DNA of 64,000 nt from Bacteroidales bacterium (lineage in GTDB: Bacteria > Bacteroidota > Bacteroidia > Bacteroidales > UBA932): the NCBI GenBank assembly GCA_017447265.1, contig JAFSOA010000015.1, positions 124,001-188,000 on the forward strand, in the 5' to 3' direction. How positions within the stretch are numbered: the stretch's first letter is position 1; each line of letters starts with the position of its first letter. A program made the position numbers and the translations under genes. Below, one piece after another: positions 1 to 64,000 of the stretch. The notes under the pieces were generated by a model, which worked only from the letters and a program-made list of their open reading frames with translations, was not told the DNA's origin and did not search any database.

Positions 1-348
1 CCGTTCATAAAGCGCCGGCGCAATGAAGCGCCAGATCTCAAAAAGGATATAAGGGCAGCACACGATGAGCGCGCACATCATCGTAACGCGCATGTGGACC
101 ATGAACTGCGTGGAAAGTTCGATGTTGACCAGTTGCAGCCCGGTTTCCATGCCGAACCAGCGGTAAAAGAAGAAATCCGGGCGGGTCGGCGCCAGAATCA
201 GCTTGTCGAAGAGGAAATCCTTGAAGAAAAACAGTACGACAAAAGCCGCAACAAGGGCGATGACCATACGGAACAGCCCCTGTCGGAGTGCTTCCAGGTG
301 ATCCCAGAAGCTCATGTCCTTGGATTCGTCGAGCTTTTCTTCAGCCAC
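1..348 (-). CDS. tatC: Sec-independent protein translocase TatC, N-terminal part
   Basis: Polytopic inner-membrane receptor of the twin-arginine pathway, which exports folded proteins together with TatA. The first 116 codons are visible; the gene continues beyond base 1. The reading has the TatC N-terminal signature MSFWDHLEALR, then a hydrophobic first helix, then an ILFEIWRFIAPAL stretch typical of the second helix region. I chose a GTG start at 348 (reading MAEEKLDESKD before MSFWDHL), 9 bases after the tatA stop; an ATG at codon 12 is an alternative. It follows tatA on the same strand, so the two are probably co-transcribed. Confidence 0.9.
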   Translation of the reverse strand, partial: MAEEKLDESKDMSFWDHLEALRQGLFRMVIALVAAFVVLFFFKDFLFDKLILAPTRPDFFFYRWFGMETGLQLVNIELSTQFMVHMRVTMMCALIVCCPYILFEIWRFIAPALYER

Positions 349-357
349 GTTCAGCCG

Positions 358-618
358 TTACGCCTCCTTCTTCTCTTCTTCCTTTTTTTCGGGCTTCTTC
401 TCGTCGTCATCCTTGACGATCTCGGCCTTGATCTCCTGGATGTCCTTCTCGGCATCCTTCATCCCGGCCTTGAAACTCTTGACGCCCTTGCCCAGGCCGT
501 GCATCAACTCCGGAATTTTCTTGCCGCCAAAGAGCAGGACAATCACCAGAGCGATGATGACCCACTGCCAGGGACCGATGACCCCAAGCGGAAGCATTAC
601 TATAAATAAACTTTCCAT
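358..618 (-). CDS. tatA: Twin-arginine translocase pore subunit TatA
   Basis: Small TatA/E-type protein of 86 residues that forms the Tat pore with TatC. One N-terminal transmembrane helix (WQWVIIALVIVLLFGGKKIPEL) is followed by the FGGKKIPEL hinge and an amphipathic helix (GLGKGVKSFKAGMKD), then a highly charged, Lys/Glu-rich tail. Translation may begin at the second methionine (MLPLGVIGPW) rather than at 618. It lies directly upstream of tatC, the usual Bacteroidota order, and 23 bases downstream of the valS stop. Confidence 0.93.
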   Translation of the reverse strand: MESLFIVMLPLGVIGPWQWVIIALVIVLLFGGKKIPELMHGLGKGVKSFKAGMKDAEKDIQEIKAEIVKDDDEKKPEKKEEEKKEA

Positions 619-641
619 ATCAGCTGGTATTTAATGGTTTA

Positions 642-3347
642 TTACTTCTTTAAATCAGCGAGACGAGCCTGCAGATTCTCAATCTTGGTGGTCGCGTCGG
701 CCAGCTTCTTGCGTTCCGTCTCCACGACTTTTTCCGGCGCGTTTGCCACGAATTTCTCGTTCGAAAGCTTCGCGTTGACACCGCGCAGGAAACCCTCGTA
801 GCGCTGGATCTCGGCCTCGATTTTGGCGATCTCGCCTGCGATATCGATCATGCCGTCGAGCGGGACACAGAACTCCGTGGTACCCACCATGAAGACCTCG
901 CCCGTTCCGGAGAAGGCGTCCACGGACGCGATGTCGCTGATGAACGCCATCTTCTCCACCACCGGCGCCATCCCCATCGGGAAAGCACCTTTCACCTGGA
1001 GTTTCAGCGGCTCCTTCGGGCCGATGTTCCGGGCCTGGCGAATCGCGCGCACGGCGACGACCACTTCACCGGCAGTGGCGAAGTCAGCGATCAGCTGTTC
1101 GTCGCAGGCGCCGCCGACCGGGATCGGCTGGAACATGATCGTTTCGCCTTCGGGCCTTTCCTCGAGCGCCTGCCAGAGTTCCTCCGTGATGAACGGCATC
1201 ACCGGATGCAGCAGGCGCAGCAACGCGTCGAAGAATTCAAGCGTTGCGGCATACGTGGCACGGTCGAGCGGCTGCTGCGTACCGTTCACGAACGAGGGCT
1301 TGACAATCTCCAGGTACCAGGAGCAGAAGTCGTCCCAGAAGCACTTGTAGGTATGCATGACCGCATCGTTGATGCGGAAATTCTCGTAGTCACGGTGCGT
1401 CTCGGCGGCGGTCTGCGCGAGTTTTGCGCGGAACCAGTCCACCGCCACGCGGTTTACATCACTCTGCGGCACGTCGGCCACTGTCCAGCCCTTCACGAGC
1501 CGGAACGCGTTCCAGATCTTGTTGCTGAAGTTGCGGCCCTGCTCTACCTGGGTTTCATCGAAGAGGATGTCGTTGCCCGCAGAAGTGCAGAGCAGGATGC
1601 CCAGACGCACGCCGTCAGCGCCGTATTTCTCGATCAGGCCGATCGGATCGGGCGAATTGCCCAGCTGCTTGCTCATCTTGCGGCCTTGCTTGTCGCGCAC
1701 GATGCCGGTGAAATAGACGTTGCGGAACGGCACGTCGTGCATGTATTCCTCGCCGGCCATGATCATGCGGGCCACCCAGAAGAAGATGATGTCGGGGGCC
1801 GTCACCAGATCGGAGGTCGGATAGTAGTAGTTGATTTCCGGGTTGCCGGGGTTGCGGATGCCGTCGAACAGCGAGATGGGCCAGAGCCAGCTGCTGAACC
1901 AGGTATCGAGTGCATCCTCGTCGTGGCGCAGTTCTTCGGCACTGATGTGCTCGTAGCCGGCGATCCGGCGCGCCTTTTCGAGCGCCTCCTCACGGCTGGC
2001 CGCCACCACGAAGCGTTCCTCCTCCCCTTCCGGGGTCGGGAGATAGTACGCCGGGATACGGTGTCCCCACCAGAGCTGGCGGCTGATGCACCAGTCGTCA
2101 ATGTTCTCGAGCCACTGGCGGTAACTGCCGACGAATTTTTCGGGATAGAACTTGATTCCGCCGTCCAGCACGGGTTTCAGCGCGATCTCGGCCAGGTGCG
2201 GCATCTTCAGGTACCACTGCTTGCAGAGGCGCGGCTCCACGGCCGTGTCGGCGTTGCGCTCCGAATACCCCACCTTGTTCACGTAATCCTCCACCTTCTC
2301 CATCAGGCCGGCAGCCTCCAGGTCCCTGGCGATCTGCTTGCGGACGACATTGCGGTCCAGGCCCACATAGAGCGGCGACTGGTCGCTGATGGTGCCGTCG
2401 GGATTGAAGATGTCGATGGTCTCGAGTTTGTGGGTCTTGCCGAGGTTGTAGTCGTTCACGTCATGGGCCGGGGTCACCTTCAGGCAGCCCGTACCGAACT
2501 CGATGTCCACATAACGGTCCTCGATCACCGGCACTTCGCGTCCCACGAGGGGCACGATGACGCGATGGCCGCGAAGCCACTGGTTCTTCGGGTCCTTGGG
2601 GTTGATGCACATGGCGGTATCGCCCATGATGGTTTCGGGACGCGTGGTGGCCACCACCGCGTAGTAGCGGCCTTCCTCATCCCGGTGAAGGACTTCGCCT
2701 TCTTCACCGGTCGGCTTGACGGCGGCCTGGTCGGCCACGTAGTATTTCAGGTAGTAGAGTTTCGAATGTTCTTCCTTGTAGATCACCTCGATGTTCGACA
2801 GGGCCGTGCGGGCTTTCGGATCCCAGTTCACCATGCGAAGGCCTCTGTAGATCAGACCCTTGTCATACAGGTTGCAGAACACGCGGATCACGCTCTCGGA
2901 GCGCGGCCCGTCCATCGTGAAGGCGGTGCGGTCCCAGTCGCAGCTGGCACCCAGGCGACGCAGCTGTTTGAGGATGATGCCGCCGTGCTCGTTCGTCCAG
3001 TTCCAGGCATGCTCGAGAAACTGCTCGCGCGTGAGATCCTGCTTGCGGACACCCTGCTCGGCGAGACGGCCCACTACCTTCGCCTCCGTGGCGATGGACG
3101 CGTGGTCGGTACCCGGCACCCAGAGGGCGTTCTTGCCGAGCATGCGTGCACGGCGGACGAGCACATCCTGAAGGGTGTTGTTCATCATGTGGCCCATGTG
3201 GAGCACACCCGTCACGTTCGGCGGCGGAATCACGATGGTGTACGGTTCACGTCCGTCGGGCTCGGAATGGAAGAAATGATGGTCCAGCCAGTACTGGTAC
3301 CATTTGTCCTCGGTCTGCGAGGGATCGTATTTAGCAGAAATATCCAT
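642..3347 (-). CDS. valS: Valyl-tRNA synthetase
   Basis: Class I aminoacyl-tRNA synthetase charging tRNA-Val in the cytoplasm. The 901 residues are full length. The HIGH-type signature reads [16 protein letters not shown] near residue 45, the KMSKS-type loop reads [11 protein letters not shown] near residue 560, and the C-terminal tail is the coiled coil typical of ValRS. The CP1 editing domain lies between, with the TTRPET motif. A -7 box at 3484-3491 would give about 130 bases of GC-rich leader containing a hairpin at 3358-3372 just before the ATG. A small overlapping ORF in that leader is described in the findings. Confidence 0.98.
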
Positions 3348-3483
3348 TTGTGTCTACTGGGGCGCTGCCCCAAACCCTACCGCTGCGGCCTGCTGTCACA
3401 CGAATCCGCGCGACGGCCTCCACTAGCGGCTGATGCCGCTTTGACATCATTGTTATAATTATTTTTTATCAACAATAATCCTG

Positions 3484-3491
3484 CAAATTTA
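3484..3491 (-). promoter_or_regulatory. -7 promoter box for valS
   Basis: TAAATTTG on the minus strand matches the Bacteroidota consensus TAnnTTTG. Transcription from here would give valS a leader of about 130 bases. It lies back to back with the plus-strand box at 3504-3511. Confidence 0.55.
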
Positions 3492-3503
3492 ATGATTTTA
3501 TAA

Positions 3504-3511
3504 TATCTTTG
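3504..3511 (+). promoter_or_regulatory. -7 promoter box, 6 bases before the ATG at 3518
   Basis: TATCTTTG fits TAnnTTTG and ends 6 bases before the start codon, so the transcript should begin at or within a few bases of the ATG. This is one of five genes in the window with exactly this spacing. Confidence 0.6.
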
Positions 3512-3517
3512 TAACTT

Positions 3518-4852
3518 ATGAAGAATAAACTCCGTCTCGTCATTTTCTCGTCCGCCCTGCACGACAGCAACAGTGTCATGGGCTCCCGCCTGGAACTGCT
3601 CGAAGGGCTTCGCCGCTTCGCCGGGCTCGATATCCTCTACCCTTCCATGCTGGACGCCTCCGCCGCCCTCAACAGCCAGATCGACGGCGGCACCCGGACA
3701 GGCCTGACCCTGGAAGATTCGGCGCACGTAAAGACGCTCTGCTTCATTGCCACCGGCGGCACGGAAGAGTTTTTCCGCAACTATGCCGAGGTGCTCCCCC
3801 GCCCCGTCCTGCTTCTGAGCGATGGCCTGCACAATTCCTTCGCCGCCGCTTTCGAGATCAAGTCCTACCTGGCGCAGCGCGGCATTGCCAGCACCCTGTT
3901 CAACGCACCGCTCGACGAGAATCCGGATTTCTATACGGAATTGGAAGAAAGTCTATTCGGCACGGGCGCCGTGGCTGACACGCTGACGCCATCCGATCCG
4001 CTTCCCCGCTTTTCCAAGAGCGTGGTCAAGGCTTTCGAAAAGACGCGCATCGGGCTGATCGGCGGAGCGAGCGACTGGCTCATCGCTTCCGGCATCGACC
4101 GCGAGGCCGTCGCGAAGGCCTACGGCGCTACCTTTCTCGACATTCCGCTCCGGGAACTGGAGTCGGAATTTGCTGCGATGCCCGACGACACGCCGGAGTT
4201 GCGTTCCGTCTTCGCCCGGACGGAGCGCTTCCTGACCGACGACCGGACGCCCGCGCAGCTGCGGGAAGCAGCCCGCATGTACCTGGCCCTGCGCAAACTC
4301 TGCACGAAATACAACCTCAACGCGCTCACGCTCAAATGCTTCGGATTGCTCAACAGCTGCCGCACCACGGCCTGCCTGGCGCTTGCCCTGCTCAACGACG
4401 AGGGCGTCGTTTCGGGCTGCGAGGGCGATATCCCTGCGCTCTGGACCATGTTGTACACGCGTTATGCGTTCGGCGAGCCGGCTTTCATGGCCAATCCTTC
4501 GTCATCGAACCGCCGGGAGTGGACCATCGATTTCGCGCACTGCACCATTCCGCTGAGCATGGTACACGGCTACCGGCTTCCCTCGCACTTCGAATCGCAG
4601 ACAGGCATCGGCATCGCGGGCAGCGTGCCTAGCGGGCGCTATCGCATCCTCAAATTGTTTGGAGAGCGGCTCGACCAGTACTACGAAGCGACGGGCGACA
4701 TCATCATGAACACCAACATTCCGCAGCGCTGCCGCACTCAGATCCGTTTCCGATTCAGTTCGGAGGCGGAATTCGACCGTTTCTTCCGGATCAGCAAAGG
4801 AAACCACATAATTCTGTGTAGAGCCGCTGGACCGGGAGCCCCATCACGTTAA
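3518..4852 (+). CDS. L-fucose/L-arabinose isomerase-like family protein
   Basis: A 444-residue cytoplasmic protein with the look of the fucose-isomerase C-terminal fold family (COG2407 type). The key stretch, near residues 270-310, has a Cys-rich CFGLLNSCRTT segment followed by GCEGDIPALWTML, which resembles the metal-binding Glu region of these isomerases. GNHIIL near the C-terminus resembles their metal-ligand His segment. Substrate unknown; many members are uncharacterised, so I do not assign a sugar. The last 62 bases overlap the end of maf convergently, so the tail (AAGPGAPSR) is read from the antisense of maf and may be a recent extension or replacement. The start is supported by a -7 box 6 bases upstream. 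Confidence 0.7.
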   Translation: MKNKLRLVIFSSALHDSNSVMGSRLELLEGLRRFAGLDILYPSMLDASAALNSQIDGGTRTGLTLEDSAHVKTLCFIATGGTEEFFRNYAEVLPRPVLLLSDGLHNSFAAAFEIKSYLAQRGIASTLFNAPLDENPDFYTELEESLFGTGAVADTLTPSDPLPRFSKSVVKAFEKTRIGLIGGASDWLIASGIDREAVAKAYGATFLDIPLRELESEFAAMPDDTPELRSVFARTERFLTDDRTPAQLREAARMYLALRKLCTKYNLNALTLKCFGLLNSCRTTACLALALLNDEGVVSGCEGDIPALWTMLYTRYAFGEPAFMANPSSSNRREWTIDFAHCTIPLSMVHGYRLPSHFESQTGIGIAGSVPSGRYRILKLFGERLDQYYEATGDIIMNTNIPQRCRTQIRFRFSSEAEFDRFFRISKGNHIILCRAAGPGAPSR

Positions 4853-5369
4853 AATAGGAGCCGCGGATCGCGGTGATGCCCACAAAGCCGATCCATTCCT
4901 GGATACCGTATGCGCCTGCTTTGTCGAACGGTTCATACGTATCGACGTAATAGGCTATCTCTTTATCTGTCAACGGCTTGAAATCAACTTCCGTCGTGAC
5001 CGAAAAACTATGCATTTTTTCACGGGTCCGCAAGGCGACACCCGTTGTCACCGTATGCGTACGTCCCGACAGCGCCCGGAGCATGGCAACGGCTTCTGCC
5101 CGGTCGCGGGGCTTGCCGAGGATCTGTTCATCCAGGAACACCAGTGTATCGGCGGTGATCAGGACTTCTTTCGGGGCCAGTGCGCGGTGGAAGGTTTCGG
5201 ATTTATGGCGGGCCAGAAAGGCCGGGATGGCGGCGTGGGGCTGGTCGGCGCTGTAGGCTTCTTTTTCGTCTTTTCCGGGTTCGACCGTGAATGCGATGTC
5301 GAGTCCCTTCAGCAGTTCCCTTCTGCGGGGGCTTGCCGATGCCAATGTAAATGTATATTCTTCAAACAT
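4791..5369 (-). CDS. maf: Maf-type nucleotide pyrophosphatase
   Basis: Member of the Maf/YhdE family, which hydrolyses dTTP, UTP or modified nucleoside triphosphates to monophosphates (house-cleaning). Its 192 residues carry the N-terminal signature LASASPRRRELL (near residue 10), the ITADTLVFLD acidic motif (near residue 70), the GKPRDRAEAVAML segment and SGRTHTVTTGV. The C-terminal YGIQEWIGFVGITAIRGSYFNVMGLPVQ motif is also complete. It overlaps the 3' end of the convergent isomerase-like gene by 62 bases. Confidence 0.94.
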   Translation of the reverse strand: MFEEYTFTLASASPRRRELLKGLDIAFTVEPGKDEKEAYSADQPHAAIPAFLARHKSETFHRALAPKEVLITADTLVFLDEQILGKPRDRAEAVAMLRALSGRTHTVTTGVALRTREKMHSFSVTTEVDFKPLTDKEIAYYVDTYEPFDKAGAYGIQEWIGFVGITAIRGSYFNVMGLPVQRLYTELCGFLC

Positions 5370-5401
5370 AATCTATTCATTGCTTTTTCGCTTCGTGTGC
5401 T

Positions 5402-5550
5402 TTTGCTTGCTGGTGCGCTCTGGGTGTTGTTCCAGAACCGTCTCGCTCCGCTCGACCCCTCCCATGCTGCGCATGGGCCCCTCCCTCTTACAGTGCCGAG
5501 GGTGGCATGGGTTCTGGAGCAAGCACCCACCCGCGCATGGCGCAAGCAAA
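5402..5550. repeat. Nested palindromic element, copy A
   Basis: A noncoding, nested inverted repeat. Outermost arms 5402-5410 and 5542-5550 are perfect. The middle arms 5422-5439 and 5510-5528 pair imperfectly, with TCCAGAACC matching fully. The core CCCCTCCC-(hairpin)-GGGCCCCTCCC lies at 5456-5485, and its small hairpin is CCCATGC-TGC-GCATGGG. The same core occurs at 5630-5653 (opposite strand) and 33201-33228, each with different but still complementary arms. With copy B it fills the 328-base gap between maf and kdsC; I see no gene in that gap. Confidence 0.7.
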
Positions 5551-5569
5551 TACCTGCATATCCGAAAGC

Positions 5570-5694
5570 GAAGTGTGCGGTCAGTGAGACAGGGTATGCC
5601 TTGCGAAACATGGCGCCCACGCCCCAGTGGGAGGGGCCCACGAAGTGGGAGGGTGGTTGAGCAAGGCATACCCTGCGAGCCAGCACACAAGCGT
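5570..5694. repeat. Nested palindromic element, copy B
   Basis: Perfect 15-base inverted arms lie at 5590-5604 and 5661-5675, with weaker complementarity continuing outward through GTGTGC/GCACAC. On the minus strand the core reads CCCTCCCAC-TTC-GTGGGCCCCTCCC, matching copies A and C in its flanking CCCTCCC and CCCCTCCC but with a different hairpin sequence. It ends just before the kdsC stop codon. Confidence 0.7.
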
Positions 5695-5697
5695 TAG

Positions 5698-6273
5698 TTA
5701 TTGTGTATTTCTTCCGGTCAACTTCGCAAACTTCGTGATGGCCTCCGGATGCCCGCCTTTCCAGGGATCCTTCGGATCGAATTTCCACTGCCCCTGAGAT
5801 TTCAGGACCCTTTCAACCAGGTCGCGGATACAGCCGCGGCCGCCGTTGAAACCCGACACGAAATCCGCCGCCTCGCGGACTTCGGCCACCGCATCCGCCG
5901 GGCAGACACCGAGGCCGGCGAGACGGATGGCAGGAATGTCGGGAATGTCGTCGCCGACAAAAGCCACCTGGGCCGGGTCGAGACCAACGCTCCGGCAGTA
6001 ATGAAGGAAATCCTCCGCTTTGTCTTTCGAGAGCATGTACAAGTGCCGGTCCTCTACCCCAAGCGAGCGGGACCGGTGCAGCAGGCTCTGCGAAACGCCG
6101 CCGGTGATGATGGCGCAGGGATAGCCGTTGTTGACGGCGGTGCGCACCGAATAACAATCTTTCGAATTGAACTGCCGCAGCAGGTCGCCGTCAGGCATCG
6201 CCAGCACCAGTCCGTCGGTAAAGACCCCGTCCACATCGAACGCAAAGGCCTTGATATCTTCAAATCGCGTCAT
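5698..6273 (-). CDS. kdsC: 3-deoxy-D-manno-octulosonate 8-phosphate phosphatase (KdsC-like HAD)
   Basis: HAD subclass IIIA phosphatase that dephosphorylates KDO-8-P for lipopolysaccharide core synthesis. The 191 residues contain motif I DVDGVFTDG (residues 13-21), motif II IITGG and motif III/IV VGDDIPDIP; there is no cap domain, as in KdsC. An open frame continues upstream to 6426, but the ATG at 6273 is chosen because the KdsC N-terminus (MTRFEDIKAFAFDVDG) begins there and because TACCTTTG lies exactly 6 bases upstream. YrbI-type phosphatases with other roles look alike; no KDO gene is adjacent. Confidence 0.85.
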   Translation of the reverse strand: MTRFEDIKAFAFDVDGVFTDGLVLAMPDGDLLRQFNSKDCYSVRTAVNNGYPCAIITGGVSQSLLHRSRSLGVEDRHLYMLSKDKAEDFLHYCRSVGLDPAQVAFVGDDIPDIPAIRLAGLGVCPADAVAEVREAADFVSGFNGGRGCIRDLVERVLKSQGQWKFDPKDPWKGGHPEAITKFAKLTGRNTQ

Positions 6274-6279
6274 ATGCCG

Positions 6280-6287
6280 CAAAGGTA
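6280..6287 (-). promoter_or_regulatory. -7 promoter box, 6 bases before kdsC ATG
   Basis: TACCTTTG on the minus strand fits TAnnTTTG. The spacing implies a leaderless or nearly leaderless kdsC mRNA. The box sits in the 20 bases between the upstream gene's stop and the kdsC start. Confidence 0.6.
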
Positions 6288-6293
6288 CGCATT

Positions 6294-7178
6294 TTATTGC
6301 ATGAAGATAGCGAGCAGCACCGTCAGCGAACTGATGACCAGCAACACGGCAGCATACATCACGGCATACATGATGCCGGTGGAAATGGAGAGCCGCAGGC
6401 TCTTTTTCCAGCCCAGACCCAGCCATTGCCGATAATCCACCACCAGCAGAAGAAACATCAGAAGCGCATTGATGGACGTTTTCCTGCCCAAGGTGAGCAA
6501 CACGACAAAAAGCATGTAAAAGCTGAACTGGCAGAGCACGTAGGCTGCAGCGGCCGCATGTGCGGACGGCCGCATCTTATAGCGCCGCAACACCACGCCC
6601 ATGGCCAGCCAGAGAAAGAAGAAGTCCCCGATGAAAAGTGGGATGCCCTGGCTCCTGAGCGCCCCTTCCAGCGCCGCCAGCGAAGCTTCGCGCTGGGTAT
6701 CCACCTCTTCCGGATACTGATCCAGATGGAGCAGGATCCATCCGTGCCGCACGATGAGCAAGGTGTTCTGTATCAGCTTGGCCCCACGCGTATCGGGAAG
6801 CGTCTCCGACATCTCTTCATTGAAAGCAAAGGGTTTCTTCGGCACTTCCTTGACGGGTTGCAGCACCGACGAGATCAGGGCGAAAAAGGCATAGAAGACA
6901 ATCAAGGAGGTCAGCGGCGCAAGGTAGATCTCATGTCTGCCCCGGATATAGTCGCGGATCATGCAGCCGGGCCGCAGAAGCAGATGCACAAAGGTCCGCT
7001 TCGCATCGTCGTTGAGGAACGGGATGGCGGTAAAAGCGCCTTTGTAGAAATCTCCGGATCCCGCCTTGCGCACTTTTTTCGGCCGGTGCCAGGGATTGAA
7101 ACCCAGGTTCTGCCACATCCGGAATGCGCGCCAGCGGACATTCCATGCGTGCTGTTTCTTATGCTTCTTCTCCGCCAT
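6294..7178 (-). CDS. DUF3667-like integral membrane protein
   Basis: A 294-residue membrane protein of unknown function. The soluble N-terminus contains the segment LLRPGCMIRDYIRGRHEIYLAPL (about residues 66-88), resembling the DUF3667 family pattern just before its first membrane helix. Membrane segments then follow near residues 90-105, 185-200, 215-250 and 270-293. The N-terminal zinc ribbon seen in many DUF3667 proteins is absent. Its start lies inside the end of the K+ channel gene (20-base overlap), so the two are probably translationally linked. Family assignment is by eye. Confidence 0.6.
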   Translation of the reverse strand: MAEKKHKKQHAWNVRWRAFRMWQNLGFNPWHRPKKVRKAGSGDFYKGAFTAIPFLNDDAKRTFVHLLLRPGCMIRDYIRGRHEIYLAPLTSLIVFYAFFALISSVLQPVKEVPKKPFAFNEEMSETLPDTRGAKLIQNTLLIVRHGWILLHLDQYPEEVDTQREASLAALEGALRSQGIPLFIGDFFFLWLAMGVVLRRYKMRPSAHAAAAAYVLCQFSFYMLFVVLLTLGRKTSINALLMFLLLVVDYRQWLGLGWKKSLRLSISTGIMYAVMYAAVLLVISSLTVLLAIFMQ

Positions 7179-7944
7179 TCTCCGTCATCTCTTGTTCTTG
7201 TTCTGCTTTTTTCCGTTCATTACGCAGTTCCTCCATATAACTGGCGGTAATCACACCGGAAGGAAGCGCGATGATGGCAACGCCGAACAGCGAGGAAACC
7301 ATGCTGATGAAACGCCCGACGTTCGTCACGGGCGTCATGTCGCCATAGCCCACGGTCGTCAGGGTCACGGTTGCCCAGTACAGGGCGTCGAAGAAAGAAC
7401 CGAAAGTCTCTTCCCCGTTTTCCGGATTGAAATGCGGCTCCACATTAAACATGACGAGTGCAGTCAGGAACACGTAGAAAATGGCAATGGCCAGCACGGA
7501 AAACAAGACTTTCCGCTCTTTCCGAATCACCCGGATCAGCACTTCGAAGCGGTCGGAATACCGGAAGAGCTTGAAAAGCCGGACCATGCGCAACGGGCGC
7601 GTCAGGCGCGTGAGTCGGAGAACCTTGAAAGAGTCCGAGAGGACGGTGAGCACGGGAAGGATGGACAGCAGGTCGATGATGGCCCAGCCGGTAAACGGGT
7701 AGATCAGAAAGGACCATGCCCCTTTCCCAAGATGATAATCGGCTGTCATCCAACGCAAGAAATAGTCAACAATAAAGAGGCTGACCGTGACGAGTTCAAT
7801 GTAGCGAAACACGGGATAATATCGCGCGAACATCAAGGGAACGATACTCGCGATAATGGCCAGGAGCATCAAGCTTTGGTAGGCAATGCTCAACGTATCC
7901 TTGTTCGTAGAACGATGGATGATGTGATAGATTTTCTTACGCAT
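7159..7944 (-). CDS. Voltage-gated-type potassium channel
   Basis: A 261-residue six-helix cation channel of the inner membrane. The S4-like helix (residues 107-128) carries regularly spaced Arg/Lys (KVLRLTRLTRPLRMVRLFK), and the pore selectivity filter TVGYGD is at 197-202, which indicates K+ selectivity. The C-terminus is short and charged with no RCK or cyclic-nucleotide domain. One base separates its ATG from the trmO stop, and it overlaps the next gene by 20 bases, suggesting one transcript for trmO, this gene and the DUF3667 gene. Confidence 0.92.
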   Translation of the reverse strand: MRKKIYHIIHRSTNKDTLSIAYQSLMLLAIIASIVPLMFARYYPVFRYIELVTVSLFIVDYFLRWMTADYHLGKGAWSFLIYPFTGWAIIDLLSILPVLTVLSDSFKVLRLTRLTRPLRMVRLFKLFRYSDRFEVLIRVIRKERKVLFSVLAIAIFYVFLTALVMFNVEPHFNPENGEETFGSFFDALYWATVTLTTVGYGDMTPVTNVGRFISMVSSLFGVAIIALPSGVITASYMEELRNERKKAEQEQEMTENGGEEA

Positions 7945-7945
7945 G

Positions 7946-8596
7946 TCAAAAAGCCTTGATCAGTTGATCAACAACAGTAAAATGTATGTCGCGGCCGGCA
8001 TAGGACAAACCATAGCTCCGGCCGGGATCGTCGTGGTAGGCAGGACGCGGGTCCTGCGCGAGAATCTCGCAAAGGGTCGCGCGCTGATTGTCTGTCAGGC
8101 CGGCAGCCAGTTCGGGCGCCAGCTCGACGTCGAGCAGGCACTGGTGGTTGGCGCCGACAAAGCCGTCCGTCGCTTCAGGATGGGCGTCTACGCCCGGCAG
8201 ATAGGGTTTTATGTCGTAAATGGGCGTTCCGTCCATCAGGTCGGCGCCCGAAACGAGGAGCACCCGGCCGTCGGCCCCGTCATCTTCGATGGACTCGAGA
8301 CGGACGCAGGACAGGCCGATGGGATTCGGACGGAAGGGTGAGCGGGTGGCAAACACGCCCATCCGCACGTTTCCACCCAGGCGTGGGGGCCGCACCGTAG
8401 GGTTCCAGCCTTGCGATTCGGAGAATTCCCAGATCAGCCAGATATGGGAGAAGCCTTCGAGGCCGCGCAGCGCCTCGGCCACGCGGTAGGCCGGTTCAAA
8501 CACGATCTTCGCACGCAGCGACGGCGCCAGCGACGCCTGCCGCGGCAGTCCGAACTTGGTCGGAAAATCGTTGTGTATCCGTGCAATGATCTCCAT
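7946..8596 (-). CDS. trmO: tRNA (N6-threonylcarbamoyladenosine(37)-N6)-methyltransferase TrmO
   Basis: SAM-dependent methyltransferase of the TsaA/YaeB family, acting on t6A37 of tRNA-Thr in E. coli. The 216 residues show the family motifs HNDFPTKFGLPRQ (residues 8-20), the GFSHIWLIWEF strand, the block GVFATRSPFRPNPIGLS and YDIKPYLPGVD. It starts 5 bases after the stop of the NRPS gene upstream, so it may be transcribed from the NRPS promoter; nothing suggests it takes part in peptide synthesis. Confidence 0.92.
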   Translation of the reverse strand: MEIIARIHNDFPTKFGLPRQASLAPSLRAKIVFEPAYRVAEALRGLEGFSHIWLIWEFSESQGWNPTVRPPRLGGNVRMGVFATRSPFRPNPIGLSCVRLESIEDDGADGRVLLVSGADLMDGTPIYDIKPYLPGVDAHPEATDGFVGANHQCLLDVELAPELAAGLTDNQRATLCEILAQDPRPAYHDDPGRSYGLSYAGRDIHFTVVDQLIKAF

Positions 8597-8601
8597 CCTG
8601 C

Positions 8602-11600
8602 TTATACCTCGAAGAACCGGAAGGAGTCAAGGACCTCGAATATCATGTCCACATAGGAACTCGAAGTCTCATCCCAACGGAAGCCGAGCCTGTGCAACAC
8701 GTTCATCGTGTAGGTGTTGTCCGCCTGGTTCTCTACCATCGGCGTCTGTCCTTCAGCCTGGTTATAGGCGATGATGCTGGACAGGATCCGGGCCTTTTCG
8801 GGGTCGGTGCCCGCCTCCTCCATCCGGCGCGCAAACGCATCCACTTCCAGATGATCCAACGGACTTCCATCGTCTTTGTGCAGGCGGGACAACACGTCGT
8901 CCATCGGTAACAGGTGATTGTTGGAGACGTGGAAGACGCAGTTGGCCGCCGGGGTTCCTGCCAGCAACACCACAGCGCGCGCTGTCTCATCGATGGGAGA
9001 AAACTCCATCCGGCTCACCATCAGCGGGTAAGGGACGGCGCCCAGCATCCGGAACGCCTTCATGCGCCCCATCGAGGCATTGGAATTGAAATTAGCCTGG
9101 AATTCACCGTCCGCAGCACGCGGAGACAAGTTTCCCACGCGGACGATCTTCGCATTCAGCCGGCCTTCCGCCACCTTTTCCAGAATACAGCGTTCTGCCA
9201 GGAACTTGGACACGACATACTGGTTATCCGTATTCTGTCCGAAGAACAACATCTGTTCATCCATGATCTTCGGGACGAGGCCTTCGGCCATGCCGCCGAC
9301 ACTCTCGGTGGAAACCTGCATCAGCCGGGCACCGGAAGCCAGGCAGAAGTCCACCAGGTTCTGCACCCCGTAATAATTCACCTTGAGAATATCGTCCCCA
9401 CGAGAGAAGTGCTTGACATTGGCCGCACAGTTCACGACCATGTCGAACGAGGTCCCCGAAGCAAGAATCGAGTCGAAGACTTCCTTGCTGGTGATATCGC
9501 CCTGGATCAGGCGGATGCGTCCGCCCACCAGCTGGCGGTAATTCTTTTCGAAATAATACACCAGCATCTCCTTCAGACGCTGCTCGGCGGTGACGGAGCC
9601 CTTGCCCCGGAGGAGACACCAGATGACTGTATCTTCTCCCGTTTGCTCGATCAGCTCCCGCAGGACATGGATGCCCAGGAAGCCCGTGGCGCCCGTCAGC
9701 AGAATGTTCTTGCCCAGTTGCTGGGGCTTCCCTTCCAGGAAAGCGTCGAGGCTATTGCCCGCCAGCAGGGCGTCAATGGCAGAATAATCGTAGGCGGACA
9801 CATCGTCTTTCCTGTCGTCGAGTTTCGGGTTGCCGCCTTCCAGGGACGCGGCCAGGGCACGGGCTGTCGGGAAAACGAACACGTCGGCGTAGGAGAACTT
9901 CAGGCCGCGTTGTTCCGCGCTGACCAGCACGCTCGTGACCATGAGCGAGGTCCCGCCCAGATCGAAGAAACTGTCGGTGGCACCCACGCGGTCCATTCCC
10001 AACACTTCGGCGAAAATTTCGCACAGGGCGGTCTCAATTTTCCCCTCGGGCGGCACATAATCCCCGTCGGAAGTCATCTCGGGAGCCGGAAGGGCCTTGC
10101 GGTCCACCTTCTGATTCACATTCAACGGAATCTTGTCGAGCTTCGCAAAAGCAGCCGGGACCATGTAGGGCGGTTTCCGCTGCAGGATAAAATCGGACAG
10201 CGCCTTCTTGTCCAGTTCCCCGTCACATACGACGTAGGCCGCAATGAACTTGCCGCCGGAAGGATTGTCGAAAGGCTGGACTGTGACATCGGTCACGCCC
10301 GGGAACTCCCGGATCACGGCTTCCACTTCCTTGGTCTCGACTCGGAAACCCCGGATCTTCACCTGGCCGTCGTTGCGGCCCACAAATTCGATGTTGCCGT
10401 CCATCCGGTAACGGACGATGTCGCCGGTCCGATACACGCGGTCATACGGATACGCCCCGGCGAACGGATTGGGGATAAATGTTTCAGCGGTCTTTTCCGG
10501 CCGGTTGAGGTACCCGCGGCTGACCTGGGGTCCGGAAACCCAGAGCTCGCCCACCGCGCCGGCGGGAAGCCGACGGCCCAGGCTGTCCACCACGTAGAGC
10601 CGGAAGTTGGACAGCGGATGGCCGATGGGGATGTTGGGTTCCTTCTTCTTCACTTCGAAGATCGTGGTGAAAATGGTGCACTCCGTCGGACCGTATCCGT
10701 TATGGAAGTGATAGGAAGGCGGATCCATCGAAATGAGTTTCTCGCCGCCCACCGACAGATGCTTCAAGGAAGGATTCCCGGGATAGTTCTTGGCGAACAT
10801 GACGCCCACCTGGGTCGTCATGAAACTGTGGGTGACTTTGTTGTCGGTGATGAGACTGCTCAGCAGGGACATGTCGTGACGGGTTTCTTCCGGGACGATG
10901 CATACGCTGGCACCGGCCGTGAGGGCGGGATACATGTCCATCATGCAGGCATCGAAGCCATAGCTGGCGTACGCCGCGACACGGCTCTTTTCCGTAAGCT
11001 GGAAGTAGTCACGGTACCAGGCACAGAAATACGCGAGATTGCGGTGTTCCAGCATACAGCCCTTCGGAACGCCAGTGGAACCCGACGTATACAGGAGAAT
11101 GAACAGGTCTTCCGGCGCAGGGCCCTTGGGAACGGAGCCTGCCGGCAACGAAGCAATGTCGGCCGTGTCCAGGACAGGGCCTTGATAGGAAGTGATCAGC
11201 TGCCGGTACTGCGCATCGAAAATGAGCAGGCTCGCAGCAGCGTCTTCGACCATGAAGTTCAGGCGTTCTTCCGGATAGGAAGGATCCAGGGGCTGATAGG
11301 CGCAGCCCGCTTTCAAGGCGCCGAGGGAGGCGACGGCCATCAACTCATTGCGGCCGATCAGGATGGAGACAACCTGTTCGCGCCCGAGTCCCAGCGAGGC
11401 GATATATGATGCAATCCGGTCGGAAATATCGTCCAACTCCTTATACGTCAATATCTTCGACTCAAAGAGCACAGCCGGCGCATCCGGGTGGGCGGCCGCC
11501 TGTGCGCGGAAGAGGGAAACGATGGTCTGCTTGTCGTCCACAGGAAGCGTATAGGCATTGAAACCGTCCAGCATCTTTTCCTGGGATTTCCCCACCAGCG

Positions 11601-14600
11601 CGAGTTTTCCGAGGGGCCCGTCGGAAAGCATTCCGTGCAGCAGCTGTGTCAGCGTATCGGCAAAGCTCCGCATCAGCTCCGGGCTGTAAAGCGTCTCGTC
11701 GTACTGGATCAGAATGTGCTCGGCCGCCTCGCCGCCGTTGACAAAGAGACTTACGGGGAACATCGGGGTCTGGGTCGCCAGATCCTCGTAGGAGATTTCC
11801 TTCCCGCCGATCCGGTAGGATTCCAGCAGGCCGACCTGGTAGGCCATCATCACCTGCGGCTGGAAACCGTAGTCGGAAGACACCTTGGCAAAAGGATAAT
11901 ATTCATGTGAACGGGACTCGGCGAACACGCGGTCCGTTTCCCGCAAATAGTCATCCACTTTGTCAGCCCCGGTATCGGCGGACAGCGCGAGCGTATTGAC
12001 GAACATACCGATGGTATCGGATACCCGCAGGTCGGAGCGGCCGTTGCTCACGGTGCACATATAGACGTTCCGGCTGCCGGAGAAGACACCGACGGCCAGG
12101 TAGGCCGCACCGAGGAAATAGCTGGCCGGAGAAATGCCCAGCTGCTGGCAGCGGGCGGAGATGGCCGCATCCACGGGCAGTTCCAGGGAGGCCACGACAC
12201 CGGATTCCTCACCCTTCTCCCGGTCGGGAAGAATGGCGCTGGCGCCTTCGCAGCCCGCCATCCGTTCCTGGAAGAAGGACGCCGCAGCGGTGAATTCCTC
12301 TCCGCCTTCCGAAGCCTTCTGGCCGGCGGCATAGTCAAAGTAGGTAAAATGCTCCGGAACAGGGTCCGTGCCGTCCATTGCCGCGCAGAACTCCGTCATG
12401 AAGATGTCCATCGAACGGCCGTCGAAGACCAGGTGATGGAAGTCAGTCAAGAGATACAGGCCCTTCCCCGCCGTGACGACGGTGGCCCGGAACAGCGGTC
12501 CCTCCGACAGGTTGAACGGCTCCAGGAAATGGGATTTGAAATCCGGGAGGTTCTCCGCCGGAAGGGTCGCCAGGCTCACCCCGGGTTCCTGCTCACAAGG
12601 GACCAGCATCACCTTGCCGTCCCGCATCTCGAAGCGGGAATTCAGTGCAGGGTGACATTTCACCACCTTCAGGAAGGCGCTGCGGACAGCTTCGGGATCG
12701 AGGGAAGCCGGAAGGGTCCAGCAGAGCGGCAGGTTGTACACCGTCTCGCTGGGATTCTTCATGCACTCGAAGTAGAGACCTTCCTGCTGGAAAGTCAGGG
12801 GCTGCGCCGACACCGTGCCCCGGGAAGTACCCGGCTGCAGCGGGGCCTGTCCGGAGAACATGGCGGAAAGCACCTCGTTCTCAATACCCTGGAGCGTCGC
12901 CGTCTTGACAAAGGATTTCATATCCACCGTGATGCCGAAGCGCTTGTTCAATTCGACCGCGAGCCGGAGTGCCGCAAGGGAGGTAAGGCCCGAATAGATG
13001 AGCGGCTCCGTCAACGAGAAGCCGTCGATATGGGTCGTCTCACGGATCAGGTCGGCGAGTTTCTGCTCCAACAGGTTGAAGGGCGCATCCGCCGCCGGCT
13101 TGTCCTTCTTGCGCGCCTCAGGCTTCGGCAGGGCTTTGCGATCCACCTTCTGGTTTACATTCAAGGGAATGGTATCGATCTGCATGGTCACCGACGGCAC
13201 CATGTAAGGCGGTTTCCGGTCCAGGATAAAAGTATTCAGGGCGTCAATGTCCACCGGGGCGTCGCCGACGACATAGGCCGCCAGGAACTTGCCACCCCCC
13301 TCACCCTCTTCGTCGAAGGCCTGGACGGTGACATCCGTGATGCCTGGGAATTCCCGGATAACGCTTTCCACCTCCTTGAGTTCGATGCGGAAACCGCGGA
13401 TTTTCACCTGCATGTCCTTGCGGCCGATGAACTCGATATCGCCGTCGGCCCGGTAGCGGACGACATCGCCGGTCCGGTACATGTGCCTGTAGGCAGGGTC
13501 GTCGGTGAAAGGGTTATCAATGAACACCTCGGCGGTCTTGTCGGGCCGCCCCAGGTAGCCCATGCCCACCTGCCAGCCCGAAATCACCAGTTCTCCGGCG
13601 GCGCCAACAGGCAGGCGCCCGCCGCTCTTGCCCAGGATATAGGCATTGACACCCGGCAAGGGACGGCCGATGGGGATATCCGGTTCCTGCACGGTCACAT
13701 GCTTGCTGACCACATAGACCGTGGTCTCCGTGGGACCGTAGCAGTTGAACAACGCATATTCGGGCGGTGCCAGACTGACCATTTTCTCACCGCCGGTGTA
13801 CATGGCTTTCAGGGACTTGTTTTCCGGGAAATTGATGGCGAACTGCGTGGCAACCTGCGTCGTCATCAGGGTGTGGGTGATGCCGTTTTCCTCGAAGAAA
13901 TCATTCAGGGCAAGCAGATCCAGGCGAATTTCCTCGGGAATGACATAGAGGGCCGCTCCCGCCATAAGGGCCGTTGCATAATCGCTCATGAAGGCATCGA
14001 AACCGAAGCTGGCGTACACGGCCATACGGGAGGTTTCCGTGACGCCGAGATTGGCCTGGTTGTTCCGCCCGTAGACAGAAATGTTCCGGTGGATCAGCTG
14101 GACGCCCTTGGGAACGCCGGTCGTTCCACTGGTATACAGCAGGATGAAGCGGTCATCCGGCTTCGGTGCCGGAACCTTTGCCTTTCCTTCGGGAAGGGAA
14201 GCGATGTCACGGGTCAGGAAGACTTTCCCTTCATAACCGGCAACCAGTTCTTCCAGTCCGGGATCCGCAATGAGCAGGGAGGCGCCGGCGTCCTGCACCA
14301 TGAAAGACAGGCGTTCGGCCGGATAGGAAGGGTCCAGCGGCTCATACGCACAAGCAGCCTTGATGGCGGCCAGGGGTGCAACGACCATATACTGGTTCCG
14401 GTTCAGGATGATGGCGACCACACCGCCGGGTTTTACGACAGAAGCGATATATGCGGCCAGCTTGTCAGTCAGCCGGTCGAGCTGGGCATAGGTGAGCGTC
14501 GTGTTCTGATACACCACGGCCGGATGGTCCGGGAAATTTTTCACGTTTTCCCGGAAAGCGTCCAGGAAGGTCAGGTTGATGTCGCCGGAGAAGGGTTCCG

Positions 14601-15294
14601 GGTTGAAGGAATCCGTTTCCTTCAGCTGCGCGTCTGTTATAAAGGCGAGCTCTCCCACCGTTTCCGCTTTCCCCATCGACAGGAGACAAGCGGAGAAACT
14701 GTCCATGAACTGCCGGAGTATCTGTTCAGAATACTGATCGGCCCGATAGCGGCATTCCATCTGGAAAGAGCCGTTCTTGCCTGCCGTCATGCGGAACGCC
14801 AGCGCATCGTCGCCGATGGCGGCTTCCGGATCTTCCGGTCCGTCGAAAAAGGTTGAAACACCCGGTTCCATCTCGCGGACGCAGTCCGCATAAGAATAGC
14901 CTTGGCCGCGGTGAACGAGTTCCTGCTGTTGCTGCCGTTTGGCCAGCAATTCCTTCAAAGGCATCTCCGGCGTCCATTCCACCAGCACCGGCCACTGGCC
15001 ACCGCCGGTCGGGAAAAAGGCCCTCGTATCGGCGTTCCAGACCGAAACGGTGACACCGAACGCGCTGGTCAGCAGTACATCGGCCGGGCAGCCGAAACGT
15101 TTCCGGAGGGTTTCCAGGTCTTTCGGCCCGGCCAGCAGAGGAAAGGCCACTTTTTTCATGGCGGGCTTCCCGCCCTCACGGATATCGGGAATCAGCCGCG
15201 TCTCCAATCCGGCACAGGCGGAAAACTGTTCGACAAACAGAGATGGCGTTTCTTTCTTGGTGGCCTCTTCAGGCGATTCACACTGCTTTTTCAT
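8602..15294 (-). CDS. Two-module non-ribosomal peptide synthetase with terminal reductase domain, first C domain truncated
   Basis: A 2230-residue assembly-line enzyme with order (C-lobe only)-A-PCP-C-A-PCP-R. Residues 35-230 resemble only the second half of a condensation domain; the catalytic HHxxxDG half is missing. A1 has LLYTSGTTGVPKG near 385 and NCYGPTE near 516; PCP1 attachment Ser is S772 in the unusual GLTSL. C2 has intact HHLVFDG from H953. A2 has LLYTSGSTGVPKG near 1400 and NGYGPTE near 1531; PCP2 Ser is S1783 in GGTSL. The R domain starts with GATGFLG near 1865 and has the Y2026/K2030 catalytic pair. Established for this class: reductive release of an aldehyde with NAD(P)H. Inferred: a dipeptide aldehyde with free N-terminus. 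It needs a PPTase, not present here. Its sister lies at 51463-58734. Confidence 0.95.
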   Translation of the reverse strand: MKKQCESPEEATKKETPSLFVEQFSACAGLETRLIPDIREGGKPAMKKVAFPLLAGPKDLETLRKRFGCPADVLLTSAFGVTVSVWNADTRAFFPTGGGQWPVLVEWTPEMPLKELLAKRQQQQELVHRGQGYSYADCVREMEPGVSTFFDGPEDPEAAIGDDALAFRMTAGKNGSFQMECRYRADQYSEQILRQFMDSFSACLLSMGKAETVGELAFITDAQLKETDSFNPEPFSGDINLTFLDAFRENVKNFPDHPAVVYQNTTLTYAQLDRLTDKLAAYIASVVKPGGVVAIILNRNQYMVVAPLAAIKAACAYEPLDPSYPAERLSFMVQDAGASLLIADPGLEELVAGYEGKVFLTRDIASLPEGKAKVPAPKPDDRFILLYTSGTTGVPKGVQLIHRNISVYGRNNQANLGVTETSRMAVYASFGFDAFMSDYATALMAGAALYVIPEEIRLDLLALNDFFEENGITHTLMTTQVATQFAINFPENKSLKAMYTGGEKMVSLAPPEYALFNCYGPTETTVYVVSKHVTVQEPDIPIGRPLPGVNAYILGKSGGRLPVGAAGELVISGWQVGMGYLGRPDKTAEVFIDNPFTDDPAYRHMYRTGDVVRYRADGDIEFIGRKDMQVKIRGFRIELKEVESVIREFPGITDVTVQAFDEEGEGGGKFLAAYVVGDAPVDIDALNTFILDRKPPYMVPSVTMQIDTIPLNVNQKVDRKALPKPEARKKDKPAADAPFNLLEQKLADLIRETTHIDGFSLTEPLIYSGLTSLAALRLAVELNKRFGITVDMKSFVKTATLQGIENEVLSAMFSGQAPLQPGTSRGTVSAQPLTFQQEGLYFECMKNPSETVYNLPLCWTLPASLDPEAVRSAFLKVVKCHPALNSRFEMRDGKVMLVPCEQEPGVSLATLPAENLPDFKSHFLEPFNLSEGPLFRATVVTAGKGLYLLTDFHHLVFDGRSMDIFMTEFCAAMDGTDPVPEHFTYFDYAAGQKASEGGEEFTAAASFFQERMAGCEGASAILPDREKGEESGVVASLELPVDAAISARCQQLGISPASYFLGAAYLAVGVFSGSRNVYMCTVSNGRSDLRVSDTIGMFVNTLALSADTGADKVDDYLRETDRVFAESRSHEYYPFAKVSSDYGFQPQVMMAYQVGLLESYRIGGKEISYEDLATQTPMFPVSLFVNGGEAAEHILIQYDETLYSPELMRSFADTLTQLLHGMLSDGPLGKLALVGKSQEKMLDGFNAYTLPVDDKQTIVSLFRAQAAAHPDAPAVLFESKILTYKELDDISDRIASYIASLGLGREQVVSILIGRNELMAVASLGALKAGCAYQPLDPSYPEERLNFMVEDAAASLLIFDAQYRQLITSYQGPVLDTADIASLPAGSVPKGPAPEDLFILLYTSGSTGVPKGCMLEHRNLAYFCAWYRDYFQLTEKSRVAAYASYGFDACMMDMYPALTAGASVCIVPEETRHDMSLLSSLITDNKVTHSFMTTQVGVMFAKNYPGNPSLKHLSVGGEKLISMDPPSYHFHNGYGPTECTIFTTIFEVKKKEPNIPIGHPLSNFRLYVVDSLGRRLPAGAVGELWVSGPQVSRGYLNRPEKTAETFIPNPFAGAYPYDRVYRTGDIVRYRMDGNIEFVGRNDGQVKIRGFRVETKEVEAVIREFPGVTDVTVQPFDNPSGGKFIAAYVVCDGELDKKALSDFILQRKPPYMVPAAFAKLDKIPLNVNQKVDRKALPAPEMTSDGDYVPPEGKIETALCEIFAEVLGMDRVGATDSFFDLGGTSLMVTSVLVSAEQRGLKFSYADVFVFPTARALAASLEGGNPKLDDRKDDVSAYDYSAIDALLAGNSLDAFLEGKPQQLGKNILLTGATGFLGIHVLRELIEQTGEDTVIWCLLRGKGSVTAEQRLKEMLVYYFEKNYRQLVGGRIRLIQGDITSKEVFDSILASGTSFDMVVNCAANVKHFSRGDDILKVNYYGVQNLVDFCLASGARLMQVSTESVGGMAEGLVPKIMDEQMLFFGQNTDNQYVVSKFLAERCILEKVAEGRLNAKIVRVGNLSPRAADGEFQANFNSNASMGRMKAFRMLGAVPYPLMVSRMEFSPIDETARAVVLLAGTPAANCVFHVSNNHLLPMDDVLSRLHKDDGSPLDHLEVDAFARRMEEAGTDPEKARILSSIIAYNQAEGQTPMVENQADNTYTMNVLHRLGFRWDETSSSYVDMIFEVLDSFRFFEV

Positions 15295-15316
15295 AGAATC
15301 CAGAAAATAATATCCC

Positions 15317-15324
15317 CAAATTTA
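15317..15324 (-). promoter_or_regulatory. -7 promoter box for the NRPS at 8602-15294
   Basis: TAAATTTG on the minus strand, 22 bases before the ATG. No convincing upstream element is visible in the AT-rich stretch behind it. It separates NRPS expression from the ABC-F gene upstream. Confidence 0.55.
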
Positions 15325-15389
15325 CGAAAAAACCGTGAAAAGAAAAATGGAAAATATAACCAGATGCGCCGTCAGCTCCAATGACGGGA

Positions 15390-17300
15390 TCACAGGCTCA
15401 GTTCGAGCCAGCGGGTTTCTTTTTCGTCGAGCTCGGCCTTGAGGGCTTCGTAGCGTCCGGACGCGTCGCGGATCTGTTCGTAAGTGGCAGTGCCGGCGGC
15501 CAGAAGATCTTCGATCTGTGTTTTCTCGGCATTAAGTCGCTCGAGTTCGGTCTCAAGGGCGTCGAATTCGCGCTGCTCCTTGTAGGACAAGCGTTTTTTC
15601 TCGCTCGCTTCGCGGCTCCGGTTGCCGTTTCGCTCGCTGAGAAATGCTCGCTCACCGGCAACGCGCCCGCCGCTACGCTCGTTATTTCGCGACAGGCGAC
15701 GCTGTTCGACTTCGTAATCCTTGATGAACGTACGATATTCGGTGTAGCCGCCGACGAAATCCTTGATCTGGCCGTCGCCGCAGAAGACCAGCAGGTGGTC
15801 GACGACGCGGTCGAGGAAGTGGCGGTCATGGGAGACGACGATCAGGGAGCCTTTGAAGTCGAGCAGGTATTCTTCCAGGATGTTGAGGGTGACGATGTCG
15901 AGGTCGTTGGTGGGTTCGTCGAGAATCAGGAAGTTGGGCTGCTGCATGAGGATGGTCAGCAGGTAGAGCCGCCTTCTTTCGCCGCCGGAAAGTTTCGACA
16001 CGGGGTTGCCGAGCATGTCGTGCGGGAAGAGGAACTGGTTGAGCAGGCCAAGGTTGCTGACGGTCTCGAGGACGGTCTGGTCTTCGTCGAACTGCATGCC
16101 GCCCTGGCGGTAGTAGCCGATCTTGAGGGACTCGCCGCGTTCGATGCGGCCTTCCGTCGGTTCGAGGGCACCGGTCAGCAGGTCGATGAACGTGCTTTTG
16201 CCCACACCGTTCCGTCCCACGATGCCGATGCGGTCGTAGCGCTGAAACTTATAAGTGAAGTCTTTGATCAGCGACGCTGTGGGCGGCTGCGCACTGGCCT
16301 GGTGGAGCGTCGGGCGTTCCTCGTGGCGAGTGCCCGACAGCCACGAGGGTTCCCGACGCGCCTCAGAACGAGCCGTCCCACTGCGGAACCCTTCATAGCT
16401 GAACGATACATCATAACAGTCGATGATCTTCGTGCCCAGGCGGGTCGCGCCTTCCAGGGCTTCCATCGTGAGCTGGCGAACGGTGTGGGTCTGCTCGGCA
16501 CGGCCTTTCAGTTCCCAGAAAGCCTGTTTCCGGTATTTGGCCTTGCCGGTGCGGGCACAGGGGGTCGCATGCATCCACTCGAGTTCGCGACGCAGGAGGT
16601 TGCGGACTTTGTCGGTTTCGGCATTGTAGTTGGCGATGCGCTCCGCGCGTTTTTCCAGATAATTCTCATAGTCACCCTTGTACACATAGATCTGGCCGTG
16701 ATCGAGTTCCATGACGATGTTGCACACGCGGTCGAGGAAGTAGCGGTCATGGGTCACCATGAAGAGGGTGCAGCGGGAACGGCGGAGGTAGTTCTCCAGA
16801 TATTCGATGGCGTCGACGTCGAGATGGTTCGTCGGCTCGTCGAGGATCAGAAAATCAGCTTCGGAAGCGAGGACCTGCGTGATGGCCACGCGTTTGACCT
16901 CACCGCCGGAGAGTTCTCGCATCCGCTGGTCGGGCCGCAGGCCGAATTCGGTGAGGATGCGGACGATGCGGTGCTCGTATTCGAAGCGCCCCGCTTCGTC
17001 GAGCGGTTCCAGGAAACGCGCACTGCCGCTGAGGACCTGGCCGAGCAGGGTGGCCTCCGGATCGTAGTCGTAATCCTGTTCCAGAAAAGCGATGCGGATT
17101 TCCTGCAGGAAAGTGATCCTGCCGCCGGAGTCGGACTTGTCCTTGCCGGCCAGGATGCGCATGAGCGAGGTCTTGCCGGTGCCGTTGGGCGCAATCAGGG
17201 CGATCTTGTCGCCCTCATTCACATTGAAGCCGATGCTGTCGAAGAGGACCTTCGGCCCGTATGACTTGGAAATGTTCTCGATCTGCAGGTAAGACGCCAT
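15390..17300 (-). CDS. ABC-F family ATP-binding protein (Uup-like), with palindromic insertion
   Basis: A 636-residue soluble protein with two ABC ATPase domains and no membrane domain. The family acts on ribosomes (translation rescue, or resistance to ribosome-binding antibiotics). Domain 1 has Walker A APNGTGKTS (near residue 38), LSGGE signature and ILDEPTNHLD; domain 2 has GRNGVGKST, LSGGERRR and ILDEPTNDLD; a Lys/Glu-rich coiled coil closes the C-terminus. About 35 residues at 307-341, between domain-2 strands ending SYEGF and resuming LIKDFTYKF, are encoded by a 103-base palindrome and look foreign. The region near residues 530-560 is also Arg-rich. TACCTTTG lies 7 bases before the ATG. 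Confidence 0.9.
   Translation of the reverse strand: MASYLQIENISKSYGPKVLFDSIGFNVNEGDKIALIAPNGTGKTSLMRILAGKDKSDSGGRITFLQEIRIAFLEQDYDYDPEATLLGQVLSGSARFLEPLDEAGRFEYEHRIVRILTEFGLRPDQRMRELSGGEVKRVAITQVLASEADFLILDEPTNHLDVDAIEYLENYLRRSRCTLFMVTHDRYFLDRVCNIVMELDHGQIYVYKGDYENYLEKRAERIANYNAETDKVRNLLRRELEWMHATPCARTGKAKYRKQAFWELKGRAEQTHTVRQLTMEALEGATRLGTKIIDCYDVSFSYEGFRSGTARSEARREPSWLSGTRHEERPTLHQASAQPPTASLIKDFTYKFQRYDRIGIVGRNGVGKSTFIDLLTGALEPTEGRIERGESLKIGYYRQGGMQFDEDQTVLETVSNLGLLNQFLFPHDMLGNPVSKLSGGERRRLYLLTILMQQPNFLILDEPTNDLDIVTLNILEEYLLDFKGSLIVVSHDRHFLDRVVDHLLVFCGDGQIKDFVGGYTEYRTFIKDYEVEQRRLSRNNERSGGRVAGERAFLSERNGNRSREASEKKRLSYKEQREFDALETELERLNAEKTQIEDLLAAGTATYEQIRDASGRYEALKAELDEKETRWLELSL
16279..16381. 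repeat. Palindromic element inserted in frame in the ABC-F gene
   Basis: Three nested inverted arms: 16279-16288 with 16371-16381 (one-base bulge), 16307-16314 with 16352-16359 (perfect, 8 bases) and 16319-16327 with 16340-16348 (perfect, 9 bases). The insert keeps the reading frame open and adds roughly 35 Arg/Ser-rich residues at the start of ATPase domain 2. Its core is unlike that of the intergenic palindromes at 5402-5694 and 33150-33279. Confidence 0.65.
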
Positions 17301-17307
17301 GGCAGGG

Positions 17308-17315
17308 CAAAGGTA
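17308..17315 (-). promoter_or_regulatory. -7 promoter box for the ABC-F gene
   Basis: TACCTTTG on the minus strand, 7 bases before the ATG at 17300, in the short gap after umuC. Confidence 0.55.
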
Positions 17316-17330
17316 GGAAAAAAGGACGGA

Positions 17331-18596
17331 TCATTTCACCGTCACATGCGGAATCTCGCCCCAATGCGTGGTCCGGCGGGGTGATTGCTGCTGACGGGCA
17401 CTCTGCACCCTGCCGTCCCCCTGGATGCCGAACAGCACCGTGCCGGGGCCATAGGTGGCCGTAAGGGTATCGAGGGCCCGGGACAGGCGTGCATCCCGCG
17501 CATCGGCTTCAGGATCGCGGAAAAGCGAGCCTGTGTGCCCCTCCCTGGGGGCGATGCGCGTGAATACGACGCCGGCCTTCTTGTAGCCGTAGCGCGGATT
17601 GAAGAACGTGCGGACGGCGTCGGCGGCCGCCATGACCACGGCGGCATGGTCATCGGTTCCGTCGGGGAAAACCACCACCTGGCTCGCGAAGGTCTGCGGA
17701 TCGTCTTCGTGGAAGCGGTTGGTCAGGGCAAACACGGCCATTTCGAAGGCCAGCGAACCCTGCCGCCGCAGCTTCGTCACGGCAGACTCGGCGAACGTGG
17801 CCACCTGGCCGCTCAACTCCCCTACCGCGCGGATCTCCTTGGCGAAACTGCGCGACACGCAGAGGCTCTGCCTGGGCTCGATGTAGTCTTCGAATTCCAC
17901 GCAGGGCACCCCCTGCAATTCCTTCCAGGTGCGCCAGCCGGGCAGCGCGAACTGCCTGCAGACGTCATACTCCCTGAGTTGTACGTAATCCCAGGCCGTG
18001 TTCACGCCCAGCAGGGCGAGCTTCTTTACGGAGCGCCGGCCGATGCCCCACACATCCGCCGCGGGGAAGCGGCGGAGCACCTTCTCGATATCCTGCGGGC
18101 AGTGCATGTAGCAGCCCCCCTGCAGTTTCGGATATTGCTTGCAGAGCTTCGACGCGATCTTGGCCAGGGTCTTGGTGGGTGCGATGCCTACGGACACGGG
18201 GATACCGGTCAGTTTGCGGCAGGTCCGCGAGATCTCACGCGCAAAAGCACCCATATCCGCTTTCTCCACGCCGCGCAGGTCGAGAAACGATTCATCGATG
18301 GAATACTGTTCGACCGAAGGGGCGAACGAACGCAGCACTTCCTGCACCCGGTGCGACATGTCGCCGTAGAGGGCGTAATTCGACGAGAACACTGTCACCT
18401 TGTTTTTCTCCACGATGTCGCGGATCTTGAAGAGCGGGGCGCCCATGGGAATGCCCAGCGCCTTGGCCTCGTTGCTCCGGGCCACGGCACAGCCGTCATT
18501 GTTGCTCAGCACAATCACGGGCTTCCCCTCCAGGTCGGGACGGAACACCCGCTCGCACGAAGCGAAGAAATTGTTGCAGTCGGCCAGGGCGAACAT
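17331..18596 (-). CDS. umuC: DNA polymerase V catalytic subunit UmuC
   Basis: Y-family translesion DNA polymerase of 421 residues. The N-terminal catalytic motif ALADCNNFFASCERVF holds the first metal-binding Asp, VIVLSNNDGCAVARS follows, and YSIDESFLDL (near residue 98) carries the second Asp/Glu pair. The helix-hairpin-helix little-finger region DVWGIGRRSVKKL follows near residue 180. It starts 8 bases after umuD, giving the classical umuDC pair. Likely SOS-induced, but I could not identify a LexA operator. Confidence 0.95.
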   Translation of the reverse strand: MFALADCNNFFASCERVFRPDLEGKPVIVLSNNDGCAVARSNEAKALGIPMGAPLFKIRDIVEKNKVTVFSSNYALYGDMSHRVQEVLRSFAPSVEQYSIDESFLDLRGVEKADMGAFAREISRTCRKLTGIPVSVGIAPTKTLAKIASKLCKQYPKLQGGCYMHCPQDIEKVLRRFPAADVWGIGRRSVKKLALLGVNTAWDYVQLREYDVCRQFALPGWRTWKELQGVPCVEFEDYIEPRQSLCVSRSFAKEIRAVGELSGQVATFAESAVTKLRRQGSLAFEMAVFALTNRFHEDDPQTFASQVVVFPDGTDDHAAVVMAAADAVRTFFNPRYGYKKAGVVFTRIAPREGHTGSLFRDPEADARDARLSRALDTLTATYGPGTVLFGIQGDGRVQSARQQQSPRRTTHWGEIPHVTVK

Positions 18597-18604
18597 GTCT
18601 GCGG

Positions 18605-19024
18605 CTAGGCTTTCTTGATGATATAAGTCACGACGCCCCAGATGACAAAGTCATTGTCGGGACCGACCGGAATGGGCCTGAACTTCGTGTTGCGTTCGTT
18701 GCAGGGCAGCAGCACGACGCCGGCACGGCCGATGGACACACGCTTGACCGTGAATTCCCCGTCGATGAAGCAGACCGCCTTGCAGTCGTTGTACGGGTCC
18801 ACGGCCCGGTCGACGATCAGGATGTCGCCTTCGTCCATGTCGGCATCGACCATTGACACGCCGTCCACCTGAAAGAAAAACGTGGAAGCCGTGTGGCGTA
18901 CCAGCAGCTTGACCAGGTCGAGCTTTTCGCGCAGATCCTCGGCCGGCGACGGGAATCCCGCCTTGACGGCGCCCACGAGGAGGCTCTCGAACGATTCGGA
19001 ATCGGTGATCGGATGCGGTTGCAT
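18605..19024 (-). CDS. umuD: UmuD-type S24 peptidase, DNA polymerase V accessory subunit
   Basis: A 139-residue LexA/UmuD-family self-cleaving protein; after cleavage, UmuD' partners UmuC. The expected autocleavage site is A22-G23 in KAGFPSPAED; catalytic Ser is S57 in GVSMVDADM, and catalytic Lys is K94 in FTVKRV. It has no DNA-binding domain, as expected for UmuD rather than LexA. Its start is 2 bases after the stop of the lipoprotein/flavin-reductase gene, so it may be read from that gene's promoter as well as any SOS promoter. Confidence 0.95.
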   Translation of the reverse strand: MQPHPITDSESFESLLVGAVKAGFPSPAEDLREKLDLVKLLVRHTASTFFFQVDGVSMVDADMDEGDILIVDRAVDPYNDCKAVCFIDGEFTVKRVSIGRAGVVLLPCNERNTKFRPIPVGPDNDFVIWGVVTYIIKKA

Positions 19025-19026
19025 GG

Positions 19027-20181
19027 TTACTCGCGGATCCAGACGTGCTCAATTTCGCCTACGTATACAGAATGCACACCCAGATTGCGGGAGGCATAGA
19101 ACTGGGCGGGAACATCTCCCATTCCTTCGGTGGAGAACGGAGCGCCATAGATCTTCCGCGCCTCGATCACCATCTGGGCCTCGGCGAAGGAAGGCTGGCC
19201 GCTGTCCAGGAACTCCAGCGTCAGCCCCGAGGCGGCAATCTTGTCGGAATCCCTGCCCGAATGCGTCCCCAGGTAGTTGAGTGCCTGGCGGTAACGCTCC
19301 GGGAAGAAAGCGACGGTGAAGCGCCCGTTGCGTTCCATAAATTCGTGGGTGTACCGTGAACTGGATACATAGACCGTAACGACGGGCTTGTTCCACAATT
19401 CGCCCAGCGAACCCCAGGAGATGGTCATCGTGTTGAGCTTGCCGGGGACACCTGCCGTCACCAGGGCCCAGGTTTCATCGAAAAGGCTAATGGGGTTCTC
19501 TTTGATCTCAGTGGGTTGAATTTCTCGCATAGTTCCACGGGGTGATTTTGATATTTTGTCTTTCAGTTCCTTGTCAAAAATCCGCCGGTCGACAATCCGG
19601 TAATGAGGGTGGTAGGTTTCGCTGAAGATCTCGCTGTGGTGGAGGATCAGCTGTCCGGAAGAGACCAGCGAGTCGATGACGACCAGGTCGCCCGACGCCC
19701 CGGGTATCTCCGGAAAGTCTTCCCGGATCACGGCTTCCACCTCACTCCATTTCTGCTGCCAGGCATCCTGGCTGATCACTTTCCCTTCGTTGGCGCTCCG
19801 GACGAAGGCATCCAGCAGGGTTTCCGCGTCAACAAGCCCGTCCAGCACGACAGACAGGTCGACCCGGACGTAGTTGCCCTGGTCACCCACCGGCATATAG
19901 CGGAGCTGCGGCTTCCTGTACCTGCCCCCGCCGAGGTCCTCGCGGTAGGCTTTCAGTTCCGACATCAGGTACGCCCTGGCCTGCACGGTGTCGGGAATGA
20001 GATGACCGGGGCCCAGGTTGTCCTGACAAAAACTCTTGTAAATATCCTGGACGCGGGAAGCCGGATACTGTTCCAGTTGGCGTGAGATGGCCTCCCGCGT
20101 GACATTGCCCTGACAGGCAACGGTCAGCAGGCACATCGTCCAGGCCGATGCTACAATCAGGTAAAGACGGTATCGTTTCAT
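19027..20181 (-). CDS. Lipoprotein domain fused to a flavin-reductase-like domain
   Basis: A 384-residue open frame that looks like two proteins. Residues 1-217 form a lipoprotein (lipobox LTVAC, Cys23) of a Bacteroidota family of unknown function, with the closing segment HYRIVDRRIFDKELKDK. From M218 (ATG at 19530) the reading MREIQPTEIKENPISLF... WALVTAG... NTMTISWGSLGELW... resembles the FMN-binding flavin reductase family, normally a separate cytoplasmic protein of about 165 residues. The joint is unusually AT-rich. Either a true fusion, a lost stop codon, or two products with an internal start. A -7 box lies 19 bases before the first ATG. Confidence 0.75.
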   Translation of the reverse strand: MKRYRLYLIVASAWTMCLLTVACQGNVTREAISRQLEQYPASRVQDIYKSFCQDNLGPGHLIPDTVQARAYLMSELKAYREDLGGGRYRKPQLRYMPVGDQGNYVRVDLSVVLDGLVDAETLLDAFVRSANEGKVISQDAWQQKWSEVEAVIREDFPEIPGASGDLVVIDSLVSSGQLILHHSEIFSETYHPHYRIVDRRIFDKELKDKISKSPRGTMREIQPTEIKENPISLFDETWALVTAGVPGKLNTMTISWGSLGELWNKPVVTVYVSSSRYTHEFMERNGRFTVAFFPERYRQALNYLGTHSGRDSDKIAASGLTLEFLDSGQPSFAEAQMVIEARKIYGAPFSTEGMGDVPAQFYASRNLGVHSVYVGEIEHVWIRE

Positions 20182-20200
20182 ACCAAAAAGGAATTAACGT

Positions 20201-20208
20201 CAAAGATA
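20201..20208 (-). promoter_or_regulatory. -7 promoter box for the lipoprotein/flavin-reductase gene
   Basis: TATCTTTG on the minus strand, 19 bases before the ATG at 20181, between this gene and the M28 peptidase gene. It may also serve umuDC downstream. Confidence 0.5.
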
Positions 20209-20219
20209 CAAAAAAGGCA

Positions 20220-21539
20220 CTAACGGGCCACCGCCGGAAGGCTGGGATGGCCCGCCGGCGAGACCGAACGGACGGCAAAGAAATAATTGTCCTTGCTGAG
20301 CGGGCATTGGAAAGAAGGGGCGGCGCCCGCTTCCACGACGCCGAGAACCGTCCAGTCGGGCTGGTCTGTCTCCCGGACGAGAACCTGGCAGGAAACAGCC
20401 GGATCGACAGGATCCCACGCGATGACCGTATGGTTTTCCAACTCACCGGCATTGGCGATGCGGGCATTCGCCGGGCTGGCGGGTGCGAGCGCCAGGCTCA
20501 TCACCGTTGAGAGGTTGATACGGATGTTGCGCGTGAGCGAGGGAATGTCGACCCCCGTGAGCACATCCCCGTAATCGATGCCGTTCTCCGTGCGGACATC
20601 CTGGTGCGTACGGTCGTAATTCTCGCAGTATTCGCTCATACGCACGGCCGTGAATCCATTCCGCAGGAAAGGAGTATGGTCGCCGCTGCGGCGATACCGG
20701 TCGTTGCGATAGATCAGCTTGACTTCCTGTTCGGGCACATAGCGGCCGGCCGTCTCCTTGATATAGCGCGCCAGCTGGCGGGGCCCGCTGTCTTCGCCGG
20801 TGCGGCTCTCGGAGAACACGCGGACCTTATGGTCTTCTTTCAAACCGGTACCGCTGGCCACCGCATTGCCGATCATATCGTTGTTGATCATCGCCAGGAC
20901 GGGCCAAGCCTCTTCCCGGGCGCGGGCCGCCAGGAAACTCGAACCGTCGAGTCCCTGCTCCTCCCCGGAGACGAACAGACACTTGACCGTCTGTTCCAGC
21001 GGGATGGACGACAGGATGCGTACCACTTCGAGCAGGCATGCCAGGCCGCTCCCATCGTCATTGGCCCCCGGCGCAAAGGAAGTGGAGTCCATCACGTCGG
21101 CCACCCGCGTGTCGATATGCGCCGACAGAAGTATCTCCCGCTCCCCTTTCGTTCCGGGCAGCGTGACCACCACCTCCGGGACCGCCAGCACACGGTCGTA
21201 ACGACCGCCCTTCTCTCCTGCCGTGTACCGGACCACCTCCACTACGGGCGTCGGACGTATCCCCTCCGCCTGCCGGCCCCAGTCTTCACAGCGGCCGGCG
21301 ATATAGCGGACCGCGGCCCCGATGCCCCGTTCCGGATCGGTCTGGCTGCTGAGCGTATGGCGGGTGTGAAATCCGACCAGCTCCTCGATCCAGGTATGGA
21401 CACTGTCGGAGTTGACTTCCGCCACGGCGGCGGCGATGACCGGGTCGGGGGCCAGACAGGCCGTCCTCCCGTACGGCGCCTGCCGGCAGGCCGCCAGCAG
21501 GCACAAGACCATGCAAATGGAAAAGAGACTACGCTTCAT
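20220..21539 (-). CDS. M28 family metallopeptidase lipoprotein
   Basis: A 439-residue zinc aminopeptidase-like enzyme predicted to be lipid-anchored outside the cytoplasm (lipobox LLAAC, Cys18). Recognisable M28 metal and catalytic positions are the His/Asp in SAHIDT, Asp in GANDDGSG, the Glu pair in SGEEQG, Asp in NNDMIG and the final His in SGDHTPF. A C-terminal region from about residue 355 looks like a fibronectin type III-like beta domain (WDPVDPAV...YFFAVRSVSPAG). It starts 9 bases after the carbonic anhydrase stop and probably shares its transcript. Confidence 0.9.
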   Translation of the reverse strand: MKRSLFSICMVLCLLAACRQAPYGRTACLAPDPVIAAAVAEVNSDSVHTWIEELVGFHTRHTLSSQTDPERGIGAAVRYIAGRCEDWGRQAEGIRPTPVVEVVRYTAGEKGGRYDRVLAVPEVVVTLPGTKGEREILLSAHIDTRVADVMDSTSFAPGANDDGSGLACLLEVVRILSSIPLEQTVKCLFVSGEEQGLDGSSFLAARAREEAWPVLAMINNDMIGNAVASGTGLKEDHKVRVFSESRTGEDSGPRQLARYIKETAGRYVPEQEVKLIYRNDRYRRSGDHTPFLRNGFTAVRMSEYCENYDRTHQDVRTENGIDYGDVLTGVDIPSLTRNIRINLSTVMSLALAPASPANARIANAGELENHTVIAWDPVDPAVSCQVLVRETDQPDWTVLGVVEAGAAPSFQCPLSKDNYFFAVRSVSPAGHPSLPAVAR

Positions 21540-21548
21540 ATCCGGATT

Positions 21549-22088
21549 CTATGCTTCAATTTCGTTCAGCGCCCCGCTTGCGGAATCCATGATAAAGCCG
21601 CGGACACAAATGTCCGCAGGCACCAGCGGGTGGCGCACAATGGCAGCGACGGTCTTCCGCACAGAAGCTTCCGTGTCGTGAAAGCCCTCCAGCCAGGAGG
21701 CGATCCCCTTCCCTTCCCACTCCTCCAACACTTTTTCCGGAATGCCGCGCTCCAGCATATGCGGCCTGAACGCCGCATAGCTCATATGACAGGCACCACA
21801 GCCGGAATGATGCACCACCATCACTTCCTTCACACCCAACTCGTAGATAGCTACCAGCAGCGAGCGGATGGCCGAATCGGTCTCGGAGGGGACCAGTCCG
21901 CCGGCATTCTTGATGATCTTTGCATCTCCGTTCCTGAGGCCGAGCGCCGCCTGCAGCAACACCGTCAAACGCGTATCCATGCAAGTGAGAACTGCCAGTT
22001 TCTTTTTGGGGTACTTGTCGGTCACAAAGGGCTCGTAGCCCTTCCTCGCCACGAATTCTTTGTTGAATTGAATAATTTCGTCTATCAT
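21549..22088 (-). CDS. Beta-class carbonic anhydrase
   Basis: Zinc enzyme interconverting CO2 and bicarbonate; 179 residues. Ligand motifs are C36-M-D38-T-R40 and H94-S-G-C97, the Cys/His/Cys set plus the Asp-Arg dyad of beta carbonic anhydrases. An open frame runs upstream to 22412, but the ATG at 22088 is preferred: TAACTTTG ends exactly 6 bases upstream, and the protein homology begins at MIDEIIQFN. It is divergent from the HAD gene, and both promoters fit in 73 bases. Confidence 0.92.
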   Translation of the reverse strand: MIDEIIQFNKEFVARKGYEPFVTDKYPKKKLAVLTCMDTRLTVLLQAALGLRNGDAKIIKNAGGLVPSETDSAIRSLLVAIYELGVKEVMVVHHSGCGACHMSYAAFRPHMLERGIPEKVLEEWEGKGIASWLEGFHDTEASVRKTVAAIVRHPLVPADICVRGFIMDSASGALNEIEA

Positions 22089-22094
22089 ATCGTA

Positions 22095-22102
22095 CAAAGT
22101 TA
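22095..22102 (-). promoter_or_regulatory. -7 promoter box, 6 bases before carbonic anhydrase ATG
   Basis: TAACTTTG on the minus strand. The 6-base spacing to ATG implies a leaderless transcript; it is paired head to head with the HAD-gene promoter at 22148-22155. Confidence 0.6.
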
Positions 22103-22147
22103 TAAAAAAACGATTCAGCTCACAAGAACCATACACAAAATAATGAC

Positions 22148-22155
22148 TATCTTTG
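22148..22155 (+). promoter_or_regulatory. -7 promoter box, 6 bases before the HAD gene ATG
   Basis: TATCTTTG on the plus strand, again exactly 6 bases before the start codon at 22162. Confidence 0.6.
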
Positions 22156-22161
22156 CGAATT

Positions 22162-23010
22162 ATGAAGAAACAGCCTACAGTAGCCCTGATATACGACTTC
22201 GACGGCACGCTCTCGCCGGGTAACATGCAGGAATTCGGCTTCATCCAGGCCATCGGACAGACACCCGCCGAATTCTGGAGCAAGAGCAACCAGGTGCCCG
22301 AAGGGCAGGAAGTCAGCAGTATCCTCTCGTACATGAAGCTCATGATCGATGAGGCCAGGAAGAAGGGCATCTCCCTGACCCGCGACTCCTTCGTATCCTT
22401 CGGCCGGCACATTGAGCTCTACGAAGGCGTCCACCACTGGTTCTCCCTGATCAACGAATACGGCCGCCGCCACGGCGTGGTGATCGAACACTATATCAAT
22501 TCTTCCGGCCAGACAGAACTCATCGAAGGCACGAGCATCGCCCATGAGTTCAAGAAAATCTTTGCCTGTTCCTTCTGGTACGACGAGAACGGCGTCGCCG
22601 TGTGGCCCGCCGTCGCCGTCGACTACACCGGCAAGACCCAGTTTCTCTTCAAGATTGCCAAAGGCATCCTGGACATCAGCGACAACACCAAGGTCAACGA
22701 CAGCCAGAAAGAAGAAGAGAAACCCATACCATTCAGCCACATGATCTACTTCGGCGACGGCACCACCGACATCCCCTGCATGAAGATCGTCAAGATGTTC
22801 GGCGGCAACTCCATCGCCGTGTTTGATCCCCACAACCAGCATCAGATCGACACGGCCCGCACCCTGCTCAAGCAGGACCGTGTCAATTTCATCTGCGAAG
22901 CCGATTACCGCATCGGCGGCCAGATGTACGAAGTCGTGACCACCATCATCGACAAGATCAAAGCCGAGAACGACTTCCTGACCCTTCAACGCAAAAACCG
23001 CAGAAAATAA
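22162..23010 (+). CDS. HAD-superfamily phosphatase-like hydrolase
   Basis: A 282-residue cytoplasmic protein with HAD motif I DFDGTLS (residues 11-17), a putative motif II at NSSGQTE, and motif IV FGDGTTDIPCM (near residue 200). The large cap region between them and the GDGTTD pattern are reminiscent of phosphoserine-phosphatase-like HADs, but the substrate cannot be told. The TTG at 22153 would lie within the -7 box, so ATG 22162 is the start. Its stop overlaps the start of the VanZ-like gene by one base (TAATG), indicating translational coupling. Confidence 0.85.
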   Translation: MKKQPTVALIYDFDGTLSPGNMQEFGFIQAIGQTPAEFWSKSNQVPEGQEVSSILSYMKLMIDEARKKGISLTRDSFVSFGRHIELYEGVHHWFSLINEYGRRHGVVIEHYINSSGQTELIEGTSIAHEFKKIFACSFWYDENGVAVWPAVAVDYTGKTQFLFKIAKGILDISDNTKVNDSQKEEEKPIPFSHMIYFGDGTTDIPCMKIVKMFGGNSIAVFDPHNQHQIDTARTLLKQDRVNFICEADYRIGGQMYEVVTTIIDKIKAENDFLTLQRKNRRK

Positions 23011-23396
23011 TGAAATTCAATACCCGAATCATCTGGGCCATCGTCTTTCTCCTCTACGTGGCGGCTGTCGCCTGGCTCTGCTTCGGCAACTTCAGCCCCA
23101 GCCCCGACATGCCCCGCGAACTTTTCGGCATCCCCATCGACAAGTGCGTGCACTTCCTGATGTTCTTCCCCTTCCCTGTCCTGGGTACGCTCGCCTTCCG
23201 CGAACGCTCCTGGTGGCGGACCCTTTGCTGGATGACCCTGGCGGCCAATGTCATCGCCGCCCTGTTCGAGACCTTTCAGACCCGCATCAATCCGGAGCGG
23301 TTCACCGACCCGGCCGACCTGAACGCCAACCTGCTCGGCATCACCACGGGGCTGCTGCTCATGGCCGTCATCGGCCTGTTCTCCCAAAAGAAATAA
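23010..23396 (+). CDS. VanZ-like small membrane protein
   Basis: A 128-residue protein with four predicted membrane helices (about residues 7-25, 47-62, 70-87 and 105-122) and the VanZ-family pattern: an acidic DKCVHFLMFFPF before helix 2 and an E-T/F-Q segment (ALFETFQTRINPERFTDPADLNANLLG) before the last helix. Some family members are linked to glycopeptide tolerance, but function here is unknown. It is translationally coupled to the HAD gene upstream. Confidence 0.8.
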   Translation: MKFNTRIIWAIVFLLYVAAVAWLCFGNFSPSPDMPRELFGIPIDKCVHFLMFFPFPVLGTLAFRERSWWRTLCWMTLAANVIAALFETFQTRINPERFTDPADLNANLLGITTGLLLMAVIGLFSQKK

Positions 23397-23432
23397 TCCG
23401 GTACGGAGCTGCCCGCCCAGGGCCGGACAAGC

Positions 23433-24446
23433 CTACAACTGAAAACTGCCCGACACCGGGAAAAGGCCGAAAAGACCGCCGGTGTGGATGAAGAGGATAT
23501 TTTCGGAGGAGCGGAGGCGCCCGCCGGGCTTCAGCTCGTTGACCATGCCATACGTGGCCTTGCCCGTGTAGACCGGGTCGAAGACCGTGCCTTCCAGCCG
23601 GGCCATCCGTGCGATGTGCGCCAGCTCTTCCGGCCGGCTCAGGGCATAGCCGATGCCTACATACTCTTCGAACAGTTCGAAATCCATCGGTTCAAGGGCT
23701 TTCGCAACATGGTCGGCACGGTCTTGCGAAAGCTCGCCCTGCGCCACCAGATAAGGTAAAGCATCCCTTGAAATACGTACTGCAATTGCCTGGAAATAAG
23801 CCGTATCGTCACAAACGCAGACGCCGATAATGCGTTTTCCATATCCGTTCACCAGGTTGGAGAGCTGCAGGCCGGCAAGCGTTCCGCCGGAGCCGGTAGC
23901 CACGACAAGCGTGTCGAAGCTGATGCCCATTTCGCGCTCCTGCGCCACGATCTCCTTCATCGCGTGATAGTATCCCAGCGTCCCGATGCCGAAGGAGGCC
24001 CCTTCCGGAATGATGTAGGGTTTGAAGCCCTGCGCCGCGTAAACGTCGGCCATCTCCTGCATGATCTCCGCCCGGTGGTCCCGGTATTCGTCACGCGTAC
24101 AGAAGCGGACATCTGCCCCCATCAGCCGGTCGAGAAAATAATTGCCCGCCAGGGGCGGCTGTTCGCTGATGCGCAGCAGCACGGCTGAACGCAGGCCCAG
24201 GCGCGTGGCGACAGCCACGGTGGCGCGGCAATGGTTCGACTGGATGCCGCCGCAGGTAATCAGCAGGTTGCAACCCTGGTCGAGGGCTTCCTTCACGGCG
24301 AATTCCAGTTTCCGGATCTTGTTGCCGGACCATTCGCTGCCCGTCTGGTCATCGCGTTTGACGTAGATGTTCTTCCCGCATTCGGCCGACCAGCGGGACA
24401 GGTGCTGGATCTGCGTGGGGAGGTTGGCAAGGGATAATTTGTTCAT
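23433..24446 (-). CDS. PLP-dependent D-cysteine desulfhydrase / ACC-deaminase family enzyme
   Basis: Fold type II PLP enzyme of 337 residues. The PLP-binding Lys lies in SGNKIRKLEF (near residue 42), GGIQSNHCRATVAVA carries the phosphate-contact Asn, and TGSGGTLAGL is the glycine loop holding the PLP phosphate. The closing FIHTGGLFGLFP is typical of the family. D-cysteine desulfhydrase (pyruvate, H2S and ammonia from D-Cys) is the commonest activity; ACC deaminase or L-cysteate lyase are alternatives. Transcribed divergently from the amidase gene. Confidence 0.87.
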   Translation of the reverse strand: MNKLSLANLPTQIQHLSRWSAECGKNIYVKRDDQTGSEWSGNKIRKLEFAVKEALDQGCNLLITCGGIQSNHCRATVAVATRLGLRSAVLLRISEQPPLAGNYFLDRLMGADVRFCTRDEYRDHRAEIMQEMADVYAAQGFKPYIIPEGASFGIGTLGYYHAMKEIVAQEREMGISFDTLVVATGSGGTLAGLQLSNLVNGYGKRIIGVCVCDDTAYFQAIAVRISRDALPYLVAQGELSQDRADHVAKALEPMDFELFEEYVGIGYALSRPEELAHIARMARLEGTVFDPVYTGKATYGMVNELKPGGRLRSSENILFIHTGGLFGLFPVSGSFQL

Positions 24447-24477
24447 ATCTTACAGTTCAATGGAATGCACGTTCTCA

Positions 24478-24495
24478 CAAATATACGTAAATTTG
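24478..24495. promoter_or_regulatory. Back-to-back -7 boxes of two divergent promoters
   Basis: TATATTTG on the minus strand (24478-24485, for the desulfhydrase-like gene, 31 bases before its ATG) and TAAATTTG on the plus strand (24488-24495, 20 bases before the amidase ATG) are separated by only 2 bases. The two polymerases cannot bind together, so the genes may be expressed in competition. Confidence 0.5.
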
Positions 24496-24515
24496 TCGGA
24501 TAAAGCTTACTTCGA

Positions 24516-27500
24516 ATGAAACGTATCTTCCCGCTCCTTCTGACAGTCCTCTGGCTCGCCGCTTCCGCCGCTCCGGCACAGGCAGCCCGCGACAAGGACC
24601 TTCAGCCCATGGCCGATTCTCTTACCAACTACCTGAAGGAAAAGACCACGGTCCGCAGCTTCGTCCAAGTGGAAAAGGCCACCATCCTGAACGACGGCAC
24701 CCTCCGCCTGACCCTCAGCCGCGGCCTCGTGGACTTTCCCCTGCGCGAACAGGAGATCAAGGACATCTATGCGATCGCCCGGGCGACCCTTCCGAAAAAG
24801 TATGCCAAATATAAGAAGAAGCTCTCGCTCTACGCAGACAAAAAGCCCGTGGAGTATTACAAGAGCCGCTACTTTACCGGACAGCGCGACCGCGGCGCCG
24901 TGGAAGAGCACCGGCAGTACGCCGGACGCTTCCATGACCAGCTTGCCGCTCCGCTGCTGACCCGCTGCTCTTCGCCCAACCAGCCGACCCGGGGCCTCCA
25001 GAAGCGCCACATCGCCCTCTGGCAGAGCCACGGATGGTATTACGAACAGTCGTTGGCCCGCTGGGAATGGCAGCGCGCCCGCATCTTCGAAACCGTGGAA
25101 GACCTCTATACCCAGAGTTACGTGGTGCCCTTCCTGGTGCCCATGCTCGAGAATGCCGGCGCCGTGGTGCTGCTGCCGCGCGAGCGCGACTGGAATGTCC
25201 ACGAAGTGATCGTCGACAACGACCTGGATGCAAAAGGATACCATGAAACCGGCCACTGGCAGGCCGCCCCTGATACGGGCTTCGCCCACAACCGCTCCGT
25301 CTATCTCTACAAGGAAAACCCCTTCAAGATGGGTACCGCCCGGATGACGACCACCGACGCCAAAGGCAGCAAAAGCATCCGCTGGATTCCCGACATCCCC
25401 GCAGACGGGGAATACGGCGTGTACGTGTCCTACCAGACCGTACCGGGCAGCACCACCGCCGCCCAGTACGAAGTGCGCCACAAAGGCGGCGTGACCCGCT
25501 ACAGCGTCAACCAGCAAATGGGCGGCAGCACCTGGATCTATCTGGGCCGATTCGGCTTCAGCAGAGGCAGCCATGAGCAGCAGGGCGTATTCCTCAGCAA
25601 CCAGGGTGACGGCCGGAGCATCGTCACCGCCGATGCTGTCCGCTTCGGCGGCGGCATGGGCAACATGGCCCGCGAGCCGCTGGAAACCCAGGAGGGAGCA
25701 TTCGACTTCGAGCCTGAAATCTCAGGCTATCCCCGTTTCACCGAAGGCTCGCGCTACTGGCTGCAGTGGGCCGGCTTCAACGACACCATCTACTCGCGCA
25801 ACGCCGGTACCACCGACTACAACGACGACTACATGTCGCGCGGCCTCTGGGTCAACACGATGTCGGACGGTTCCTACCTGAAGCCCGACAGGAAAGGCTA
25901 CAATGTGCCCTTCGACCTTTCGTTCGCCTTCCACACGGATGCCGGCACCTACCTCAACGACTCGATCGTCGGTACACTGGCCATCTACACCCGCCTGTCG
26001 AACGACGAAGAGAAATACCCCAACGGCGAAGACCGCTCCATCGGCCGGGACTATACCGACATCGTCCAGACCCAGATCGTGGAAGACATCCGCGCGCTTT
26101 ATGAACCCATCTGGAACCGCCGCCAGCTCTGGGACCGCTCCTATGCGGAAAGCCGCATGCCCGAAGTCCCCGGCATGCTTCTGGAACTCCTCTCCCACCA
26201 GAACCTCGCCGACATGCGCTACGGTCTCGATCCGGGTTTCCGCTTTACCGTATCGCGCGCCATTTACAAAGGCATGCTCAAGTTTCTGGCCTATGTCAAC
26301 GACTTCGACTATACCGTGCAGCCGCTGCCTGTGGAGGGCTTTGAAGCCCACTTCAATCCCGAAGGAAGCGTCAGCCTGAGCTGGACGCCCGTGGACGATC
26401 CGCTGGAGCCTACGGCCTCCCCCACCGCTTACATCCTCTACACCCGTCTCGACGACGGGGGCTTCGACAACGGACGTCCGCTCGGCGAGACCCATGTCGA
26501 GCTGGATATCGAACCGGGGCACATCTACAGCTTCCGTGTCACGGCCACCAACGCCGGCGGCGAGAGTTTTCCGAGCGAAACCCTCTCGATCGGCCTGGTC
26601 TCGGAACAGGCACCTACCGTGATGATTGTCAACAATTTCGACCGCGTCAGCGCACCGGTAAGTTTTGCCAGCGGCGATTCGCTCTACGCCGGATTCATGA
26701 ACCGGCTCGACAGCGGCGTTCCCTACGTGTACGACATCTCCTTCATTGGCAACCAGCACGAATACCGCCGCCACATTCCCTGGATGGACGATGACAGCGC
26801 GGGTTTCGGCGCCTCGGACAGCGATTATGAAACGAAGGTCATCGCCGGCAACACCTTCGATTACCCCTATGTGCACGGCATGGCATGGATGAACGCCGGT
26901 TACAACTTCGTCTCCGCCAGCCGCAGCGCCGTGGAGCACCGCCGCATCGCGCTCAATGACTATCCCGTGGCCGACATCATCTGCGGCAAGCAGATCACCA
27001 CGCAGATCGGCCGGGAAGGTGCCTCCGCCCTGCGCTACCACGTCTTCCCGCAAGGCCTGCGCGAACAGATCGCAGACCTGACCCGCGCGGGCGGCAGCGT
27101 ACTCGTCTCCGGGGCATATGTCGGCTCCGACCTCTGGGAGCCGGTGTTCCGCTTCCCTGTCGACTCCACCCTGCAGGCTGACTATTTCACGCCGGCCCAG
27201 CAGTTCGCCGCCGAGGTACTCCATTATAAATGGATGACCAACAGCGCCGCCGTAACAGGGCAGGTGCGCGGGGAACAGAATCCCTGCGGCATCACCCGCA
27301 ACAGCCGCTACTACTTCAACCAGCAGCTGGGCGAGCGGGTCTACTGCGTGGAATCGCCCGACGGCCTGACGCCGGTCGGCCCGGGTGCCTGCACCATCTA
27401 CCGCTACGCAGAAAACAACATCTCGGCCGGTGTGGCATACCAGGGCGATTATAAAACCGTGGTCCTGGGCTTCCCGGTCGAGACGCTGGAAACGCAAGAG

Positions 27501-27554
27501 CAGATCGACTGCCTGATCGGCGAAATCGCCCGCTTCTTCCGCAAAGAACGCTAG
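24516..27554 (+). CDS. Large secreted N-acetylmuramoyl-L-alanine amidase-like protein with golvesin-like and Fn3 regions
   Basis: A 1012-residue exported protein (signal peptide about residues 1-23, ending APAQA). Family resemblance is to Bacteroidota proteins often annotated as xanthan lyase or amidase. Residues 270-390 form a golvesin C-terminal-like beta domain (IPADGEYGVYVSYQ... GSTWIYLGRFGF). The amidase_3-like catalytic parts appear split: a segment near 160-230, then SFAFHTDAG (near residue 470, zinc His) and MLLELLSHQN (near 560, catalytic Glu). A fibronectin type III-like domain lies about 610-700. The last 300 residues are unassigned. Expected to act on cell-wall glycopeptide; substrate unproven. 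Ends in a convergent 4-base overlap with the BACON lipoprotein gene. Confidence 0.8.
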   Translation: MKRIFPLLLTVLWLAASAAPAQAARDKDLQPMADSLTNYLKEKTTVRSFVQVEKATILNDGTLRLTLSRGLVDFPLREQEIKDIYAIARATLPKKYAKYKKKLSLYADKKPVEYYKSRYFTGQRDRGAVEEHRQYAGRFHDQLAAPLLTRCSSPNQPTRGLQKRHIALWQSHGWYYEQSLARWEWQRARIFETVEDLYTQSYVVPFLVPMLENAGAVVLLPRERDWNVHEVIVDNDLDAKGYHETGHWQAAPDTGFAHNRSVYLYKENPFKMGTARMTTTDAKGSKSIRWIPDIPADGEYGVYVSYQTVPGSTTAAQYEVRHKGGVTRYSVNQQMGGSTWIYLGRFGFSRGSHEQQGVFLSNQGDGRSIVTADAVRFGGGMGNMAREPLETQEGAFDFEPEISGYPRFTEGSRYWLQWAGFNDTIYSRNAGTTDYNDDYMSRGLWVNTMSDGSYLKPDRKGYNVPFDLSFAFHTDAGTYLNDSIVGTLAIYTRLSNDEEKYPNGEDRSIGRDYTDIVQTQIVEDIRALYEPIWNRRQLWDRSYAESRMPEVPGMLLELLSHQNLADMRYGLDPGFRFTVSRAIYKGMLKFLAYVNDFDYTVQPLPVEGFEAHFNPEGSVSLSWTPVDDPLEPTASPTAYILYTRLDDGGFDNGRPLGETHVELDIEPGHIYSFRVTATNAGGESFPSETLSIGLVSEQAPTVMIVNNFDRVSAPVSFASGDSLYAGFMNRLDSGVPYVYDISFIGNQHEYRRHIPWMDDDSAGFGASDSDYETKVIAGNTFDYPYVHGMAWMNAGYNFVSASRSAVEHRRIALNDYPVADIICGKQITTQIGREGASALRYHVFPQGLREQIADLTRAGGSVLVSGAYVGSDLWEPVFRFPVDSTLQADYFTPAQQFAAEVLHYKWMTNSAAVTGQVRGEQNPCGITRNSRYYFNQQLGERVYCVESPDGLTPVGPGACTIYRYAENNISAGVAYQGDYKTVVLGFPVETLETQEQIDCLIGEIARFFRKER

Positions 27555-28117
27555 AAGGCGCTCATGTCGATGGCCGATATGCCGGCGACGCTCTCCATCG
27601 CAAAGGAAGTGCCGCCGGCGGATTCTATCACCACTTTGTGGGTGCCGGCGGCCGCATAATTCCATTTCAGGCCGGCGGCATAATTCTGTTTCTCCCCTTC
27701 CCCGAAGTCCACACGGCCCGTCAGGCCGTTGCCGGTGAGGGTCGGCACCACGAACGTGGAAAGGTTGTGCGTGATGGTCAGTCGCTGGTTGAGCGGCTGT
27801 GCCTGGGTAACAGACACCGAACGCGTCAGATCCTGACAGACAAAGTTGATGGCTCCCTTCCGGATGGAAGAGCCCGTATTGGCGGCAATCGTCACCGAAA
27901 CCGTGGTCGAGCCCTTGTCACCCGACGAAGGACGGATGGTAATCCATGGATCGGCCGTGGCGGTCCACTTGTAATTGGTGGTAACGCTGACGGACGCCGA
28001 ACCGCCTTCTGCCAGCATCGTGATCTGGCCGGTGCTGAGCGTCATCTCAGGATCTTCTTTCTGGCAGGAAGCAAGTGCCAGCACACAAACGAATAACAGC
28101 GAGATATATCTTTTCAT
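27551..28117 (-). CDS. BACON-domain lipoprotein
   Basis: A 188-residue lipoprotein (lipobox LALASC, Cys18) with one BACON-like immunoglobulin domain (about residues 25-105; pattern WTATADPWITIRPSSGDKGSTTVSVT... GAINFVC...SVSVTQA) and a C-terminal beta-rich region. Such domains usually bind carbohydrate, mucin or protein at the cell surface. It begins 6 bases after the C10 protease gene and so is the last gene of the corA-nhaC-protease operon. It could anchor, present or inhibit the protease, but nothing in the sequence proves this. Confidence 0.85.
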   Translation of the reverse strand: MKRYISLLFVCVLALASCQKEDPEMTLSTGQITMLAEGGSASVSVTTNYKWTATADPWITIRPSSGDKGSTTVSVTIAANTGSSIRKGAINFVCQDLTRSVSVTQAQPLNQRLTITHNLSTFVVPTLTGNGLTGRVDFGEGEKQNYAAGLKWNYAAAGTHKVVIESAGGTSFAMESVAGISAIDMSAF

Positions 28118-28123
28118 GGCGTA

Positions 28124-29917
28124 TCAGAAAGTAAGGTTGAGGGAAAGTTGGTCGTTGCCGCGCTTGAGCGTCAGGGTATAGGCGCCTTTCAGCTTCGAGG
28201 CGTCAATGTTCATCTGTACGCCGGCATAGGTAACACAGTCAGACGCGTCTGCGCCGGAAGAGGACTTGAACGTCCAGCTGACATGGTCCTTCGTATCGAT
28301 CGTGACGATCTTGAGCGTCTTCGCATAGGAGAATGTGGTCGCCTCGGCAAGCGTCTGGTTGTCGTAGACCGGAATCTCCGCCACCGTCCCGTCGGTCGTG
28401 TCGTAGAGGAAAGGCATCCACTGGTTCTCGCCCCAGTTTTCGCCGCGGTAGAAGCCGCGGATCCGGTCGCCTTCGAGCGGGAAAGTATTGAGGATGCAGC
28501 TGACGCTGGGATAACCGCGCCAGCTGTGCGAATTCGTCTGCTCATAGTACTGCGAGCCGCTTACGAAATCCTTGATGTTGCCTTCCGCATCGGTAAGCGC
28601 CAGGATGAAATAGCCCGCGAACGGTTGGTTGCTGCCGTTGCAAATGCCACCGACCTTCATGGTGAAATTCTGGCGGGGAACAATCTCACCGCTTGCCTCC
28701 AGGCCTTTGTACTCGGTGCCGCTGGACGCGGTTCCGGTCAGCAGGTAGAGGTATTCCACCGGCATGCCGCCCTTGTCGGGCGCAAGCCCGAAGATGGCGG
28801 AATGGTCCAAAACATACTGTCGCGTCGGTGTCGGCACGAAAGCCGAGAGTGCATAGTAGCCGTTGCTGGAGCCTTCCCAGCCCCAGTTGACGCTCAGGTT
28901 GCCCGCTTCGTCGTAACCGTCCACCAGGAAGGCGTGTCCACCCCCCTCGCGGTGTGCCGCGTAAATCAGCGGATGGTCCTGCAGTTCCTTCTTGAGCATG
29001 TCGAGCCAGACTTCATCCGTATAGTAGGCACGGTAATAGAATGTCGCGGATGCATCGTAGCCCAGGTGGTCAACAGCCTTGCTGCACGCCCTGTAGGTAT
29101 TGGCGCTGGTGGACGCGTTGTATTTGGCCTGTACCATCACGCCGCACTCGAAGACCAGCTGCGCTACGGCGTCAGCTTCCGCCTCGGTAAAGCCTTCGCT
29201 GTAATCCATCTTGATGTTCGCCCAGTCGTACGGCTGGCCCAGTTCCATACCCGGAATGGTGACGTTGGTCCCGTCGGCCGTGTAGGAGTAACTCGGCAGG
29301 GTTCCCTTGCCCGCAGCCGGATAGCCGAAGAAGCGTGCCAGCATGCCCATGGACAACGGAACGCAGCCGGCCACGGCCTGCTTGCCGCCCACTTCGGGTG
29401 CCAGTCTGTTGAAGGGAGCACCCTGCCCCCAGAGCGGCGTGTCATACTTGACGGCCGGCTTGTAGGCAGTGCCACCCTTCGTCCGTACGAAGACGGCATC
29501 CCACTTCCGCAGCGCCTTTGCCCGTTCGTCGGCGGTCGCTTCTCGCGCCAGGGTCACCTGGTCGGCCAACTCGTCGAGCCAGGCACGCAAGTTGTCCGGC
29601 ATATCGGCGCCATGGCCGAAAGAATGGGTGAAAGAATAGCCCAGGATGGGGTTGCAGGCATCGTCGGCCGCCACGATCACGAAGCCGCCGCCGGCACGGT
29701 TGAAGATGTGAAAAGGAGGTTGCTCCTCTCCTGCCTTGGTCAAAGGAGCCGCGGCTCGTTCCACGGGCTGCAGCGGGGCCATCCGCAAGGCCACGTTGCG
29801 GTCGTTCTGGAAGAAGGCGCGGGCCACCTCAGCGGCACGCCGCGCATCGACCGAATCCGCCCGCAAGGGCAGCACGGACAGCAGGATGAGAGACATCAAT
29901 AAAGAGAAGTATTTCAT
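28124..29917 (-). CDS. C10 family (streptopain-like) cysteine protease
   Basis: A 597-residue secreted papain-fold protease: signal peptide 1-20, propeptide about 21-155, mature catalytic domain about 156-365, then a C-terminal beta-rich extension. The catalytic Cys is C185 (AVAGCVPLSM) and His is H328 (GGGHAFLVDGY); N344-W345 in SVNWGWEG completes the active site. The pro-region contains the Spi-type segment FHIFNRAGGGFVIVAADD. C10 enzymes of Bacteroides fragilis and streptopain are the characterised relatives. Its start overlaps the nhaC stop (ATGA), so expression is coupled to a Na+/H+ antiporter. Confidence 0.94.
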   Translation of the reverse strand: MKYFSLLMSLILLSVLPLRADSVDARRAAEVARAFFQNDRNVALRMAPLQPVERAAAPLTKAGEEQPPFHIFNRAGGGFVIVAADDACNPILGYSFTHSFGHGADMPDNLRAWLDELADQVTLAREATADERAKALRKWDAVFVRTKGGTAYKPAVKYDTPLWGQGAPFNRLAPEVGGKQAVAGCVPLSMGMLARFFGYPAAGKGTLPSYSYTADGTNVTIPGMELGQPYDWANIKMDYSEGFTEAEADAVAQLVFECGVMVQAKYNASTSANTYRACSKAVDHLGYDASATFYYRAYYTDEVWLDMLKKELQDHPLIYAAHREGGGHAFLVDGYDEAGNLSVNWGWEGSSNGYYALSAFVPTPTRQYVLDHSAIFGLAPDKGGMPVEYLYLLTGTASSGTEYKGLEASGEIVPRQNFTMKVGGICNGSNQPFAGYFILALTDAEGNIKDFVSGSQYYEQTNSHSWRGYPSVSCILNTFPLEGDRIRGFYRGENWGENQWMPFLYDTTDGTVAEIPVYDNQTLAEATTFSYAKTLKIVTIDTKDHVSWTFKSSSGADASDCVTYAGVQMNIDASKLKGAYTLTLKRGNDQLSLNLTF

Positions 29918-31350
29918 TGTCCAGATGGTTTAATTCGATGGATCCTGAAGTTGGTATATCCGAAGATAACGGCGATCACCGGCGTGATGAAACAGAAGAT
30001 CGCATAGGGAAAATAAGCCAGGGTAGCGATGCCCAGCACGCTGGACTGCACCACGGCGCAGGTATTCCAGGGCACCAGCACGGAACTCACCGTGGCGGAG
30101 TCTTCCAGGGTTCGGCTCAGCACCTCGGGCGCAAGGCCGAAACGCCGGTAAGAATCTTTGAACATGTTGCCCGGCAAGAGAATGGCCATGAACTGGTCGG
30201 ACAAGGTCACGTTGCAGAAGATGCAGCTGACCACCGTCGCCAGGATCAGGCCTCCGGTGCCTTTGACAGAGCGGACAATGCGCTCCGTTATGGTTTCCAC
30301 CATGCCGCAGGCCGAGAGGCAGCCGCCGAAGAGCATCACCGAGAGAATGATCCAGACGGTGTTGATCATCGCCTTCATGCCGCCGGTCGAAGCCAGGTGC
30401 GTGACCAGCGGGTCGGCCGTCTCAAGCGCGACATCGGCCGACATCATCTGGAAGATCGAGCCGAAGAAACGCCGGAAGGCCGTCGCGTCGGGGCCGGCAA
30501 TGTGGTCGATGATCTGCGGCTGGGCGAAGTAGGCCAGCAGGCCGCCTGCCAGGGCCGAGAGGAACAGTGTCACGATGGCGGGCACTTTCTTGTAGATCAT
30601 GAAGATCGTCAGTCCCGGTACCAGCAGATACCAGGGCGAGATATTGAAAACCTCCTGCAAGACAGTCAGCTGGCCATCCATTTCAAGGCTCGATGTGACG
30701 GGCACGACCAGTCCGACCACCGTATAGAAGGCCAGGCAGATGATGAGAGCCGGTATGGTGGTCACAAAGGTATAGCGTACATGGGTATAGAGGTTCACGC
30801 CTGCGATCGACGCCGCCAGGTTGGTGGTGTCACTCAGCGGTGATACCTTGTCACCCAGGTAAGCGCCCGAAATGATGGCGCCGGCCAGCCAGCCCGCGGG
30901 CAGCCCGATGAAACTGCCGGCACCGAACATGGCCAGTCCCACGGTCGCCACCGTGGTCCAGGAACTGCCCGCCAGCATCGAAACCACGGCGCACAGCAGA
31001 AAGGACATCACGATGAAGATGCGCGGGTGAATGAGCTTCAGTCCGTAGACAATCATTGACGGCACGATGCCCGAAAGCATCCATGTAGCCGTCAACGCGC
31101 CGATGGACAGCAGAATGATGATGGCCGGAGCCGTATTCTTGTAATTCTCCCCTATCTTCTCCTCGAACTGATGCCAAGGCACCTTGAGGTAATACAGGCC
31201 GATGAGGGCTGCCACCACAGACGCGCCGAAGAGGGCCAACTGCGACGGGCCGCCCGTCAGCTCATCGCCGAAAATCACGACGCCGACCACCAGCAGGGCA
31301 ATCAGGGTCAGGACGGGCACCAGCGACAGGAAGAGACCGGGCTTCTTCAT
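29914..31350 (-). CDS. nhaC: NhaC-type Na+/H+ antiporter
   Basis: A 478-residue, about 12-helix inner-membrane transporter of the NhaC family. Characteristic stretches are the conserved SGAYLGDKVSPLSDTTNLAAS loop (near residue 170) and repeated glycine-rich helices; the TLSDQFMAILLPGNMF motif lies near residue 395. Expels Na+ (or exchanges an organic anion in malate/lactate-type relatives) against protons. It sits 3 bases after corA and overlaps the C10 protease start by 4 bases, so the ion transporters and the protease are co-expressed. Confidence 0.92.
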   Translation of the reverse strand: MKKPGLFLSLVPVLTLIALLVVGVVIFGDELTGGPSQLALFGASVVAALIGLYYLKVPWHQFEEKIGENYKNTAPAIIILLSIGALTATWMLSGIVPSMIVYGLKLIHPRIFIVMSFLLCAVVSMLAGSSWTTVATVGLAMFGAGSFIGLPAGWLAGAIISGAYLGDKVSPLSDTTNLAASIAGVNLYTHVRYTFVTTIPALIICLAFYTVVGLVVPVTSSLEMDGQLTVLQEVFNISPWYLLVPGLTIFMIYKKVPAIVTLFLSALAGGLLAYFAQPQIIDHIAGPDATAFRRFFGSIFQMMSADVALETADPLVTHLASTGGMKAMINTVWIILSVMLFGGCLSACGMVETITERIVRSVKGTGGLILATVVSCIFCNVTLSDQFMAILLPGNMFKDSYRRFGLAPEVLSRTLEDSATVSSVLVPWNTCAVVQSSVLGIATLAYFPYAIFCFITPVIAVIFGYTNFRIHRIKPSGQ

Positions 31351-31353
31351 GGC

Positions 31354-32301
31354 CTACATCATTTTTTTCCGACGGAAGAACAGGAAGACCCCCACGACAA
31401 TCAGCAGCATCGCGCCCAGCACGATAATCATGTCCCAGGCCCCGCCGACCAGCGGCAGCTGGATGTTCATGCCGTAGATGCTCGCGATCAGGGTCGGCGG
31501 CATGAGCAGCAGCGACACCATCGTGAAAATCTTCATGATTTTGTTCTGTTCCAGGTCAATAAGACCGAGCACCGTATTCTGCAGGTACTCCAGTCGTTCG
31601 AAGCTGAAATCCGTGTGGTTGATCAGGGACGTGATGTCTTTCAGCAGCACCCCCAGTTTTCCGTTGATCACGTCGGGCGTCTTGTCGGAGCGCAGGATGC
31701 TTGAAATCATGCGCTGCTTGTCGACGATGTTCTCGCGGACCAGCATGGTGTTCTCCTGCAGCTGGTTGATGTCGAGGAGGAACTCTTCGTTGACATCCTC
31801 GCCCAGGCTCACGCGCTTGCTGTACTGGCCGATCTCTTTCGACATGAGCTCAATCATGTCCGCGTCCAGGTCGATGCGGTTTTCCAGGATGCCCACCAGC
31901 ACATGGAAGCCCGTGGGATAGAGTTTCGCATTGAAGAGGATGCGGCGCTGGATGTCGGTGAAGCTGCGCAGGGGCACCTGCCGGATGGAGGTGATGGTAT
32001 GGCCGGTCAGCACGAAGGAGACCGACTCCATGGTGTAGTTTTCGGCGCTCGGAATCAGGAAGTTCGTGTTGGCGAAGATCGCATCGAGCGTCTCGGAGTA
32101 GCGCGATGAACTCTCGATCTCCTCTGCCTGCGCACGGCTCTGCAGGGTGGTGTGCAGGAAAAGTTCCACAGCCCGCTTCTCTTCTCCCGTAGGATTGAAG
32201 AGGTCGAGCCACAGGGCATCTTCCATCGTGATCTGATTCAGGATCGCAATCGATTCGGAGACTTCCGCCTGTCCGTTAAGCGTATAAAAGATTTTGATCA
32301 T
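31354..32301 (-). CDS. corA: CorA-family divalent metal transporter
   Basis: A 315-residue Mg2+/Co2+ channel. A long cytoplasmic alpha/beta N-terminus and coiled coil precede two C-terminal helices (about 255-275 and 287-306) with the diagnostic YGMN ion-filter motif between them, and a basic end FFRRKKMM. It is preceded by mqnA on the same strand after a 54-base gap in which I see no hairpin or -7 box. Confidence 0.95.
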   Translation of the reverse strand: MIKIFYTLNGQAEVSESIAILNQITMEDALWLDLFNPTGEEKRAVELFLHTTLQSRAQAEEIESSSRYSETLDAIFANTNFLIPSAENYTMESVSFVLTGHTITSIRQVPLRSFTDIQRRILFNAKLYPTGFHVLVGILENRIDLDADMIELMSKEIGQYSKRVSLGEDVNEEFLLDINQLQENTMLVRENIVDKQRMISSILRSDKTPDVINGKLGVLLKDITSLINHTDFSFERLEYLQNTVLGLIDLEQNKIMKIFTMVSLLLMPPTLIASIYGMNIQLPLVGGAWDMIIVLGAMLLIVVGVFLFFRRKKMM

Positions 32302-32355
32302 GTTCCTCGAGTTTAAGTGTGTATGATTCCGTGAACCGGACCTCCCGTCCGGGCA

Positions 32356-33117
32356 TCAGCACACACATTCTCGAGGGGTCAGCTTCTCCAGGGCCACGCG
32401 ACGGAATTCCGACAGTCCGGCGCGTTTCTCACTATCGAGCGTGAAGGAAATGTTGTCCCGCAGATATCTGTAGGCATACTCCCTGGGAAACTGATGATCG
32501 TATTTTTCTACGGCCTCGGGGATATGGCGGATGCCATATTCGAGGGCCTGGTTGAAGGATTCGATGAAAGAAGGTTCGAGGGGCCGCGAGGCGGTCCAGC
32601 ACGCGAACACGAAAGGCAAATGTTTGAGGGCGATCCACTCGGAGGCCAGGTCATACACATGGCGGAACTCCCCGCCGTGCCGAAGGGCCTTGTCGCCGAT
32701 GAGCAGGTAGCAGCGGGACAGATCGAGTGCGTCGCGCGAAAAATCGAAGGGTTTCAGGCGCGGAGCGATGTGCCACTTCTCGCGGCAGAGATACTGCGTC
32801 AGGAGCACAGAGGTACGGCTGTCCACATCGAGCAGGATCTCGTCGACTTCCTGGACAGGGCGGCCGGAGACCACCAGAACACTGGCCACGGGGCCCGTAG
32901 CGCCGATGCAGAAGTCCGACACGATGGAGGGGTTTTTCAGGTCGCCCAGGGCACCCACGGGCATGATGCCGATGTCGGCCTTCCCCTCCCGCAGCAGGGC
33001 GGCGGAAACCGACGGGGTGCAGAACTGCATGACGATCTCGCCGGGGGCCATCCTGGTCTCCAGCCCGTACAGGAACGGAATCGTGTTCAAGTAGTTGATC
33101 GCAGCTATTCTCACCAT
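32356..33117 (-). CDS. mqnA: Chorismate dehydratase MqnA (futalosine menaquinone pathway)
   Basis: First enzyme of the futalosine route to menaquinone, turning chorismate into 3-enolpyruvyl-benzoate. A 253-residue periplasmic-binding-protein fold without a signal peptide. Supporting motifs: VRIAAINYLNTIPFLYGL at the N-terminus, SVSAALLREGKADIGIMPVGAL (near 38-60), and VDSRTSVLLTQYL (near 100). Start at ATG 33117 because TACCTTTG ends 6 bases before it. No other mqn gene is in the window, so the pathway is inferred from this one gene. Confidence 0.88.
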   Translation of the reverse strand: MVRIAAINYLNTIPFLYGLETRMAPGEIVMQFCTPSVSAALLREGKADIGIMPVGALGDLKNPSIVSDFCIGATGPVASVLVVSGRPVQEVDEILLDVDSRTSVLLTQYLCREKWHIAPRLKPFDFSRDALDLSRCYLLIGDKALRHGGEFRHVYDLASEWIALKHLPFVFACWTASRPLEPSFIESFNQALEYGIRHIPEAVEKYDHQFPREYAYRYLRDNISFTLDSEKRAGLSEFRRVALEKLTPRECVC

Positions 33118-33123
33118 ATCTTG

Positions 33124-33131
33124 CAAAGGTA
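33124..33131 (-). promoter_or_regulatory. -7 promoter box, 6 bases before mqnA ATG
   Basis: TACCTTTG on the minus strand. Spacing identical to kdsC, carbonic anhydrase, the HAD gene and the isomerase-like gene. Confidence 0.6.
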
Positions 33132-33149
33132 AGAATATTTTGTCATTCT

Positions 33150-33279
33150 AGCAATTTGGGGTATTACATTTTCTCACCTTCGCCGGGCAAGCCGGCTCGT
33201 CCCTCCCAAGCGAGCTTGGGCCCCTCCCGTTCATGAGCCACGGGCGGTTACGTTCCAAAATGCAATACCCCAAATTGCT
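33150..33279. repeat. Nested palindromic element, copy C
   Basis: Outer arms 33150-33172 and 33257-33279 are 23 bases each with a single mismatch (the outer 16 match perfectly). The core at 33201-33228 reads CCCTCCCAAGC-GA-GCTTGGG followed by CCCCTCCC, the same frame as copies A and B but with another hairpin sequence. It fills nearly all of the space between mqnA and the symporter gene; its right end is 5 bases from the symporter stop, so it may act as that operon's terminator. Confidence 0.75.
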
Positions 33280-33284
33280 GAAAA

Positions 33285-34805
33285 CTACTTCTTCACGCGG
33301 AACAGCCACATGCCGAAGAAGGTAAGCAGGCCGTTGACAATCAGCAAGGTGAAGCCCAGGTCAAAGCCCCAGTAATGCTTGCTCACCAGGTTGAAGACCA
33401 GGCAGAGCACAGGCGCCGCCACGGCGATCCATGGCGTAGCGCCGTCGCGCACCTTCACTTTCGTCAGGATGCCGAAGAAGAACATGCCCAGCAACGGTCC
33501 GTAGGTATACGAAGCCAGCTTGTAGACTAAGTTCACCACCGCATCGCTGCTGACCACGAAGAGCACGACGATGATCACGAGGAAGAGCAGGGCCACGCCG
33601 GCGTGCACGCGCTTGCGGATGCTTTCCTTGCGGGCATCGGTCAGTTCCTTGCGTCCGTTGAAATTCAGGTAGTCCACACAGAAGCTGGTAGTCAGCGAGG
33701 TCATGGCCGCACCGGCGCTCGGATACGAGGCCGAAATCAGGCCGATCAGGAAGAAGACGCCTGCCCAGACGCCGAAGTACTGGCTGGCGATGGTCGGGAA
33801 GAGTTCGTCGGTCTTGTCGATACCCAGGGCTTCGAAGCCGCCCAGGTGCTGGGCGTACACGCAGAGCAGCGCGCCCATCAGCAGGAAGAAGAAATTGGCC
33901 ACCACGATGATGATGGAGGTCGTATACATATTCTTCTGGGCAGCCTTGATATCCTTGCAGGCCAGGTTTTTCTGCATCATGGCCTGGTCCAGGCCCGTCA
34001 TGGCGATGGTCACGAAGATACCGGCGACGAACTGCTTGATGGCGTTGGTACCGTGGCTCCAGTCCCAGTCGAACCAGCTGGTGAAGCTGTGGCCATAGCC
34101 CACGGTGCCGGCGTTCTCATTGACCGTGGCACCCACGACCGAAAACATCTGCCCGAAGTTCCAGCCCATGTTCTTGCAGATGTAGAAGATCGTCATCCCC
34201 ACGGCCAGCAGCATGAAAGTGGTCTGCAGCACGTCGGTCCAGATGATGGTCTTCACGCCGCCCTTGAAGGTGTAAAGGTAAAGCAGCAGCAGGAACACAG
34301 CCGTGATGAGCGTAAACAGGAGCACCGGCGACATGCGCTGCGACAGGCTGTGCGGCATGAAGGCGAAAAAGACCACGATGACCACGAACACGCGCACGGC
34401 CGCACCCAGGATACGCGACACCATGAACACCGTGGTGCCGGTCTTGTGCGACCTGGGCCCGAAACGCTCTCCCAGATAGGTATAGATCGAGGTCAGGTTC
34501 ATCTTGTAGTAGAGCGGCAGCAGCACCTTGGCGATGATGATGTAGCCTCCCACGAAACCCAGCACCAGCGGCATATAGAAGAAATTCTGCACCCACACGT
34601 TACCGGGGACGGAGATAAAGGTGACGCCCGAAATGGACGCGCCGATCATGCCATAGGCCACCACGGGCCAGGGAGCCTTCTTGTCACCGGAGAAGAAGGA
34701 GCTCGATCCGGCTTTGCGCCCCGTGAGCCAGGAAATCAGGAACAAGAGCGCGGTATAGGCAGCAAAGGCCACGAGGAACCAGACAAAGGGAAATTCGTGT
34801 CGCAT
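33285..34805 (-). CDS. Sodium:solute symporter (SSS family)
   Basis: A 506-residue, about 13-helix inner-membrane transporter of the SSF family. The N-terminal GRKAGSSSFFSGDKKAPWPVVAYGMIGASISGVTFISVPG and the YTYLGERFGPRSHKTGT stretch are typical. As the last gene after a BadF-type kinase, murQ and recR, it is a good candidate for importing an amino sugar such as N-acetylmuramic acid. This resembles the murTKQ cluster known in Tannerella; substrate is inference from context. It starts 3 bases after recR. Confidence 0.88.
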   Translation of the reverse strand: MRHEFPFVWFLVAFAAYTALLFLISWLTGRKAGSSSFFSGDKKAPWPVVAYGMIGASISGVTFISVPGNVWVQNFFYMPLVLGFVGGYIIIAKVLLPLYYKMNLTSIYTYLGERFGPRSHKTGTTVFMVSRILGAAVRVFVVIVVFFAFMPHSLSQRMSPVLLFTLITAVFLLLLYLYTFKGGVKTIIWTDVLQTTFMLLAVGMTIFYICKNMGWNFGQMFSVVGATVNENAGTVGYGHSFTSWFDWDWSHGTNAIKQFVAGIFVTIAMTGLDQAMMQKNLACKDIKAAQKNMYTTSIIIVVANFFFLLMGALLCVYAQHLGGFEALGIDKTDELFPTIASQYFGVWAGVFFLIGLISASYPSAGAAMTSLTTSFCVDYLNFNGRKELTDARKESIRKRVHAGVALLFLVIIVVLFVVSSDAVVNLVYKLASYTYGPLLGMFFFGILTKVKVRDGATPWIAVAAPVLCLVFNLVSKHYWGFDLGFTLLIVNGLLTFFGMWLFRVKK

Positions 34806-34808
34806 GGG

Positions 34809-35423
34809 TCAAGGTTTAAAGGGTTGTCGGTTGGTGATGGAGCGACCCAGGGTCAGCTCGTCGGTATATTCAAGGTCGTCGCCGAAACCCACGCCGCGCG
34901 CGATGGAGGTCACGGTCACGGGATACGGGGCGATCTGCTTGTACAAGTAATAGGCGGTGGTCTCCCCTTCCATGCTGGTGCTCAGGGCCAGCACGACCTC
35001 CTGGATGCCGCCCTTTGCGAGGCGTTCACCCAGTTCCCGGATGCGGAGATCGCCGGGGCCGACCCCGTCGATGGGAGAAATGATGCCGCCCAGGATGTGG
35101 TACAGACCGTTGTACTGGCCGGTGTTCTCGATGCTGAGCACGTCGCGCAGGCTTTCCACCACACAGACCACCGTTGCGTCGCGACGCGTATCGCTGCACA
35201 GAGGGCAGACGCCGTCATCGGAAATCATACCGCAGACGGGGCAATGGCGGACATCCTGCCGCAGGCGCATCAGCGCGCCGGAGAACTGCTCCACATTCTC
35301 GCGGGGCTGGTCCAGCAGGTGCAGCGCCAGGCGCAGGGCGGTCCGGCGACCGACCCCGGGCAGCGTGGCGAGCTGGTCCACGGCCTCTTCGAGCAATGCG
35401 GAGGAGTAATTCCGGCGGAACAT
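34809..35423 (-). CDS. recR: Recombination protein RecR
   Basis: A 204-residue component of the RecFOR pathway, loading RecA at gaps. The N-terminal helix-hairpin-helix (LATLPGVGRRTALRLALHLL, about residues 18-37) is followed by a four-Cys zinc finger (CPVCG...CPLC, about 60-75) and a Toprim domain beginning VVCVVES. Complete. It lies within the kinase-murQ-symporter operon, 15 bases after murQ. Confidence 0.97.
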   Translation of the reverse strand: MFRRNYSSALLEEAVDQLATLPGVGRRTALRLALHLLDQPRENVEQFSGALMRLRQDVRHCPVCGMISDDGVCPLCSDTRRDATVVCVVESLRDVLSIENTGQYNGLYHILGGIISPIDGVGPGDLRIRELGERLAKGGIQEVVLALSTSMEGETTAYYLYKQIAPYPVTVTSIARGVGFGDDLEYTDELTLGRSITNRQPFKP

Positions 35424-35438
35424 CGGCGGAAAGGGCGC

Positions 35439-36266
35439 TTATTTGCGCTTGTCAGGGTTCTGTGCGAAATACGTATCAACTGCGCTGCGGACGGAGCCAT
35501 AGCGCAGCAGCATGGCCTTGGCTTCGCCGTAATCCTCGATCCCGGTCTCGTCCATGATCATCTTGGTGCCGCGGTCCACCAGTTTCTTGTTGGTGAGCTG
35601 CATGTCGACCATCTTGTTGCCTTTCACGTGTCCCATGCGGATCATCGTGGACGTGGAGATCATGTTGAGGATGAGTTTCTGGGCGGTACCCGACTTCATG
35701 CGGGTGCTGCCGGTCACGAACTCGGGACCGACGACGGCCACGATGGGAATCTCAGCGGCGGCGGCCACGGGGGCGTCGGGGTTGCAGGTGATGCAACCGG
35801 TGAGCAGGCCGCGCTTGCGGGCCTCCTCGATGGCGCCGATCACATAAGGTGTGGTGCCGGAAGCGGCGATGCCGATGACGATGTCTTCTTTCGTCGGGCG
35901 GTACGGCTCGATGTCCTTCCAGCCCTGTTCCTTATTGTCTTCCGCACCTTCGGCGGCCCGGCGGATGGCGCTGTCGCCACCGGCCATCAGGCCGATGAAC
36001 AGATCATACGGTGCGCCGTAGGTCGGCGGAATCTCCGAAGCGTCGAGGATGCCGAGGCGGCCACTCGTGCCGGCGCCCAGATAGAAGACGCGGCCATTGC
36101 AGCGCATGCGCTCCACGATGCCGTCGACGAGTTTCTCGATCTGCGGGATACATTCGGCGACGACCTCCGGAACGTGGCGGTCTTCGCGGTTCATGTTCTC
36201 GAGCAGCTCCCGCGTGCTCATCTGGTCGAGGTTCGAATAGTTTGAACTCTGTTCGGTTACTTTCAT
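35439..36266 (-). CDS. murQ: N-acetylmuramic acid 6-phosphate etherase
   Basis: Cleaves the lactyl ether of MurNAc-6-P to GlcNAc-6-P and D-lactate in peptidoglycan recycling. A SIS-domain protein of about 275 residues. Key stretches: TRELLENMNREDRHVPEVV at the N-terminus, FYLGAGTSGRLGILDASE (phosphosugar loop, near residue 60), IGIAASGTTPYVIGAI and FVTGSTRMKSGTAQKLILNM. I prefer ATG 36266 (MKVTEQ); an ATG at 36275 adds MTA but falls inside a repeat that seems to have landed there. Downstream of a BadF-type kinase that could supply its substrate. Confidence 0.95.
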   Translation of the reverse strand: MKVTEQSSNYSNLDQMSTRELLENMNREDRHVPEVVAECIPQIEKLVDGIVERMRCNGRVFYLGAGTSGRLGILDASEIPPTYGAPYDLFIGLMAGGDSAIRRAAEGAEDNKEQGWKDIEPYRPTKEDIVIGIAASGTTPYVIGAIEEARKRGLLTGCITCNPDAPVAAAAEIPIVAVVGPEFVTGSTRMKSGTAQKLILNMISTSTMIRMGHVKGNKMVDMQLTNKKLVDRGTKMIMDETGIEDYGEAKAMLLRYGSVRSAVDTYFAQNPDKRK

Positions 36267-36270
36267 GGCT

Positions 36271-36296
36271 GTCATTCTGAGCGAAGCGAAGAATCT
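36271..36296. repeat. Short dispersed repeat (GTCATTCTGAGCGAAGCGAA type)
   Basis: This 26-base string matches an intergenic sequence I know to recur in many unrelated bacterial genomes. Here it lies exactly in the 28-base joint between the kinase stop codon (36295-36297) and the murQ start, and it supplies the alternative murQ ATG at 36275. I see only one copy in this window. Confidence 0.55.
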
Positions 36297-37134
36297 ATTT
36301 CACATTCTTATGATATTCGACGAGGCCGTCGATGGGGCCCTTGAGTACGATGCCCATGCGCATGCCGGCGGCGTTCACGGCCTTCTCCAGAATATCCTTG
36401 TAGTAGAAGGCGATGGAGCCGACGAAGTTGACGGGATACTTCCTGTAGTCGTAGTGGACAATGTTCCGGTGCAGGAATTCCTCGAAGCTGCTCTTCAGGA
36501 GATTGGCCATGTGGGGATGGTTCTTGAACTCGCTGATGAACGGCGAGAAGGAAGCGAGAAAGCGGCTCGGCATCGGCTCGCGGTAGACTTTCTGGACGAT
36601 GGCCATGTAATCGAGGCCATAACGTTTCGTGAATTCGTTCTCAATGGCCGGTGGAAGCAGGCCCTTGATGAAGTCGGAGATCAGGCGTTTGCCCAGGTAG
36701 GCGCCGCTGGCCTCGTCGCCGAGAATGAAGCCGCCGGCACGCACGTTCTGCGCAATCCCCTCCCCGTCGTAGAAACAACTGTTCGAACCCGTGCCGAGGA
36801 TGCACGCGATGCCCGGCTTGTGGCCGCAAAGCGCGCGGGCAGCCGCCAGCACATCGGATGCGGCTTCACAGGTCGATCCGGGGAACACCTTGCCGAAGCA
36901 ACGTTCCAGCTTGGCGGAGATCTCACCGCCCACCATACCGGCACCGTAGAAGTAGATCCGGTCGACCTTCGTGCCGATCTCCGGCACCAGATTCTCGTTC
37001 AGGATCTTTTCGATTTCGGCATCTTCCATGAAAACCGGATTGATGCCCACGGTCTCGACGGTCTTCACAGACCCGTCTTCCGCAATGGCCCGCCACGATA
37101 CCTTGGTGGACCCGCTGTCAGCGATCAGTTGCAT
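36295..37134 (-). CDS. BadF/BadG-type amino-sugar kinase (MurNAc or GlcNAc kinase)
   Basis: A 279-residue ASKHA-fold ATPase. The N-terminal phosphate loop reads LIADSGSTKVSW (residues 3-14), a second one CILGTGSNSCFYDG (near 115), then AGGFILGDEASGAYLGK (near 132) typical of N-acetylglucosamine-kinase/MurK proteins. Being the first gene of an operon with murQ, it most simply phosphorylates MurNAc (MurK-like) to feed MurQ; GlcNAc kinase is the alternative. ATG 37134 is chosen over an upstream frame start at 37158 because homology starts at MQLIADSGSTK. Confidence 0.85.
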   Translation of the reverse strand: MQLIADSGSTKVSWRAIAEDGSVKTVETVGINPVFMEDAEIEKILNENLVPEIGTKVDRIYFYGAGMVGGEISAKLERCFGKVFPGSTCEAASDVLAAARALCGHKPGIACILGTGSNSCFYDGEGIAQNVRAGGFILGDEASGAYLGKRLISDFIKGLLPPAIENEFTKRYGLDYMAIVQKVYREPMPSRFLASFSPFISEFKNHPHMANLLKSSFEEFLHRNIVHYDYRKYPVNFVGSIAFYYKDILEKAVNAAGMRMGIVLKGPIDGLVEYHKNVK

Positions 37135-37162
37135 ATCTGTATCAAAATAATAATTCAATCTA

Positions 37163-37170
37163 CAAAAGTA
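37163..37170 (-). promoter_or_regulatory. -7 promoter box for the kinase-murQ-recR-symporter operon
   Basis: TACTTTTG on the minus strand, 28 bases before the kinase ATG. A palindrome GGGCATATGCCC at 37179-37190 lies just upstream and could be an operator. Between it and 37250 I see only GC-rich sequence with no gene. Confidence 0.5.
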
Positions 37171-37254
37171 ATAAAAAAGGGCATATGCCCGACAAAAAAA
37201 GCCCGCAAAGCGTGTCGCGCAGGGCGCGAGGGGTCCGGGGATGTGCCCCGGTAG

Positions 37255-37278
37255 AAAAGAGGCGGCTCAGCCGCCTCT
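37255..37278 (-). terminator. Rho-independent terminator behind tRNA-Thr
   Basis: On the minus strand a GAGGCGG/CCGCCTC hairpin is followed by a run of four T. It is the second of two hairpins downstream of the tRNA. Confidence 0.6.
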
Positions 37279-37279
37279 G

Positions 37280-37322
37280 CTCATAAAGAAAGAGAGGCTT
37301 TCGGCCTCTCTTTCTTTATGAG
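37280..37322. repeat. 19-bp perfect hairpin abutting the tRNA-Thr 3' end
   Basis: Arms 37280-37298 and 37304-37322 are perfectly complementary, with a five-base loop. The right arm includes the last two bases of the tRNA. It could guide 3' processing or act as a first, weak terminator. Confidence 0.65.
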
Positions 37323-37393
37323 CCACTTGGCAGACTTGAACTGCCGACCTGCGCGTTACGAATGCGCTGCTCTACCGACTGAGCTAAAGTGGC
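37321..37393 (-). tRNA. tRNA-Thr (anticodon CGU)
   Basis: A 73-base cloverleaf on the minus strand. Acceptor GCCACTT pairs with AAGTGGC, discriminator T; D stem GCTC/GAGC; anticodon loop TTCGTAA gives anticodon CGU, reading ACG; T arm GGCAG-TTCAAGT-CTGCC. No CCA is encoded. The anticodon stem GCGCA/CGCGC has a mismatched closing pair, A31 with C39, where an A-T pair would be usual. Confidence 0.93.
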
Positions 37394-37425
37394 TGATCGT
37401 TGTTCCCGGGTTGAACTTGGGACTG

Positions 37426-37433
37426 CAAAAATA
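37426..37433 (-). promoter_or_regulatory. -7 promoter box for tRNA-Thr
   Basis: TATTTTTG on the minus strand, 32 bases upstream of the mature tRNA 5' end; fits TAnnTTTG. Confidence 0.45.
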
Positions 37434-37467
37434 GTCAAAAGTCCGGGAAACGAAAAATTTTTTTCAT

Positions 37468-38319
37468 TTATTTCAGCCGGATAACCCGCAGGCCGTTGTG
37501 CGACTTGATGCCGTTGGTGTACGGCACCAGCGGCGTCTTGTTGATCACGACTTTCTTGTCCGTGTAAGAGGCGTGGATGAAGGTCAGGGTGTCGCCTTCC
37601 CAGTATGCATAGGCCACGTGGGCGATGTCGAGGCCGGGTGTGGCGCTGTTGAAGCCGATGATGTCGCCGGTCTTGATGTTCCGGATGCACGCCGGCAAAT
37701 CTGCCTTGGGAATGTACCAGTAGTCCCAGCTGTCCAGATTCTGCTCGACGGCCTTGATTTTTTCAACATTCACCGGGTTGTCCTTAAGCTGCTTGTAGGA
37801 GGCCGGATGCGTGGACATGAAGAAAAAACGCTGGTCGAGGGGACTGCCGCCGCATTCCCGGCTGACTTCCCGGAAAATGCCGCGGAGCTCGCCCTGGATG
37901 ATCCATTCCGAAGTGTAGTGGATGCGCGAAGTGTAGCCGTCCACCTTGCCGTTGCGGTAGCGCAGCTGCCGCAGGTTGTCTACATATTTTTCGAAGGTCG
38001 GTTCTGCCTCTTTCGCCGTCAGTGACATCGCCAGGCACATCTCCACAAAGAGGATGCAGTCGGTCTCGCGCGTGTTGACCGTCAGGCGCTCAGGCTCCTG
38101 TTCCAGTGTGCCGGCCACGTAGGGCGTGCCGAGGAAGTGCTTGGCTACCTTGATCACCAGCTCGCTCACCGGACGCTCGCGGTCCGGGGCCAGCAGGGTC
38201 ATGACTTCATAGAAATTGTCCACGTCTTTCTGTGTGAAGCGCGCGTCCTTCTTGTCGAAGGCGGCGGCGCTAAAGACGAGCCCGAAAACGGCGGTGAATA
38301 GTATGATGGTGCGTTTCAT
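37468..38319 (-). CDS. DUF1460 family secreted protein (NlpC/P60-like amidase fold)
   Basis: A 283-residue exported protein (signal peptide about residues 1-20). DUF1460 members have a papain-like fold, and some cleave muropeptides or bile-type amides. The putative catalytic Cys lies in TRETDCILFVEMCLA (near residue 85) and the His in LDIAHVAYAYW (near 230), followed by TFIHAS. Start at ATG 38319 rather than the upstream TTG. It lies 12 bases after the predicted end of RNase P RNA and may be read from that promoter, although TATTTTTG also overlaps the junction. Confidence 0.85.
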   Translation of the reverse strand: MKRTIILFTAVFGLVFSAAAFDKKDARFTQKDVDNFYEVMTLLAPDRERPVSELVIKVAKHFLGTPYVAGTLEQEPERLTVNTRETDCILFVEMCLAMSLTAKEAEPTFEKYVDNLRQLRYRNGKVDGYTSRIHYTSEWIIQGELRGIFREVSRECGGSPLDQRFFFMSTHPASYKQLKDNPVNVEKIKAVEQNLDSWDYWYIPKADLPACIRNIKTGDIIGFNSATPGLDIAHVAYAYWEGDTLTFIHASYTDKKVVINKTPLVPYTNGIKSHNGLRVIRLK

Positions 38320-38331
38320 AGTCAAAAATAA

Positions 38332-38690
38332 GGCAAGCCGATAAGCCGAATTCTGTACCCTTGCGGGCTTCTGTCATTTATCTGATGCAGCCTACCCCTC
38401 GGCTCAGGCGAGCAGCCCTCAGACGCCGATATATTTGGCCTTGCAGCCCTCCGGTGCGTACCCCGCGTACGTCGCCGCACGCGGTCGTGGGCTCTTGCCC
38501 CACGTTTTCACCCTTGCCGGCCCCGGAACAAGTCCGGGCCAAACCGGCGGTTGTTTTCTGTTACGCGATCCATAAACTTTCGCCCATCTGTGCTTTCCAC
38601 AGGGAGGTGCTCTATGCTGTCCGGACTTTCCTCACCGCTCATCGCGGCGCGACAGAATGGCTTGCCCTTGCTATCGCCTGATGGCGATTT
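38332..38690 (-). ncRNA. rnpB: RNase P RNA
   Basis: Catalytic RNA that matures tRNA 5' ends. On the minus strand the universally conserved GAGGAAAGTCCGGAC lies near 38618-38632 and the 3' ACAGAATTCGGCTTAT near 38346-38361. The distal ends GGGCAAGCC and GGCTTGCC pair as helix P1. Length about 350 bases, type A-like. The 5' end is placed about 6 bases after the -7 box at 38696-38703; both ends are approximate. Small reading frames here are spurious. Confidence 0.92.
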
Positions 38691-38695
38691 TTATG

Positions 38696-38742
38696 CAAAG
38701 TTAGTCTTTTTCATTATATCTCGCAGTTTTTTTGTAGCTTTG
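38696..38742. promoter_or_regulatory. Divergent -7 boxes for rnpB and the DUF1846 gene
   Basis: TAACTTTG on the minus strand (38696-38703) fits rnpB; TAGCTTTG on the plus strand (38735-38742) fits the DUF1846 gene, 27 bases before its ATG. Confidence 0.55.
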
Positions 38743-38745
38743 TGA

Positions 38746-38766
38746 CCCGTTAATACATCTAACGGG
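38746..38766 (+). promoter_or_regulatory. Hairpin filling the DUF1846 leader
   Basis: CCCGTTA and TAACGGG pair perfectly around a seven-base loop, ending 3 bases before the ATG at 38770. From the -7 box at 38735-38742 the leader is only about 20 bases, so the hairpin makes up almost the whole 5' UTR. Confidence 0.45.
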
Positions 38767-38769
38767 ACT

Positions 38770-40263
38770 ATGAAAATCGGCTTCGACAACGACAAATACC
38801 TGAAGATCCAGTCGGATCATATCAAGGAACGCATTGCATTATTCGGGGATAAGCTTTACATGGAATTCGGTGGCAAACTGTTCGACGATTTCCACGCCAG
38901 CCGCGTCCTTCCCGGCTTTGAGCCTGATTCCAAACTCAAGATGCTGATGCAACTGCGGGACGTCGCGGAGATTATCATCGTTGTGTCAGCCGTCGATATC
39001 GAGAAGAACAAGATCCGCAACGATCTGGGCATTACCTACGATGTGGACGTGCTGCGTCTGCGAGAAGAGTTTGAAAGCCGCAACCTGAGCGTCAACTCGG
39101 TGGTCATCACCCACTACAACGGCCAGGCCAGCGCCAGTGCCTTCCGCACCCGGCTCGAAAAGATGGGCATCAAGGCCTACTACCACTATATCATCGAAGG
39201 CTATCCGACCAACGTGGACCTTATCGCTTCGGACGAGGGTTTCGGCAAGAACGACTATGTGGAGACCACCCGTCCCCTCGTCGTGGTGACGGCCCCCGGC
39301 CCGGGCAGCGGCAAGATGGCCGTTTGCCTGAGCCAGCTCTACAACGAGCGCAAGCGCGGCGTCAAGGCCGGTTATGCGAAATTCGAGACCTTCCCGATCT
39401 GGAACCTTCCTTTGAAACACCCCGTGAACATCGCCTACGAGGCGGCCACCGCCGACCTGGACGATGTCAACATGATCGACCCGTTCCACGTCGAGGCCTA
39501 CGGCAGGATTGCCGTCAACTACAACCGGGACATCGAGATCTTCCCCGTGCTGGACGCCCTGTTCACCCAGATCTACGGAAGCAATCCCTATAAGTCACCC
39601 ACCGACATGGGCGTCAATATGGTGGGCTTCTGCATCAGCGACGACGACGTCTGCCGCGAGGCCGCCAACAACGAAATCATCCGGCGCTATTATACCGGCC
39701 TCTGCAACCTGGCCGAAGGTGACGAAAACGAAGATGAAGTCAACAAGCTCACGCTGCTCCTCAAGCAGGCGAACCTGGCCGCCGAATACCGCCGCGTCAC
39801 CGTAGCAGCCAAGCAGAAACAGGAGAGCGCGGGCGAGTACGCCGCCGCCATTGAACTGCCCGACGGAACCGTGATCACAGCCAAGCAGAGCTCGCTCCTG
39901 GGCCCGAGTGCGGCACTGATTTTGAACGCACTCAAGCACCTGGCCGGCATTCCGCATCCGGTCAAGCTAATCCCGGCTGAAATGATCGAACCGATCCAGA
40001 AGACCAAGGTGTCGTATCTCCACGGGCACAATCCGCGCCTGCACACCGATGAAGTGCTGGTGGCCATTTCCATGCTCAGCCTGACCGACGAGAACTGCCG
40101 CAAGGCCATCGACTGCCTGCCCCAGCTGGAAGGCTGCCAGGTACACTGCACCGTGATGCTGACGGAAGTGGACCGGAAGGTCTTCAAGAAGCTCGGCGTC
40201 GGCCTGACCTGCGAACCGGTCAAGAAGACCAGCAGCAGCTACCGCAAATATTCCATGCAGTAA
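38770..40263 (+). CDS. DUF1846 family protein
   Basis: A 497-residue cytoplasmic protein of the DUF1846 family, widespread but functionally unassigned; it has a Rossmann-like core. Visible features: KIGFDNDKYLKIQSDHIKERI at the N-terminus; VTAPGPGSGKMAVCLSQLY (about residues 177-195), a nucleotide-loop-like glycine motif; and KHPVNIAYEAATADLDDVNMIDPFH. Length is normal for the family. It is followed with no gap (stop TAA, then ATG) by the glutaminyl cyclase gene, starting a four-gene operon with apt and pnuC. Confidence 0.9.
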   Translation: MKIGFDNDKYLKIQSDHIKERIALFGDKLYMEFGGKLFDDFHASRVLPGFEPDSKLKMLMQLRDVAEIIIVVSAVDIEKNKIRNDLGITYDVDVLRLREEFESRNLSVNSVVITHYNGQASASAFRTRLEKMGIKAYYHYIIEGYPTNVDLIASDEGFGKNDYVETTRPLVVVTAPGPGSGKMAVCLSQLYNERKRGVKAGYAKFETFPIWNLPLKHPVNIAYEAATADLDDVNMIDPFHVEAYGRIAVNYNRDIEIFPVLDALFTQIYGSNPYKSPTDMGVNMVGFCISDDDVCREAANNEIIRRYYTGLCNLAEGDENEDEVNKLTLLLKQANLAAEYRRVTVAAKQKQESAGEYAAAIELPDGTVITAKQSSLLGPSAALILNALKHLAGIPHPVKLIPAEMIEPIQKTKVSYLHGHNPRLHTDEVLVAISMLSLTDENCRKAIDCLPQLEGCQVHCTVMLTEVDRKVFKKLGVGLTCEPVKKTSSSYRKYSMQ

Positions 40264-41037
40264 ATGAAAGCGTTCCTACGATATCTCCTCCTTCTCTGTT
40301 TCCTCCTGACGCTGCCGGCCTGCCAGGCCAGGGGCCAGCAGGTCAAGACCTATGGCTACAAGGTGGACGAAGTGCTGCCGCACGATGCTGGTTCATATAC
40401 CCAGGGACTCTTTTTTGAGAACGGCATCCTCTACGAGTCGGCGGGGCAGTACGGCCAGTCCAGCTTCCGCCAGGTGGACCTCAAGTCCGGCCGCGTGGCG
40501 CGGCGCATGGATTTTGACCGCCGTTATTTCGCCGAGGGCTCCTGCGTGCTGAACGGGCGGCTCTATGTGCTGACCTGGCAGGAACACGAGTGCCTCGTCT
40601 ATGATTTCACTACCTGGAAGAAACTGGGCACGCACCGCTACCAGGGAGAAGGCTGGGGCCTGACGACCGATGGCAAGCAGCTCATCATGAGCAATGGTAC
40701 TTCCGAAATCACCTTCCGGGATCCCGGGACCTTTCAGGTCCAGCGTAGTATCACCGTGACGCTTCGCGGACAGAAAGTGCGCTATCTCAACGAGCTGGAA
40801 TATGTCAAGGGGGAAATCTGGGCCAATGTCTACGGCAACGACCAGATCGTCCGCATTGACCCGGCCACGGGCGAGGTGCGTGGCGTCATCAACCTGCGGG
40901 GTATTCTTCCCGCCCAGCTGCGTTCCGGCACCGACGTGCTCAACGGCATTGCCTACGAACCGCGCAGCGGTGCCATTTACGTCACGGGCAAATACTGGCC
41001 GAAAATGTATCGCATATCCTTAGTTGAAAAGAAATAG
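40264..41037 (+). CDS. Glutaminyl-peptide cyclotransferase (beta-propeller type), lipoprotein
   Basis: Converts N-terminal Gln of exported proteins to pyroglutamate; the 257 residues fit the plant/bacterial five-bladed propeller family. A lipoprotein signal ends at LPAC (Cys20). Family motifs: PHDAGSYTQGLFFENGILYESAGQYGQS (near residues 39-66), YVLTWQEHECLVYD, GEGWGLTTDGKQLIMSNGTSEI, LNELEYVKGEIWANVY, and the closing DVLNGIAYEP. In Bacteroidota pyroglutamate formation is linked to lipoprotein and periplasmic protein stability. It begins directly after the DUF1846 stop. Confidence 0.93.
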   Translation: MKAFLRYLLLLCFLLTLPACQARGQQVKTYGYKVDEVLPHDAGSYTQGLFFENGILYESAGQYGQSSFRQVDLKSGRVARRMDFDRRYFAEGSCVLNGRLYVLTWQEHECLVYDFTTWKKLGTHRYQGEGWGLTTDGKQLIMSNGTSEITFRDPGTFQVQRSITVTLRGQKVRYLNELEYVKGEIWANVYGNDQIVRIDPATGEVRGVINLRGILPAQLRSGTDVLNGIAYEPRSGAIYVTGKYWPKMYRISLVEKK

Positions 41038-41041
41038 TACC

Positions 41042-41575
41042 ATGAGCAAAGAGAGTCTGATCGCCAGTCTGCGGACTGTTGCCGATTACCCCAAGCCCGG
41101 CATCAAATTCTGGGATGTTACCACGCTCTTCAAGAATCCCGTCGCCTTCAAGGAAGTCGAAGACATTCTCTATGAAGTCTACAAGGACAAGGGCATCACG
41201 AAGGTGGCCGGCATCGAGAGCCGCGGCTTCGTGATGGGCGCAGCCCTGGCCTCCCGCCTGAACGCCGGTTTCGTACTGATCCGCAAGCCGGGCAAGCTGC
41301 CCTACGAGACAGTGGCCCTCGAATATGAACTGGAATACGGCCGCGACAAGATCGAGATCCATACCGACGCCATTACTCCCGACGACGTAGTGCTGGTGCA
41401 CGATGACCTCCTGGCCACCGGCGGCACCGCCAACGCCGCGGTAAAGCTGGTCCGCTTTTTTCATCCGAAGCAGGTCTACGCCAGCTTCATCATCTATCTG
41501 CAGGATTTCGGTTCCATCGAGCGCTTCCCCAAGGACGTGCCGGTGACCACGGTACTTAATCTCCGCGGGGCCTAG
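41042..41575 (+). CDS. apt: Adenine phosphoribosyltransferase
   Basis: Salvages adenine to AMP with PRPP. A 177-residue type I phosphoribosyltransferase. PRPP-binding motif VVLVHDDLLATGGTANA (about residues 120-136); GIESRGFVMGAALASRL; and FVLIRKPGKLPYETV. ATG 41042 is the start (MSKESLIASLR), 4 bases after the preceding stop; an upstream in-frame ATG at 41024 lies within the glutaminyl cyclase gene. Confidence 0.96.
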   Translation: MSKESLIASLRTVADYPKPGIKFWDVTTLFKNPVAFKEVEDILYEVYKDKGITKVAGIESRGFVMGAALASRLNAGFVLIRKPGKLPYETVALEYELEYGRDKIEIHTDAITPDDVVLVHDDLLATGGTANAAVKLVRFFHPKQVYASFIIYLQDFGSIERFPKDVPVTTVLNLRGA

Positions 41576-41578
41576 GAC

Positions 41579-42238
41579 ATGGACGGAATCAGCGCTTATT
41601 TCGCCGGTCTGGACGTCTGGGGCTGGCTTGAGATTTTCGCCATGATGGCGGGCATCTACTATGTCTTTCTGCAGATACGGAAGAGCCGGAAGCTCTGGTA
41701 TGTATGCATCCTGACATCCGTGCTCAACATTTTCGTGTACTGGCACAACAACTATGTTTCGATGACGGTCATCCAGTTCTATTACATCGTGATGGCCTTC
41801 TACGGCATCCACGCCTTCCGGGAGATCAAGGAGGAAGCGATTGAAGAATACGGGGAGGAGCGCAACCCCACCGGCCGGAAGGTGGCCATCCGCCGTTTCG
41901 ACTGGAAGACCGGTGCGTGGACCCTCGGCATCGCCATCCCGGTTTATTTCGCCCTGGTACACATCATCCGGGTGTATGCCGTCACGCACGGCGGCCTGCT
42001 CTTTCCGAGCCAGCCCTGGTGGGATGCCTTCATTGCGGTGGGCAGCATGGTCGGCACCTTCTTCCTGAGCAAATCTTACATGTGCCAGTGGTATATCTGG
42101 CTTGTGCTCAATACCATTTCGGTCGGCGTTTTCGTCTATAGCGGCATGTACTGGATTGCCCTCATGTACGTGGTCTACATCGTCCTGGGCCTTATCGGCC
42201 TCCGCAACTGGCGGATCAACGGGGTCTACGTTGACTGA
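41579..42238 (+). CDS. pnuC: PnuC-type nicotinamide riboside transporter
   Basis: A 219-residue membrane protein with about seven helices and the Trp-rich pattern of PnuC: ILTSVLNIFVYWHNNY, VIQFYYIVMAFYGIHAF near residues 60-80 and YMCQWYIWLVLNTISVGVFVY near 165. Imports nicotinamide riboside for NAD synthesis (some relatives carry thiamine or riboflavin). Begins 3 bases after apt; two nucleotide-salvage genes are thus coupled. Ends at a bidirectional terminator. Confidence 0.92.
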   Translation: MDGISAYFAGLDVWGWLEIFAMMAGIYYVFLQIRKSRKLWYVCILTSVLNIFVYWHNNYVSMTVIQFYYIVMAFYGIHAFREIKEEAIEEYGEERNPTGRKVAIRRFDWKTGAWTLGIAIPVYFALVHIIRVYAVTHGGLLFPSQPWWDAFIAVGSMVGTFFLSKSYMCQWYIWLVLNTISVGVFVYSGMYWIALMYVVYIVLGLIGLRNWRINGVYVD

Positions 42239-42242
42239 CAAA

Positions 42243-42276
42243 AAAACGGCCGGCGGAATGATCCGTCGGCCGTTTT
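42243..42276. terminator. Bidirectional terminator between pnuC and the DUF4295 gene
   Basis: A 15-bp stem (42243-42257 with 42262-42276, one G-T wobble) with A and T runs on its sides and an ATGA loop. It can terminate the pnuC operon from the left and the rpmB operon from the right. Confidence 0.8.
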
Positions 42277-42294
42277 CAAACATTACCTACTTTA

Positions 42295-42453
42295 TTATTT
42301 CTTGAAGTAGTCGGCTACTTCGTCGGTAGGAACGAGTTCCTCTTGGAACGCGTAGGCACCCGTGCGCTCAGATTTGACCATCTTGATGCACTTCACCACA
42401 TTTTTCAGCTGGGATTTGTCGCCGGAGAACGTTGCGACCGCTTTCTTTGCCAT
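42295..42453 (-). CDS. DUF4295 small ribosome-associated-operon protein
   Basis: A 52-residue protein, MAKKAVATFSGDKSQLKNVV and onwards to EVADYFKK, matching the small DUF4295 family that in Bacteroidota nearly always follows rpmB and rpmG. It is basic and probably ribosome-associated, but the role is unassigned. Last gene of the rpmB-rpmG operon, 19 bases after rpmG. Confidence 0.88.
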   Translation of the reverse strand: MAKKAVATFSGDKSQLKNVVKCIKMVKSERTGAYAFQEELVPTDEVADYFKK

Positions 42454-42472
42454 GGTATAATAAAGTTAGATG

Positions 42473-42655
42473 TTACTTGATCTCTTTGTGAACGGTGTAG
42501 CGCTTGAGGTACGGATTGTACTTCTTGAGCTCCAGACGCTCGTTCGTGTTCTTCTTGTTCTTGGTCGTGATATACCGGGAGATGCCGGGAACACCGCTTT
42601 CTCTCTGTTCGGTGCATTCGAGGATGACCTGAACTCTGTTACCTTTCTTTGCCAT
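42473..42655 (-). CDS. rpmG: 50S ribosomal protein L33
   Basis: A 60-residue large-subunit protein. [17 protein letters not shown] and [20 protein letters not shown] are the L33 hallmarks. The zinc-binding CxxC pairs of the classical form are missing (a single Cys in ILECTE), so this is the zinc-independent type. Lies between rpmB and the DUF4295 gene. Confidence 0.97.
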
Positions 42656-42667
42656 TTCAGTAAAAAA

Positions 42668-42910
42668 TTAAACGATGTTGATCAAACCTTTCTCACGGGA
42701 TTCCTTCAGGGTTTCAGCCAGACCGTTCTTGTAGATGGTCTTCATACCCTTGCAGGACACTTTCAGGGTCACGAAACGCTGCTCCTCTTCGAGCCAGAAA
42801 CGTTTGGTCTTGAGGTTCGGGGCGAATTCGCGTTTAGTACGTCTCTTGGAGTGGGAAACGTTGTTTCCGATCACTCTCTTCTTTCCGGTAACTTGACAAA
42901 CTCGTGCCAT
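42668..42910 (-). CDS. rpmB: 50S ribosomal protein L28
   Basis: An 80-residue large-subunit protein. MARVCQVTGKKRVIGNNVSHSKRRTKREFAPNL covers the L28 signature; the C-terminus matches the Bacteroidota length. First gene of the operon; a near-match -7 box (GATATTTG) lies about 45 bases upstream. Confidence 0.97.
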   Translation of the reverse strand: MARVCQVTGKKRVIGNNVSHSKRRTKREFAPNLKTKRFWLEEEQRFVTLKVSCKGMKTIYKNGLAETLKESREKGLINIV

Positions 42911-42994
42911 TGTCTTATATTTTTTATTTTCTATTTTTCAAAGGGGCTGCAAATATCTTGAATTTTCTGCAAAAATCCAAATAAAATTACTCAT

Positions 42995-44341
42995 TTACAA
43001 AAACTTCAGCAAACGCTGCCAACGGATGTTCCGGGGGAACTTCTGGTTCGCGTCGGTCGACATCCAGATCACCCGGGGCTTGCCCACGATGTGGTCTTCG
43101 GGGACGAAACCCCAGTAACGCGAGTCGAGCGAATTGTGGCGGTTGTCACCCATCATGAAGTAGTAGTCCATCCGGAAGGTGTAGCGGTCGGTCTCTTCGC
43201 CGTTGATGGCGTAGCGGCCTTCGCCCAGTTCTTCAAAACGGTTGCCTTCATAGACTTCGATGATGCGGCGGTAGAGCGGCAGATTGTCGGCGGTCAGCAC
43301 CACGGACTCCCCCTTTGCCGGAATCCACAGCGGACCGTAGTTGTCGCGCGTCCAACCCGTAGCCACGAAGGGGAACAGCATCTCCTGCGAGTCGGGGTAG
43401 TCGGGCGGATAGATATCGACGTTCTGTTCAACGCTCACGACGTTGGCCAAAGTCTGGATCTTCTCTTTTCTTTCGTCGGTCAGCGGCAGGGCCGGATAGC
43501 CGGGCAGCGTCTGGCTGAACCAGATCTCGCCCAGGTTGAAGCCCATGTCACGCAGCAGGACCGGATTGACCGGCGTGCCGTCCGTCACCACCTGATAGGT
43601 GTTCTGGATGCCCGGCCAGCTTTCCTGTGCCTGTCCGTTGACATATACCTTCCCGTTGATGACACGCAGGGTGTCGCCGGCCACCGCCACGCAACGCTTC
43701 ACATAATGATCCTTCTTGTCCACCGGACGAACCCGGATGGGGCCGTAGGTCTTGATGGCGTAGTCGCGCGAAGTCAGCCGCACATGGGTGTAGTAGTCTT
43801 CGGCGGGCGCCTTCGACAGCACCGTATCGCCGTGCGGGAACGAGAACACGACATAGTCGTCGCGCTCGACATGGCCGAGGCCCTTGATCCGCCGATACTT
43901 GAACTGCAGGGCGGTCGAGTAGCTCTCTTTCCCGGAGAAAGGCATGGTGTTGTGGACAAAAGGCATGGAAAGCGGTGTCTGGGGCAGCTTCGGGCCGTAG
44001 GCCGTCTTGCTGACGAAGAGATAGTCACCTGTCAGCAGGGAACTCTCCATGGAAGAGGAAGGAATCTTGAACGCCTGAAAGAAGAAGATGTTGATGAAAG
44101 TGACCACGACCACGGCGAAAATGATGGCATCCAGCCATCCCGTCGCCACCTTGACGGCGCGGCTCTTTGCAGACATCCGGTCAATCCAGGCCTTAAGCCG
44201 GCGGCTCACGCAGAACTCGAAAATCACGGGCAGCCCTAAGAGCCACCACCAGTTTCCGTGCCACGCGATCCAAGCGACATAAAGTGCGGTCCAAAGGACG
44301 AACCGCACCCAGGATTTCCTATCAGTTCCCTTGACAGTCAA
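42995..44341 (-). CDS. lepB: Signal peptidase I
   Basis: Membrane serine protease that removes signal peptides. The 448 residues are the long Bacteroidota form with a large insertion in the catalytic domain. Two hydrophobic N-terminal segments (about 15-45 and 72-90) precede the catalytic Ser97 in IPSSSMESSLLTGDYLFVSK; the Lys motif is YVKRCVAVAGD (near 235), and GDNRHNSLDSRYWGFVPED (near 400) is box E. No ATG is available near the start: the frame opens at TTG 44341, with GTG at codon 12 as the alternative. Follows rplT by 9 bases. Confidence 0.94.
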   Translation of the reverse strand: MTVKGTDRKSWVRFVLWTALYVAWIAWHGNWWWLLGLPVIFEFCVSRRLKAWIDRMSAKSRAVKVATGWLDAIIFAVVVVTFINIFFFQAFKIPSSSMESSLLTGDYLFVSKTAYGPKLPQTPLSMPFVHNTMPFSGKESYSTALQFKYRRIKGLGHVERDDYVVFSFPHGDTVLSKAPAEDYYTHVRLTSRDYAIKTYGPIRVRPVDKKDHYVKRCVAVAGDTLRVINGKVYVNGQAQESWPGIQNTYQVVTDGTPVNPVLLRDMGFNLGEIWFSQTLPGYPALPLTDERKEKIQTLANVVSVEQNVDIYPPDYPDSQEMLFPFVATGWTRDNYGPLWIPAKGESVVLTADNLPLYRRIIEVYEGNRFEELGEGRYAINGEETDRYTFRMDYYFMMGDNRHNSLDSRYWGFVPEDHIVGKPRVIWMSTDANQKFPRNIRWQRLLKFL

Positions 44342-44350
44342 TGCACGAAA

Positions 44351-44695
44351 CTATTTTACCGAATTGACGATAGCTTCGAAAGCCTTCGGATTGTTCATCG
44401 CCAGGTCGGCGAGGACCTTGCGGTTCAGACCCACGTTCTGCTGTGCGAGCTTGCCCATGAACTGGGAGTAGTTCATCCCGTGCTGACGGGCGGCTGCATT
44501 GATGCGGGTGATCCAAAGGGAGCGGAAATTGCGCTTCTTGGTCTTGCGGTCGCGGTACGCGTAGGTGAGACCCTTCTCATAGGTATTCTTCGCTACGGTC
44601 CAGACATTTTTCCGGGCGAGGAAGTTACCGCGGGTTTCCTTCAGGACTTTCTTACGGCGTGCCCTTGATGCGACACTGTTTACACTTCTAGGCAT
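44351..44695 (-). CDS. rplT: 50S ribosomal protein L20
   Basis: A 114-residue rRNA-binding assembly protein. [23 protein letters not shown] and [20 protein letters not shown] are diagnostic. It lies 79 bases after rpmI, a longer gap than its neighbours, holding a small CCCTG/CAGGG hairpin at 44723-44737. L20 represses this operon in other bacteria by binding mRNA; whether the hairpin serves that is unknown. Confidence 0.98.
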
Positions 44696-44774
44696 AATCT
44701 TTGGGTTTTTTGGAAGTCAGCGCCCTGTCTCGCAGGGTCTTTTCGGCTGATCATCCGGTTCAACAATAATAAAA

Positions 44775-44969
44775 CTACTTGACTAACAAAGCTTTTACGC
44801 GACCGACGTCGGCCTTGTCGATCAAGGACACGTGGGCGAGGTTTCTCTTCTGCTTCTTCGTCTTCTTGGTGAGGATGTGGCTGTGATAAGCGTGTTTCCT
44901 CTTGATCTTACCCGAGCCGGTGAGCGTGAAACGCTTCTTTGAACCGGTGTTCGTTTTCAATTTAGGCAT
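44775..44969 (-). CDS. rpmI: 50S ribosomal protein L35
   Basis: A 64-residue basic protein with the L35 pattern [20 protein letters not shown] then [17 protein letters not shown]. Lies between infC (29-base gap) and rplT in the conserved infC-rpmI-rplT order. Confidence 0.98.
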
Positions 44970-44998
44970 AATACTGTGTTTATAATAAGTTGTGTAGT

Positions 44999-45598
44999 TT
45001 ACTTCTTCTTGTTCGGGGCGAGCATCATGATCATCCGCTTGCCTTCCAGTTTCGGCATCTGCTCTGCTTTTCCGTATTCCTCCAACTCGAGGGCAAAGCG
45101 CAGCAGCAGCTTCTCGCCCTGCTCGGAGAAGAGGATGGAACGGCCGCGGAAGAACACGTAGGCTTTCACCTTGGAACCTTCCTGGAGGAAGCTCTTCGCA
45201 TGGTTGAGCTTGAACTGGAAGTCGTGTTCATCGGTCTGCGGGCCGAAGCGGATCTCCTTGATGACCACCTTCGAAGCATTCGACTTCTGCTCTTTCGCCT
45301 TCTTTTTCTGCTGATAGACGTACTTCTGGTAGTCGAGGATCTTGCACACGGGAGGATCGGACGAAGGAGCGATCTCCACCAGATCCAATTCCCGTTCTTC
45401 CGCCATCCGCAATGCTTCCGAGAGCGAATAGATTCCCTGCTCGGGCACATTGTCACCTACCACGCGGACGCGCGGTGCGGTGATGGCATCGTTGATTCTG
45501 AGTCCGTCCTCCTTGTCATGCCGGTTCTGCGGCAGTCGCTGATCCGGTTTGCGGGGGCCTTGCGGTCTCGGTTTCGGGGGTCTGTAGTTCGTTGCTAT
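44999..45598 (-). CDS. infC: Translation initiation factor IF-3 with ATA start codon
   Basis: Prevents premature subunit joining and checks the start codon. IF3-N begins at [19 protein letters not shown] (about residues 37-55); the linker is rich in [10 protein letters not shown]3-C runs [16 protein letters not shown] to the end. The first ATG (45463) would cut the N-domain in half, and the frame above it has no ATG, GTG or TTG back to a stop codon except one GTG inside the conserved domain. An ATA at 45598, 8 bases after a perfect AGGAGG, gives 199 residues (reading [13 protein letters not shown]). Rare start codons are a hallmark of infC autoregulation. Confidence 0.9.
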
Positions 45599-45606
45599 GG
45601 TCTGGT

Positions 45607-45612
45607 CCTCCT
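45607..45612 (-). promoter_or_regulatory. Strong Shine-Dalgarno site of infC
   Basis: AGGAGG on the minus strand, 8 bases before the ATA start. It fixes the otherwise unexpected start codon. I found no comparably perfect, well-spaced site before other genes here; the NRPS at 51463 has AGGAG too close to its ATG. Confidence 0.8.
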
Positions 45613-45642
45613 GTTATTAAAAGGTTTGTATGCGTTATCTCG

Positions 45643-47577
45643 TTATTTCAATTCGTTGGCGATATCTTCCTTGATCATCGCCACAAAATCGCTGACCGTC
45701 ATCACGCCTTTGTCCTCCCCACCCTGCTTGCGCACTGATACTGTGTCAGTTGCCTGCTCTTTTTCACCAACAATCAGCAAGAAAGGCATCCGTTTGAGCT
45801 CATTCTCGCGGATCTTCTTGCCAATCGTGACGTTACGATCGTCGATTGAGGCGCGAATATCGGAATTATTCAACAAATCGCAAACTTTTTTTGCAAAATC
45901 GTTAAATTTTTCACTGACAGGCAGTATCGACACCTGGTCGGGGGCGAGCCAGAGCGGAAGCTTTCCGCCCGTGTGCTCAAGCAGCACGGCCACGAAGCGC
46001 TCCATCGAGCCGAAGGGGGCACGGTGGATCATCACCGGACGATGACGCTTGTCGTCGGCGCCCACATATTCAAGTTCGAAGCGCTCGGGCAGGTTGTAGT
46101 CCACCTGGATGGTACCCAGCTGCCAGCTGCGGCCGATAGCGTCCTTCACCATGAAGTCGAGCTTCGGGCCGTAGAAGGCGGCCTCGCCGTATTCGACCAC
46201 GGTGGGCAGGCCCTTCTCGGCAGCGGCCTCGATGATGGCGGCCTCCGCCTTCTCCCAGTTCTCGTCGGAACCGATATACTTGCTGCGGTCCACCTTGTCG
46301 CGCAGGGACACCTGGGCGGTGAACTTGTCGAACTTCAGCGTGCGGAAGATGTAGAGCACGATGTCGATGACCTTGCAGAATTCCTCTTTCAGCTGGTCGG
46401 GACGGCAGAAGAGGTGGGCGTCATCCTGCGTGAAACCGCGGACGCGGGTCAGGCCGTGGAGCTCACCGCTCTGCTCGTAGCGGTACACGGTGCCGAACTC
46501 GGCGAAACGCAGCGGCAGGTCGCGGTACGAACGGGGCTTGGACTTGTAGATCTCGCAGTGGTGCGGGCAGTTCATCGGCTTGAGCAGGTACTCCTCCCCT
46601 TCCTGCGGCGTGGTGATGGGACGGAACGAATCCTTGCCGTACTTGGCCCAGTGGCCGGAAGTGATGTAGAGTTCCTTGTTGCCGATGTGCGGCGTGATCA
46701 CCTGCTGGTAGCCGTACTCTTTCTGGACCTTGCGCAGGAACTGTTCCAGGCGTTCGCGCAGCGCGGCGCCCTTGGGCAGCCAGAGCGGCAGGCCCATGCC
46801 CACCTTGGGCGAGAAGGTGAAGAGTTCCATCTCCTTGCCGAGTTTGCGGTGGTCGCGTTTCTTGGCTTCCTCGAGCAGCACGAGGTATTCGTCGAGCATG
46901 CTCTTCTTGGGGAAGGTGATGCCGTAGATGCGGGTCAGCTGCTTGTTGTGCTCGTCGCCGCGCCAGTAGGCGCCCGCGATGTTGAGCAGTTTGACCGCCT
47001 TGATGACGGACGTGTCGCGCAGGTGCGGTCCGCGGCACAGGTCGGTGAAGGCGCCGTTCTGGTAGAAGGTGATGGTGCCGTCCTGCAGGTCGCTGATCAG
47101 TTCGCACTTGTACTGGTCGCCTTTTTCCGTATATTTCTTGAGTGCATCGGCCTTCGAGACGTCGGTGCGGACAAAATGCTCGCCGCTGCGGGCCAGTTCG
47201 AGCATCTTGTCTTCAATTTTCTTGAGGTCAGCTTCCACGAGCTGCCGGTCGCCCAGGTCCACGTCATAATAAAAGCCGTTCTCGATGGAAGGGCCGATGC
47301 CGAACTTGACGCCGGGATACAGCGCTTCGAGCGCTTCGGCCATCAGGTGGCTGGAAGAATGCCAGAACGTGGCTTTCGCCTCGCGGTCTTCCCATTTGTG
47401 GAGTTTGAGCGTCGCGTCTTCAAGGATGGGGCGTTCGAGATCGTAGACTTGATCGCCGACCGATGCACACAATACATCGTTGGCGAGCCGGGGGCTGATG
47501 CTCGACGCGATCTGGTAAGCCGTCGTCCCCTTCTCGAACTCTTTGACGTTGCCGTCAGGAAATGTGATCTTAATCAT
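45643..47577 (-). CDS. thrS: Threonyl-tRNA synthetase
   Basis: Class II synthetase charging tRNA-Thr; 644 residues, full length. N-terminal TGS domain ([20 protein letters not shown]), editing domain with [11 protein letters not shown] (near residue 75) and the [11 protein letters not shown] segment, catalytic motif 2 [28 protein letters not shown], motif 3 and C-terminal anticodon-binding domain ([17 protein letters not shown]). First gene of the thrS-infC-rpmI-rplT-lepB operon. A tRNA-Thr gene is elsewhere in the window but unlinked. Confidence 0.98.
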
Positions 47578-47634
47578 TACAAATTGATTTATGGATTGTT
47601 CTGTTTTATTGCCAGTAGCCAGGTGGCCGGGGCG

Positions 47635-48612
47635 TCAGCGCACGCGGAGCCGCTGCCCGATCCGGAGGACTTTCTTCGGCGTGATGCCGTTGAGCCGGCA
47701 GATGGCGTTGACGGTGGTGCCGTATTTCTTCGCGATCTTGCCCAGCGTATCGCCCTTCTTCACTTTATAATATACCGCGTCGGTCACGGCCTTCGACTGG
47801 GCGTCGGTCATGCCATAGTGGGAACCCACGTTGAAATAGTGGCGCTTGAGGGTAAGCAGCGTGTCGCGGAGCGTGCCGTTGTCGAAATTGATGACGCGTT
47901 CCGGATCGAAAGGCTTGCCCATGTAGCGGGTTTCCATGTGGAGGTGCGGGCCGGTGCTGCGGCCGGTGCTGCCGCCCAGTCCGATCGGGTCGCCGGCCGC
48001 CACCAGGTCATTCTCCACCACCAGCCGCTGGGACAGGTGGCCGTAGTAGGTCTCCAGGCCGTTGGAGTGCCGGATCACCACCAGGTTGCCGTAACCGCCC
48101 GTGGCCTTGCCGCCGCCCACATAGCGCACCACCCCGTCGAAGGGGCTGCGGATGGTGTCGCCGACGCGTAGCGGGATGTCGATGCCGTTGTGCGGGCGGC
48201 CCTTGCGGAACTTGAAGGTGGAGCTGCGACGGCCCACGTAGGGCGCGGCGAAATGATGGATGGAGTCGACCAGCAGGAGGTCCACTTCTTCCGGCAGGTC
48301 GGAGATCTTCACATCGCGGTAGGCGTGGACCGACTCGATGTTCCAGTCTTCGAACAGGCCGGTCGTGTCGATGTCCGGACGTTCCAGCTCGATATAGTCC
48401 CAGGTATGGTCGTCGAAGAGGATGATCTTCACGTATTTGTCGGGCGTGGCCAGCGTGTCGATCGCCTTGGCCAGCATCATCGTCGAGTCGCTCTCATCGT
48501 GGACTTCATTCATTTCAGGATGCGAGAAATAGGATGTGTCAGGTTCCTGTGCCGAGAGACTGAAAGTGCTCAGCAACAGAGCGAAAAGGATGAGGAGGCA
48601 ATGCTTGGCCAT
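47635..48612 (-). CDS. M23 family metallopeptidase with LysM domain
   Basis: A 325-residue exported cell-wall endopeptidase (signal peptide about 1-21, ending SLSAQ). The M23 domain (about residues 125-225) has the zinc ligands in RKGRPHNGIDIPL and GPHLHMETRY, with the YYGHLSQ motif between. A LysM peptidoglycan-binding domain closes the protein (YYKVKKGDTLGKIAKKYGT... LRIGQRLRVR). Both metal sites are intact, so it should be an active hydrolase rather than an EnvC-type activator. TACTTTTG at 48633-48640 lies 20 bases before the ATG. Confidence 0.95.
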   Translation of the reverse strand: MAKHCLLILFALLLSTFSLSAQEPDTSYFSHPEMNEVHDESDSTMMLAKAIDTLATPDKYVKIILFDDHTWDYIELERPDIDTTGLFEDWNIESVHAYRDVKISDLPEEVDLLLVDSIHHFAAPYVGRRSSTFKFRKGRPHNGIDIPLRVGDTIRSPFDGVVRYVGGGKATGGYGNLVVIRHSNGLETYYGHLSQRLVVENDLVAAGDPIGLGGSTGRSTGPHLHMETRYMGKPFDPERVINFDNGTLRDTLLTLKRHYFNVGSHYGMTDAQSKAVTDAVYYKVKKGDTLGKIAKKYGTTVNAICRLNGITPKKVLRIGQRLRVR

Positions 48613-48632
48613 ACGATGTTGATATATTTTGG

Positions 48633-48640
48633 CAAAAGTA
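48633..48640 (-). promoter_or_regulatory. -7 promoter box for the M23/LysM peptidase gene
   Basis: TACTTTTG on the minus strand, 20 bases before the ATG at 48612; divergent from the box at 48664-48671. Confidence 0.5.
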
Positions 48641-48663
48641 ACAAAATTGTTTCAAAGAATGAT

Positions 48664-48671
48664 TATATTTG
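48664..48671 (+). promoter_or_regulatory. -7 promoter box for the DUF4421 gene
   Basis: TATATTTG on the plus strand, 17 bases before the ATG at 48689. Confidence 0.5.
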
Positions 48672-48688
48672 CTAAATATTTATTTGTC

Positions 48689-49708
48689 ATGCGACGTTTC
48701 CTGCTTCTGCTTTCGCTGTTCGTCTCCCTGGCCGCCCCCGGCCAGAATAAAAAAGACAGCTTCTGGAGGGACCTCAACGATTTCCTCAATATGCGCGAAG
48801 ACAAGAGCTACGCAAAACTCGATTCCAACTATATAGGCCGCTACCCCTACCACTGGGACGCCCGCCTCTTTTACAATTCCACGAGCCTGCGCATCAGAGT
48901 CGACGGCCTCAACGACGTCGACCTGGCGACGGGCATGAACCACCGGGCAGGTATCGGCCTGAGTTACAGAGGCCTCGGCCTGAGCTACTCCCGCGCCATC
49001 GGCAAAAAGCTCAACTTCAACTTTTCCCTCGACAGTTACGGCAAGAATTTCGGCTTCGAATACGCGCTGCGCTTCACCACAGCCCTGAAAGGTACGGTCA
49101 AGACGCCTTCGTCGGAAAGCCCGATGGAGAATCTGGTCCTGGGAGAATCACGCCTGAACCTGTTCTACAGTTTCAATTCCCGTTTCTCGTATGCGGCCGC
49201 CATGAAGCAGTCGAAGATCCAGCGCCGCAGCGCGGGCAGTTTCATCGCTTCCGCATCCTGGTCCGTATGGGACGTTGTCTCCCTCGACGGCTTCGGCACC
49301 GTGACGGACCCGGAAGAGGTGGAATCCGTCTTTGATCTGCTGCAGTCCAACCTGCTGTACAACCGCGTATCCATCGGTGCAGGCTACGGCTACAACTGGG
49401 TGTTCGGCAACCGGCACTGGCTGATACACGGTTCCCTGGTTCCGATGTGGACAGTATACGAAGCCACGACCGACTGGGAAAAGGGGAAGCGGAGCCATCA
49501 CCCCTATCCTTACGGATGGGTCACTTTCTGCGCCACGGGAAGGGCGGCTGTTTCCTATCAATGGGGCGAACGCTGGTCCCTGGGGCTGAACGGCGTGATC
49601 AACCAGATGGTTTCCCGCAACACCAAGAAGGGTGATGACTTTCATCGCTTCGGTGCGCAGGACTGGCAGATCCGCTTGTCGCTGAGTTTCCGTTTCGGCT
49701 CGCGCTAA
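48689..49708 (+). CDS. DUF4421 family outer-membrane protein
   Basis: A 339-residue exported protein (signal peptide about 1-18, ending AAPGQ), predicted outer-membrane beta-barrel from its alternating aromatic strands and final Phe-rich segment (WQIRLSLSFRFGSR). The pattern YIGRYPYHWDARLFYNSTS followed by GIGLSYRGLGLSYS fits DUF4421, of unknown function. Start at MRRFLLLL; the open frame continues upstream but without signal-peptide logic. Convergent with, and adjacent to, the STAS gene. Confidence 0.8.
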   Translation: MRRFLLLLSLFVSLAAPGQNKKDSFWRDLNDFLNMREDKSYAKLDSNYIGRYPYHWDARLFYNSTSLRIRVDGLNDVDLATGMNHRAGIGLSYRGLGLSYSRAIGKKLNFNFSLDSYGKNFGFEYALRFTTALKGTVKTPSSESPMENLVLGESRLNLFYSFNSRFSYAAAMKQSKIQRRSAGSFIASASWSVWDVVSLDGFGTVTDPEEVESVFDLLQSNLLYNRVSIGAGYGYNWVFGNRHWLIHGSLVPMWTVYEATTDWEKGKRSHHPYPYGWVTFCATGRAAVSYQWGERWSLGLNGVINQMVSRNTKKGDDFHRFGAQDWQIRLSLSFRFGSR

Positions 49709-50008
49709 TCACCGTAAGAAGCTGGCCGAAAGGCCTGTCATGTCAAATACCTCCTGGACCGTGTCGGTCACTTTCGTGATCGAGAAAGAGCCGCCATTCC
49801 TCGTGACAGCCTGCTGGAAGGCCACGAGGATGCGCAGGGCCTTGGAAGACATATACTCCAGTTTCGAAAGGTCCATTTCGACTTTCGTATCCTTGCGCTC
49901 CATCAAAGGCTCGATGTCACGCTGGAACTGTGCGCTCGTGTCCGTATCCAGTTCACCCTGGACAGATACGACCACTACCCCGTTTTTTTCTTCGATGATC
50001 GTTTTCAT
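49709..50008 (-). CDS. STAS-domain anti-anti-sigma-type protein
   Basis: A 99-residue single STAS domain of the SpoIIAA/RsbV kind. The phosphorylatable Ser lies in LEYMSSKALRILVAFQ (near residues 54-55). It would be dephosphorylated by the PP2C phosphatase gene directly upstream, whose stop overlaps its start by 4 bases (ATGA). The matching anti-sigma kinase is not in the window. Confidence 0.92.
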   Translation of the reverse strand: MKTIIEEKNGVVVVSVQGELDTDTSAQFQRDIEPLMERKDTKVEMDLSKLEYMSSKALRILVAFQQAVTRNGGSFSITKVTDTVQEVFDMTGLSASFLR

Positions 50009-51309
50009 ACTATTTTGATATAAATAATTGCAATATCGTCATTCTGCAAGGCGTTGCCGCGGAAGGCTGCCAGCGTATCCAGCAGGGATTGGCAGGCCTC
50101 CTCGCTGGAGATGGCGGGATCCAGCCCGTTCATCCATTCCTGCAGCCGCTTCTCCCCGAAGAAGGAGCGGTCCGCGCCGCGCGCCTCGGTCACGCCGTCC
50201 GTGTACAGCAGCAAACGGTCTCCATGATGCAACTGCACGGTCTGCGTATGATAGGGATAATCCCGGTCCAGGCCGGCGAGCAGCTGCGAATCCTGGTCAA
50301 GGAAGTCCCCGTTGACCATCGTCCGCGTATGCCCGGCATTGCAATATTCCATTTTCAGCGTTTCAGGATCGATGTGTCCCAGGAACAGCGTACAGAGCAT
50401 CTCGTACTCCGAATTGTCACAGATCAGGTAGTTCAGTTCTTTCATCAGTTCACAGACAGGAACCTCGCCGCGGGTACGGGAATGAATAAAGGAACTGATC
50501 GTAAACATCAGCAGCGCGGCTGTCGTGCCCTTGTCCGATACATCGCCGATTACGTACTGGAACTTGCCGTCCTGCATCCCGAAACGATAGATGTCGCCGC
50601 CCACCTCGCGGGCCGGCCGGAGCACGGCATGCGAATCGAAAAAGGAATTCTTGGGAAAGACCGTCGTCACCGCTTTCTGCTGCAGGTCGCGTGCCTCGTT
50701 GAGCTCGTTTTCAGCCAGGCGCTTGCGTTCGAGGACACGTTCCACGACAGGAATGATCCAGAACCACGAGACAGCCAGCAGCAGCAGGAAAAGGAGGACC
50801 AGCACCATGATAAAGTCTTTCGCGGTCTCCTCGCGATCACTGAAAATATAATCATAGTCGTAGACGCCGATCAATTCCAGGGGACGTGTCGGGAAGGGAT
50901 GGATGATGATGAAGCAGCGGTCGCCCCAGACGTCCGCCAGCCAGCAGGTACCCGTTTTGTCAAGTTGCTTGACCTTCTTCATCTTCAAGGTACGCCCCGC
51001 GGCAAAAGAAGGCGCGATGACTTCACCTTCCTTGTCCCTCACCACATAGGAATACTCTCTCTCTTCGTGCTGCACGCTTGAAACCAGTTCCAGGTAGGCG
51101 AAGCAGTCCTTGTCCCCCTGGTCCATACGCAACTCGAGATAGGGAGCAATGGTCTTCAGATCGTCCTCCAGATCTTCGTAATTCAAGTTGTAAGATTGTT
51201 CCAGCGAGACATGCAGCACCCACAGGGTAACACCCGTCGTCAACAAGCCATAAAGGGCCAGCAACAAGATAATCAGCAGGCGTGGAGATTCAGATATCCG
51301 CTTTTTCAT
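50005..51309 (-). CDS. Membrane-bound PP2C (SpoIIE/RsbU-type) serine phosphatase
   Basis: A 434-residue signalling phosphatase. Transmembrane helices at about 11-31 and 165-187 flank an extracytoplasmic sensor of about 130 residues; a short coiled coil (RVLERKRLAENELNEARDLQQKAV) links to the PP2C domain, with metal-binding Asp motifs REVGGDIYRFG, VIGDVSDKGTTAALLM, LLLYTDGVTEAR and QNDDIAIIYI. With the STAS protein it makes a partner-switching pair controlling a sigma or other regulator. It is divergent from the NRPS gene at 51463, sharing a 153-base control region. Confidence 0.94.
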   Translation of the reverse strand: MKKRISESPRLLIILLLALYGLLTTGVTLWVLHVSLEQSYNLNYEDLEDDLKTIAPYLELRMDQGDKDCFAYLELVSSVQHEEREYSYVVRDKEGEVIAPSFAAGRTLKMKKVKQLDKTGTCWLADVWGDRCFIIIHPFPTRPLELIGVYDYDYIFSDREETAKDFIMVLVLLFLLLLAVSWFWIIPVVERVLERKRLAENELNEARDLQQKAVTTVFPKNSFFDSHAVLRPAREVGGDIYRFGMQDGKFQYVIGDVSDKGTTAALLMFTISSFIHSRTRGEVPVCELMKELNYLICDNSEYEMLCTLFLGHIDPETLKMEYCNAGHTRTMVNGDFLDQDSQLLAGLDRDYPYHTQTVQLHHGDRLLLYTDGVTEARGADRSFFGEKRLQEWMNGLDPAISSEEACQSLLDTLAAFRGNALQNDDIAIIYIKIV

Positions 51310-51318
51310 TTCCGAAAT

Positions 51319-51335
51319 TTACGAATTAATCGTAA
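51319..51335. promoter_or_regulatory. Palindrome in the phosphatase/NRPS intergenic region
   Basis: TTACGA-ATTAA-TCGTAA, a perfect 6-bp inverted repeat, overlaps a near-match -7 box for the phosphatase gene (TAAATTTC, minus, 51314-51321). It is a possible operator. The NRPS box lies about 100 bases away. Confidence 0.35.
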
Positions 51336-51433
51336 TCCGAGCAAATTTTTTTTATATACATCCGTTGGCCTGATTCCGTTTCATATGCTCATAAATATTG
51401 GGCAATCCGCGACAAGCACAAGTCTTTTTTTGT

Positions 51434-51441
51434 TATATTTG
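51434..51441 (+). promoter_or_regulatory. -7 promoter box for the NRPS at 51463-58734
   Basis: TATATTTG, 21 bases before the ATG; almost the same spacing (22) as at the sister NRPS gene. Confidence 0.55.
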
Positions 51442-51462
51442 AAAGTTAAAATCCTCAGGAGT

Positions 51463-54400
51463 ATGAGTTATCCCCTATCCCAATCTCAACTAAGCATCTT
51501 CCTGGCTTGCCAGGGGCTGAATGAGAACGACGGCAACTATCAGCAGGCATCGTTGTACCGCCTTCCCGACAGCGTTGACATCAAACGGCTCGCTGCAGCC
51601 CTCGAAGCTGTGATCCAGGCACATCCCTATGTCCTTTCCCGCATCGTTCAGGAAGAAGGAATGCCGCGGATAGAAGATCATTCTACCGACGAGTGGCATC
51701 CGCTCGTGAAGGAAATCACCTCCATTGACGAGGTTCGCCCGACTTTCTGCCGGACGATGAACCTCCTCAAGGATCCGCTGCTCCGCATCGAGATCTACAA
51801 AACCAAAAAAGGAAATTATCTCTATTGTGATTTACACCATATTATTTTCGACGGTGCCTCCACCCTCTTGCTGACAGACCACCTGACGCGTGCGTATGCG
51901 GGGGAAGAACTGCCTCCGGAGCCCCTCAACGGCTTTGACATTGCTGCCCGGGAAGAGGCGCAGCGACAGGGAGAGACCTACGAAGAAGCGAAAAAGTGGT
52001 ATGCCGGGACCTTCGGGGAAGGCGCCCAGCTCGACTCGAACATCCGGCCCGACGTGTACGACACCCAGCCGCGGCCCTATCGCGAACTGCTCATCGACCT
52101 GCCGGTCAAGGGTTCTGTCGTCAAGGCACTCCTGGCCAAATACCGCTGCGCCGACAGCGTGCTTTTCACAGCCGCCTTCGGCGTGACCCTCGCCGCCTGG
52201 AGCGCCGAGCCGAAAGCCGCTTTCAGCACCATCTGGAACGGCCGGAAAGGCCCTTCGATGAACGCCCTCACCATGAGCGTCCACACCATGCCCGTCCTGG
52301 TGAACGCAGACCCCTCCCAGACGGTGACCGGCCTGCTCGAAGAGCTCCGCCAGCAGATCAGCGGATCGCGCAGCCGCGCCTTCTACTCTTTCGCCGACTG
52401 CGTCCGTGATTTCGACTTCAATCCACCCATCAATTTCGGTTATCAGGGCAAATTCGCCGCCGCCACCGTGACCATCCGGCTGGAAGGAGTAGATATTCCC
52501 GCCGAAGACCTGCGTACCAACCCGCCGGGTCTCGGCCTTACGGTCGAACTCTTCGGACACGACGACGGCAGCCAGCTGCTCCGTTTCTGGCACCGGCCCG
52601 ACCAATACTCGGAAAAGATCCTCCGCCAGTTCGCAGAAAGCTTCTCCGCCGTGCTCATTTCCATGGAAAAGGCCGAAACGCTGGCTGACCTGCAATATGT
52701 TACGGCGAAACAGCGAAAACAGTTGGACCGTTTCCAGCCCGCTGAAGCGGCCATCGATACCGGGAAGACGGTCCTGGACTACTTCAGGGAATGTGCGTCC
52801 AGGACGCCCGAAAAAACAGCGGTGGTCTACGGCGACAAACGGCTCACCTACGCGGAGCTGGACCGGCTCTCCGACAACCTGGCCGCTGAAATCAACAAGA
52901 CCGTGAAGCCCGGCGGCGTGGTGTCGATCATCCTGGGGCGCAATGAGCACATGGTCACCACGCCCGTGGCAGCCATCAAGGCCGGCTGCACCTACCAGCC
53001 CCTCGACCCCACCTATCCCTCCGAACGCCTGGGCTATATGGTGCAGGACGCGAAAGCGGGCCTGCTGATCGCCGACCCGGGGCTTGAGCAACTCGTGGAA
53101 GGCTACAAGGGCCCCGTCCTCCTCACCGACAAGATAGCCGGACTGCCGAAAGGCAAGGGCAAGGGTGCGCCCAGGGCGGATGACTGCATCATCCTGCTCT
53201 ATACCAGCGGCACCACGGGAAAACCCAAGGGCTGCATGCTCTCCCACACAAACCTCCTGACCTTCTGCCTCCGGTCCAACAAGCAGTTTGAACTCGGGCC
53301 GGACTCCGCCATGACGGGCTATGCCAGTTTCGGCTTCGACGCCTTCATGGGCGATATGTGGCGGACCCTGTGCGCCGGCGCCACACTTCACATCATTCCC
53401 GAAGACATCCGGCTCGACCTGGTGGCCCTGAACGAATACTTTGAGAAGAACGGTGTCACCCACGCCTTCATGACCACCCAGGTGGCCACCCAGTTCGCCC
53501 TCACGTTCCCGCGCTGCAAGGGTCTCAAAGTCCTGTCAACCGGGGGCGAGAAGCTGGCCAGCATCACGCCCCCGGGCTTCAGGTTCTACAACTGCTACGG
53601 CCCGACCGAATGCTGCTGCTACGTGGTGAGCAAACTCGTTGAGAAAAAGGAAACCGACATCCCCATCGGACGTCCCTCGGAGGGCATACACGTCCATATC
53701 GCCACAAAGAGCGGGCAGCTGCTGCCGGCCGGCGCGGCTGGCGAACTGCTGGTCGCCGGACGGCAAGTGGGCATGGGCTACCTGGGCCTGCCTGACAAGA
53801 CCGGCGAGGTTTTCATTCCCAACCCCTATGAAAAGGAGGCTGCCTACAGCCGTATCTACCGTACAGGCGACATCGTGCGCTGGCGCGAGGACGGGGACAT
53901 CGAATTCATCGGCCGCAAGGACTCCCAGGTGAAGATCCGCGGCTTCCGCATCGAGCTCAAGGAAATTGAAACCGTAATCCTGGCGTATCCGGGCATCACC
54001 GACGTCACCGTGCAGGCCTTCGACGAAGAGGGCGGCGGGAAGTATCTGGCCGCCTATGTCGTGTCGGAACAGCCGGTCGACGTCGAAAAGCTGAACGCCT
54101 TCATCCTGGAGCAGAAACCGCCGTACATGGTGCCGGCCGTTACGATGCAGATCGACAAGATTCCGCTCAACGTCAACCAGAAGGTTGACCGCAAAGCCCT
54201 GCCCAAGCCCCAGCCGCTACAGCAGGAGCACAAAGCCGTCGACGCTCCTTTCAACATCCTCGAACAGGAGATCGCCGACCTGATCCGCGACACGGTCCAT
54301 ATCGAGGGCTTCTCGCTCACCGAACCGCTGCTCTACTACGGCCTGAGTTCCCTCTCCGCCCTGCGTCTGGCCACGGAGCTCTACAAGAAATACGGCGTCC

Positions 54401-57400
54401 AGATGAACATGGACTCCTTCGTCAAGACCGCGTCGCTGCAGACCATCGAGAATGAGGTGATCAAAGCGCTGATCGCGGGCCGCGGTGCGGCCGCACAGAG
54501 CGCGATGCAGCAGGCCGACACGCCGCAGCCGCTGACCTTCCAGCAGACCGGCGTCTATTTCGACTGCATGAAGGCCCCGCAGGAGACCATGTATAACATT
54601 CCCATGTTGTGGACCTTCCCCGGGGAAGTATCGGCCCAGGCCCTGAAGAAAGCCGTCGAAAAGGTGCTCGCCGCCCATCCTGCCCTGCAGTCTCACTTTG
54701 AGCAGAAAGACGGGCAGATCTGCCAGGTGCCTTCCGACGTGCCCATCCCGGTGAGCATCAACGAAACGGACATCCAGTCCCGCAGAGAGAATTTCATCCT
54801 TCCCTTCAACCTGGGCAAGGGCCCGCTGGGCAAGGTGGAAATCGTGCCCGGAAAGGACAAGACCTACCTGCTGAGCGACTTCCACCACCTGGTGTTCGAC
54901 GGCCGCAGCTACGACATCTTCATCGAGGAAGTCTGTGCTGCGCTGGAAGGCAGGGAAATCGCCCCTGAAAACTACAACTACTTCCAGTATGCCGCCTGGC
55001 AGAAGGAATCCGAAGGCAGCGAGGCCTTTGCCCAGGCCCAGGACTTCTTTGCCCGGCAGATGGGCGGGCTGGAAAGTCCTTCGACCGTCATTCCCGACCT
55101 CGAACACGGCGACCATCCCGGCCGCGAGGTATTCCTGAGAAAGTTTGTCGAAGCCGACATCCATCCGCGCTGCAAAGAACTGGGTATCTCGGCCGCCAGC
55201 TTCTACCTGGGCGCCGCTTACCTCACCCTCAGCGCCTACAACGCCAACAAGAAAGTATACATCTGCACCGTCAGCAACGGTCGCGGCAACCTGAAGACAG
55301 CCGACAGCTTCGGCATGTTCGTCAATACCCTGGCCCTCGCCGGGGACTGTTCCATCGAGCGCACCGGGGACTTCCTCAAACAGTGCGACCAGGACTTCCA
55401 GGCCACCTTGCAGCACCAGGACTACCCCTTCGCCAGGATTGCCGCCGATTTCGGCTTCCAGCCGCAGGTGATGCTGGCCTATCAGGTAGGCGTCCTGGCC
55501 GACTACCGCGTGAACGGACAGCCCGTCACTGGCGAGAACCTGGACGCCGGCGCGCCCAAGTTCCCGCTGAGCATCTATATCGACGGCAGCGAGGGCAAGG
55601 AGGCCATCGTGCTGGGCTACGACAGCAGCAAATACAGCGAAGCCCTCATGCAGGCCTTCGCCGACGCCATGGAATGCGTGGTAAGGGGGCTGCTGCAGCA
55701 TGAGAAGCTCTCCGAGGTGCCGTACGTGGACGGCGAACGCCTGAAAGAGCTGGATGGTTTCAACCACTACAGCCAGCAGGTGGATGCCACCCAGACCATC
55801 GTCAGCCTCTTCCGGGAGCAGGCCCGCAGGACACCCGACGCGCCCGCCGTGTGCTACGAAGACTATCGCTGCACCTATGCGGAGGCCGATGCCCTCACCG
55901 ACCGCATCGCCGCCGCCATTGCCGCCAGGGGCCTGAAGAACGAAGACGTGGTCTCGGTGCTCATCGGCCGCAGCCAATGGATGCCGCTGGCCTCGCTGGG
56001 TATCCTCAAGGCCGGCTGCGCCTACCAGCCGTTGGATCCGTCCTACCCGGAGGAGCGCCTCAACTTCATGGTGACCGACGCATCGGCCCGCCTGGTCATC
56101 GCAGAGAAGGAACTCCTGCCCGTGCTGAAAGACTACAAGGGACCCGTGCTTACCACCGATGAACTGGAGTCCCTGCCAGAAGGTCCGGTTCCGGAAGGTC
56201 CCAAACCGGAAAACCTCTTTATCCTGCTGTACACCTCCGGCTCCACGGGCGTGCCCAAGGGCGTGATGCTGGAGCACCACAACCTGGTGAACTTCTGTGC
56301 CTGGTACCGGAAGTACTTCGACCTGAACGAGCACAGCCGGGCATCGGCTTATGCCAGCTATGGCTTCGACTGCTGCCAGATGGACATGTATCCGACCCTC
56401 ACCACGGGCGCCTGCCTGTACATCATCCCCGAAGAGACCCGCCACGACATGAGCCTGCTGAACAGTTTCCTCGTCAACAACGGTATCACCCACAGCTTCA
56501 TGACCACCCAGGTGGGCGTGATGTACGCCAGGAACTACCCGGACAACCCGACCCTGCAGCACCTCACGGTGGCCGGCGAAAAGCTGGTTTCCATGGACCC
56601 GCCTTCCTACGGCTTCCACAACGGCTACGGCCCCACAGAATGCACCATCCTCTGCACCATCTTCGACGTGAAGAAACGGGAGGCCAACATCCCCATCGGC
56701 CATGCGCTGGACAACACATATATGTATGTGGTGGACAAAGACTTGCGCCGTGTGCCCGTGGGCGCGGACGGCGAGTTGCTCATTACCGGCGACGCCTGCG
56801 TGGGCCGCGGCTATCTGAACCGTCCCGAAAAAACGGCCGAGGTGTTCATTGAGAATCCCTTCCGGAAAGGCATGCGGGCCTATCGCAGCGGTGACATCGT
56901 CCGCTGGCGCACCGACGGCAACATCGAGTATGTGGGCCGCAACGACGGCCAGGTGAAAATCCGCGGCTTCCGCGTCGAGACCAAGGAGGTGGAGGCTGTC
57001 ATCCGGGAATTCCCCGGCGTGAAAGACGTGACCGTCCAGGCCTTCGACGCATCCTCCGGCGGCAAATTCATCGCCGCCTACGTGGTAAGCGAGGGCAATC
57101 TCGACACGAAAGCCCTGAGCGCATTCATCCTCGAGCGCAAGCCGCCCTACATGGTGCCCGCTTCCATCAACGCCATCGACAGCATCCCGCTCAATGTCAA
57201 CCAGAAAGTGGACCGAAAGGCGCTGCCCGCCCCCGTGCTTTCCGCTTCCGACGACTATGTGGAGCCGGCTACCGATACGGAGCGCACGCTCTGCGAGGTG
57301 TTTGCACACGTGCTCGATGTGGAGAAGGTGGGGGCGCTCGACAACTTCTTCGATATGGGCGGTTCCTCGCTCATGGTGACCAATGTCATGGTGGAAGCCG

Positions 57401-58734
57401 AGAAGCGCGGCCTCAAGTTCAGCTACGCCGAAGTCTTCATCTTCCCTACCGCGCGTGCCCTTGCCGCTCACATCACGGGAGAGAAGGTCCCCGACGCAGC
57501 GGGAGCTGAAGCCAGCGCTCCGGCGGAAGACGTGGCGCATTACGACTACACGGCCATCGACCAGCTGCTGGCCGCCAATACGCTGGAATCCCTCGCAGCC
57601 GGCAAGATGCAGAAGCTGGGCAGGAACATCCTGCTGACAGGCGCCACCGGCTTCCTTGGAATCCACCTGTTGCGGACACTCATCGACTGTACGCCCAAGA
57701 GCACGGTGATCTGGTGTCTGCTGCGCGGCAAGGGAGCGAACCTGACGGCCGAGCAGCGCCTTGCCGGGATGCTCATCTACTATTTTGAGCAGAAATACCG
57801 CAAGCTCATCGGCACGCGCATCCGGGTGATCGAGGGCGACATCACCAGGCCCGCCTCGTTCGAAGCCCTCCAGGCCACCGGTACCTCCTTCGACCTGGTC
57901 ATCAACTGCGCCGCCAACGTGAAGCATTTCTCCAAGGGCAACGACATCGAGGAGATCAACTACACCGGCGTGAAGAATCTCGTGGATTTCTGCGAGAAGG
58001 CCGGAGCCCGGTTCATCCAGGTCTCCACCGAGAGCATCTGCGGCATGACCGGGGACGGCCAGCCCAAATTGTTCACCGAACAGCAGCTCTGGATCGGCCA
58101 GAACACCGACAACCAGTATATCCACTCCAAGTTCCTGGCCGAACGCCATGTGCTGGAGCACGTGGCGGCAGGTACGCTGCGGGCCAAGATCATGCGCGCC
58201 GGCAACCTGTCTCCCCGTGCGGAAGACGGTGAGTTCCAGGCCAATTTCAATGCCAACACCACGATGGGACGCCTCAAGGCATACCGGATGCTGGGAGCCT
58301 TCCCGTATCCGCTGCTCGACATGAAGATGGAATTCTCCCCCATCGACGAGACGGCGCTCGCCATCGCGCTGTTGGCAACTACGCCTGACGCGAACTGCGT
58401 GTTCCACATATCGAACGACCACCTGCTGCCGATGGACGACATTCTCTCGCGCATCCACCGGAGCGACGGTTCACCGATTGCGTATGTGGAACTCCCCGAC
58501 TTCGCCGCCCGCATGGAAGCGGCCAAGGCAGACCCGGAGAAGGCCAAGGTGCTTTCGAGCATCATTGCCTACGCCAGCGCCCCCGACGGCCCCCATATGA
58601 TGCCCAACGTAGCGTCCACCGCCTACACGATGCAAGTGCTGCACCGGCTCGGCTTCCGCTGGAATGCCACGGCCAGCGACTACGTGGACATGATCTTCGA
58701 GATGCTGGCTTCCCTCAGATATTTTGACATTTGA
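51463..58734 (+). CDS. Two-module non-ribosomal peptide synthetase with terminal reductase domain
   Basis: A 2423-residue enzyme with order C-A-PCP-C-A-PCP-R. C1 has intact H125-H126-xxx-D130-G131; A1 has LLYTSGTTGKPKG near 578 and NCYGPTE near 709; PCP1 Ser sits in GLSSL near 960; C2 HHLVFDG begins at 1141; A2 has LLYTSGSTGVPKG near 1588 and NGYGPTE near 1719; PCP2 Ser is S1969 in GGSSL; R has GATGFLG near 2058 and catalytic Y2219/K2223. Known for this class: reductive release as an aldehyde. Inferred: an intact leading C domain points to an N-acylated dipeptide aldehyde. Clearly paralogous, module by module, to the NRPS at 8602-15294. ATG 51463 (MSYPLSQSQ) is chosen over the frame start at 51196, which lies inside the divergent gene. 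Confidence 0.96.
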   Translation: MSYPLSQSQLSIFLACQGLNENDGNYQQASLYRLPDSVDIKRLAAALEAVIQAHPYVLSRIVQEEGMPRIEDHSTDEWHPLVKEITSIDEVRPTFCRTMNLLKDPLLRIEIYKTKKGNYLYCDLHHIIFDGASTLLLTDHLTRAYAGEELPPEPLNGFDIAAREEAQRQGETYEEAKKWYAGTFGEGAQLDSNIRPDVYDTQPRPYRELLIDLPVKGSVVKALLAKYRCADSVLFTAAFGVTLAAWSAEPKAAFSTIWNGRKGPSMNALTMSVHTMPVLVNADPSQTVTGLLEELRQQISGSRSRAFYSFADCVRDFDFNPPINFGYQGKFAAATVTIRLEGVDIPAEDLRTNPPGLGLTVELFGHDDGSQLLRFWHRPDQYSEKILRQFAESFSAVLISMEKAETLADLQYVTAKQRKQLDRFQPAEAAIDTGKTVLDYFRECASRTPEKTAVVYGDKRLTYAELDRLSDNLAAEINKTVKPGGVVSIILGRNEHMVTTPVAAIKAGCTYQPLDPTYPSERLGYMVQDAKAGLLIADPGLEQLVEGYKGPVLLTDKIAGLPKGKGKGAPRADDCIILLYTSGTTGKPKGCMLSHTNLLTFCLRSNKQFELGPDSAMTGYASFGFDAFMGDMWRTLCAGATLHIIPEDIRLDLVALNEYFEKNGVTHAFMTTQVATQFALTFPRCKGLKVLSTGGEKLASITPPGFRFYNCYGPTECCCYVVSKLVEKKETDIPIGRPSEGIHVHIATKSGQLLPAGAAGELLVAGRQVGMGYLGLPDKTGEVFIPNPYEKEAAYSRIYRTGDIVRWREDGDIEFIGRKDSQVKIRGFRIELKEIETVILAYPGITDVTVQAFDEEGGGKYLAAYVVSEQPVDVEKLNAFILEQKPPYMVPAVTMQIDKIPLNVNQKVDRKALPKPQPLQQEHKAVDAPFNILEQEIADLIRDTVHIEGFSLTEPLLYYGLSSLSALRLATELYKKYGVQMNMDSFVKTASLQTIENEVIKALIAGRGAAAQSAMQQADTPQPLTFQQTGVYFDCMKAPQETMYNIPMLWTFPGEVSAQALKKAVEKVLAAHPALQSHFEQKDGQICQVPSDVPIPVSINETDIQSRRENFILPFNLGKGPLGKVEIVPGKDKTYLLSDFHHLVFDGRSYDIFIEEVCAALEGREIAPENYNYFQYAAWQKESEGSEAFAQAQDFFARQMGGLESPSTVIPDLEHGDHPGREVFLRKFVEADIHPRCKELGISAASFYLGAAYLTLSAYNANKKVYICTVSNGRGNLKTADSFGMFVNTLALAGDCSIERTGDFLKQCDQDFQATLQHQDYPFARIAADFGFQPQVMLAYQVGVLADYRVNGQPVTGENLDAGAPKFPLSIYIDGSEGKEAIVLGYDSSKYSEALMQAFADAMECVVRGLLQHEKLSEVPYVDGERLKELDGFNHYSQQVDATQTIVSLFREQARRTPDAPAVCYEDYRCTYAEADALTDRIAAAIAARGLKNEDVVSVLIGRSQWMPLASLGILKAGCAYQPLDPSYPEERLNFMVTDASARLVIAEKELLPVLKDYKGPVLTTDELESLPEGPVPEGPKPENLFILLYTSGSTGVPKGVMLEHHNLVNFCAWYRKYFDLNEHSRASAYASYGFDCCQMDMYPTLTTGACLYIIPEETRHDMSLLNSFLVNNGITHSFMTTQVGVMYARNYPDNPTLQHLTVAGEKLVSMDPPSYGFHNGYGPTECTILCTIFDVKKREANIPIGHALDNTYMYVVDKDLRRVPVGADGELLITGDACVGRGYLNRPEKTAEVFIENPFRKGMRAYRSGDIVRWRTDGNIEYVGRNDGQVKIRGFRVETKEVEAVIREFPGVKDVTVQAFDASSGGKFIAAYVVSEGNLDTKALSAFILERKPPYMVPASINAIDSIPLNVNQKVDRKALPAPVLSASDDYVEPATDTERTLCEVFAHVLDVEKVGALDNFFDMGGSSLMVTNVMVEAEKRGLKFSYAEVFIFPTARALAAHITGEKVPDAAGAEASAPAEDVAHYDYTAIDQLLAANTLESLAAGKMQKLGRNILLTGATGFLGIHLLRTLIDCTPKSTVIWCLLRGKGANLTAEQRLAGMLIYYFEQKYRKLIGTRIRVIEGDITRPASFEALQATGTSFDLVINCAANVKHFSKGNDIEEINYTGVKNLVDFCEKAGARFIQVSTESICGMTGDGQPKLFTEQQLWIGQNTDNQYIHSKFLAERHVLEHVAAGTLRAKIMRAGNLSPRAEDGEFQANFNANTTMGRLKAYRMLGAFPYPLLDMKMEFSPIDETALAIALLATTPDANCVFHISNDHLLPMDDILSRIHRSDGSPIAYVELPDFAARMEAAKADPEKAKVLSSIIAYASAPDGPHMMPNVASTAYTMQVLHRLGFRWNATASDYVDMIFEMLASLRYFDI

Positions 58735-58751
58735 CATATTACGATCCCGCT

Positions 58752-59261
58752 ATGAAGAAAATTCTCACCCTCACGCTGCTGCTGGCCCTGCTGCCTTTCC
58801 TGGCCGGTGCCCAGGAAGGCGTCAAGAAAGTCTATGACGGAACGCTCAACCAGATGGATCAAATCGACAAGGCCGTCCGGCAGGCCAAGGCGGACGGCAA
58901 GTTCGTGGTCTGCCAGGTGGGCGGCAACTGGTGCCCCTGGTGCCTCCGCTTCGCCGACTTCATCACCAAGGACGCCGATATCCGCCAACTGGTCAGCGAC
59001 CATTTCGTTTACATCCACGTGGACTATTCGCCCAAGGAATTCAAGAACGACCCCGCCCGGAAGGAGCGCTCCGAGAAGATGATGAAACGCCTGGGCAATC
59101 CGGGACGATTCGGCTATCCCGTGTTCGTTGTCCTCGACGAGAAGGGCAAGGTCATCCACACCCAGGACTCCAGTTTTCTGGAAGAGAGCAAGGGTTACGA
59201 CAAAGCCAAGGTCGTCCGTTTCTTCAAGAACTGGACGCCTGAATCGGTCCGTCAACCGTAA
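58752..59261 (+). CDS. Exported thioredoxin-like protein
   Basis: A 169-residue protein with a signal peptide (about 1-20, ending LAGAQ) and a thioredoxin-fold domain carrying the redox motif in GGNWCPWCLRFADF. Expected to act as a periplasmic disulphide reductase or oxidase; the cis-Pro (FGYPVFVVLDEKG) is present. It begins 17 bases after the NRPS stop with no promoter box between, so it is probably co-transcribed; a link to peptide-aldehyde biosynthesis is only positional. Confidence 0.88.
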   Translation: MKKILTLTLLLALLPFLAGAQEGVKKVYDGTLNQMDQIDKAVRQAKADGKFVVCQVGGNWCPWCLRFADFITKDADIRQLVSDHFVYIHVDYSPKEFKNDPARKERSEKMMKRLGNPGRFGYPVFVVLDEKGKVIHTQDSSFLEESKGYDKAKVVRFFKNWTPESVRQP

Positions 59262-59283
59262 GTAAGGTTATTCCCCGGTTTCG

Positions 59284-59595
59284 CTACGCTTCGTCAACGA
59301 GTTCCTGCAGGTGCTCGTTGACGCGTACGATGTCGGCCAGCAGGTTGTAAAGGCCGTCCTCCGAGAGGACGCCGCGTTTGAGGTCGCCCGGTACCAGCCC
59401 GGCTTCATCGGCCTCGAAATCTTCGCGCCAGGCGCCGCTTTCCAGATAGTCCGTCAGACGGTCTATGTCAACCTTTACGGTTTCATAGGTATCCAGGGCT
59501 GCTTCCAGCATCTGTACCGCCAGTGCGGTCCGGTCGAACGCCGCCTCCATGGCGACGATGCGCTGGATGGTATATTCGTTGAGTGCCATGCTCAT
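59284..59595 (-). CDS. DUF4298 family small protein
   Basis: A 103-residue acidic, helical cytoplasmic protein. The pattern YTIQRIVAMEAAFD...LEAALDTYETVKVDIDRLTDYLESGAWREDFEADEAG fits DUF4298, a family of unknown function. Convergent with the thioredoxin-like gene. Start ATG 59595; a second Met two codons later (MALNEYT) is possible. A -7 box TATTTTTG lies at 59612-59619. Confidence 0.8.
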   Translation of the reverse strand: MSMALNEYTIQRIVAMEAAFDRTALAVQMLEAALDTYETVKVDIDRLTDYLESGAWREDFEADEAGLVPGDLKRGVLSEDGLYNLLADIVRVNEHLQELVDEA

Positions 59596-59611
59596 GCGTT
59601 TTCTTCCGTTA

Positions 59612-59640
59612 CAAAAATACAGATTTATTTGTTATATTTG
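59612..59640. promoter_or_regulatory. Divergent -7 boxes for the DUF4298 and GH2 genes
   Basis: TATTTTTG on the minus strand (59612-59619), 16 bases before the DUF4298 start, and TATATTTG on the plus strand (59633-59640), 17 bases before the GH2 start. Confidence 0.5.
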
Positions 59641-59657
59641 TATGGTAGAAACCCATA

Positions 59658-62600
59658 ATGGCAACCCCGACCATGAGATTGTCTTCCCTCCCCGGCTCAT
59701 TCCGCAGTCTTCTGCTGCTGAGTGTCCTGACGGTTGCCTGCTCATCGCAGGGCCCTTCCACGAACTTCGCATTGCGGCACCGCGCCTATCACTCCAGTGC
59801 CATCGACTTCAACGCCACGGCCCAGCTGGCCGTGGACGGTATCATCGAGACCGACATGCCCTACTGGATCGAAGTGTGGAAGAATGAGGACGAAAAGCTG
59901 TCGAAAATCGAGCACGACATACCCTTCGACCCGCGGCCGTGGAGCACCGTGACAGCAGAAGGGCCGCACGCCGAATTGTCCGTACGCACCTTCGGCTTCC
60001 GGGAGCCGGTCGACCGGATCACCATGACCTTTTCGGCCGGTCTGCGGGACGGGGTACAGCAGAGTCCGTATACAGCCTGCCTGATGAGCCAGGACGGCAG
60101 CGGACAATGGAAAGTGGAAAAACGCTTCCAGGGCGTCTACGGCGGAAAGGCCCTCACCCTGCCCTGGGATGCCCCGCGCAGGATGGCGCCCGAGCGCTGG
60201 AAATTCATCGTGGACATGCCGGAAGCCGAGACGGTCGTCTGGCAGGAATGGCTCTTTTTCCGGGACGGCAAACGGCTGACGATGCTCGCCTCGGAGCATT
60301 TCAGCAGTGTCTGGGCATCCGCCACCGGCGACCGGGAATGGCTGTCGGTCGATCTGGGCCAACCGCGCAGTTTCCGGGAGATCCGCCTGCACTGGCTCAA
60401 CGCACCGAAGCACGGCGCGCTGCAGGTCGGAACGGATTCCTCCAGCTGGCACACCGTGGCGGAGCTGGGAGGCAGCGGCGCGGTGCGGTGCGACACGCTG
60501 CGCATAAGCGGTCGCGGCCGCTGGATACGGATCCTGCTCGACGCTTCGACCAACGGGATGCCCTACATGCTCAGTGAATTAGAAGTGCTGGGACGCGGAA
60601 GGCAGAAAGCGCTGGTTACGCCCGAAGGCTGGCCCGTGGACGCCTCAGTCCATCACGACCTCGACCATCGCATCGACCTCGACCGGAACTGGCTCGTCGC
60701 CCGTCAGCCGGAGGCCAACGATCCCGGGAGCTGGATTCCCGCCTCGGTACCCGGCACTGTCCTGTCGAGCTACCTGGACGGCGGCATGCTCCCGAATCCG
60801 AATTTTGGTGACAATCAGCAGTATATCAGCGAATCCTACTTCCTGTCGCCCTTCATCTACCGCACCCGCTTCGCCCTCCCCCGCAGCTACCGCTCCGGCG
60901 TTGAAGACGAACGCATGCTGCTGCATTTCGACGGTATCAACTGGAAAGCCATCGTCTTCCTGAACGGATCGTCTGTCGGTATCATCGAGGGCGCTTTTAC
61001 CGATGCCACCTTCGACATCACGCCCCTGCTGACGGCGGACAACCGGCTGGAAGTAATTGTCATGCCGCCGGACCATCCGGGCATGACCAAGGCGAACACC
61101 CTGGAGCGCTGCGCCCCCAACGGCGGGGTGCTGGGTGCCGACAACCCCACTTTCCACGCCTCCATCGGCTGGGACTGGATTCCGACCATCCGCGGCCGCA
61201 ACATGGGCATCTGGAACGACGTGTGGCTCGAACGCATCGGTCCCGTGCAACTCACGGAGCCCACCGCAACGCCCCTCTTCGCGGCGCTGGAGACCCTTCC
61301 GCCCATCCTCGACACCAGCCAGGTGCGGATCCGCCTGGGCGCCACGCTGGTCAACCGCGCAGAATATGCCGTGGAAGCCCTGTGGGAAGGCAGCTACGGT
61401 GATGTCCCCTTCAGCCAGTCCGTCTGGCTGCCGGCGGGCGGATCCCAGCGCGTCACGACCGAAATCACCCTCAAGAACCCGCGGCTCTGGTGGCCCAACG
61501 GCTACGGCGAACCGCATCTCTACACGGTCGACATGCGTATTCGCGGCAGCGATGCGCTCCGATTCCAGTCCGGTGTCCGTCGCTTCGACTACGACACTTC
61601 CGACGGTACGCTACGCATCTGGATCAACGGCCGTCGGCTGGTGGGGCGCGGCGGCAACTGGGGTTTCAGCGAAAGCAACCTGCGCTACCGGGCGGAAGAT
61701 TATGAGCGGGCGATGCAGCTGCACCGCCACGAGAACTTCAATCTGGTCCGCAACTGGGTGGGCATGACCGGCGACGAAGAATTCTATGAGGCCGCCGACC
61801 GCAACGGCATCCTCGTATGGCAGGATTTCTGGCTGGCCAATCCCGCCGACGGTCCGGACCCCGCCGACGAGGCTCTGTTCATGGCCAATGCCGAAAACCT
61901 GCTGAAACGCATCCGCAACCACCCGAGCCTCCTGCTCTGGTGCGGACGCAACGAGGGCTATCCGCCCGTCTCGCTCGACACGGCGCTGCACGCGCTCGTG
62001 GCCCGCGAAGATCCACAGCGCTATTACATCTCCTCCTCGGCCGACGAGGTGGTGTCGGGCCGGGGACCCTATTACCGCCTCCCGGCCAAAGACTACTGGC
62101 AACTCGACCAGCGCCCCGGGTACCGCAACGAGAGCCGCATGTTCCACAGCGAACGCGGCATGCCCAACTTCCCGAACTACGAGAGCCTGATCGAAATGAT
62201 GCCGGCTTCCCAGGCCTGGCCGCCGACCCGCCTCTGGGGCGTCCATGACTTTGCGCTGCAGAGCGCCCAGCGGGGACAGACCTTCATCGATGCCGTCAAC
62301 GCCTACTTCGGACCTTCCCCCGACGGCGAGACCTTTGCCCAACGGGCCCAATGGGTCAACTACGACGGATACCGGGCCATGTTTGAGAGCCGCAGCCGCG
62401 AGCGGCGCGGACTCCTGCTCTGGATGAGCCACCCGGCCTGGCCTTCCATGGCCTTCTGCACCTACGACTGGTTCCTCGACGGCACAGCCGCTTACTACGC
62501 CTGCCGCAAAGCCTGCGAGCCCCTGCACATCCAGTGGAACCCGGCCAGCCGGCTGGTGGAGGTCGTGAACTACAGTGCGGGCGACCAGCACGGGCTGCGT

Positions 62601-63134
62601 GCCGTGGCCACGCTCTACACGGAAGACGGCCAGGTAGCCAGCCGCCGCGACACGACGCTGGCCCTGCGGGAAGATACGACCATGGAACTCTTCTCCCTGG
62701 ATTTCCAACGCGCCGGTCTCAATGGCAATCCGCGCTGGGGCCACCAGGTCTGCTTCCTCCGCCTCCAGTTGTTCAACGGGGCCGAAGTGGTGTCGCACAA
62801 CGACTACGCCATCGCGGCGGAAGAAGACAACTACCGGCAGCTCAACGGTCTGCCCAACGCCCATGTCAAACTGTCCCGCAAGCGCGCCCGCAACGGACAG
62901 CAGGCCGCCGTCACGGTGACCAACACCTCCGACGTTCCGGCCCTGATGCTTCACTTCGTAGCCCGCCGCGGCGACGGCACCCGCCTGCTTCCCGCCCTCT
63001 GGTCGGACAACTACATCCACCTGATGCCCGGCGAAGAACGCGTGCTGCACTTCGAAACCCCGGGAGACAACGCACATGCACTCGTCGAGGTCCGCGGTTT
63101 CAATGTCCCGGTCAGCGAGATACTCGTACGCTAA
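59658..63134 (+). CDS. GH2 family glycoside hydrolase lipoprotein (exo-beta-glucosaminidase/mannosidase-like)
   Basis: A 1158-residue lipoprotein (lipobox LTVACSS near residue 29). An N-terminal discoidin-like beta domain (about 220-315, LSVDLGQPRSFREIRLHWL) precedes the GH2 sandwich (about 335-500), an Ig-like domain and the TIM barrel. The presumed acid/base Glu is in LLWCGRNEG (near 763) and the nucleophile Glu in FHSERGMPNFP (near 831). Overall this resembles CsxA-type exo-beta-D-glucosaminidases and beta-mannosidases; substrate cannot be fixed. C-terminal Ig-like domains follow. No SusC/SusD pair is adjacent, so it is not in a classical polysaccharide locus. Confidence 0.88.
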   Translation: MATPTMRLSSLPGSFRSLLLLSVLTVACSSQGPSTNFALRHRAYHSSAIDFNATAQLAVDGIIETDMPYWIEVWKNEDEKLSKIEHDIPFDPRPWSTVTAEGPHAELSVRTFGFREPVDRITMTFSAGLRDGVQQSPYTACLMSQDGSGQWKVEKRFQGVYGGKALTLPWDAPRRMAPERWKFIVDMPEAETVVWQEWLFFRDGKRLTMLASEHFSSVWASATGDREWLSVDLGQPRSFREIRLHWLNAPKHGALQVGTDSSSWHTVAELGGSGAVRCDTLRISGRGRWIRILLDASTNGMPYMLSELEVLGRGRQKALVTPEGWPVDASVHHDLDHRIDLDRNWLVARQPEANDPGSWIPASVPGTVLSSYLDGGMLPNPNFGDNQQYISESYFLSPFIYRTRFALPRSYRSGVEDERMLLHFDGINWKAIVFLNGSSVGIIEGAFTDATFDITPLLTADNRLEVIVMPPDHPGMTKANTLERCAPNGGVLGADNPTFHASIGWDWIPTIRGRNMGIWNDVWLERIGPVQLTEPTATPLFAALETLPPILDTSQVRIRLGATLVNRAEYAVEALWEGSYGDVPFSQSVWLPAGGSQRVTTEITLKNPRLWWPNGYGEPHLYTVDMRIRGSDALRFQSGVRRFDYDTSDGTLRIWINGRRLVGRGGNWGFSESNLRYRAEDYERAMQLHRHENFNLVRNWVGMTGDEEFYEAADRNGILVWQDFWLANPADGPDPADEALFMANAENLLKRIRNHPSLLLWCGRNEGYPPVSLDTALHALVAREDPQRYYISSSADEVVSGRGPYYRLPAKDYWQLDQRPGYRNESRMFHSERGMPNFPNYESLIEMMPASQAWPPTRLWGVHDFALQSAQRGQTFIDAVNAYFGPSPDGETFAQRAQWVNYDGYRAMFESRSRERRGLLLWMSHPAWPSMAFCTYDWFLDGTAAYYACRKACEPLHIQWNPASRLVEVVNYSAGDQHGLRAVATLYTEDGQVASRRDTTLALREDTTMELFSLDFQRAGLNGNPRWGHQVCFLRLQLFNGAEVVSHNDYAIAAEEDNYRQLNGLPNAHVKLSRKRARNGQQAAVTVTNTSDVPALMLHFVARRGDGTRLLPALWSDNYIHLMPGEERVLHFETPGDNAHALVEVRGFNVPVSEILVR

Positions 63135-63140
63135 ATTTAC

Positions 63141-63148
63141 TATCTTTG
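63141..63148 (+). promoter_or_regulatory. -7 promoter box for the M13 peptidase gene
   Basis: TATCTTTG on the plus strand, 28 bases before the ATG at 63177. Confidence 0.5.
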
Positions 63149-63176
63149 CGGCTTTGGAAATCATCAATTCAAAAAC

Positions 63177-64000
63177 ATGAAAAAAATGTTGTTTTTCCTG
63201 GCCGCTGCCGGGCTCATTGCAGCCTCCTGCGGCACCAAGCCTGCCAGGACGGCCGGGCTCAACTACGACTACATGGACACCACCGCCCGTCCGGGCGACG
63301 ATTTTGCGAAGTACGCCACCGGCCACTGGGGCGACTTCAACCCGCAGCCGCCGGAGTATCCTTCCTGGGGCGCTTTCACCAAGCTCGCTGAAGAGAACAC
63401 CAAGACCCTGGCCAGCCTGATCCAGGGAATCGCAGCCCAGGACAATGAGAAAGGCAGCATCGCCCAGAAGATCGGCGACCTCTACAACATGGCCATGGAC
63501 TCGGCACGCCTGAATGCCGAAGGCGCCGCGCCGCTGAAGGCCCACCTCGCCGAGATTGACGCCCTCGACAGCCGCGAAGCGCTCCTGCAATACTGCGCCA
63601 GGGAGCACGACAACCTCCTCTTCAGCATGTATGTCGACGCCGACGAAAAGGATTCCGACAACAACATCGTCGCCATCGTCCAGGGCGGTCTGACCCTCCG
63701 CAACAAGGAGTACTACTCCTCCAAGGACCCGCAGAACGTGATGGTCCGCGAAGCCACGAAAGAGCATATGCAGAAGCTCTTCGAACTGGCCGGCTACCCG
63801 GAGAAAGAAGCGGCCGCCAAGGTTGCCCGCATCTGGGCACTGGAGACCGAACTCGCCGCTGCGCACTATTCCATGGAAGAGCAGCGCATCCCTGAAAAGA
63901 ACTACCACAAGATGAGCGTGGACGAACTGATGGCTGCCTGCGCTCCCTTCGACTGGAAAGACTATCTCAAGAATTATCGTTACGACAAGACGACGGAGGT
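63177..64000 (+). CDS. M13 family (neprilysin/PepO-like) metallopeptidase lipoprotein, N-terminal part
   Basis: The first 274 codons of a zinc peptidase cut by the window end. A lipoprotein signal (AASC, Cys18) is followed by the M13 N-terminal pattern LNYDYMDTTARPGDDFAKYATGHW (about 27-50), WGAFTKLAEENTKTL, and GLTLRNKEYYSS, all typical. The catalytic HExxH part lies beyond 64000 and cannot be checked. Own promoter box upstream. Confidence 0.9.
   Translation, partial: MKKMLFFLAAAGLIAASCGTKPARTAGLNYDYMDTTARPGDDFAKYATGHWGDFNPQPPEYPSWGAFTKLAEENTKTLASLIQGIAAQDNEKGSIAQKIGDLYNMAMDSARLNAEGAAPLKAHLAEIDALDSREALLQYCAREHDNLLFSMYVDADEKDSDNNIVAIVQGGLTLRNKEYYSSKDPQNVMVREATKEHMQKLFELAGYPEKEAAAKVARIWALETELAAAHYSMEEQRIPEKNYHKMSVDELMAACAPFDWKDYLKNYRYDKTTE

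Follow-up and report, generated by a model that had tools for sequence, protein, structure and literature searches.

The window, a 64,000-nucleotide stretch of DNA from a Bacteroidales genome that is probably of rumen origin, judging by its named relatives, contains two genes for nonribosomal peptide synthetases (NRPSs). NRPS A (8602..15294, reverse strand) encodes 2230 amino acids. NRPS B (51463..58734, forward strand) encodes 2423 amino acids and lies in an ORF that extends from 51196 to 58734 on the same strand, for which 51463 is the likeliest start. Pfam matches and alignment give NRPS B the domain order C-A-T-C-A-T-R and NRPS A the order (C-lobe remnant)-A-T-C-A-T-R. As in the original prediction, each gene has two A domains, two T domains and one terminal reductase (two AMP-binding, two PP-binding and one NAD_binding_4 match), and the sequences IRLDL-ALN, GYLG-PDKT, RHDMSLL and GYLNRPEKTAE can be seen by eye in both. 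The proteins are 57% identical over 2273 aligned columns. However, the alignment starts only at residue 256 of NRPS B, there is one Pfam condensation match and one HHxxxDG motif in NRPS A versus two of each in NRPS B, and the second module of NRPS B falls in another clade. The module-for-module match that had been proposed is therefore not borne out. Likewise, the C-A-T-C-A-T-R order assigned to both is correct for NRPS B, in which HHIIFDG is intact, but not for NRPS A, which is missing the catalytic half of C1.

In NRPS B, C1 (51475..52695, forward strand) is followed by A1 (52765..54225, forward strand; pocket code DAGFSGCCYK), and the terminal thioester reductase occupies 57583..58731 (forward strand). 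The corresponding parts of NRPS A, all on the reverse strand, are A1 (13090..14571; pocket code DASLYGCVYK), C2 (11614..12804; HHLVFDG intact), A2 (10090..11547; pocket code DAMFSGGIFK, as in most relatives) and the terminal thioester reductase (8605..9732). Pocket-code positions were placed by motif, following what we take to be the GrsA numbering, and the codes of the two genes differ at four of ten positions both in A1 and in A2. Both T-domain serines and the C2 histidine are retained in all 29 aligned proteins, and there is one PPTase match (PF01648) above the cut-off in the whole genome.

A 153-bp divergent gap separates NRPS B from two signalling genes and contains TATATTTG (51434..51441, forward strand), a -7-type element located 21 bp upstream of the NRPS B start. 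The first signalling gene (50005..51309, reverse strand) encodes a membrane SpoIIE/PP2C-type serine phosphatase of 434 amino acids with a TM-periplasmic domain-TM-phosphatase layout. The second (49709..50008, reverse strand), which overlaps the first by 4 bp, encodes a STAS-domain protein of the anti-sigma-antagonist type with 99 amino acids. The phosphatase is assigned by Pfam and by fold matches to 3f79, 6k4e and 3ke6, and its GGD, GDVSDKG, TDG and NDD motifs, which are presumably metal-binding, are invariant in all eight aligned phosphatases. The order of elements in a structural model suggests that its small periplasmic domain might be a Cache-like sensor. There is a serine at the phospho-acceptor place of the window's STAS protein and of all 34 STAS rows found in 74 loci. 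A home-made profile found no HATPase_c_2-type kinase in the window. One good match exists in the same genome on another contig (C3), and in relatives the kinase-type domains are either fused in long phosphatases or encoded adjacently. Perhaps the membrane phosphatase senses a periplasmic signal and dephosphorylates the adjoining STAS protein, which would then change partner and thereby control production or export. This pairing of a PP2C phosphatase with a STAS protein carrying a conserved serine resembles RsbU/RsbV/RsbW and SiaA switching, as far as these are described in the accessible part of PMC8256260. In contrast to the type covered there, the window pair is linked to an NRPS and has no kinase gene alongside, and the switch of its relatives is tied to an exporter with a kinase-type domain.

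A STAS or SpoIIE gene lies within 3 kb of the NRPS gene in 14 of 16 cases from the genus and its near relatives, in 4 of 8 from other genera of the family, in 0 of 4 from genus g21 and in 6 of 13 from Lachnospiraceae, counting only genes with both flanks readable. NRPS genes with a cut flank add six, two and four matches in the first, second and last of these groups (20/22, 6/10, 0/4 and 10/17 in total), and 11, 1, 5 and 4 further genes, which have a cut flank and no match, cannot be scored. We use the stricter counts because a cut flank can only ever count as a match. These counts were made without L094 and L095, which are further copies of NRPS A, without short loci that duplicate others from one genome and without L031, which is too short. 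Neither STAS nor SpoIIE was found beside L094 or L095 (the latter is cut), and NRPS A in the window and its orthologue in G037 also have no such neighbour. By chance, given the density of these genes in the window's genome, about 0.01 would be expected per NRPS gene. However, many linked loci are from close relatives, and the counts are therefore not independent. In Lachnospiraceae, NRPS genes more commonly have a MATE exporter than the switch as a neighbour, and this exporter often carries a fused anti-sigma-type ATPase domain.

It is possible, though we propose it tentatively, that dipeptide-aldehyde NRPSs of gut and rumen anaerobes, in Bacteroidota, Lachnospiraceae and, by an older report, a methanogen, travel with a dedicated switch, wherein the STAS protein would act directly on the exporter or the synthetase and not on a sigma factor, and phosphorylation would gate release of a protease inhibitor. 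The exporter considered here as a target carries a fused anti-sigma-type ATPase domain. We regard it as unlikely that the STAS-SpoIIE pair simply hitch-hikes beside NRPS genes while regulating another target, such as a sigma factor or surface polysaccharide. SpoIIE and STAS genes do occur elsewhere in these genomes, and the switch is absent from 2/16, 4/8, 4/4 (g21) and 7/13 of the NRPS genes with readable flanks. However, the linkage recurs in two phyla in divergent, upstream and downstream arrangements and as an apparent operon with 4-bp overlaps, MATE-ATPase fusions are found beside linked switch loci, and, in the available portion of PMC2812497, an archaeal NRPS from the rumen has a similar set of genes around it. 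A recurrent signalling pair at the synthetase, spanning two phyla plus, by that older report, a rumen methanogen, offers a concrete handle on what turns peptide-aldehyde production on.

Among the literature matches listed, as judged by title and the start of the abstract, PMC2812497 alone connects dipeptide-aldehyde or nonribosomal synthetases with STAS, SpoIIE, anti-sigma or MATE proteins. The portion available of this 2010 paper places two serine phosphatases, an anti-sigma antagonist and a MatE exporter around the NRPS mru0068 of Methanobrevibacter ruminantium M1, and its text names the terminal domain of this enzyme a thioesterase, whereas a figure legend has it as a thioester reductase. 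The likeness to the window thus includes a rumen setting, a two-module C-A-T-C-A-T NRPS and similar neighbours. However, mru0068 is archaeal and comes from one genome, and that portion of the paper mentions neither a truncated paralogue nor a MATE-ATPase fusion.

The C1 remnant of NRPS A (14581..15294, reverse strand) consists of the C-lobe only, lacks HHxxxDG, has additional gaps within it and is only 31% identical to C1 of NRPS B. Its model has a mean pLDDT above 75 at residues 31-130 and 171-240, with lower values at the N-terminus and at residues 131-170. The possibility that NRPS A is cut by a frameshift or a contig end was rejected, because a promoter-like element and a different gene lie upstream, and by eye none of the three frames contains C1 sequence in some 400 bp there. 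This element, TAAATTTG (15317..15324, reverse strand), which we take to be a Bacteroidota-type -7 promoter element, is located 22 bp upstream of the NRPS A start codon, which points to the short start as the genuine one. Orthologues of NRPS A are present in two other genomes of the genus among 40 searched, G037 (96%) and G016 (91%, with the copy cut by a contig end), and C1 is truncated in all three genomes in which the gene was found. A single loss of C1 shared by NRPS A and the synthetases of relatives that lack C1 (L010a, L016, L024, L103 and L104) is rejected by the C1A1T1 segment (p 0.0017) and by C2-A2core (p 0.026), and is not rejected by A2sub-T2-R (p 0.074). The two rejections make two losses of C1 likely, although not certain.

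We consider it improbable that NRPS A is a decaying gene whose product was lost after half of C1 went. The divergence and internal gaps of the remnant are consistent with decay, as is its faster evolution compared with A1, C2, A2 and R (dN/dS 0.16-0.20, versus 0.05-0.10 for A1). In addition, no copy was found in G035, the reading frame in G016 meets an early stop codon that is followed by a later Met, and T1 has a dN/dS of 0.42 versus G037, a value that reflects few changes. However, a frame of about 2230 amino acids is intact in G000 and G037 with catalytic residues present, A1, C2, A2 and R have dN/dS values of 0.03-0.12, and the promoter-like element that precedes the short start in the window has similar counterparts, by eye, in the two other copies. 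Judged by its dN/dS, the eroded C-lobe remains under purifying selection. NRPS A offers a natural experiment for NRPS engineering: a working-looking synthetase without half of its starter C domain.

The data support the reductive-release assembly line that was originally predicted. Among solved structures, the R domain is matched best in sequence by 6vtj, a PCP-R didomain from a rumen methanogen NRPS, and by the AusA reductase of Staphylococcus aureus, and all 29 aligned proteins retain the Thr, Tyr and Lys of this domain. The first of these matches is a didomain from M. ruminantium, the organism that carries mru0068 (PMC8097023, in the part available). The R domains might instead reduce the product by four electrons to an amino alcohol, or release it by Dieckmann-type chemistry, such that no aldehyde accumulates. 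The sequence alone cannot give the outcome with certainty, but this alternative is doubtful given the intact Tyr and Lys and given that the solved relatives include AusA, whose reductase yields an amino aldehyde according to the accessible text of PMC12153313.

On balance, we favour a joint reading in which NRPS A forms a free-amine aldehyde, the exchange-bearing NRPS B forms an acylated one, and the partner switch governs production or export. Because its starter C domain is missing the catalytic half, NRPS A would load its first amino acid as a free amine. C2 would join this residue to the second, and the reductase would free an H2N-aa1-aa2-aldehyde. This aldehyde would cyclise, giving a dihydropyrazinone that would in turn be oxidised to a pyrazinone. 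We presume that the domain order of AusA is A-T-C-A-T-R. NRPS A should act like this aureusimine synthetase with regard to free amine, aldehyde and cyclisation, and the R domains are related (PMC12153313, same text). It differs from AusA in belonging to another phylum and in keeping a conserved, non-catalytic C-lobe remnant before A1. In NRPS B, the intact starter-type C1 would N-acylate the first residue, and the resulting acyl-dipeptide aldehyde would not cyclise and should inhibit proteases. This starter, N-acylating assignment is suggested by a tree that joins C1 to the first C domains of two Lachnospiraceae enzymes with an extra N-terminal A-T unit, L026 and L027, and that leaves seven other first C domains outside this group. 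Matches of C1 to solved structures are weak, with PvdL the best.

Peptide aldehydes from gut anaerobes are reported to inhibit proteases. The gut dipeptide-aldehyde and pyrazinone NRPSs, which include that of ruminopeptin from Ruminococcus bromii in the part available of a review (PMC12327764), lead us to expect the same product class here, and NRPS B has the C-A-T-C-A-T-R order that the original prediction gives for gut bacteria. The window differs in its Bacteroidales host, in the partner switch at NRPS B and in having an NRPS A without a working C1. We do not file NRPS A with these synthetases since it has no intact N-terminal condensation domain, although it should work like them from A1 onward.

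NRPS B is a mosaic in which C2 and the A2 core (54562..56941, forward strand; A2 pocket code DCMFTAGILK) come from another clade, clade II, and end at the A8 hinge. The breakpoints lie between residues 1122 and 1141 and between residues 1906 and 1916. AU tests, conducted without the distant L081, L084 and L102, reject the joining of NRPS B to clade I in C2-A2core (p=4.6e-42) and to clade II in the flanks (p 1.7e-4 and 3.2e-7). The trees do not place the two genes as wholes in unrelated clades, yet C2-A2core of NRPS B does sit in another one. NRPS B would thus have gained this unit from within its own enzyme family, but from another clade, while retaining its own A2sub-T2-R, and the takeover probably changes the second residue, for which the code in relatives is DAMFSGGIFK. 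Natural NRPS recombination mostly exchanges the A core, with C-A exchange as the exception, in the available part of PMC8097286. As in the cases described there, the downstream boundary in NRPS B is at the Acore/Asub hinge and the native Asub-T interface is kept, but in NRPS B the C domain has moved along with the A core. This exchange, bounded by a domain edge and the A8 hinge and accompanied by a change in a pocket code common to most relatives, is a second natural experiment.

It is very improbable that a C-A-T-C-A-T-R gene was simply duplicated as a whole, giving two near-identical dipeptide aldehydes. The full-length identity, the equal domain order from A1 on and the common wording speak for such a duplication, and the paralogy proposed originally is supported, but the truncated C1 of NRPS A, the differing A1 and A2 codes and the mosaic NRPS B argue against it. 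The best reading is that the two genes make two related yet different small molecules. Because NRPS A has no working C1 and NRPS B is recombinant, only one of the two should be N-acylated, and their second residues probably differ as well.

Over a tract of about 20 kb that includes NRPS B, the window shares 96-100% identity with a genome from red deer, and around this tract the identity is mostly 75-94%. A thioredoxin-like gene (58731..59261, forward strand) overlaps the NRPS B stop codon by 4 bp, but a relative is found in just 5 of 31 loci examined, and we therefore rejected it as a fixed NRPS partner. A C10 protease was rejected likewise, being present in 1 of the 31 loci, within the syntenic region of G035. 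In G037, too, the syntenic region aligns at the place of the C10 protease.

NRPS A (8602-15294, reverse strand) and NRPS B (51463-58734, forward strand) each contain two AMP-binding, two PP-binding and one NAD_binding_4 domain by Pfam, and there is one Condensation match in A and two in B. Enzymes of this kind are already known, and we found no report of one from this host. The chemistry is inferred for both. In our best explanation, which as a whole is marginally probable, A would release a free-amine aldehyde, B would release an N-acylated one, and a partner switch would control production or export. Three traits were unforeseen: a synthetase that selection has maintained with half of a C domain, a clean exchange in nature of C2 plus the A core, and a signalling partner that recurs in two phyla.

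The genome of the window is a draft of 2.13 Mb that is 79% complete. Near-identical NRPS B genes are present in uncultured Bacteroidales MAGs. Several of the 29 loci in a scan for B relatives carry the labels rumen, omasum, reticulum, red deer or reindeer, which suggests that this bacterium is also from the rumen. B is matched at E <= 1e-100 in 33 of 249 genomes drawn from the family. Matches to A above 1000 bits occur in 17 of 40 genomes of the same genus, and the sole other carriers of A orthologues among these 40 are G037 (96%) and G016 (91%, up to the contig end).

The alignment of A to B begins at B residue 256, and A starts 95 bp past the upstream gene. Inspection by eye of three frames of the stretch upstream of A revealed no trace of the missing C1 half. 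A TAAATTTG element located 22 bp before the start codon is of the Bacteroidota -7 promoter type. The sequence TANNTTTG occurs 26 times in the window versus 11 expected from shuffling, and this excess fits a Bacteroidota promoter element. The short form of A is also found in G037, and in G016 as far as the contig reaches; the G016 copy has TAG at codon 4 and Met at codon 7.

The C-lobe remnant that begins A has additional gaps relative to intact C domains, and the HHxxxDG motif was not found in it. Its dN/dS is 0.18-0.20 against G037 and 0.16-0.18 against G016, versus 0.09-0.10 and about 0.05 for A1. These values indicate that the remnant is under constraint, though weaker than that on A1. T1 of A gives 0.42 against G037, from few changes, and 0.08 against G016. 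A predicted structure of residues 1-730 (17-row alignment, mean pLDDT 78.7) exceeds 75 at residues 31-130 and 171-240, with poor values at 1-30 and 131-160. Seven catalytic or motif positions were checked across 29 aligned proteins: all 29 agree at each of them, save at the first residue of the glycine-rich loop, where 27 do.

Locus L010 holds tandem synthetases without and with C1 (3950-17242), only a few bases apart; the pairing is the same as in the window and probably arose separately. The C1-less synthetase of L103 and L104, from two genomes of another genus, adjoins genes that look by eye like leuC and leuD, which hints that it might be supplied with a product of the leucine pathway.

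B is a mosaic of two related groups of synthetases. Across residues 1145-1545, most of C2, 100-residue windows of B are 43-63% identical to clade I (L012, L007, L038) and up to 68-93% identical to clade II (L010b, L011b, L015, L017b); outside module 2, clade I is mostly nearer, at 55-96% identity. Forcing B into clade I costs 202 log units for C2-A2core (AU p 4.6e-42), and forcing it into clade II costs 98 for C1A1T1 (AU p 1.7e-4) and 77 for A2sub-T2-R (AU p 3.2e-7). A two-breakpoint scan of 502 informative sites places the breakpoints between residues 1122/1141 and 1906/1916, with 158 clade-II-like and 17 clade-I-like sites inside and 43 and 284, respectively, outside. The second breakpoint falls at GRNDGQVKIRG, the A8 hinge.

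Of 24 Bacteroidales rows (WIN_A to L101), 21 carry DAMFSGGIFK as their module-2 code, including L107 and L101 despite their only about 45% identity to B; the three exceptions are B, which has DCMFTAGILK, and two near copies. More distant rows (L081, L084, L102 and Lachnospiraceae) have other codes. Among partial sequences, DCMFTAGILK is found in L021 and L018, and DAMFSGGIFK in L019, L020, L029, L032 and L047. Clade II is the likely donor of the exchanged unit, because L018 combines DCMFTAGILK with a backbone of clade II. Between A and B, 4 of the 10 positions of the A1 code also differ.

The B locus also seems to have moved recently between lineages, because identity between the window and G035 is 75-94% over the first 47 kb and 87% over the following kb, jumps to 96-100% from 48 to 68 kb, and then returns to 87-96%. 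A chimeric assembly is a possible source of this high-identity tract. The parts of the window that align to G037 show 92-99.5% identity. No copy of A was found in G035, where the genes flanking its place are rearranged.

A tree built from 47 C domains places C1 of B and its close relatives in one group (SH-aLRT 92, short branch) with the first C domains of the Lachnospiraceae enzymes L026 and L027 and of L137, L139, L157 and L166, separate from the second C domains. Seven other first C domains, those of L128, L130, L131, L134, L138, L155 and L158, lie outside this group. The L026 enzyme has three AMP-binding and three PP-binding domains, and an A domain matches its residues 3-521; therefore its extra unit precedes the C domain that groups with C1 of B, placed like a fatty-acid-loading module. 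For this reason, N-acylation is our best guess for B.

A 434-amino-acid SpoIIE-type phosphatase gene diverges from B across 153 bp and overlaps by 4 bp the gene for a 99-amino-acid STAS protein. In the phosphatase model, two long helices flank a small mixed-strand domain and are followed by a PP2C fold, which in structure is most similar to RssB, SiaA and RsbU-type phosphatases. Home-made profiles (STAS, SpoIIE, HATPase and MATE) were run on 74 loci, window included, with linkage counts limited to NRPS genes whose flanks were both readable. At a distance of up to 3 kb, STAS or SpoIIE accompanies 14 of 16 such genes in the genus and close rumen relatives (the two without being A of the window and L032), 4 of 8 in the family's other genera, 0 of 4 in genus g21 and 6 of 13 in Lachnospiraceae. 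Genes with cut flanks add 6, 2, 0 and 4, respectively, and 11, 1, 5 and 4 could not be told.

It is unlikely that the pair merely hitch-hikes beside NRPS genes. With 4 SpoIIE and 3 STAS matches across its 2.13 Mb, the window's genome would be expected to have about 0.01 of each beside a random gene. The linkage is less striking in Lachnospiraceae since those genomes are richer in SpoIIE (6 to 13 matches in each of four searched). The STAS serine is conserved in 34 of 34 STAS proteins. Clade I has a short phosphatase plus STAS divergent from the NRPS. A Cache-SpoIIE-HATPase protein of ~700 amino acids plus STAS is divergent in L010, L015, L016 and L024 and downstream in L101 and L170; L016 contains both kinds of set, placed back to back and each oriented toward a different NRPS. 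STAS is immediately 5' of the NRPS in L156. Apparent NRPS-STAS-SpoIIE operons are found in the Lachnospiraceae loci L026 (2-bp NRPS/STAS gap) and L027 (4-bp overlap, with the phosphatase gene truncated where the contig stops).

Among Lachnospiraceae NRPS genes with both flanks readable, 12 of 13 have a MATE gene at most 3 kb away (15 of 21 with cut flanks included). In 12 loci MATE and a HATPase stretch share one protein; Pfam placed MatE and HATPase_c_2 above cut-off in four of five fusions checked, with HATPase_c_2 below it in L131. The pairing also forms a single open frame in the Bacteroidota loci L156 and L157. The loci scanned yielded no MATE-ATPase gene next to B-type genes. In the window's genome, a weak HATPase stretch occurs in one MATE protein, which is encoded on a different contig.

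The idea of a switch and exporter around an NRPS is already in print for one archaeon: the M. ruminantium genome paper describes mru0068 as surrounded by phosphatases, an anti-sigma antagonist and MatE, and reads these neighbours as sensing, regulation and export (PMC2812497). Our literature search, which covered subscription journals only partly, found no paper stating this linkage as a general feature.

There is a second partner-switch set in the window's genome (L150, G000:C3:153000-162500; 2959-7450), which encodes, in a row, a 439-amino-acid HATPase-domain protein, a protein that by eye resembles substrate-binding proteins, a HAMP-like SpoIIE phosphatase and STAS. The front half of the 439-amino-acid protein looks lipid-kinase-like from a motif, and this set may be the source of a kinase for the NRPS-linked STAS. 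In L026, a GGDEF-EAL gene (21276-22754) comes next after the NRPS-STAS-SpoIIE genes and overlaps them by 4 bp.

A C10 (streptopain-type) cysteine protease with an I69 inhibitor-type domain (28124-29917, reverse strand) adjoins a BACON-domain protein (27551-28117). This protease, 13-21 kb from the NRPSs, is possibly the bacterium's own target of a cysteine-protease inhibitor. Elsewhere in the genome (L105, G000:C3:42000-50000), a gene at 3007-5445 for a stand-alone 812-amino-acid enzyme, by eye of adenylation-carrier-thioesterase appearance, adjoins a TonB-dependent receptor-like gene.
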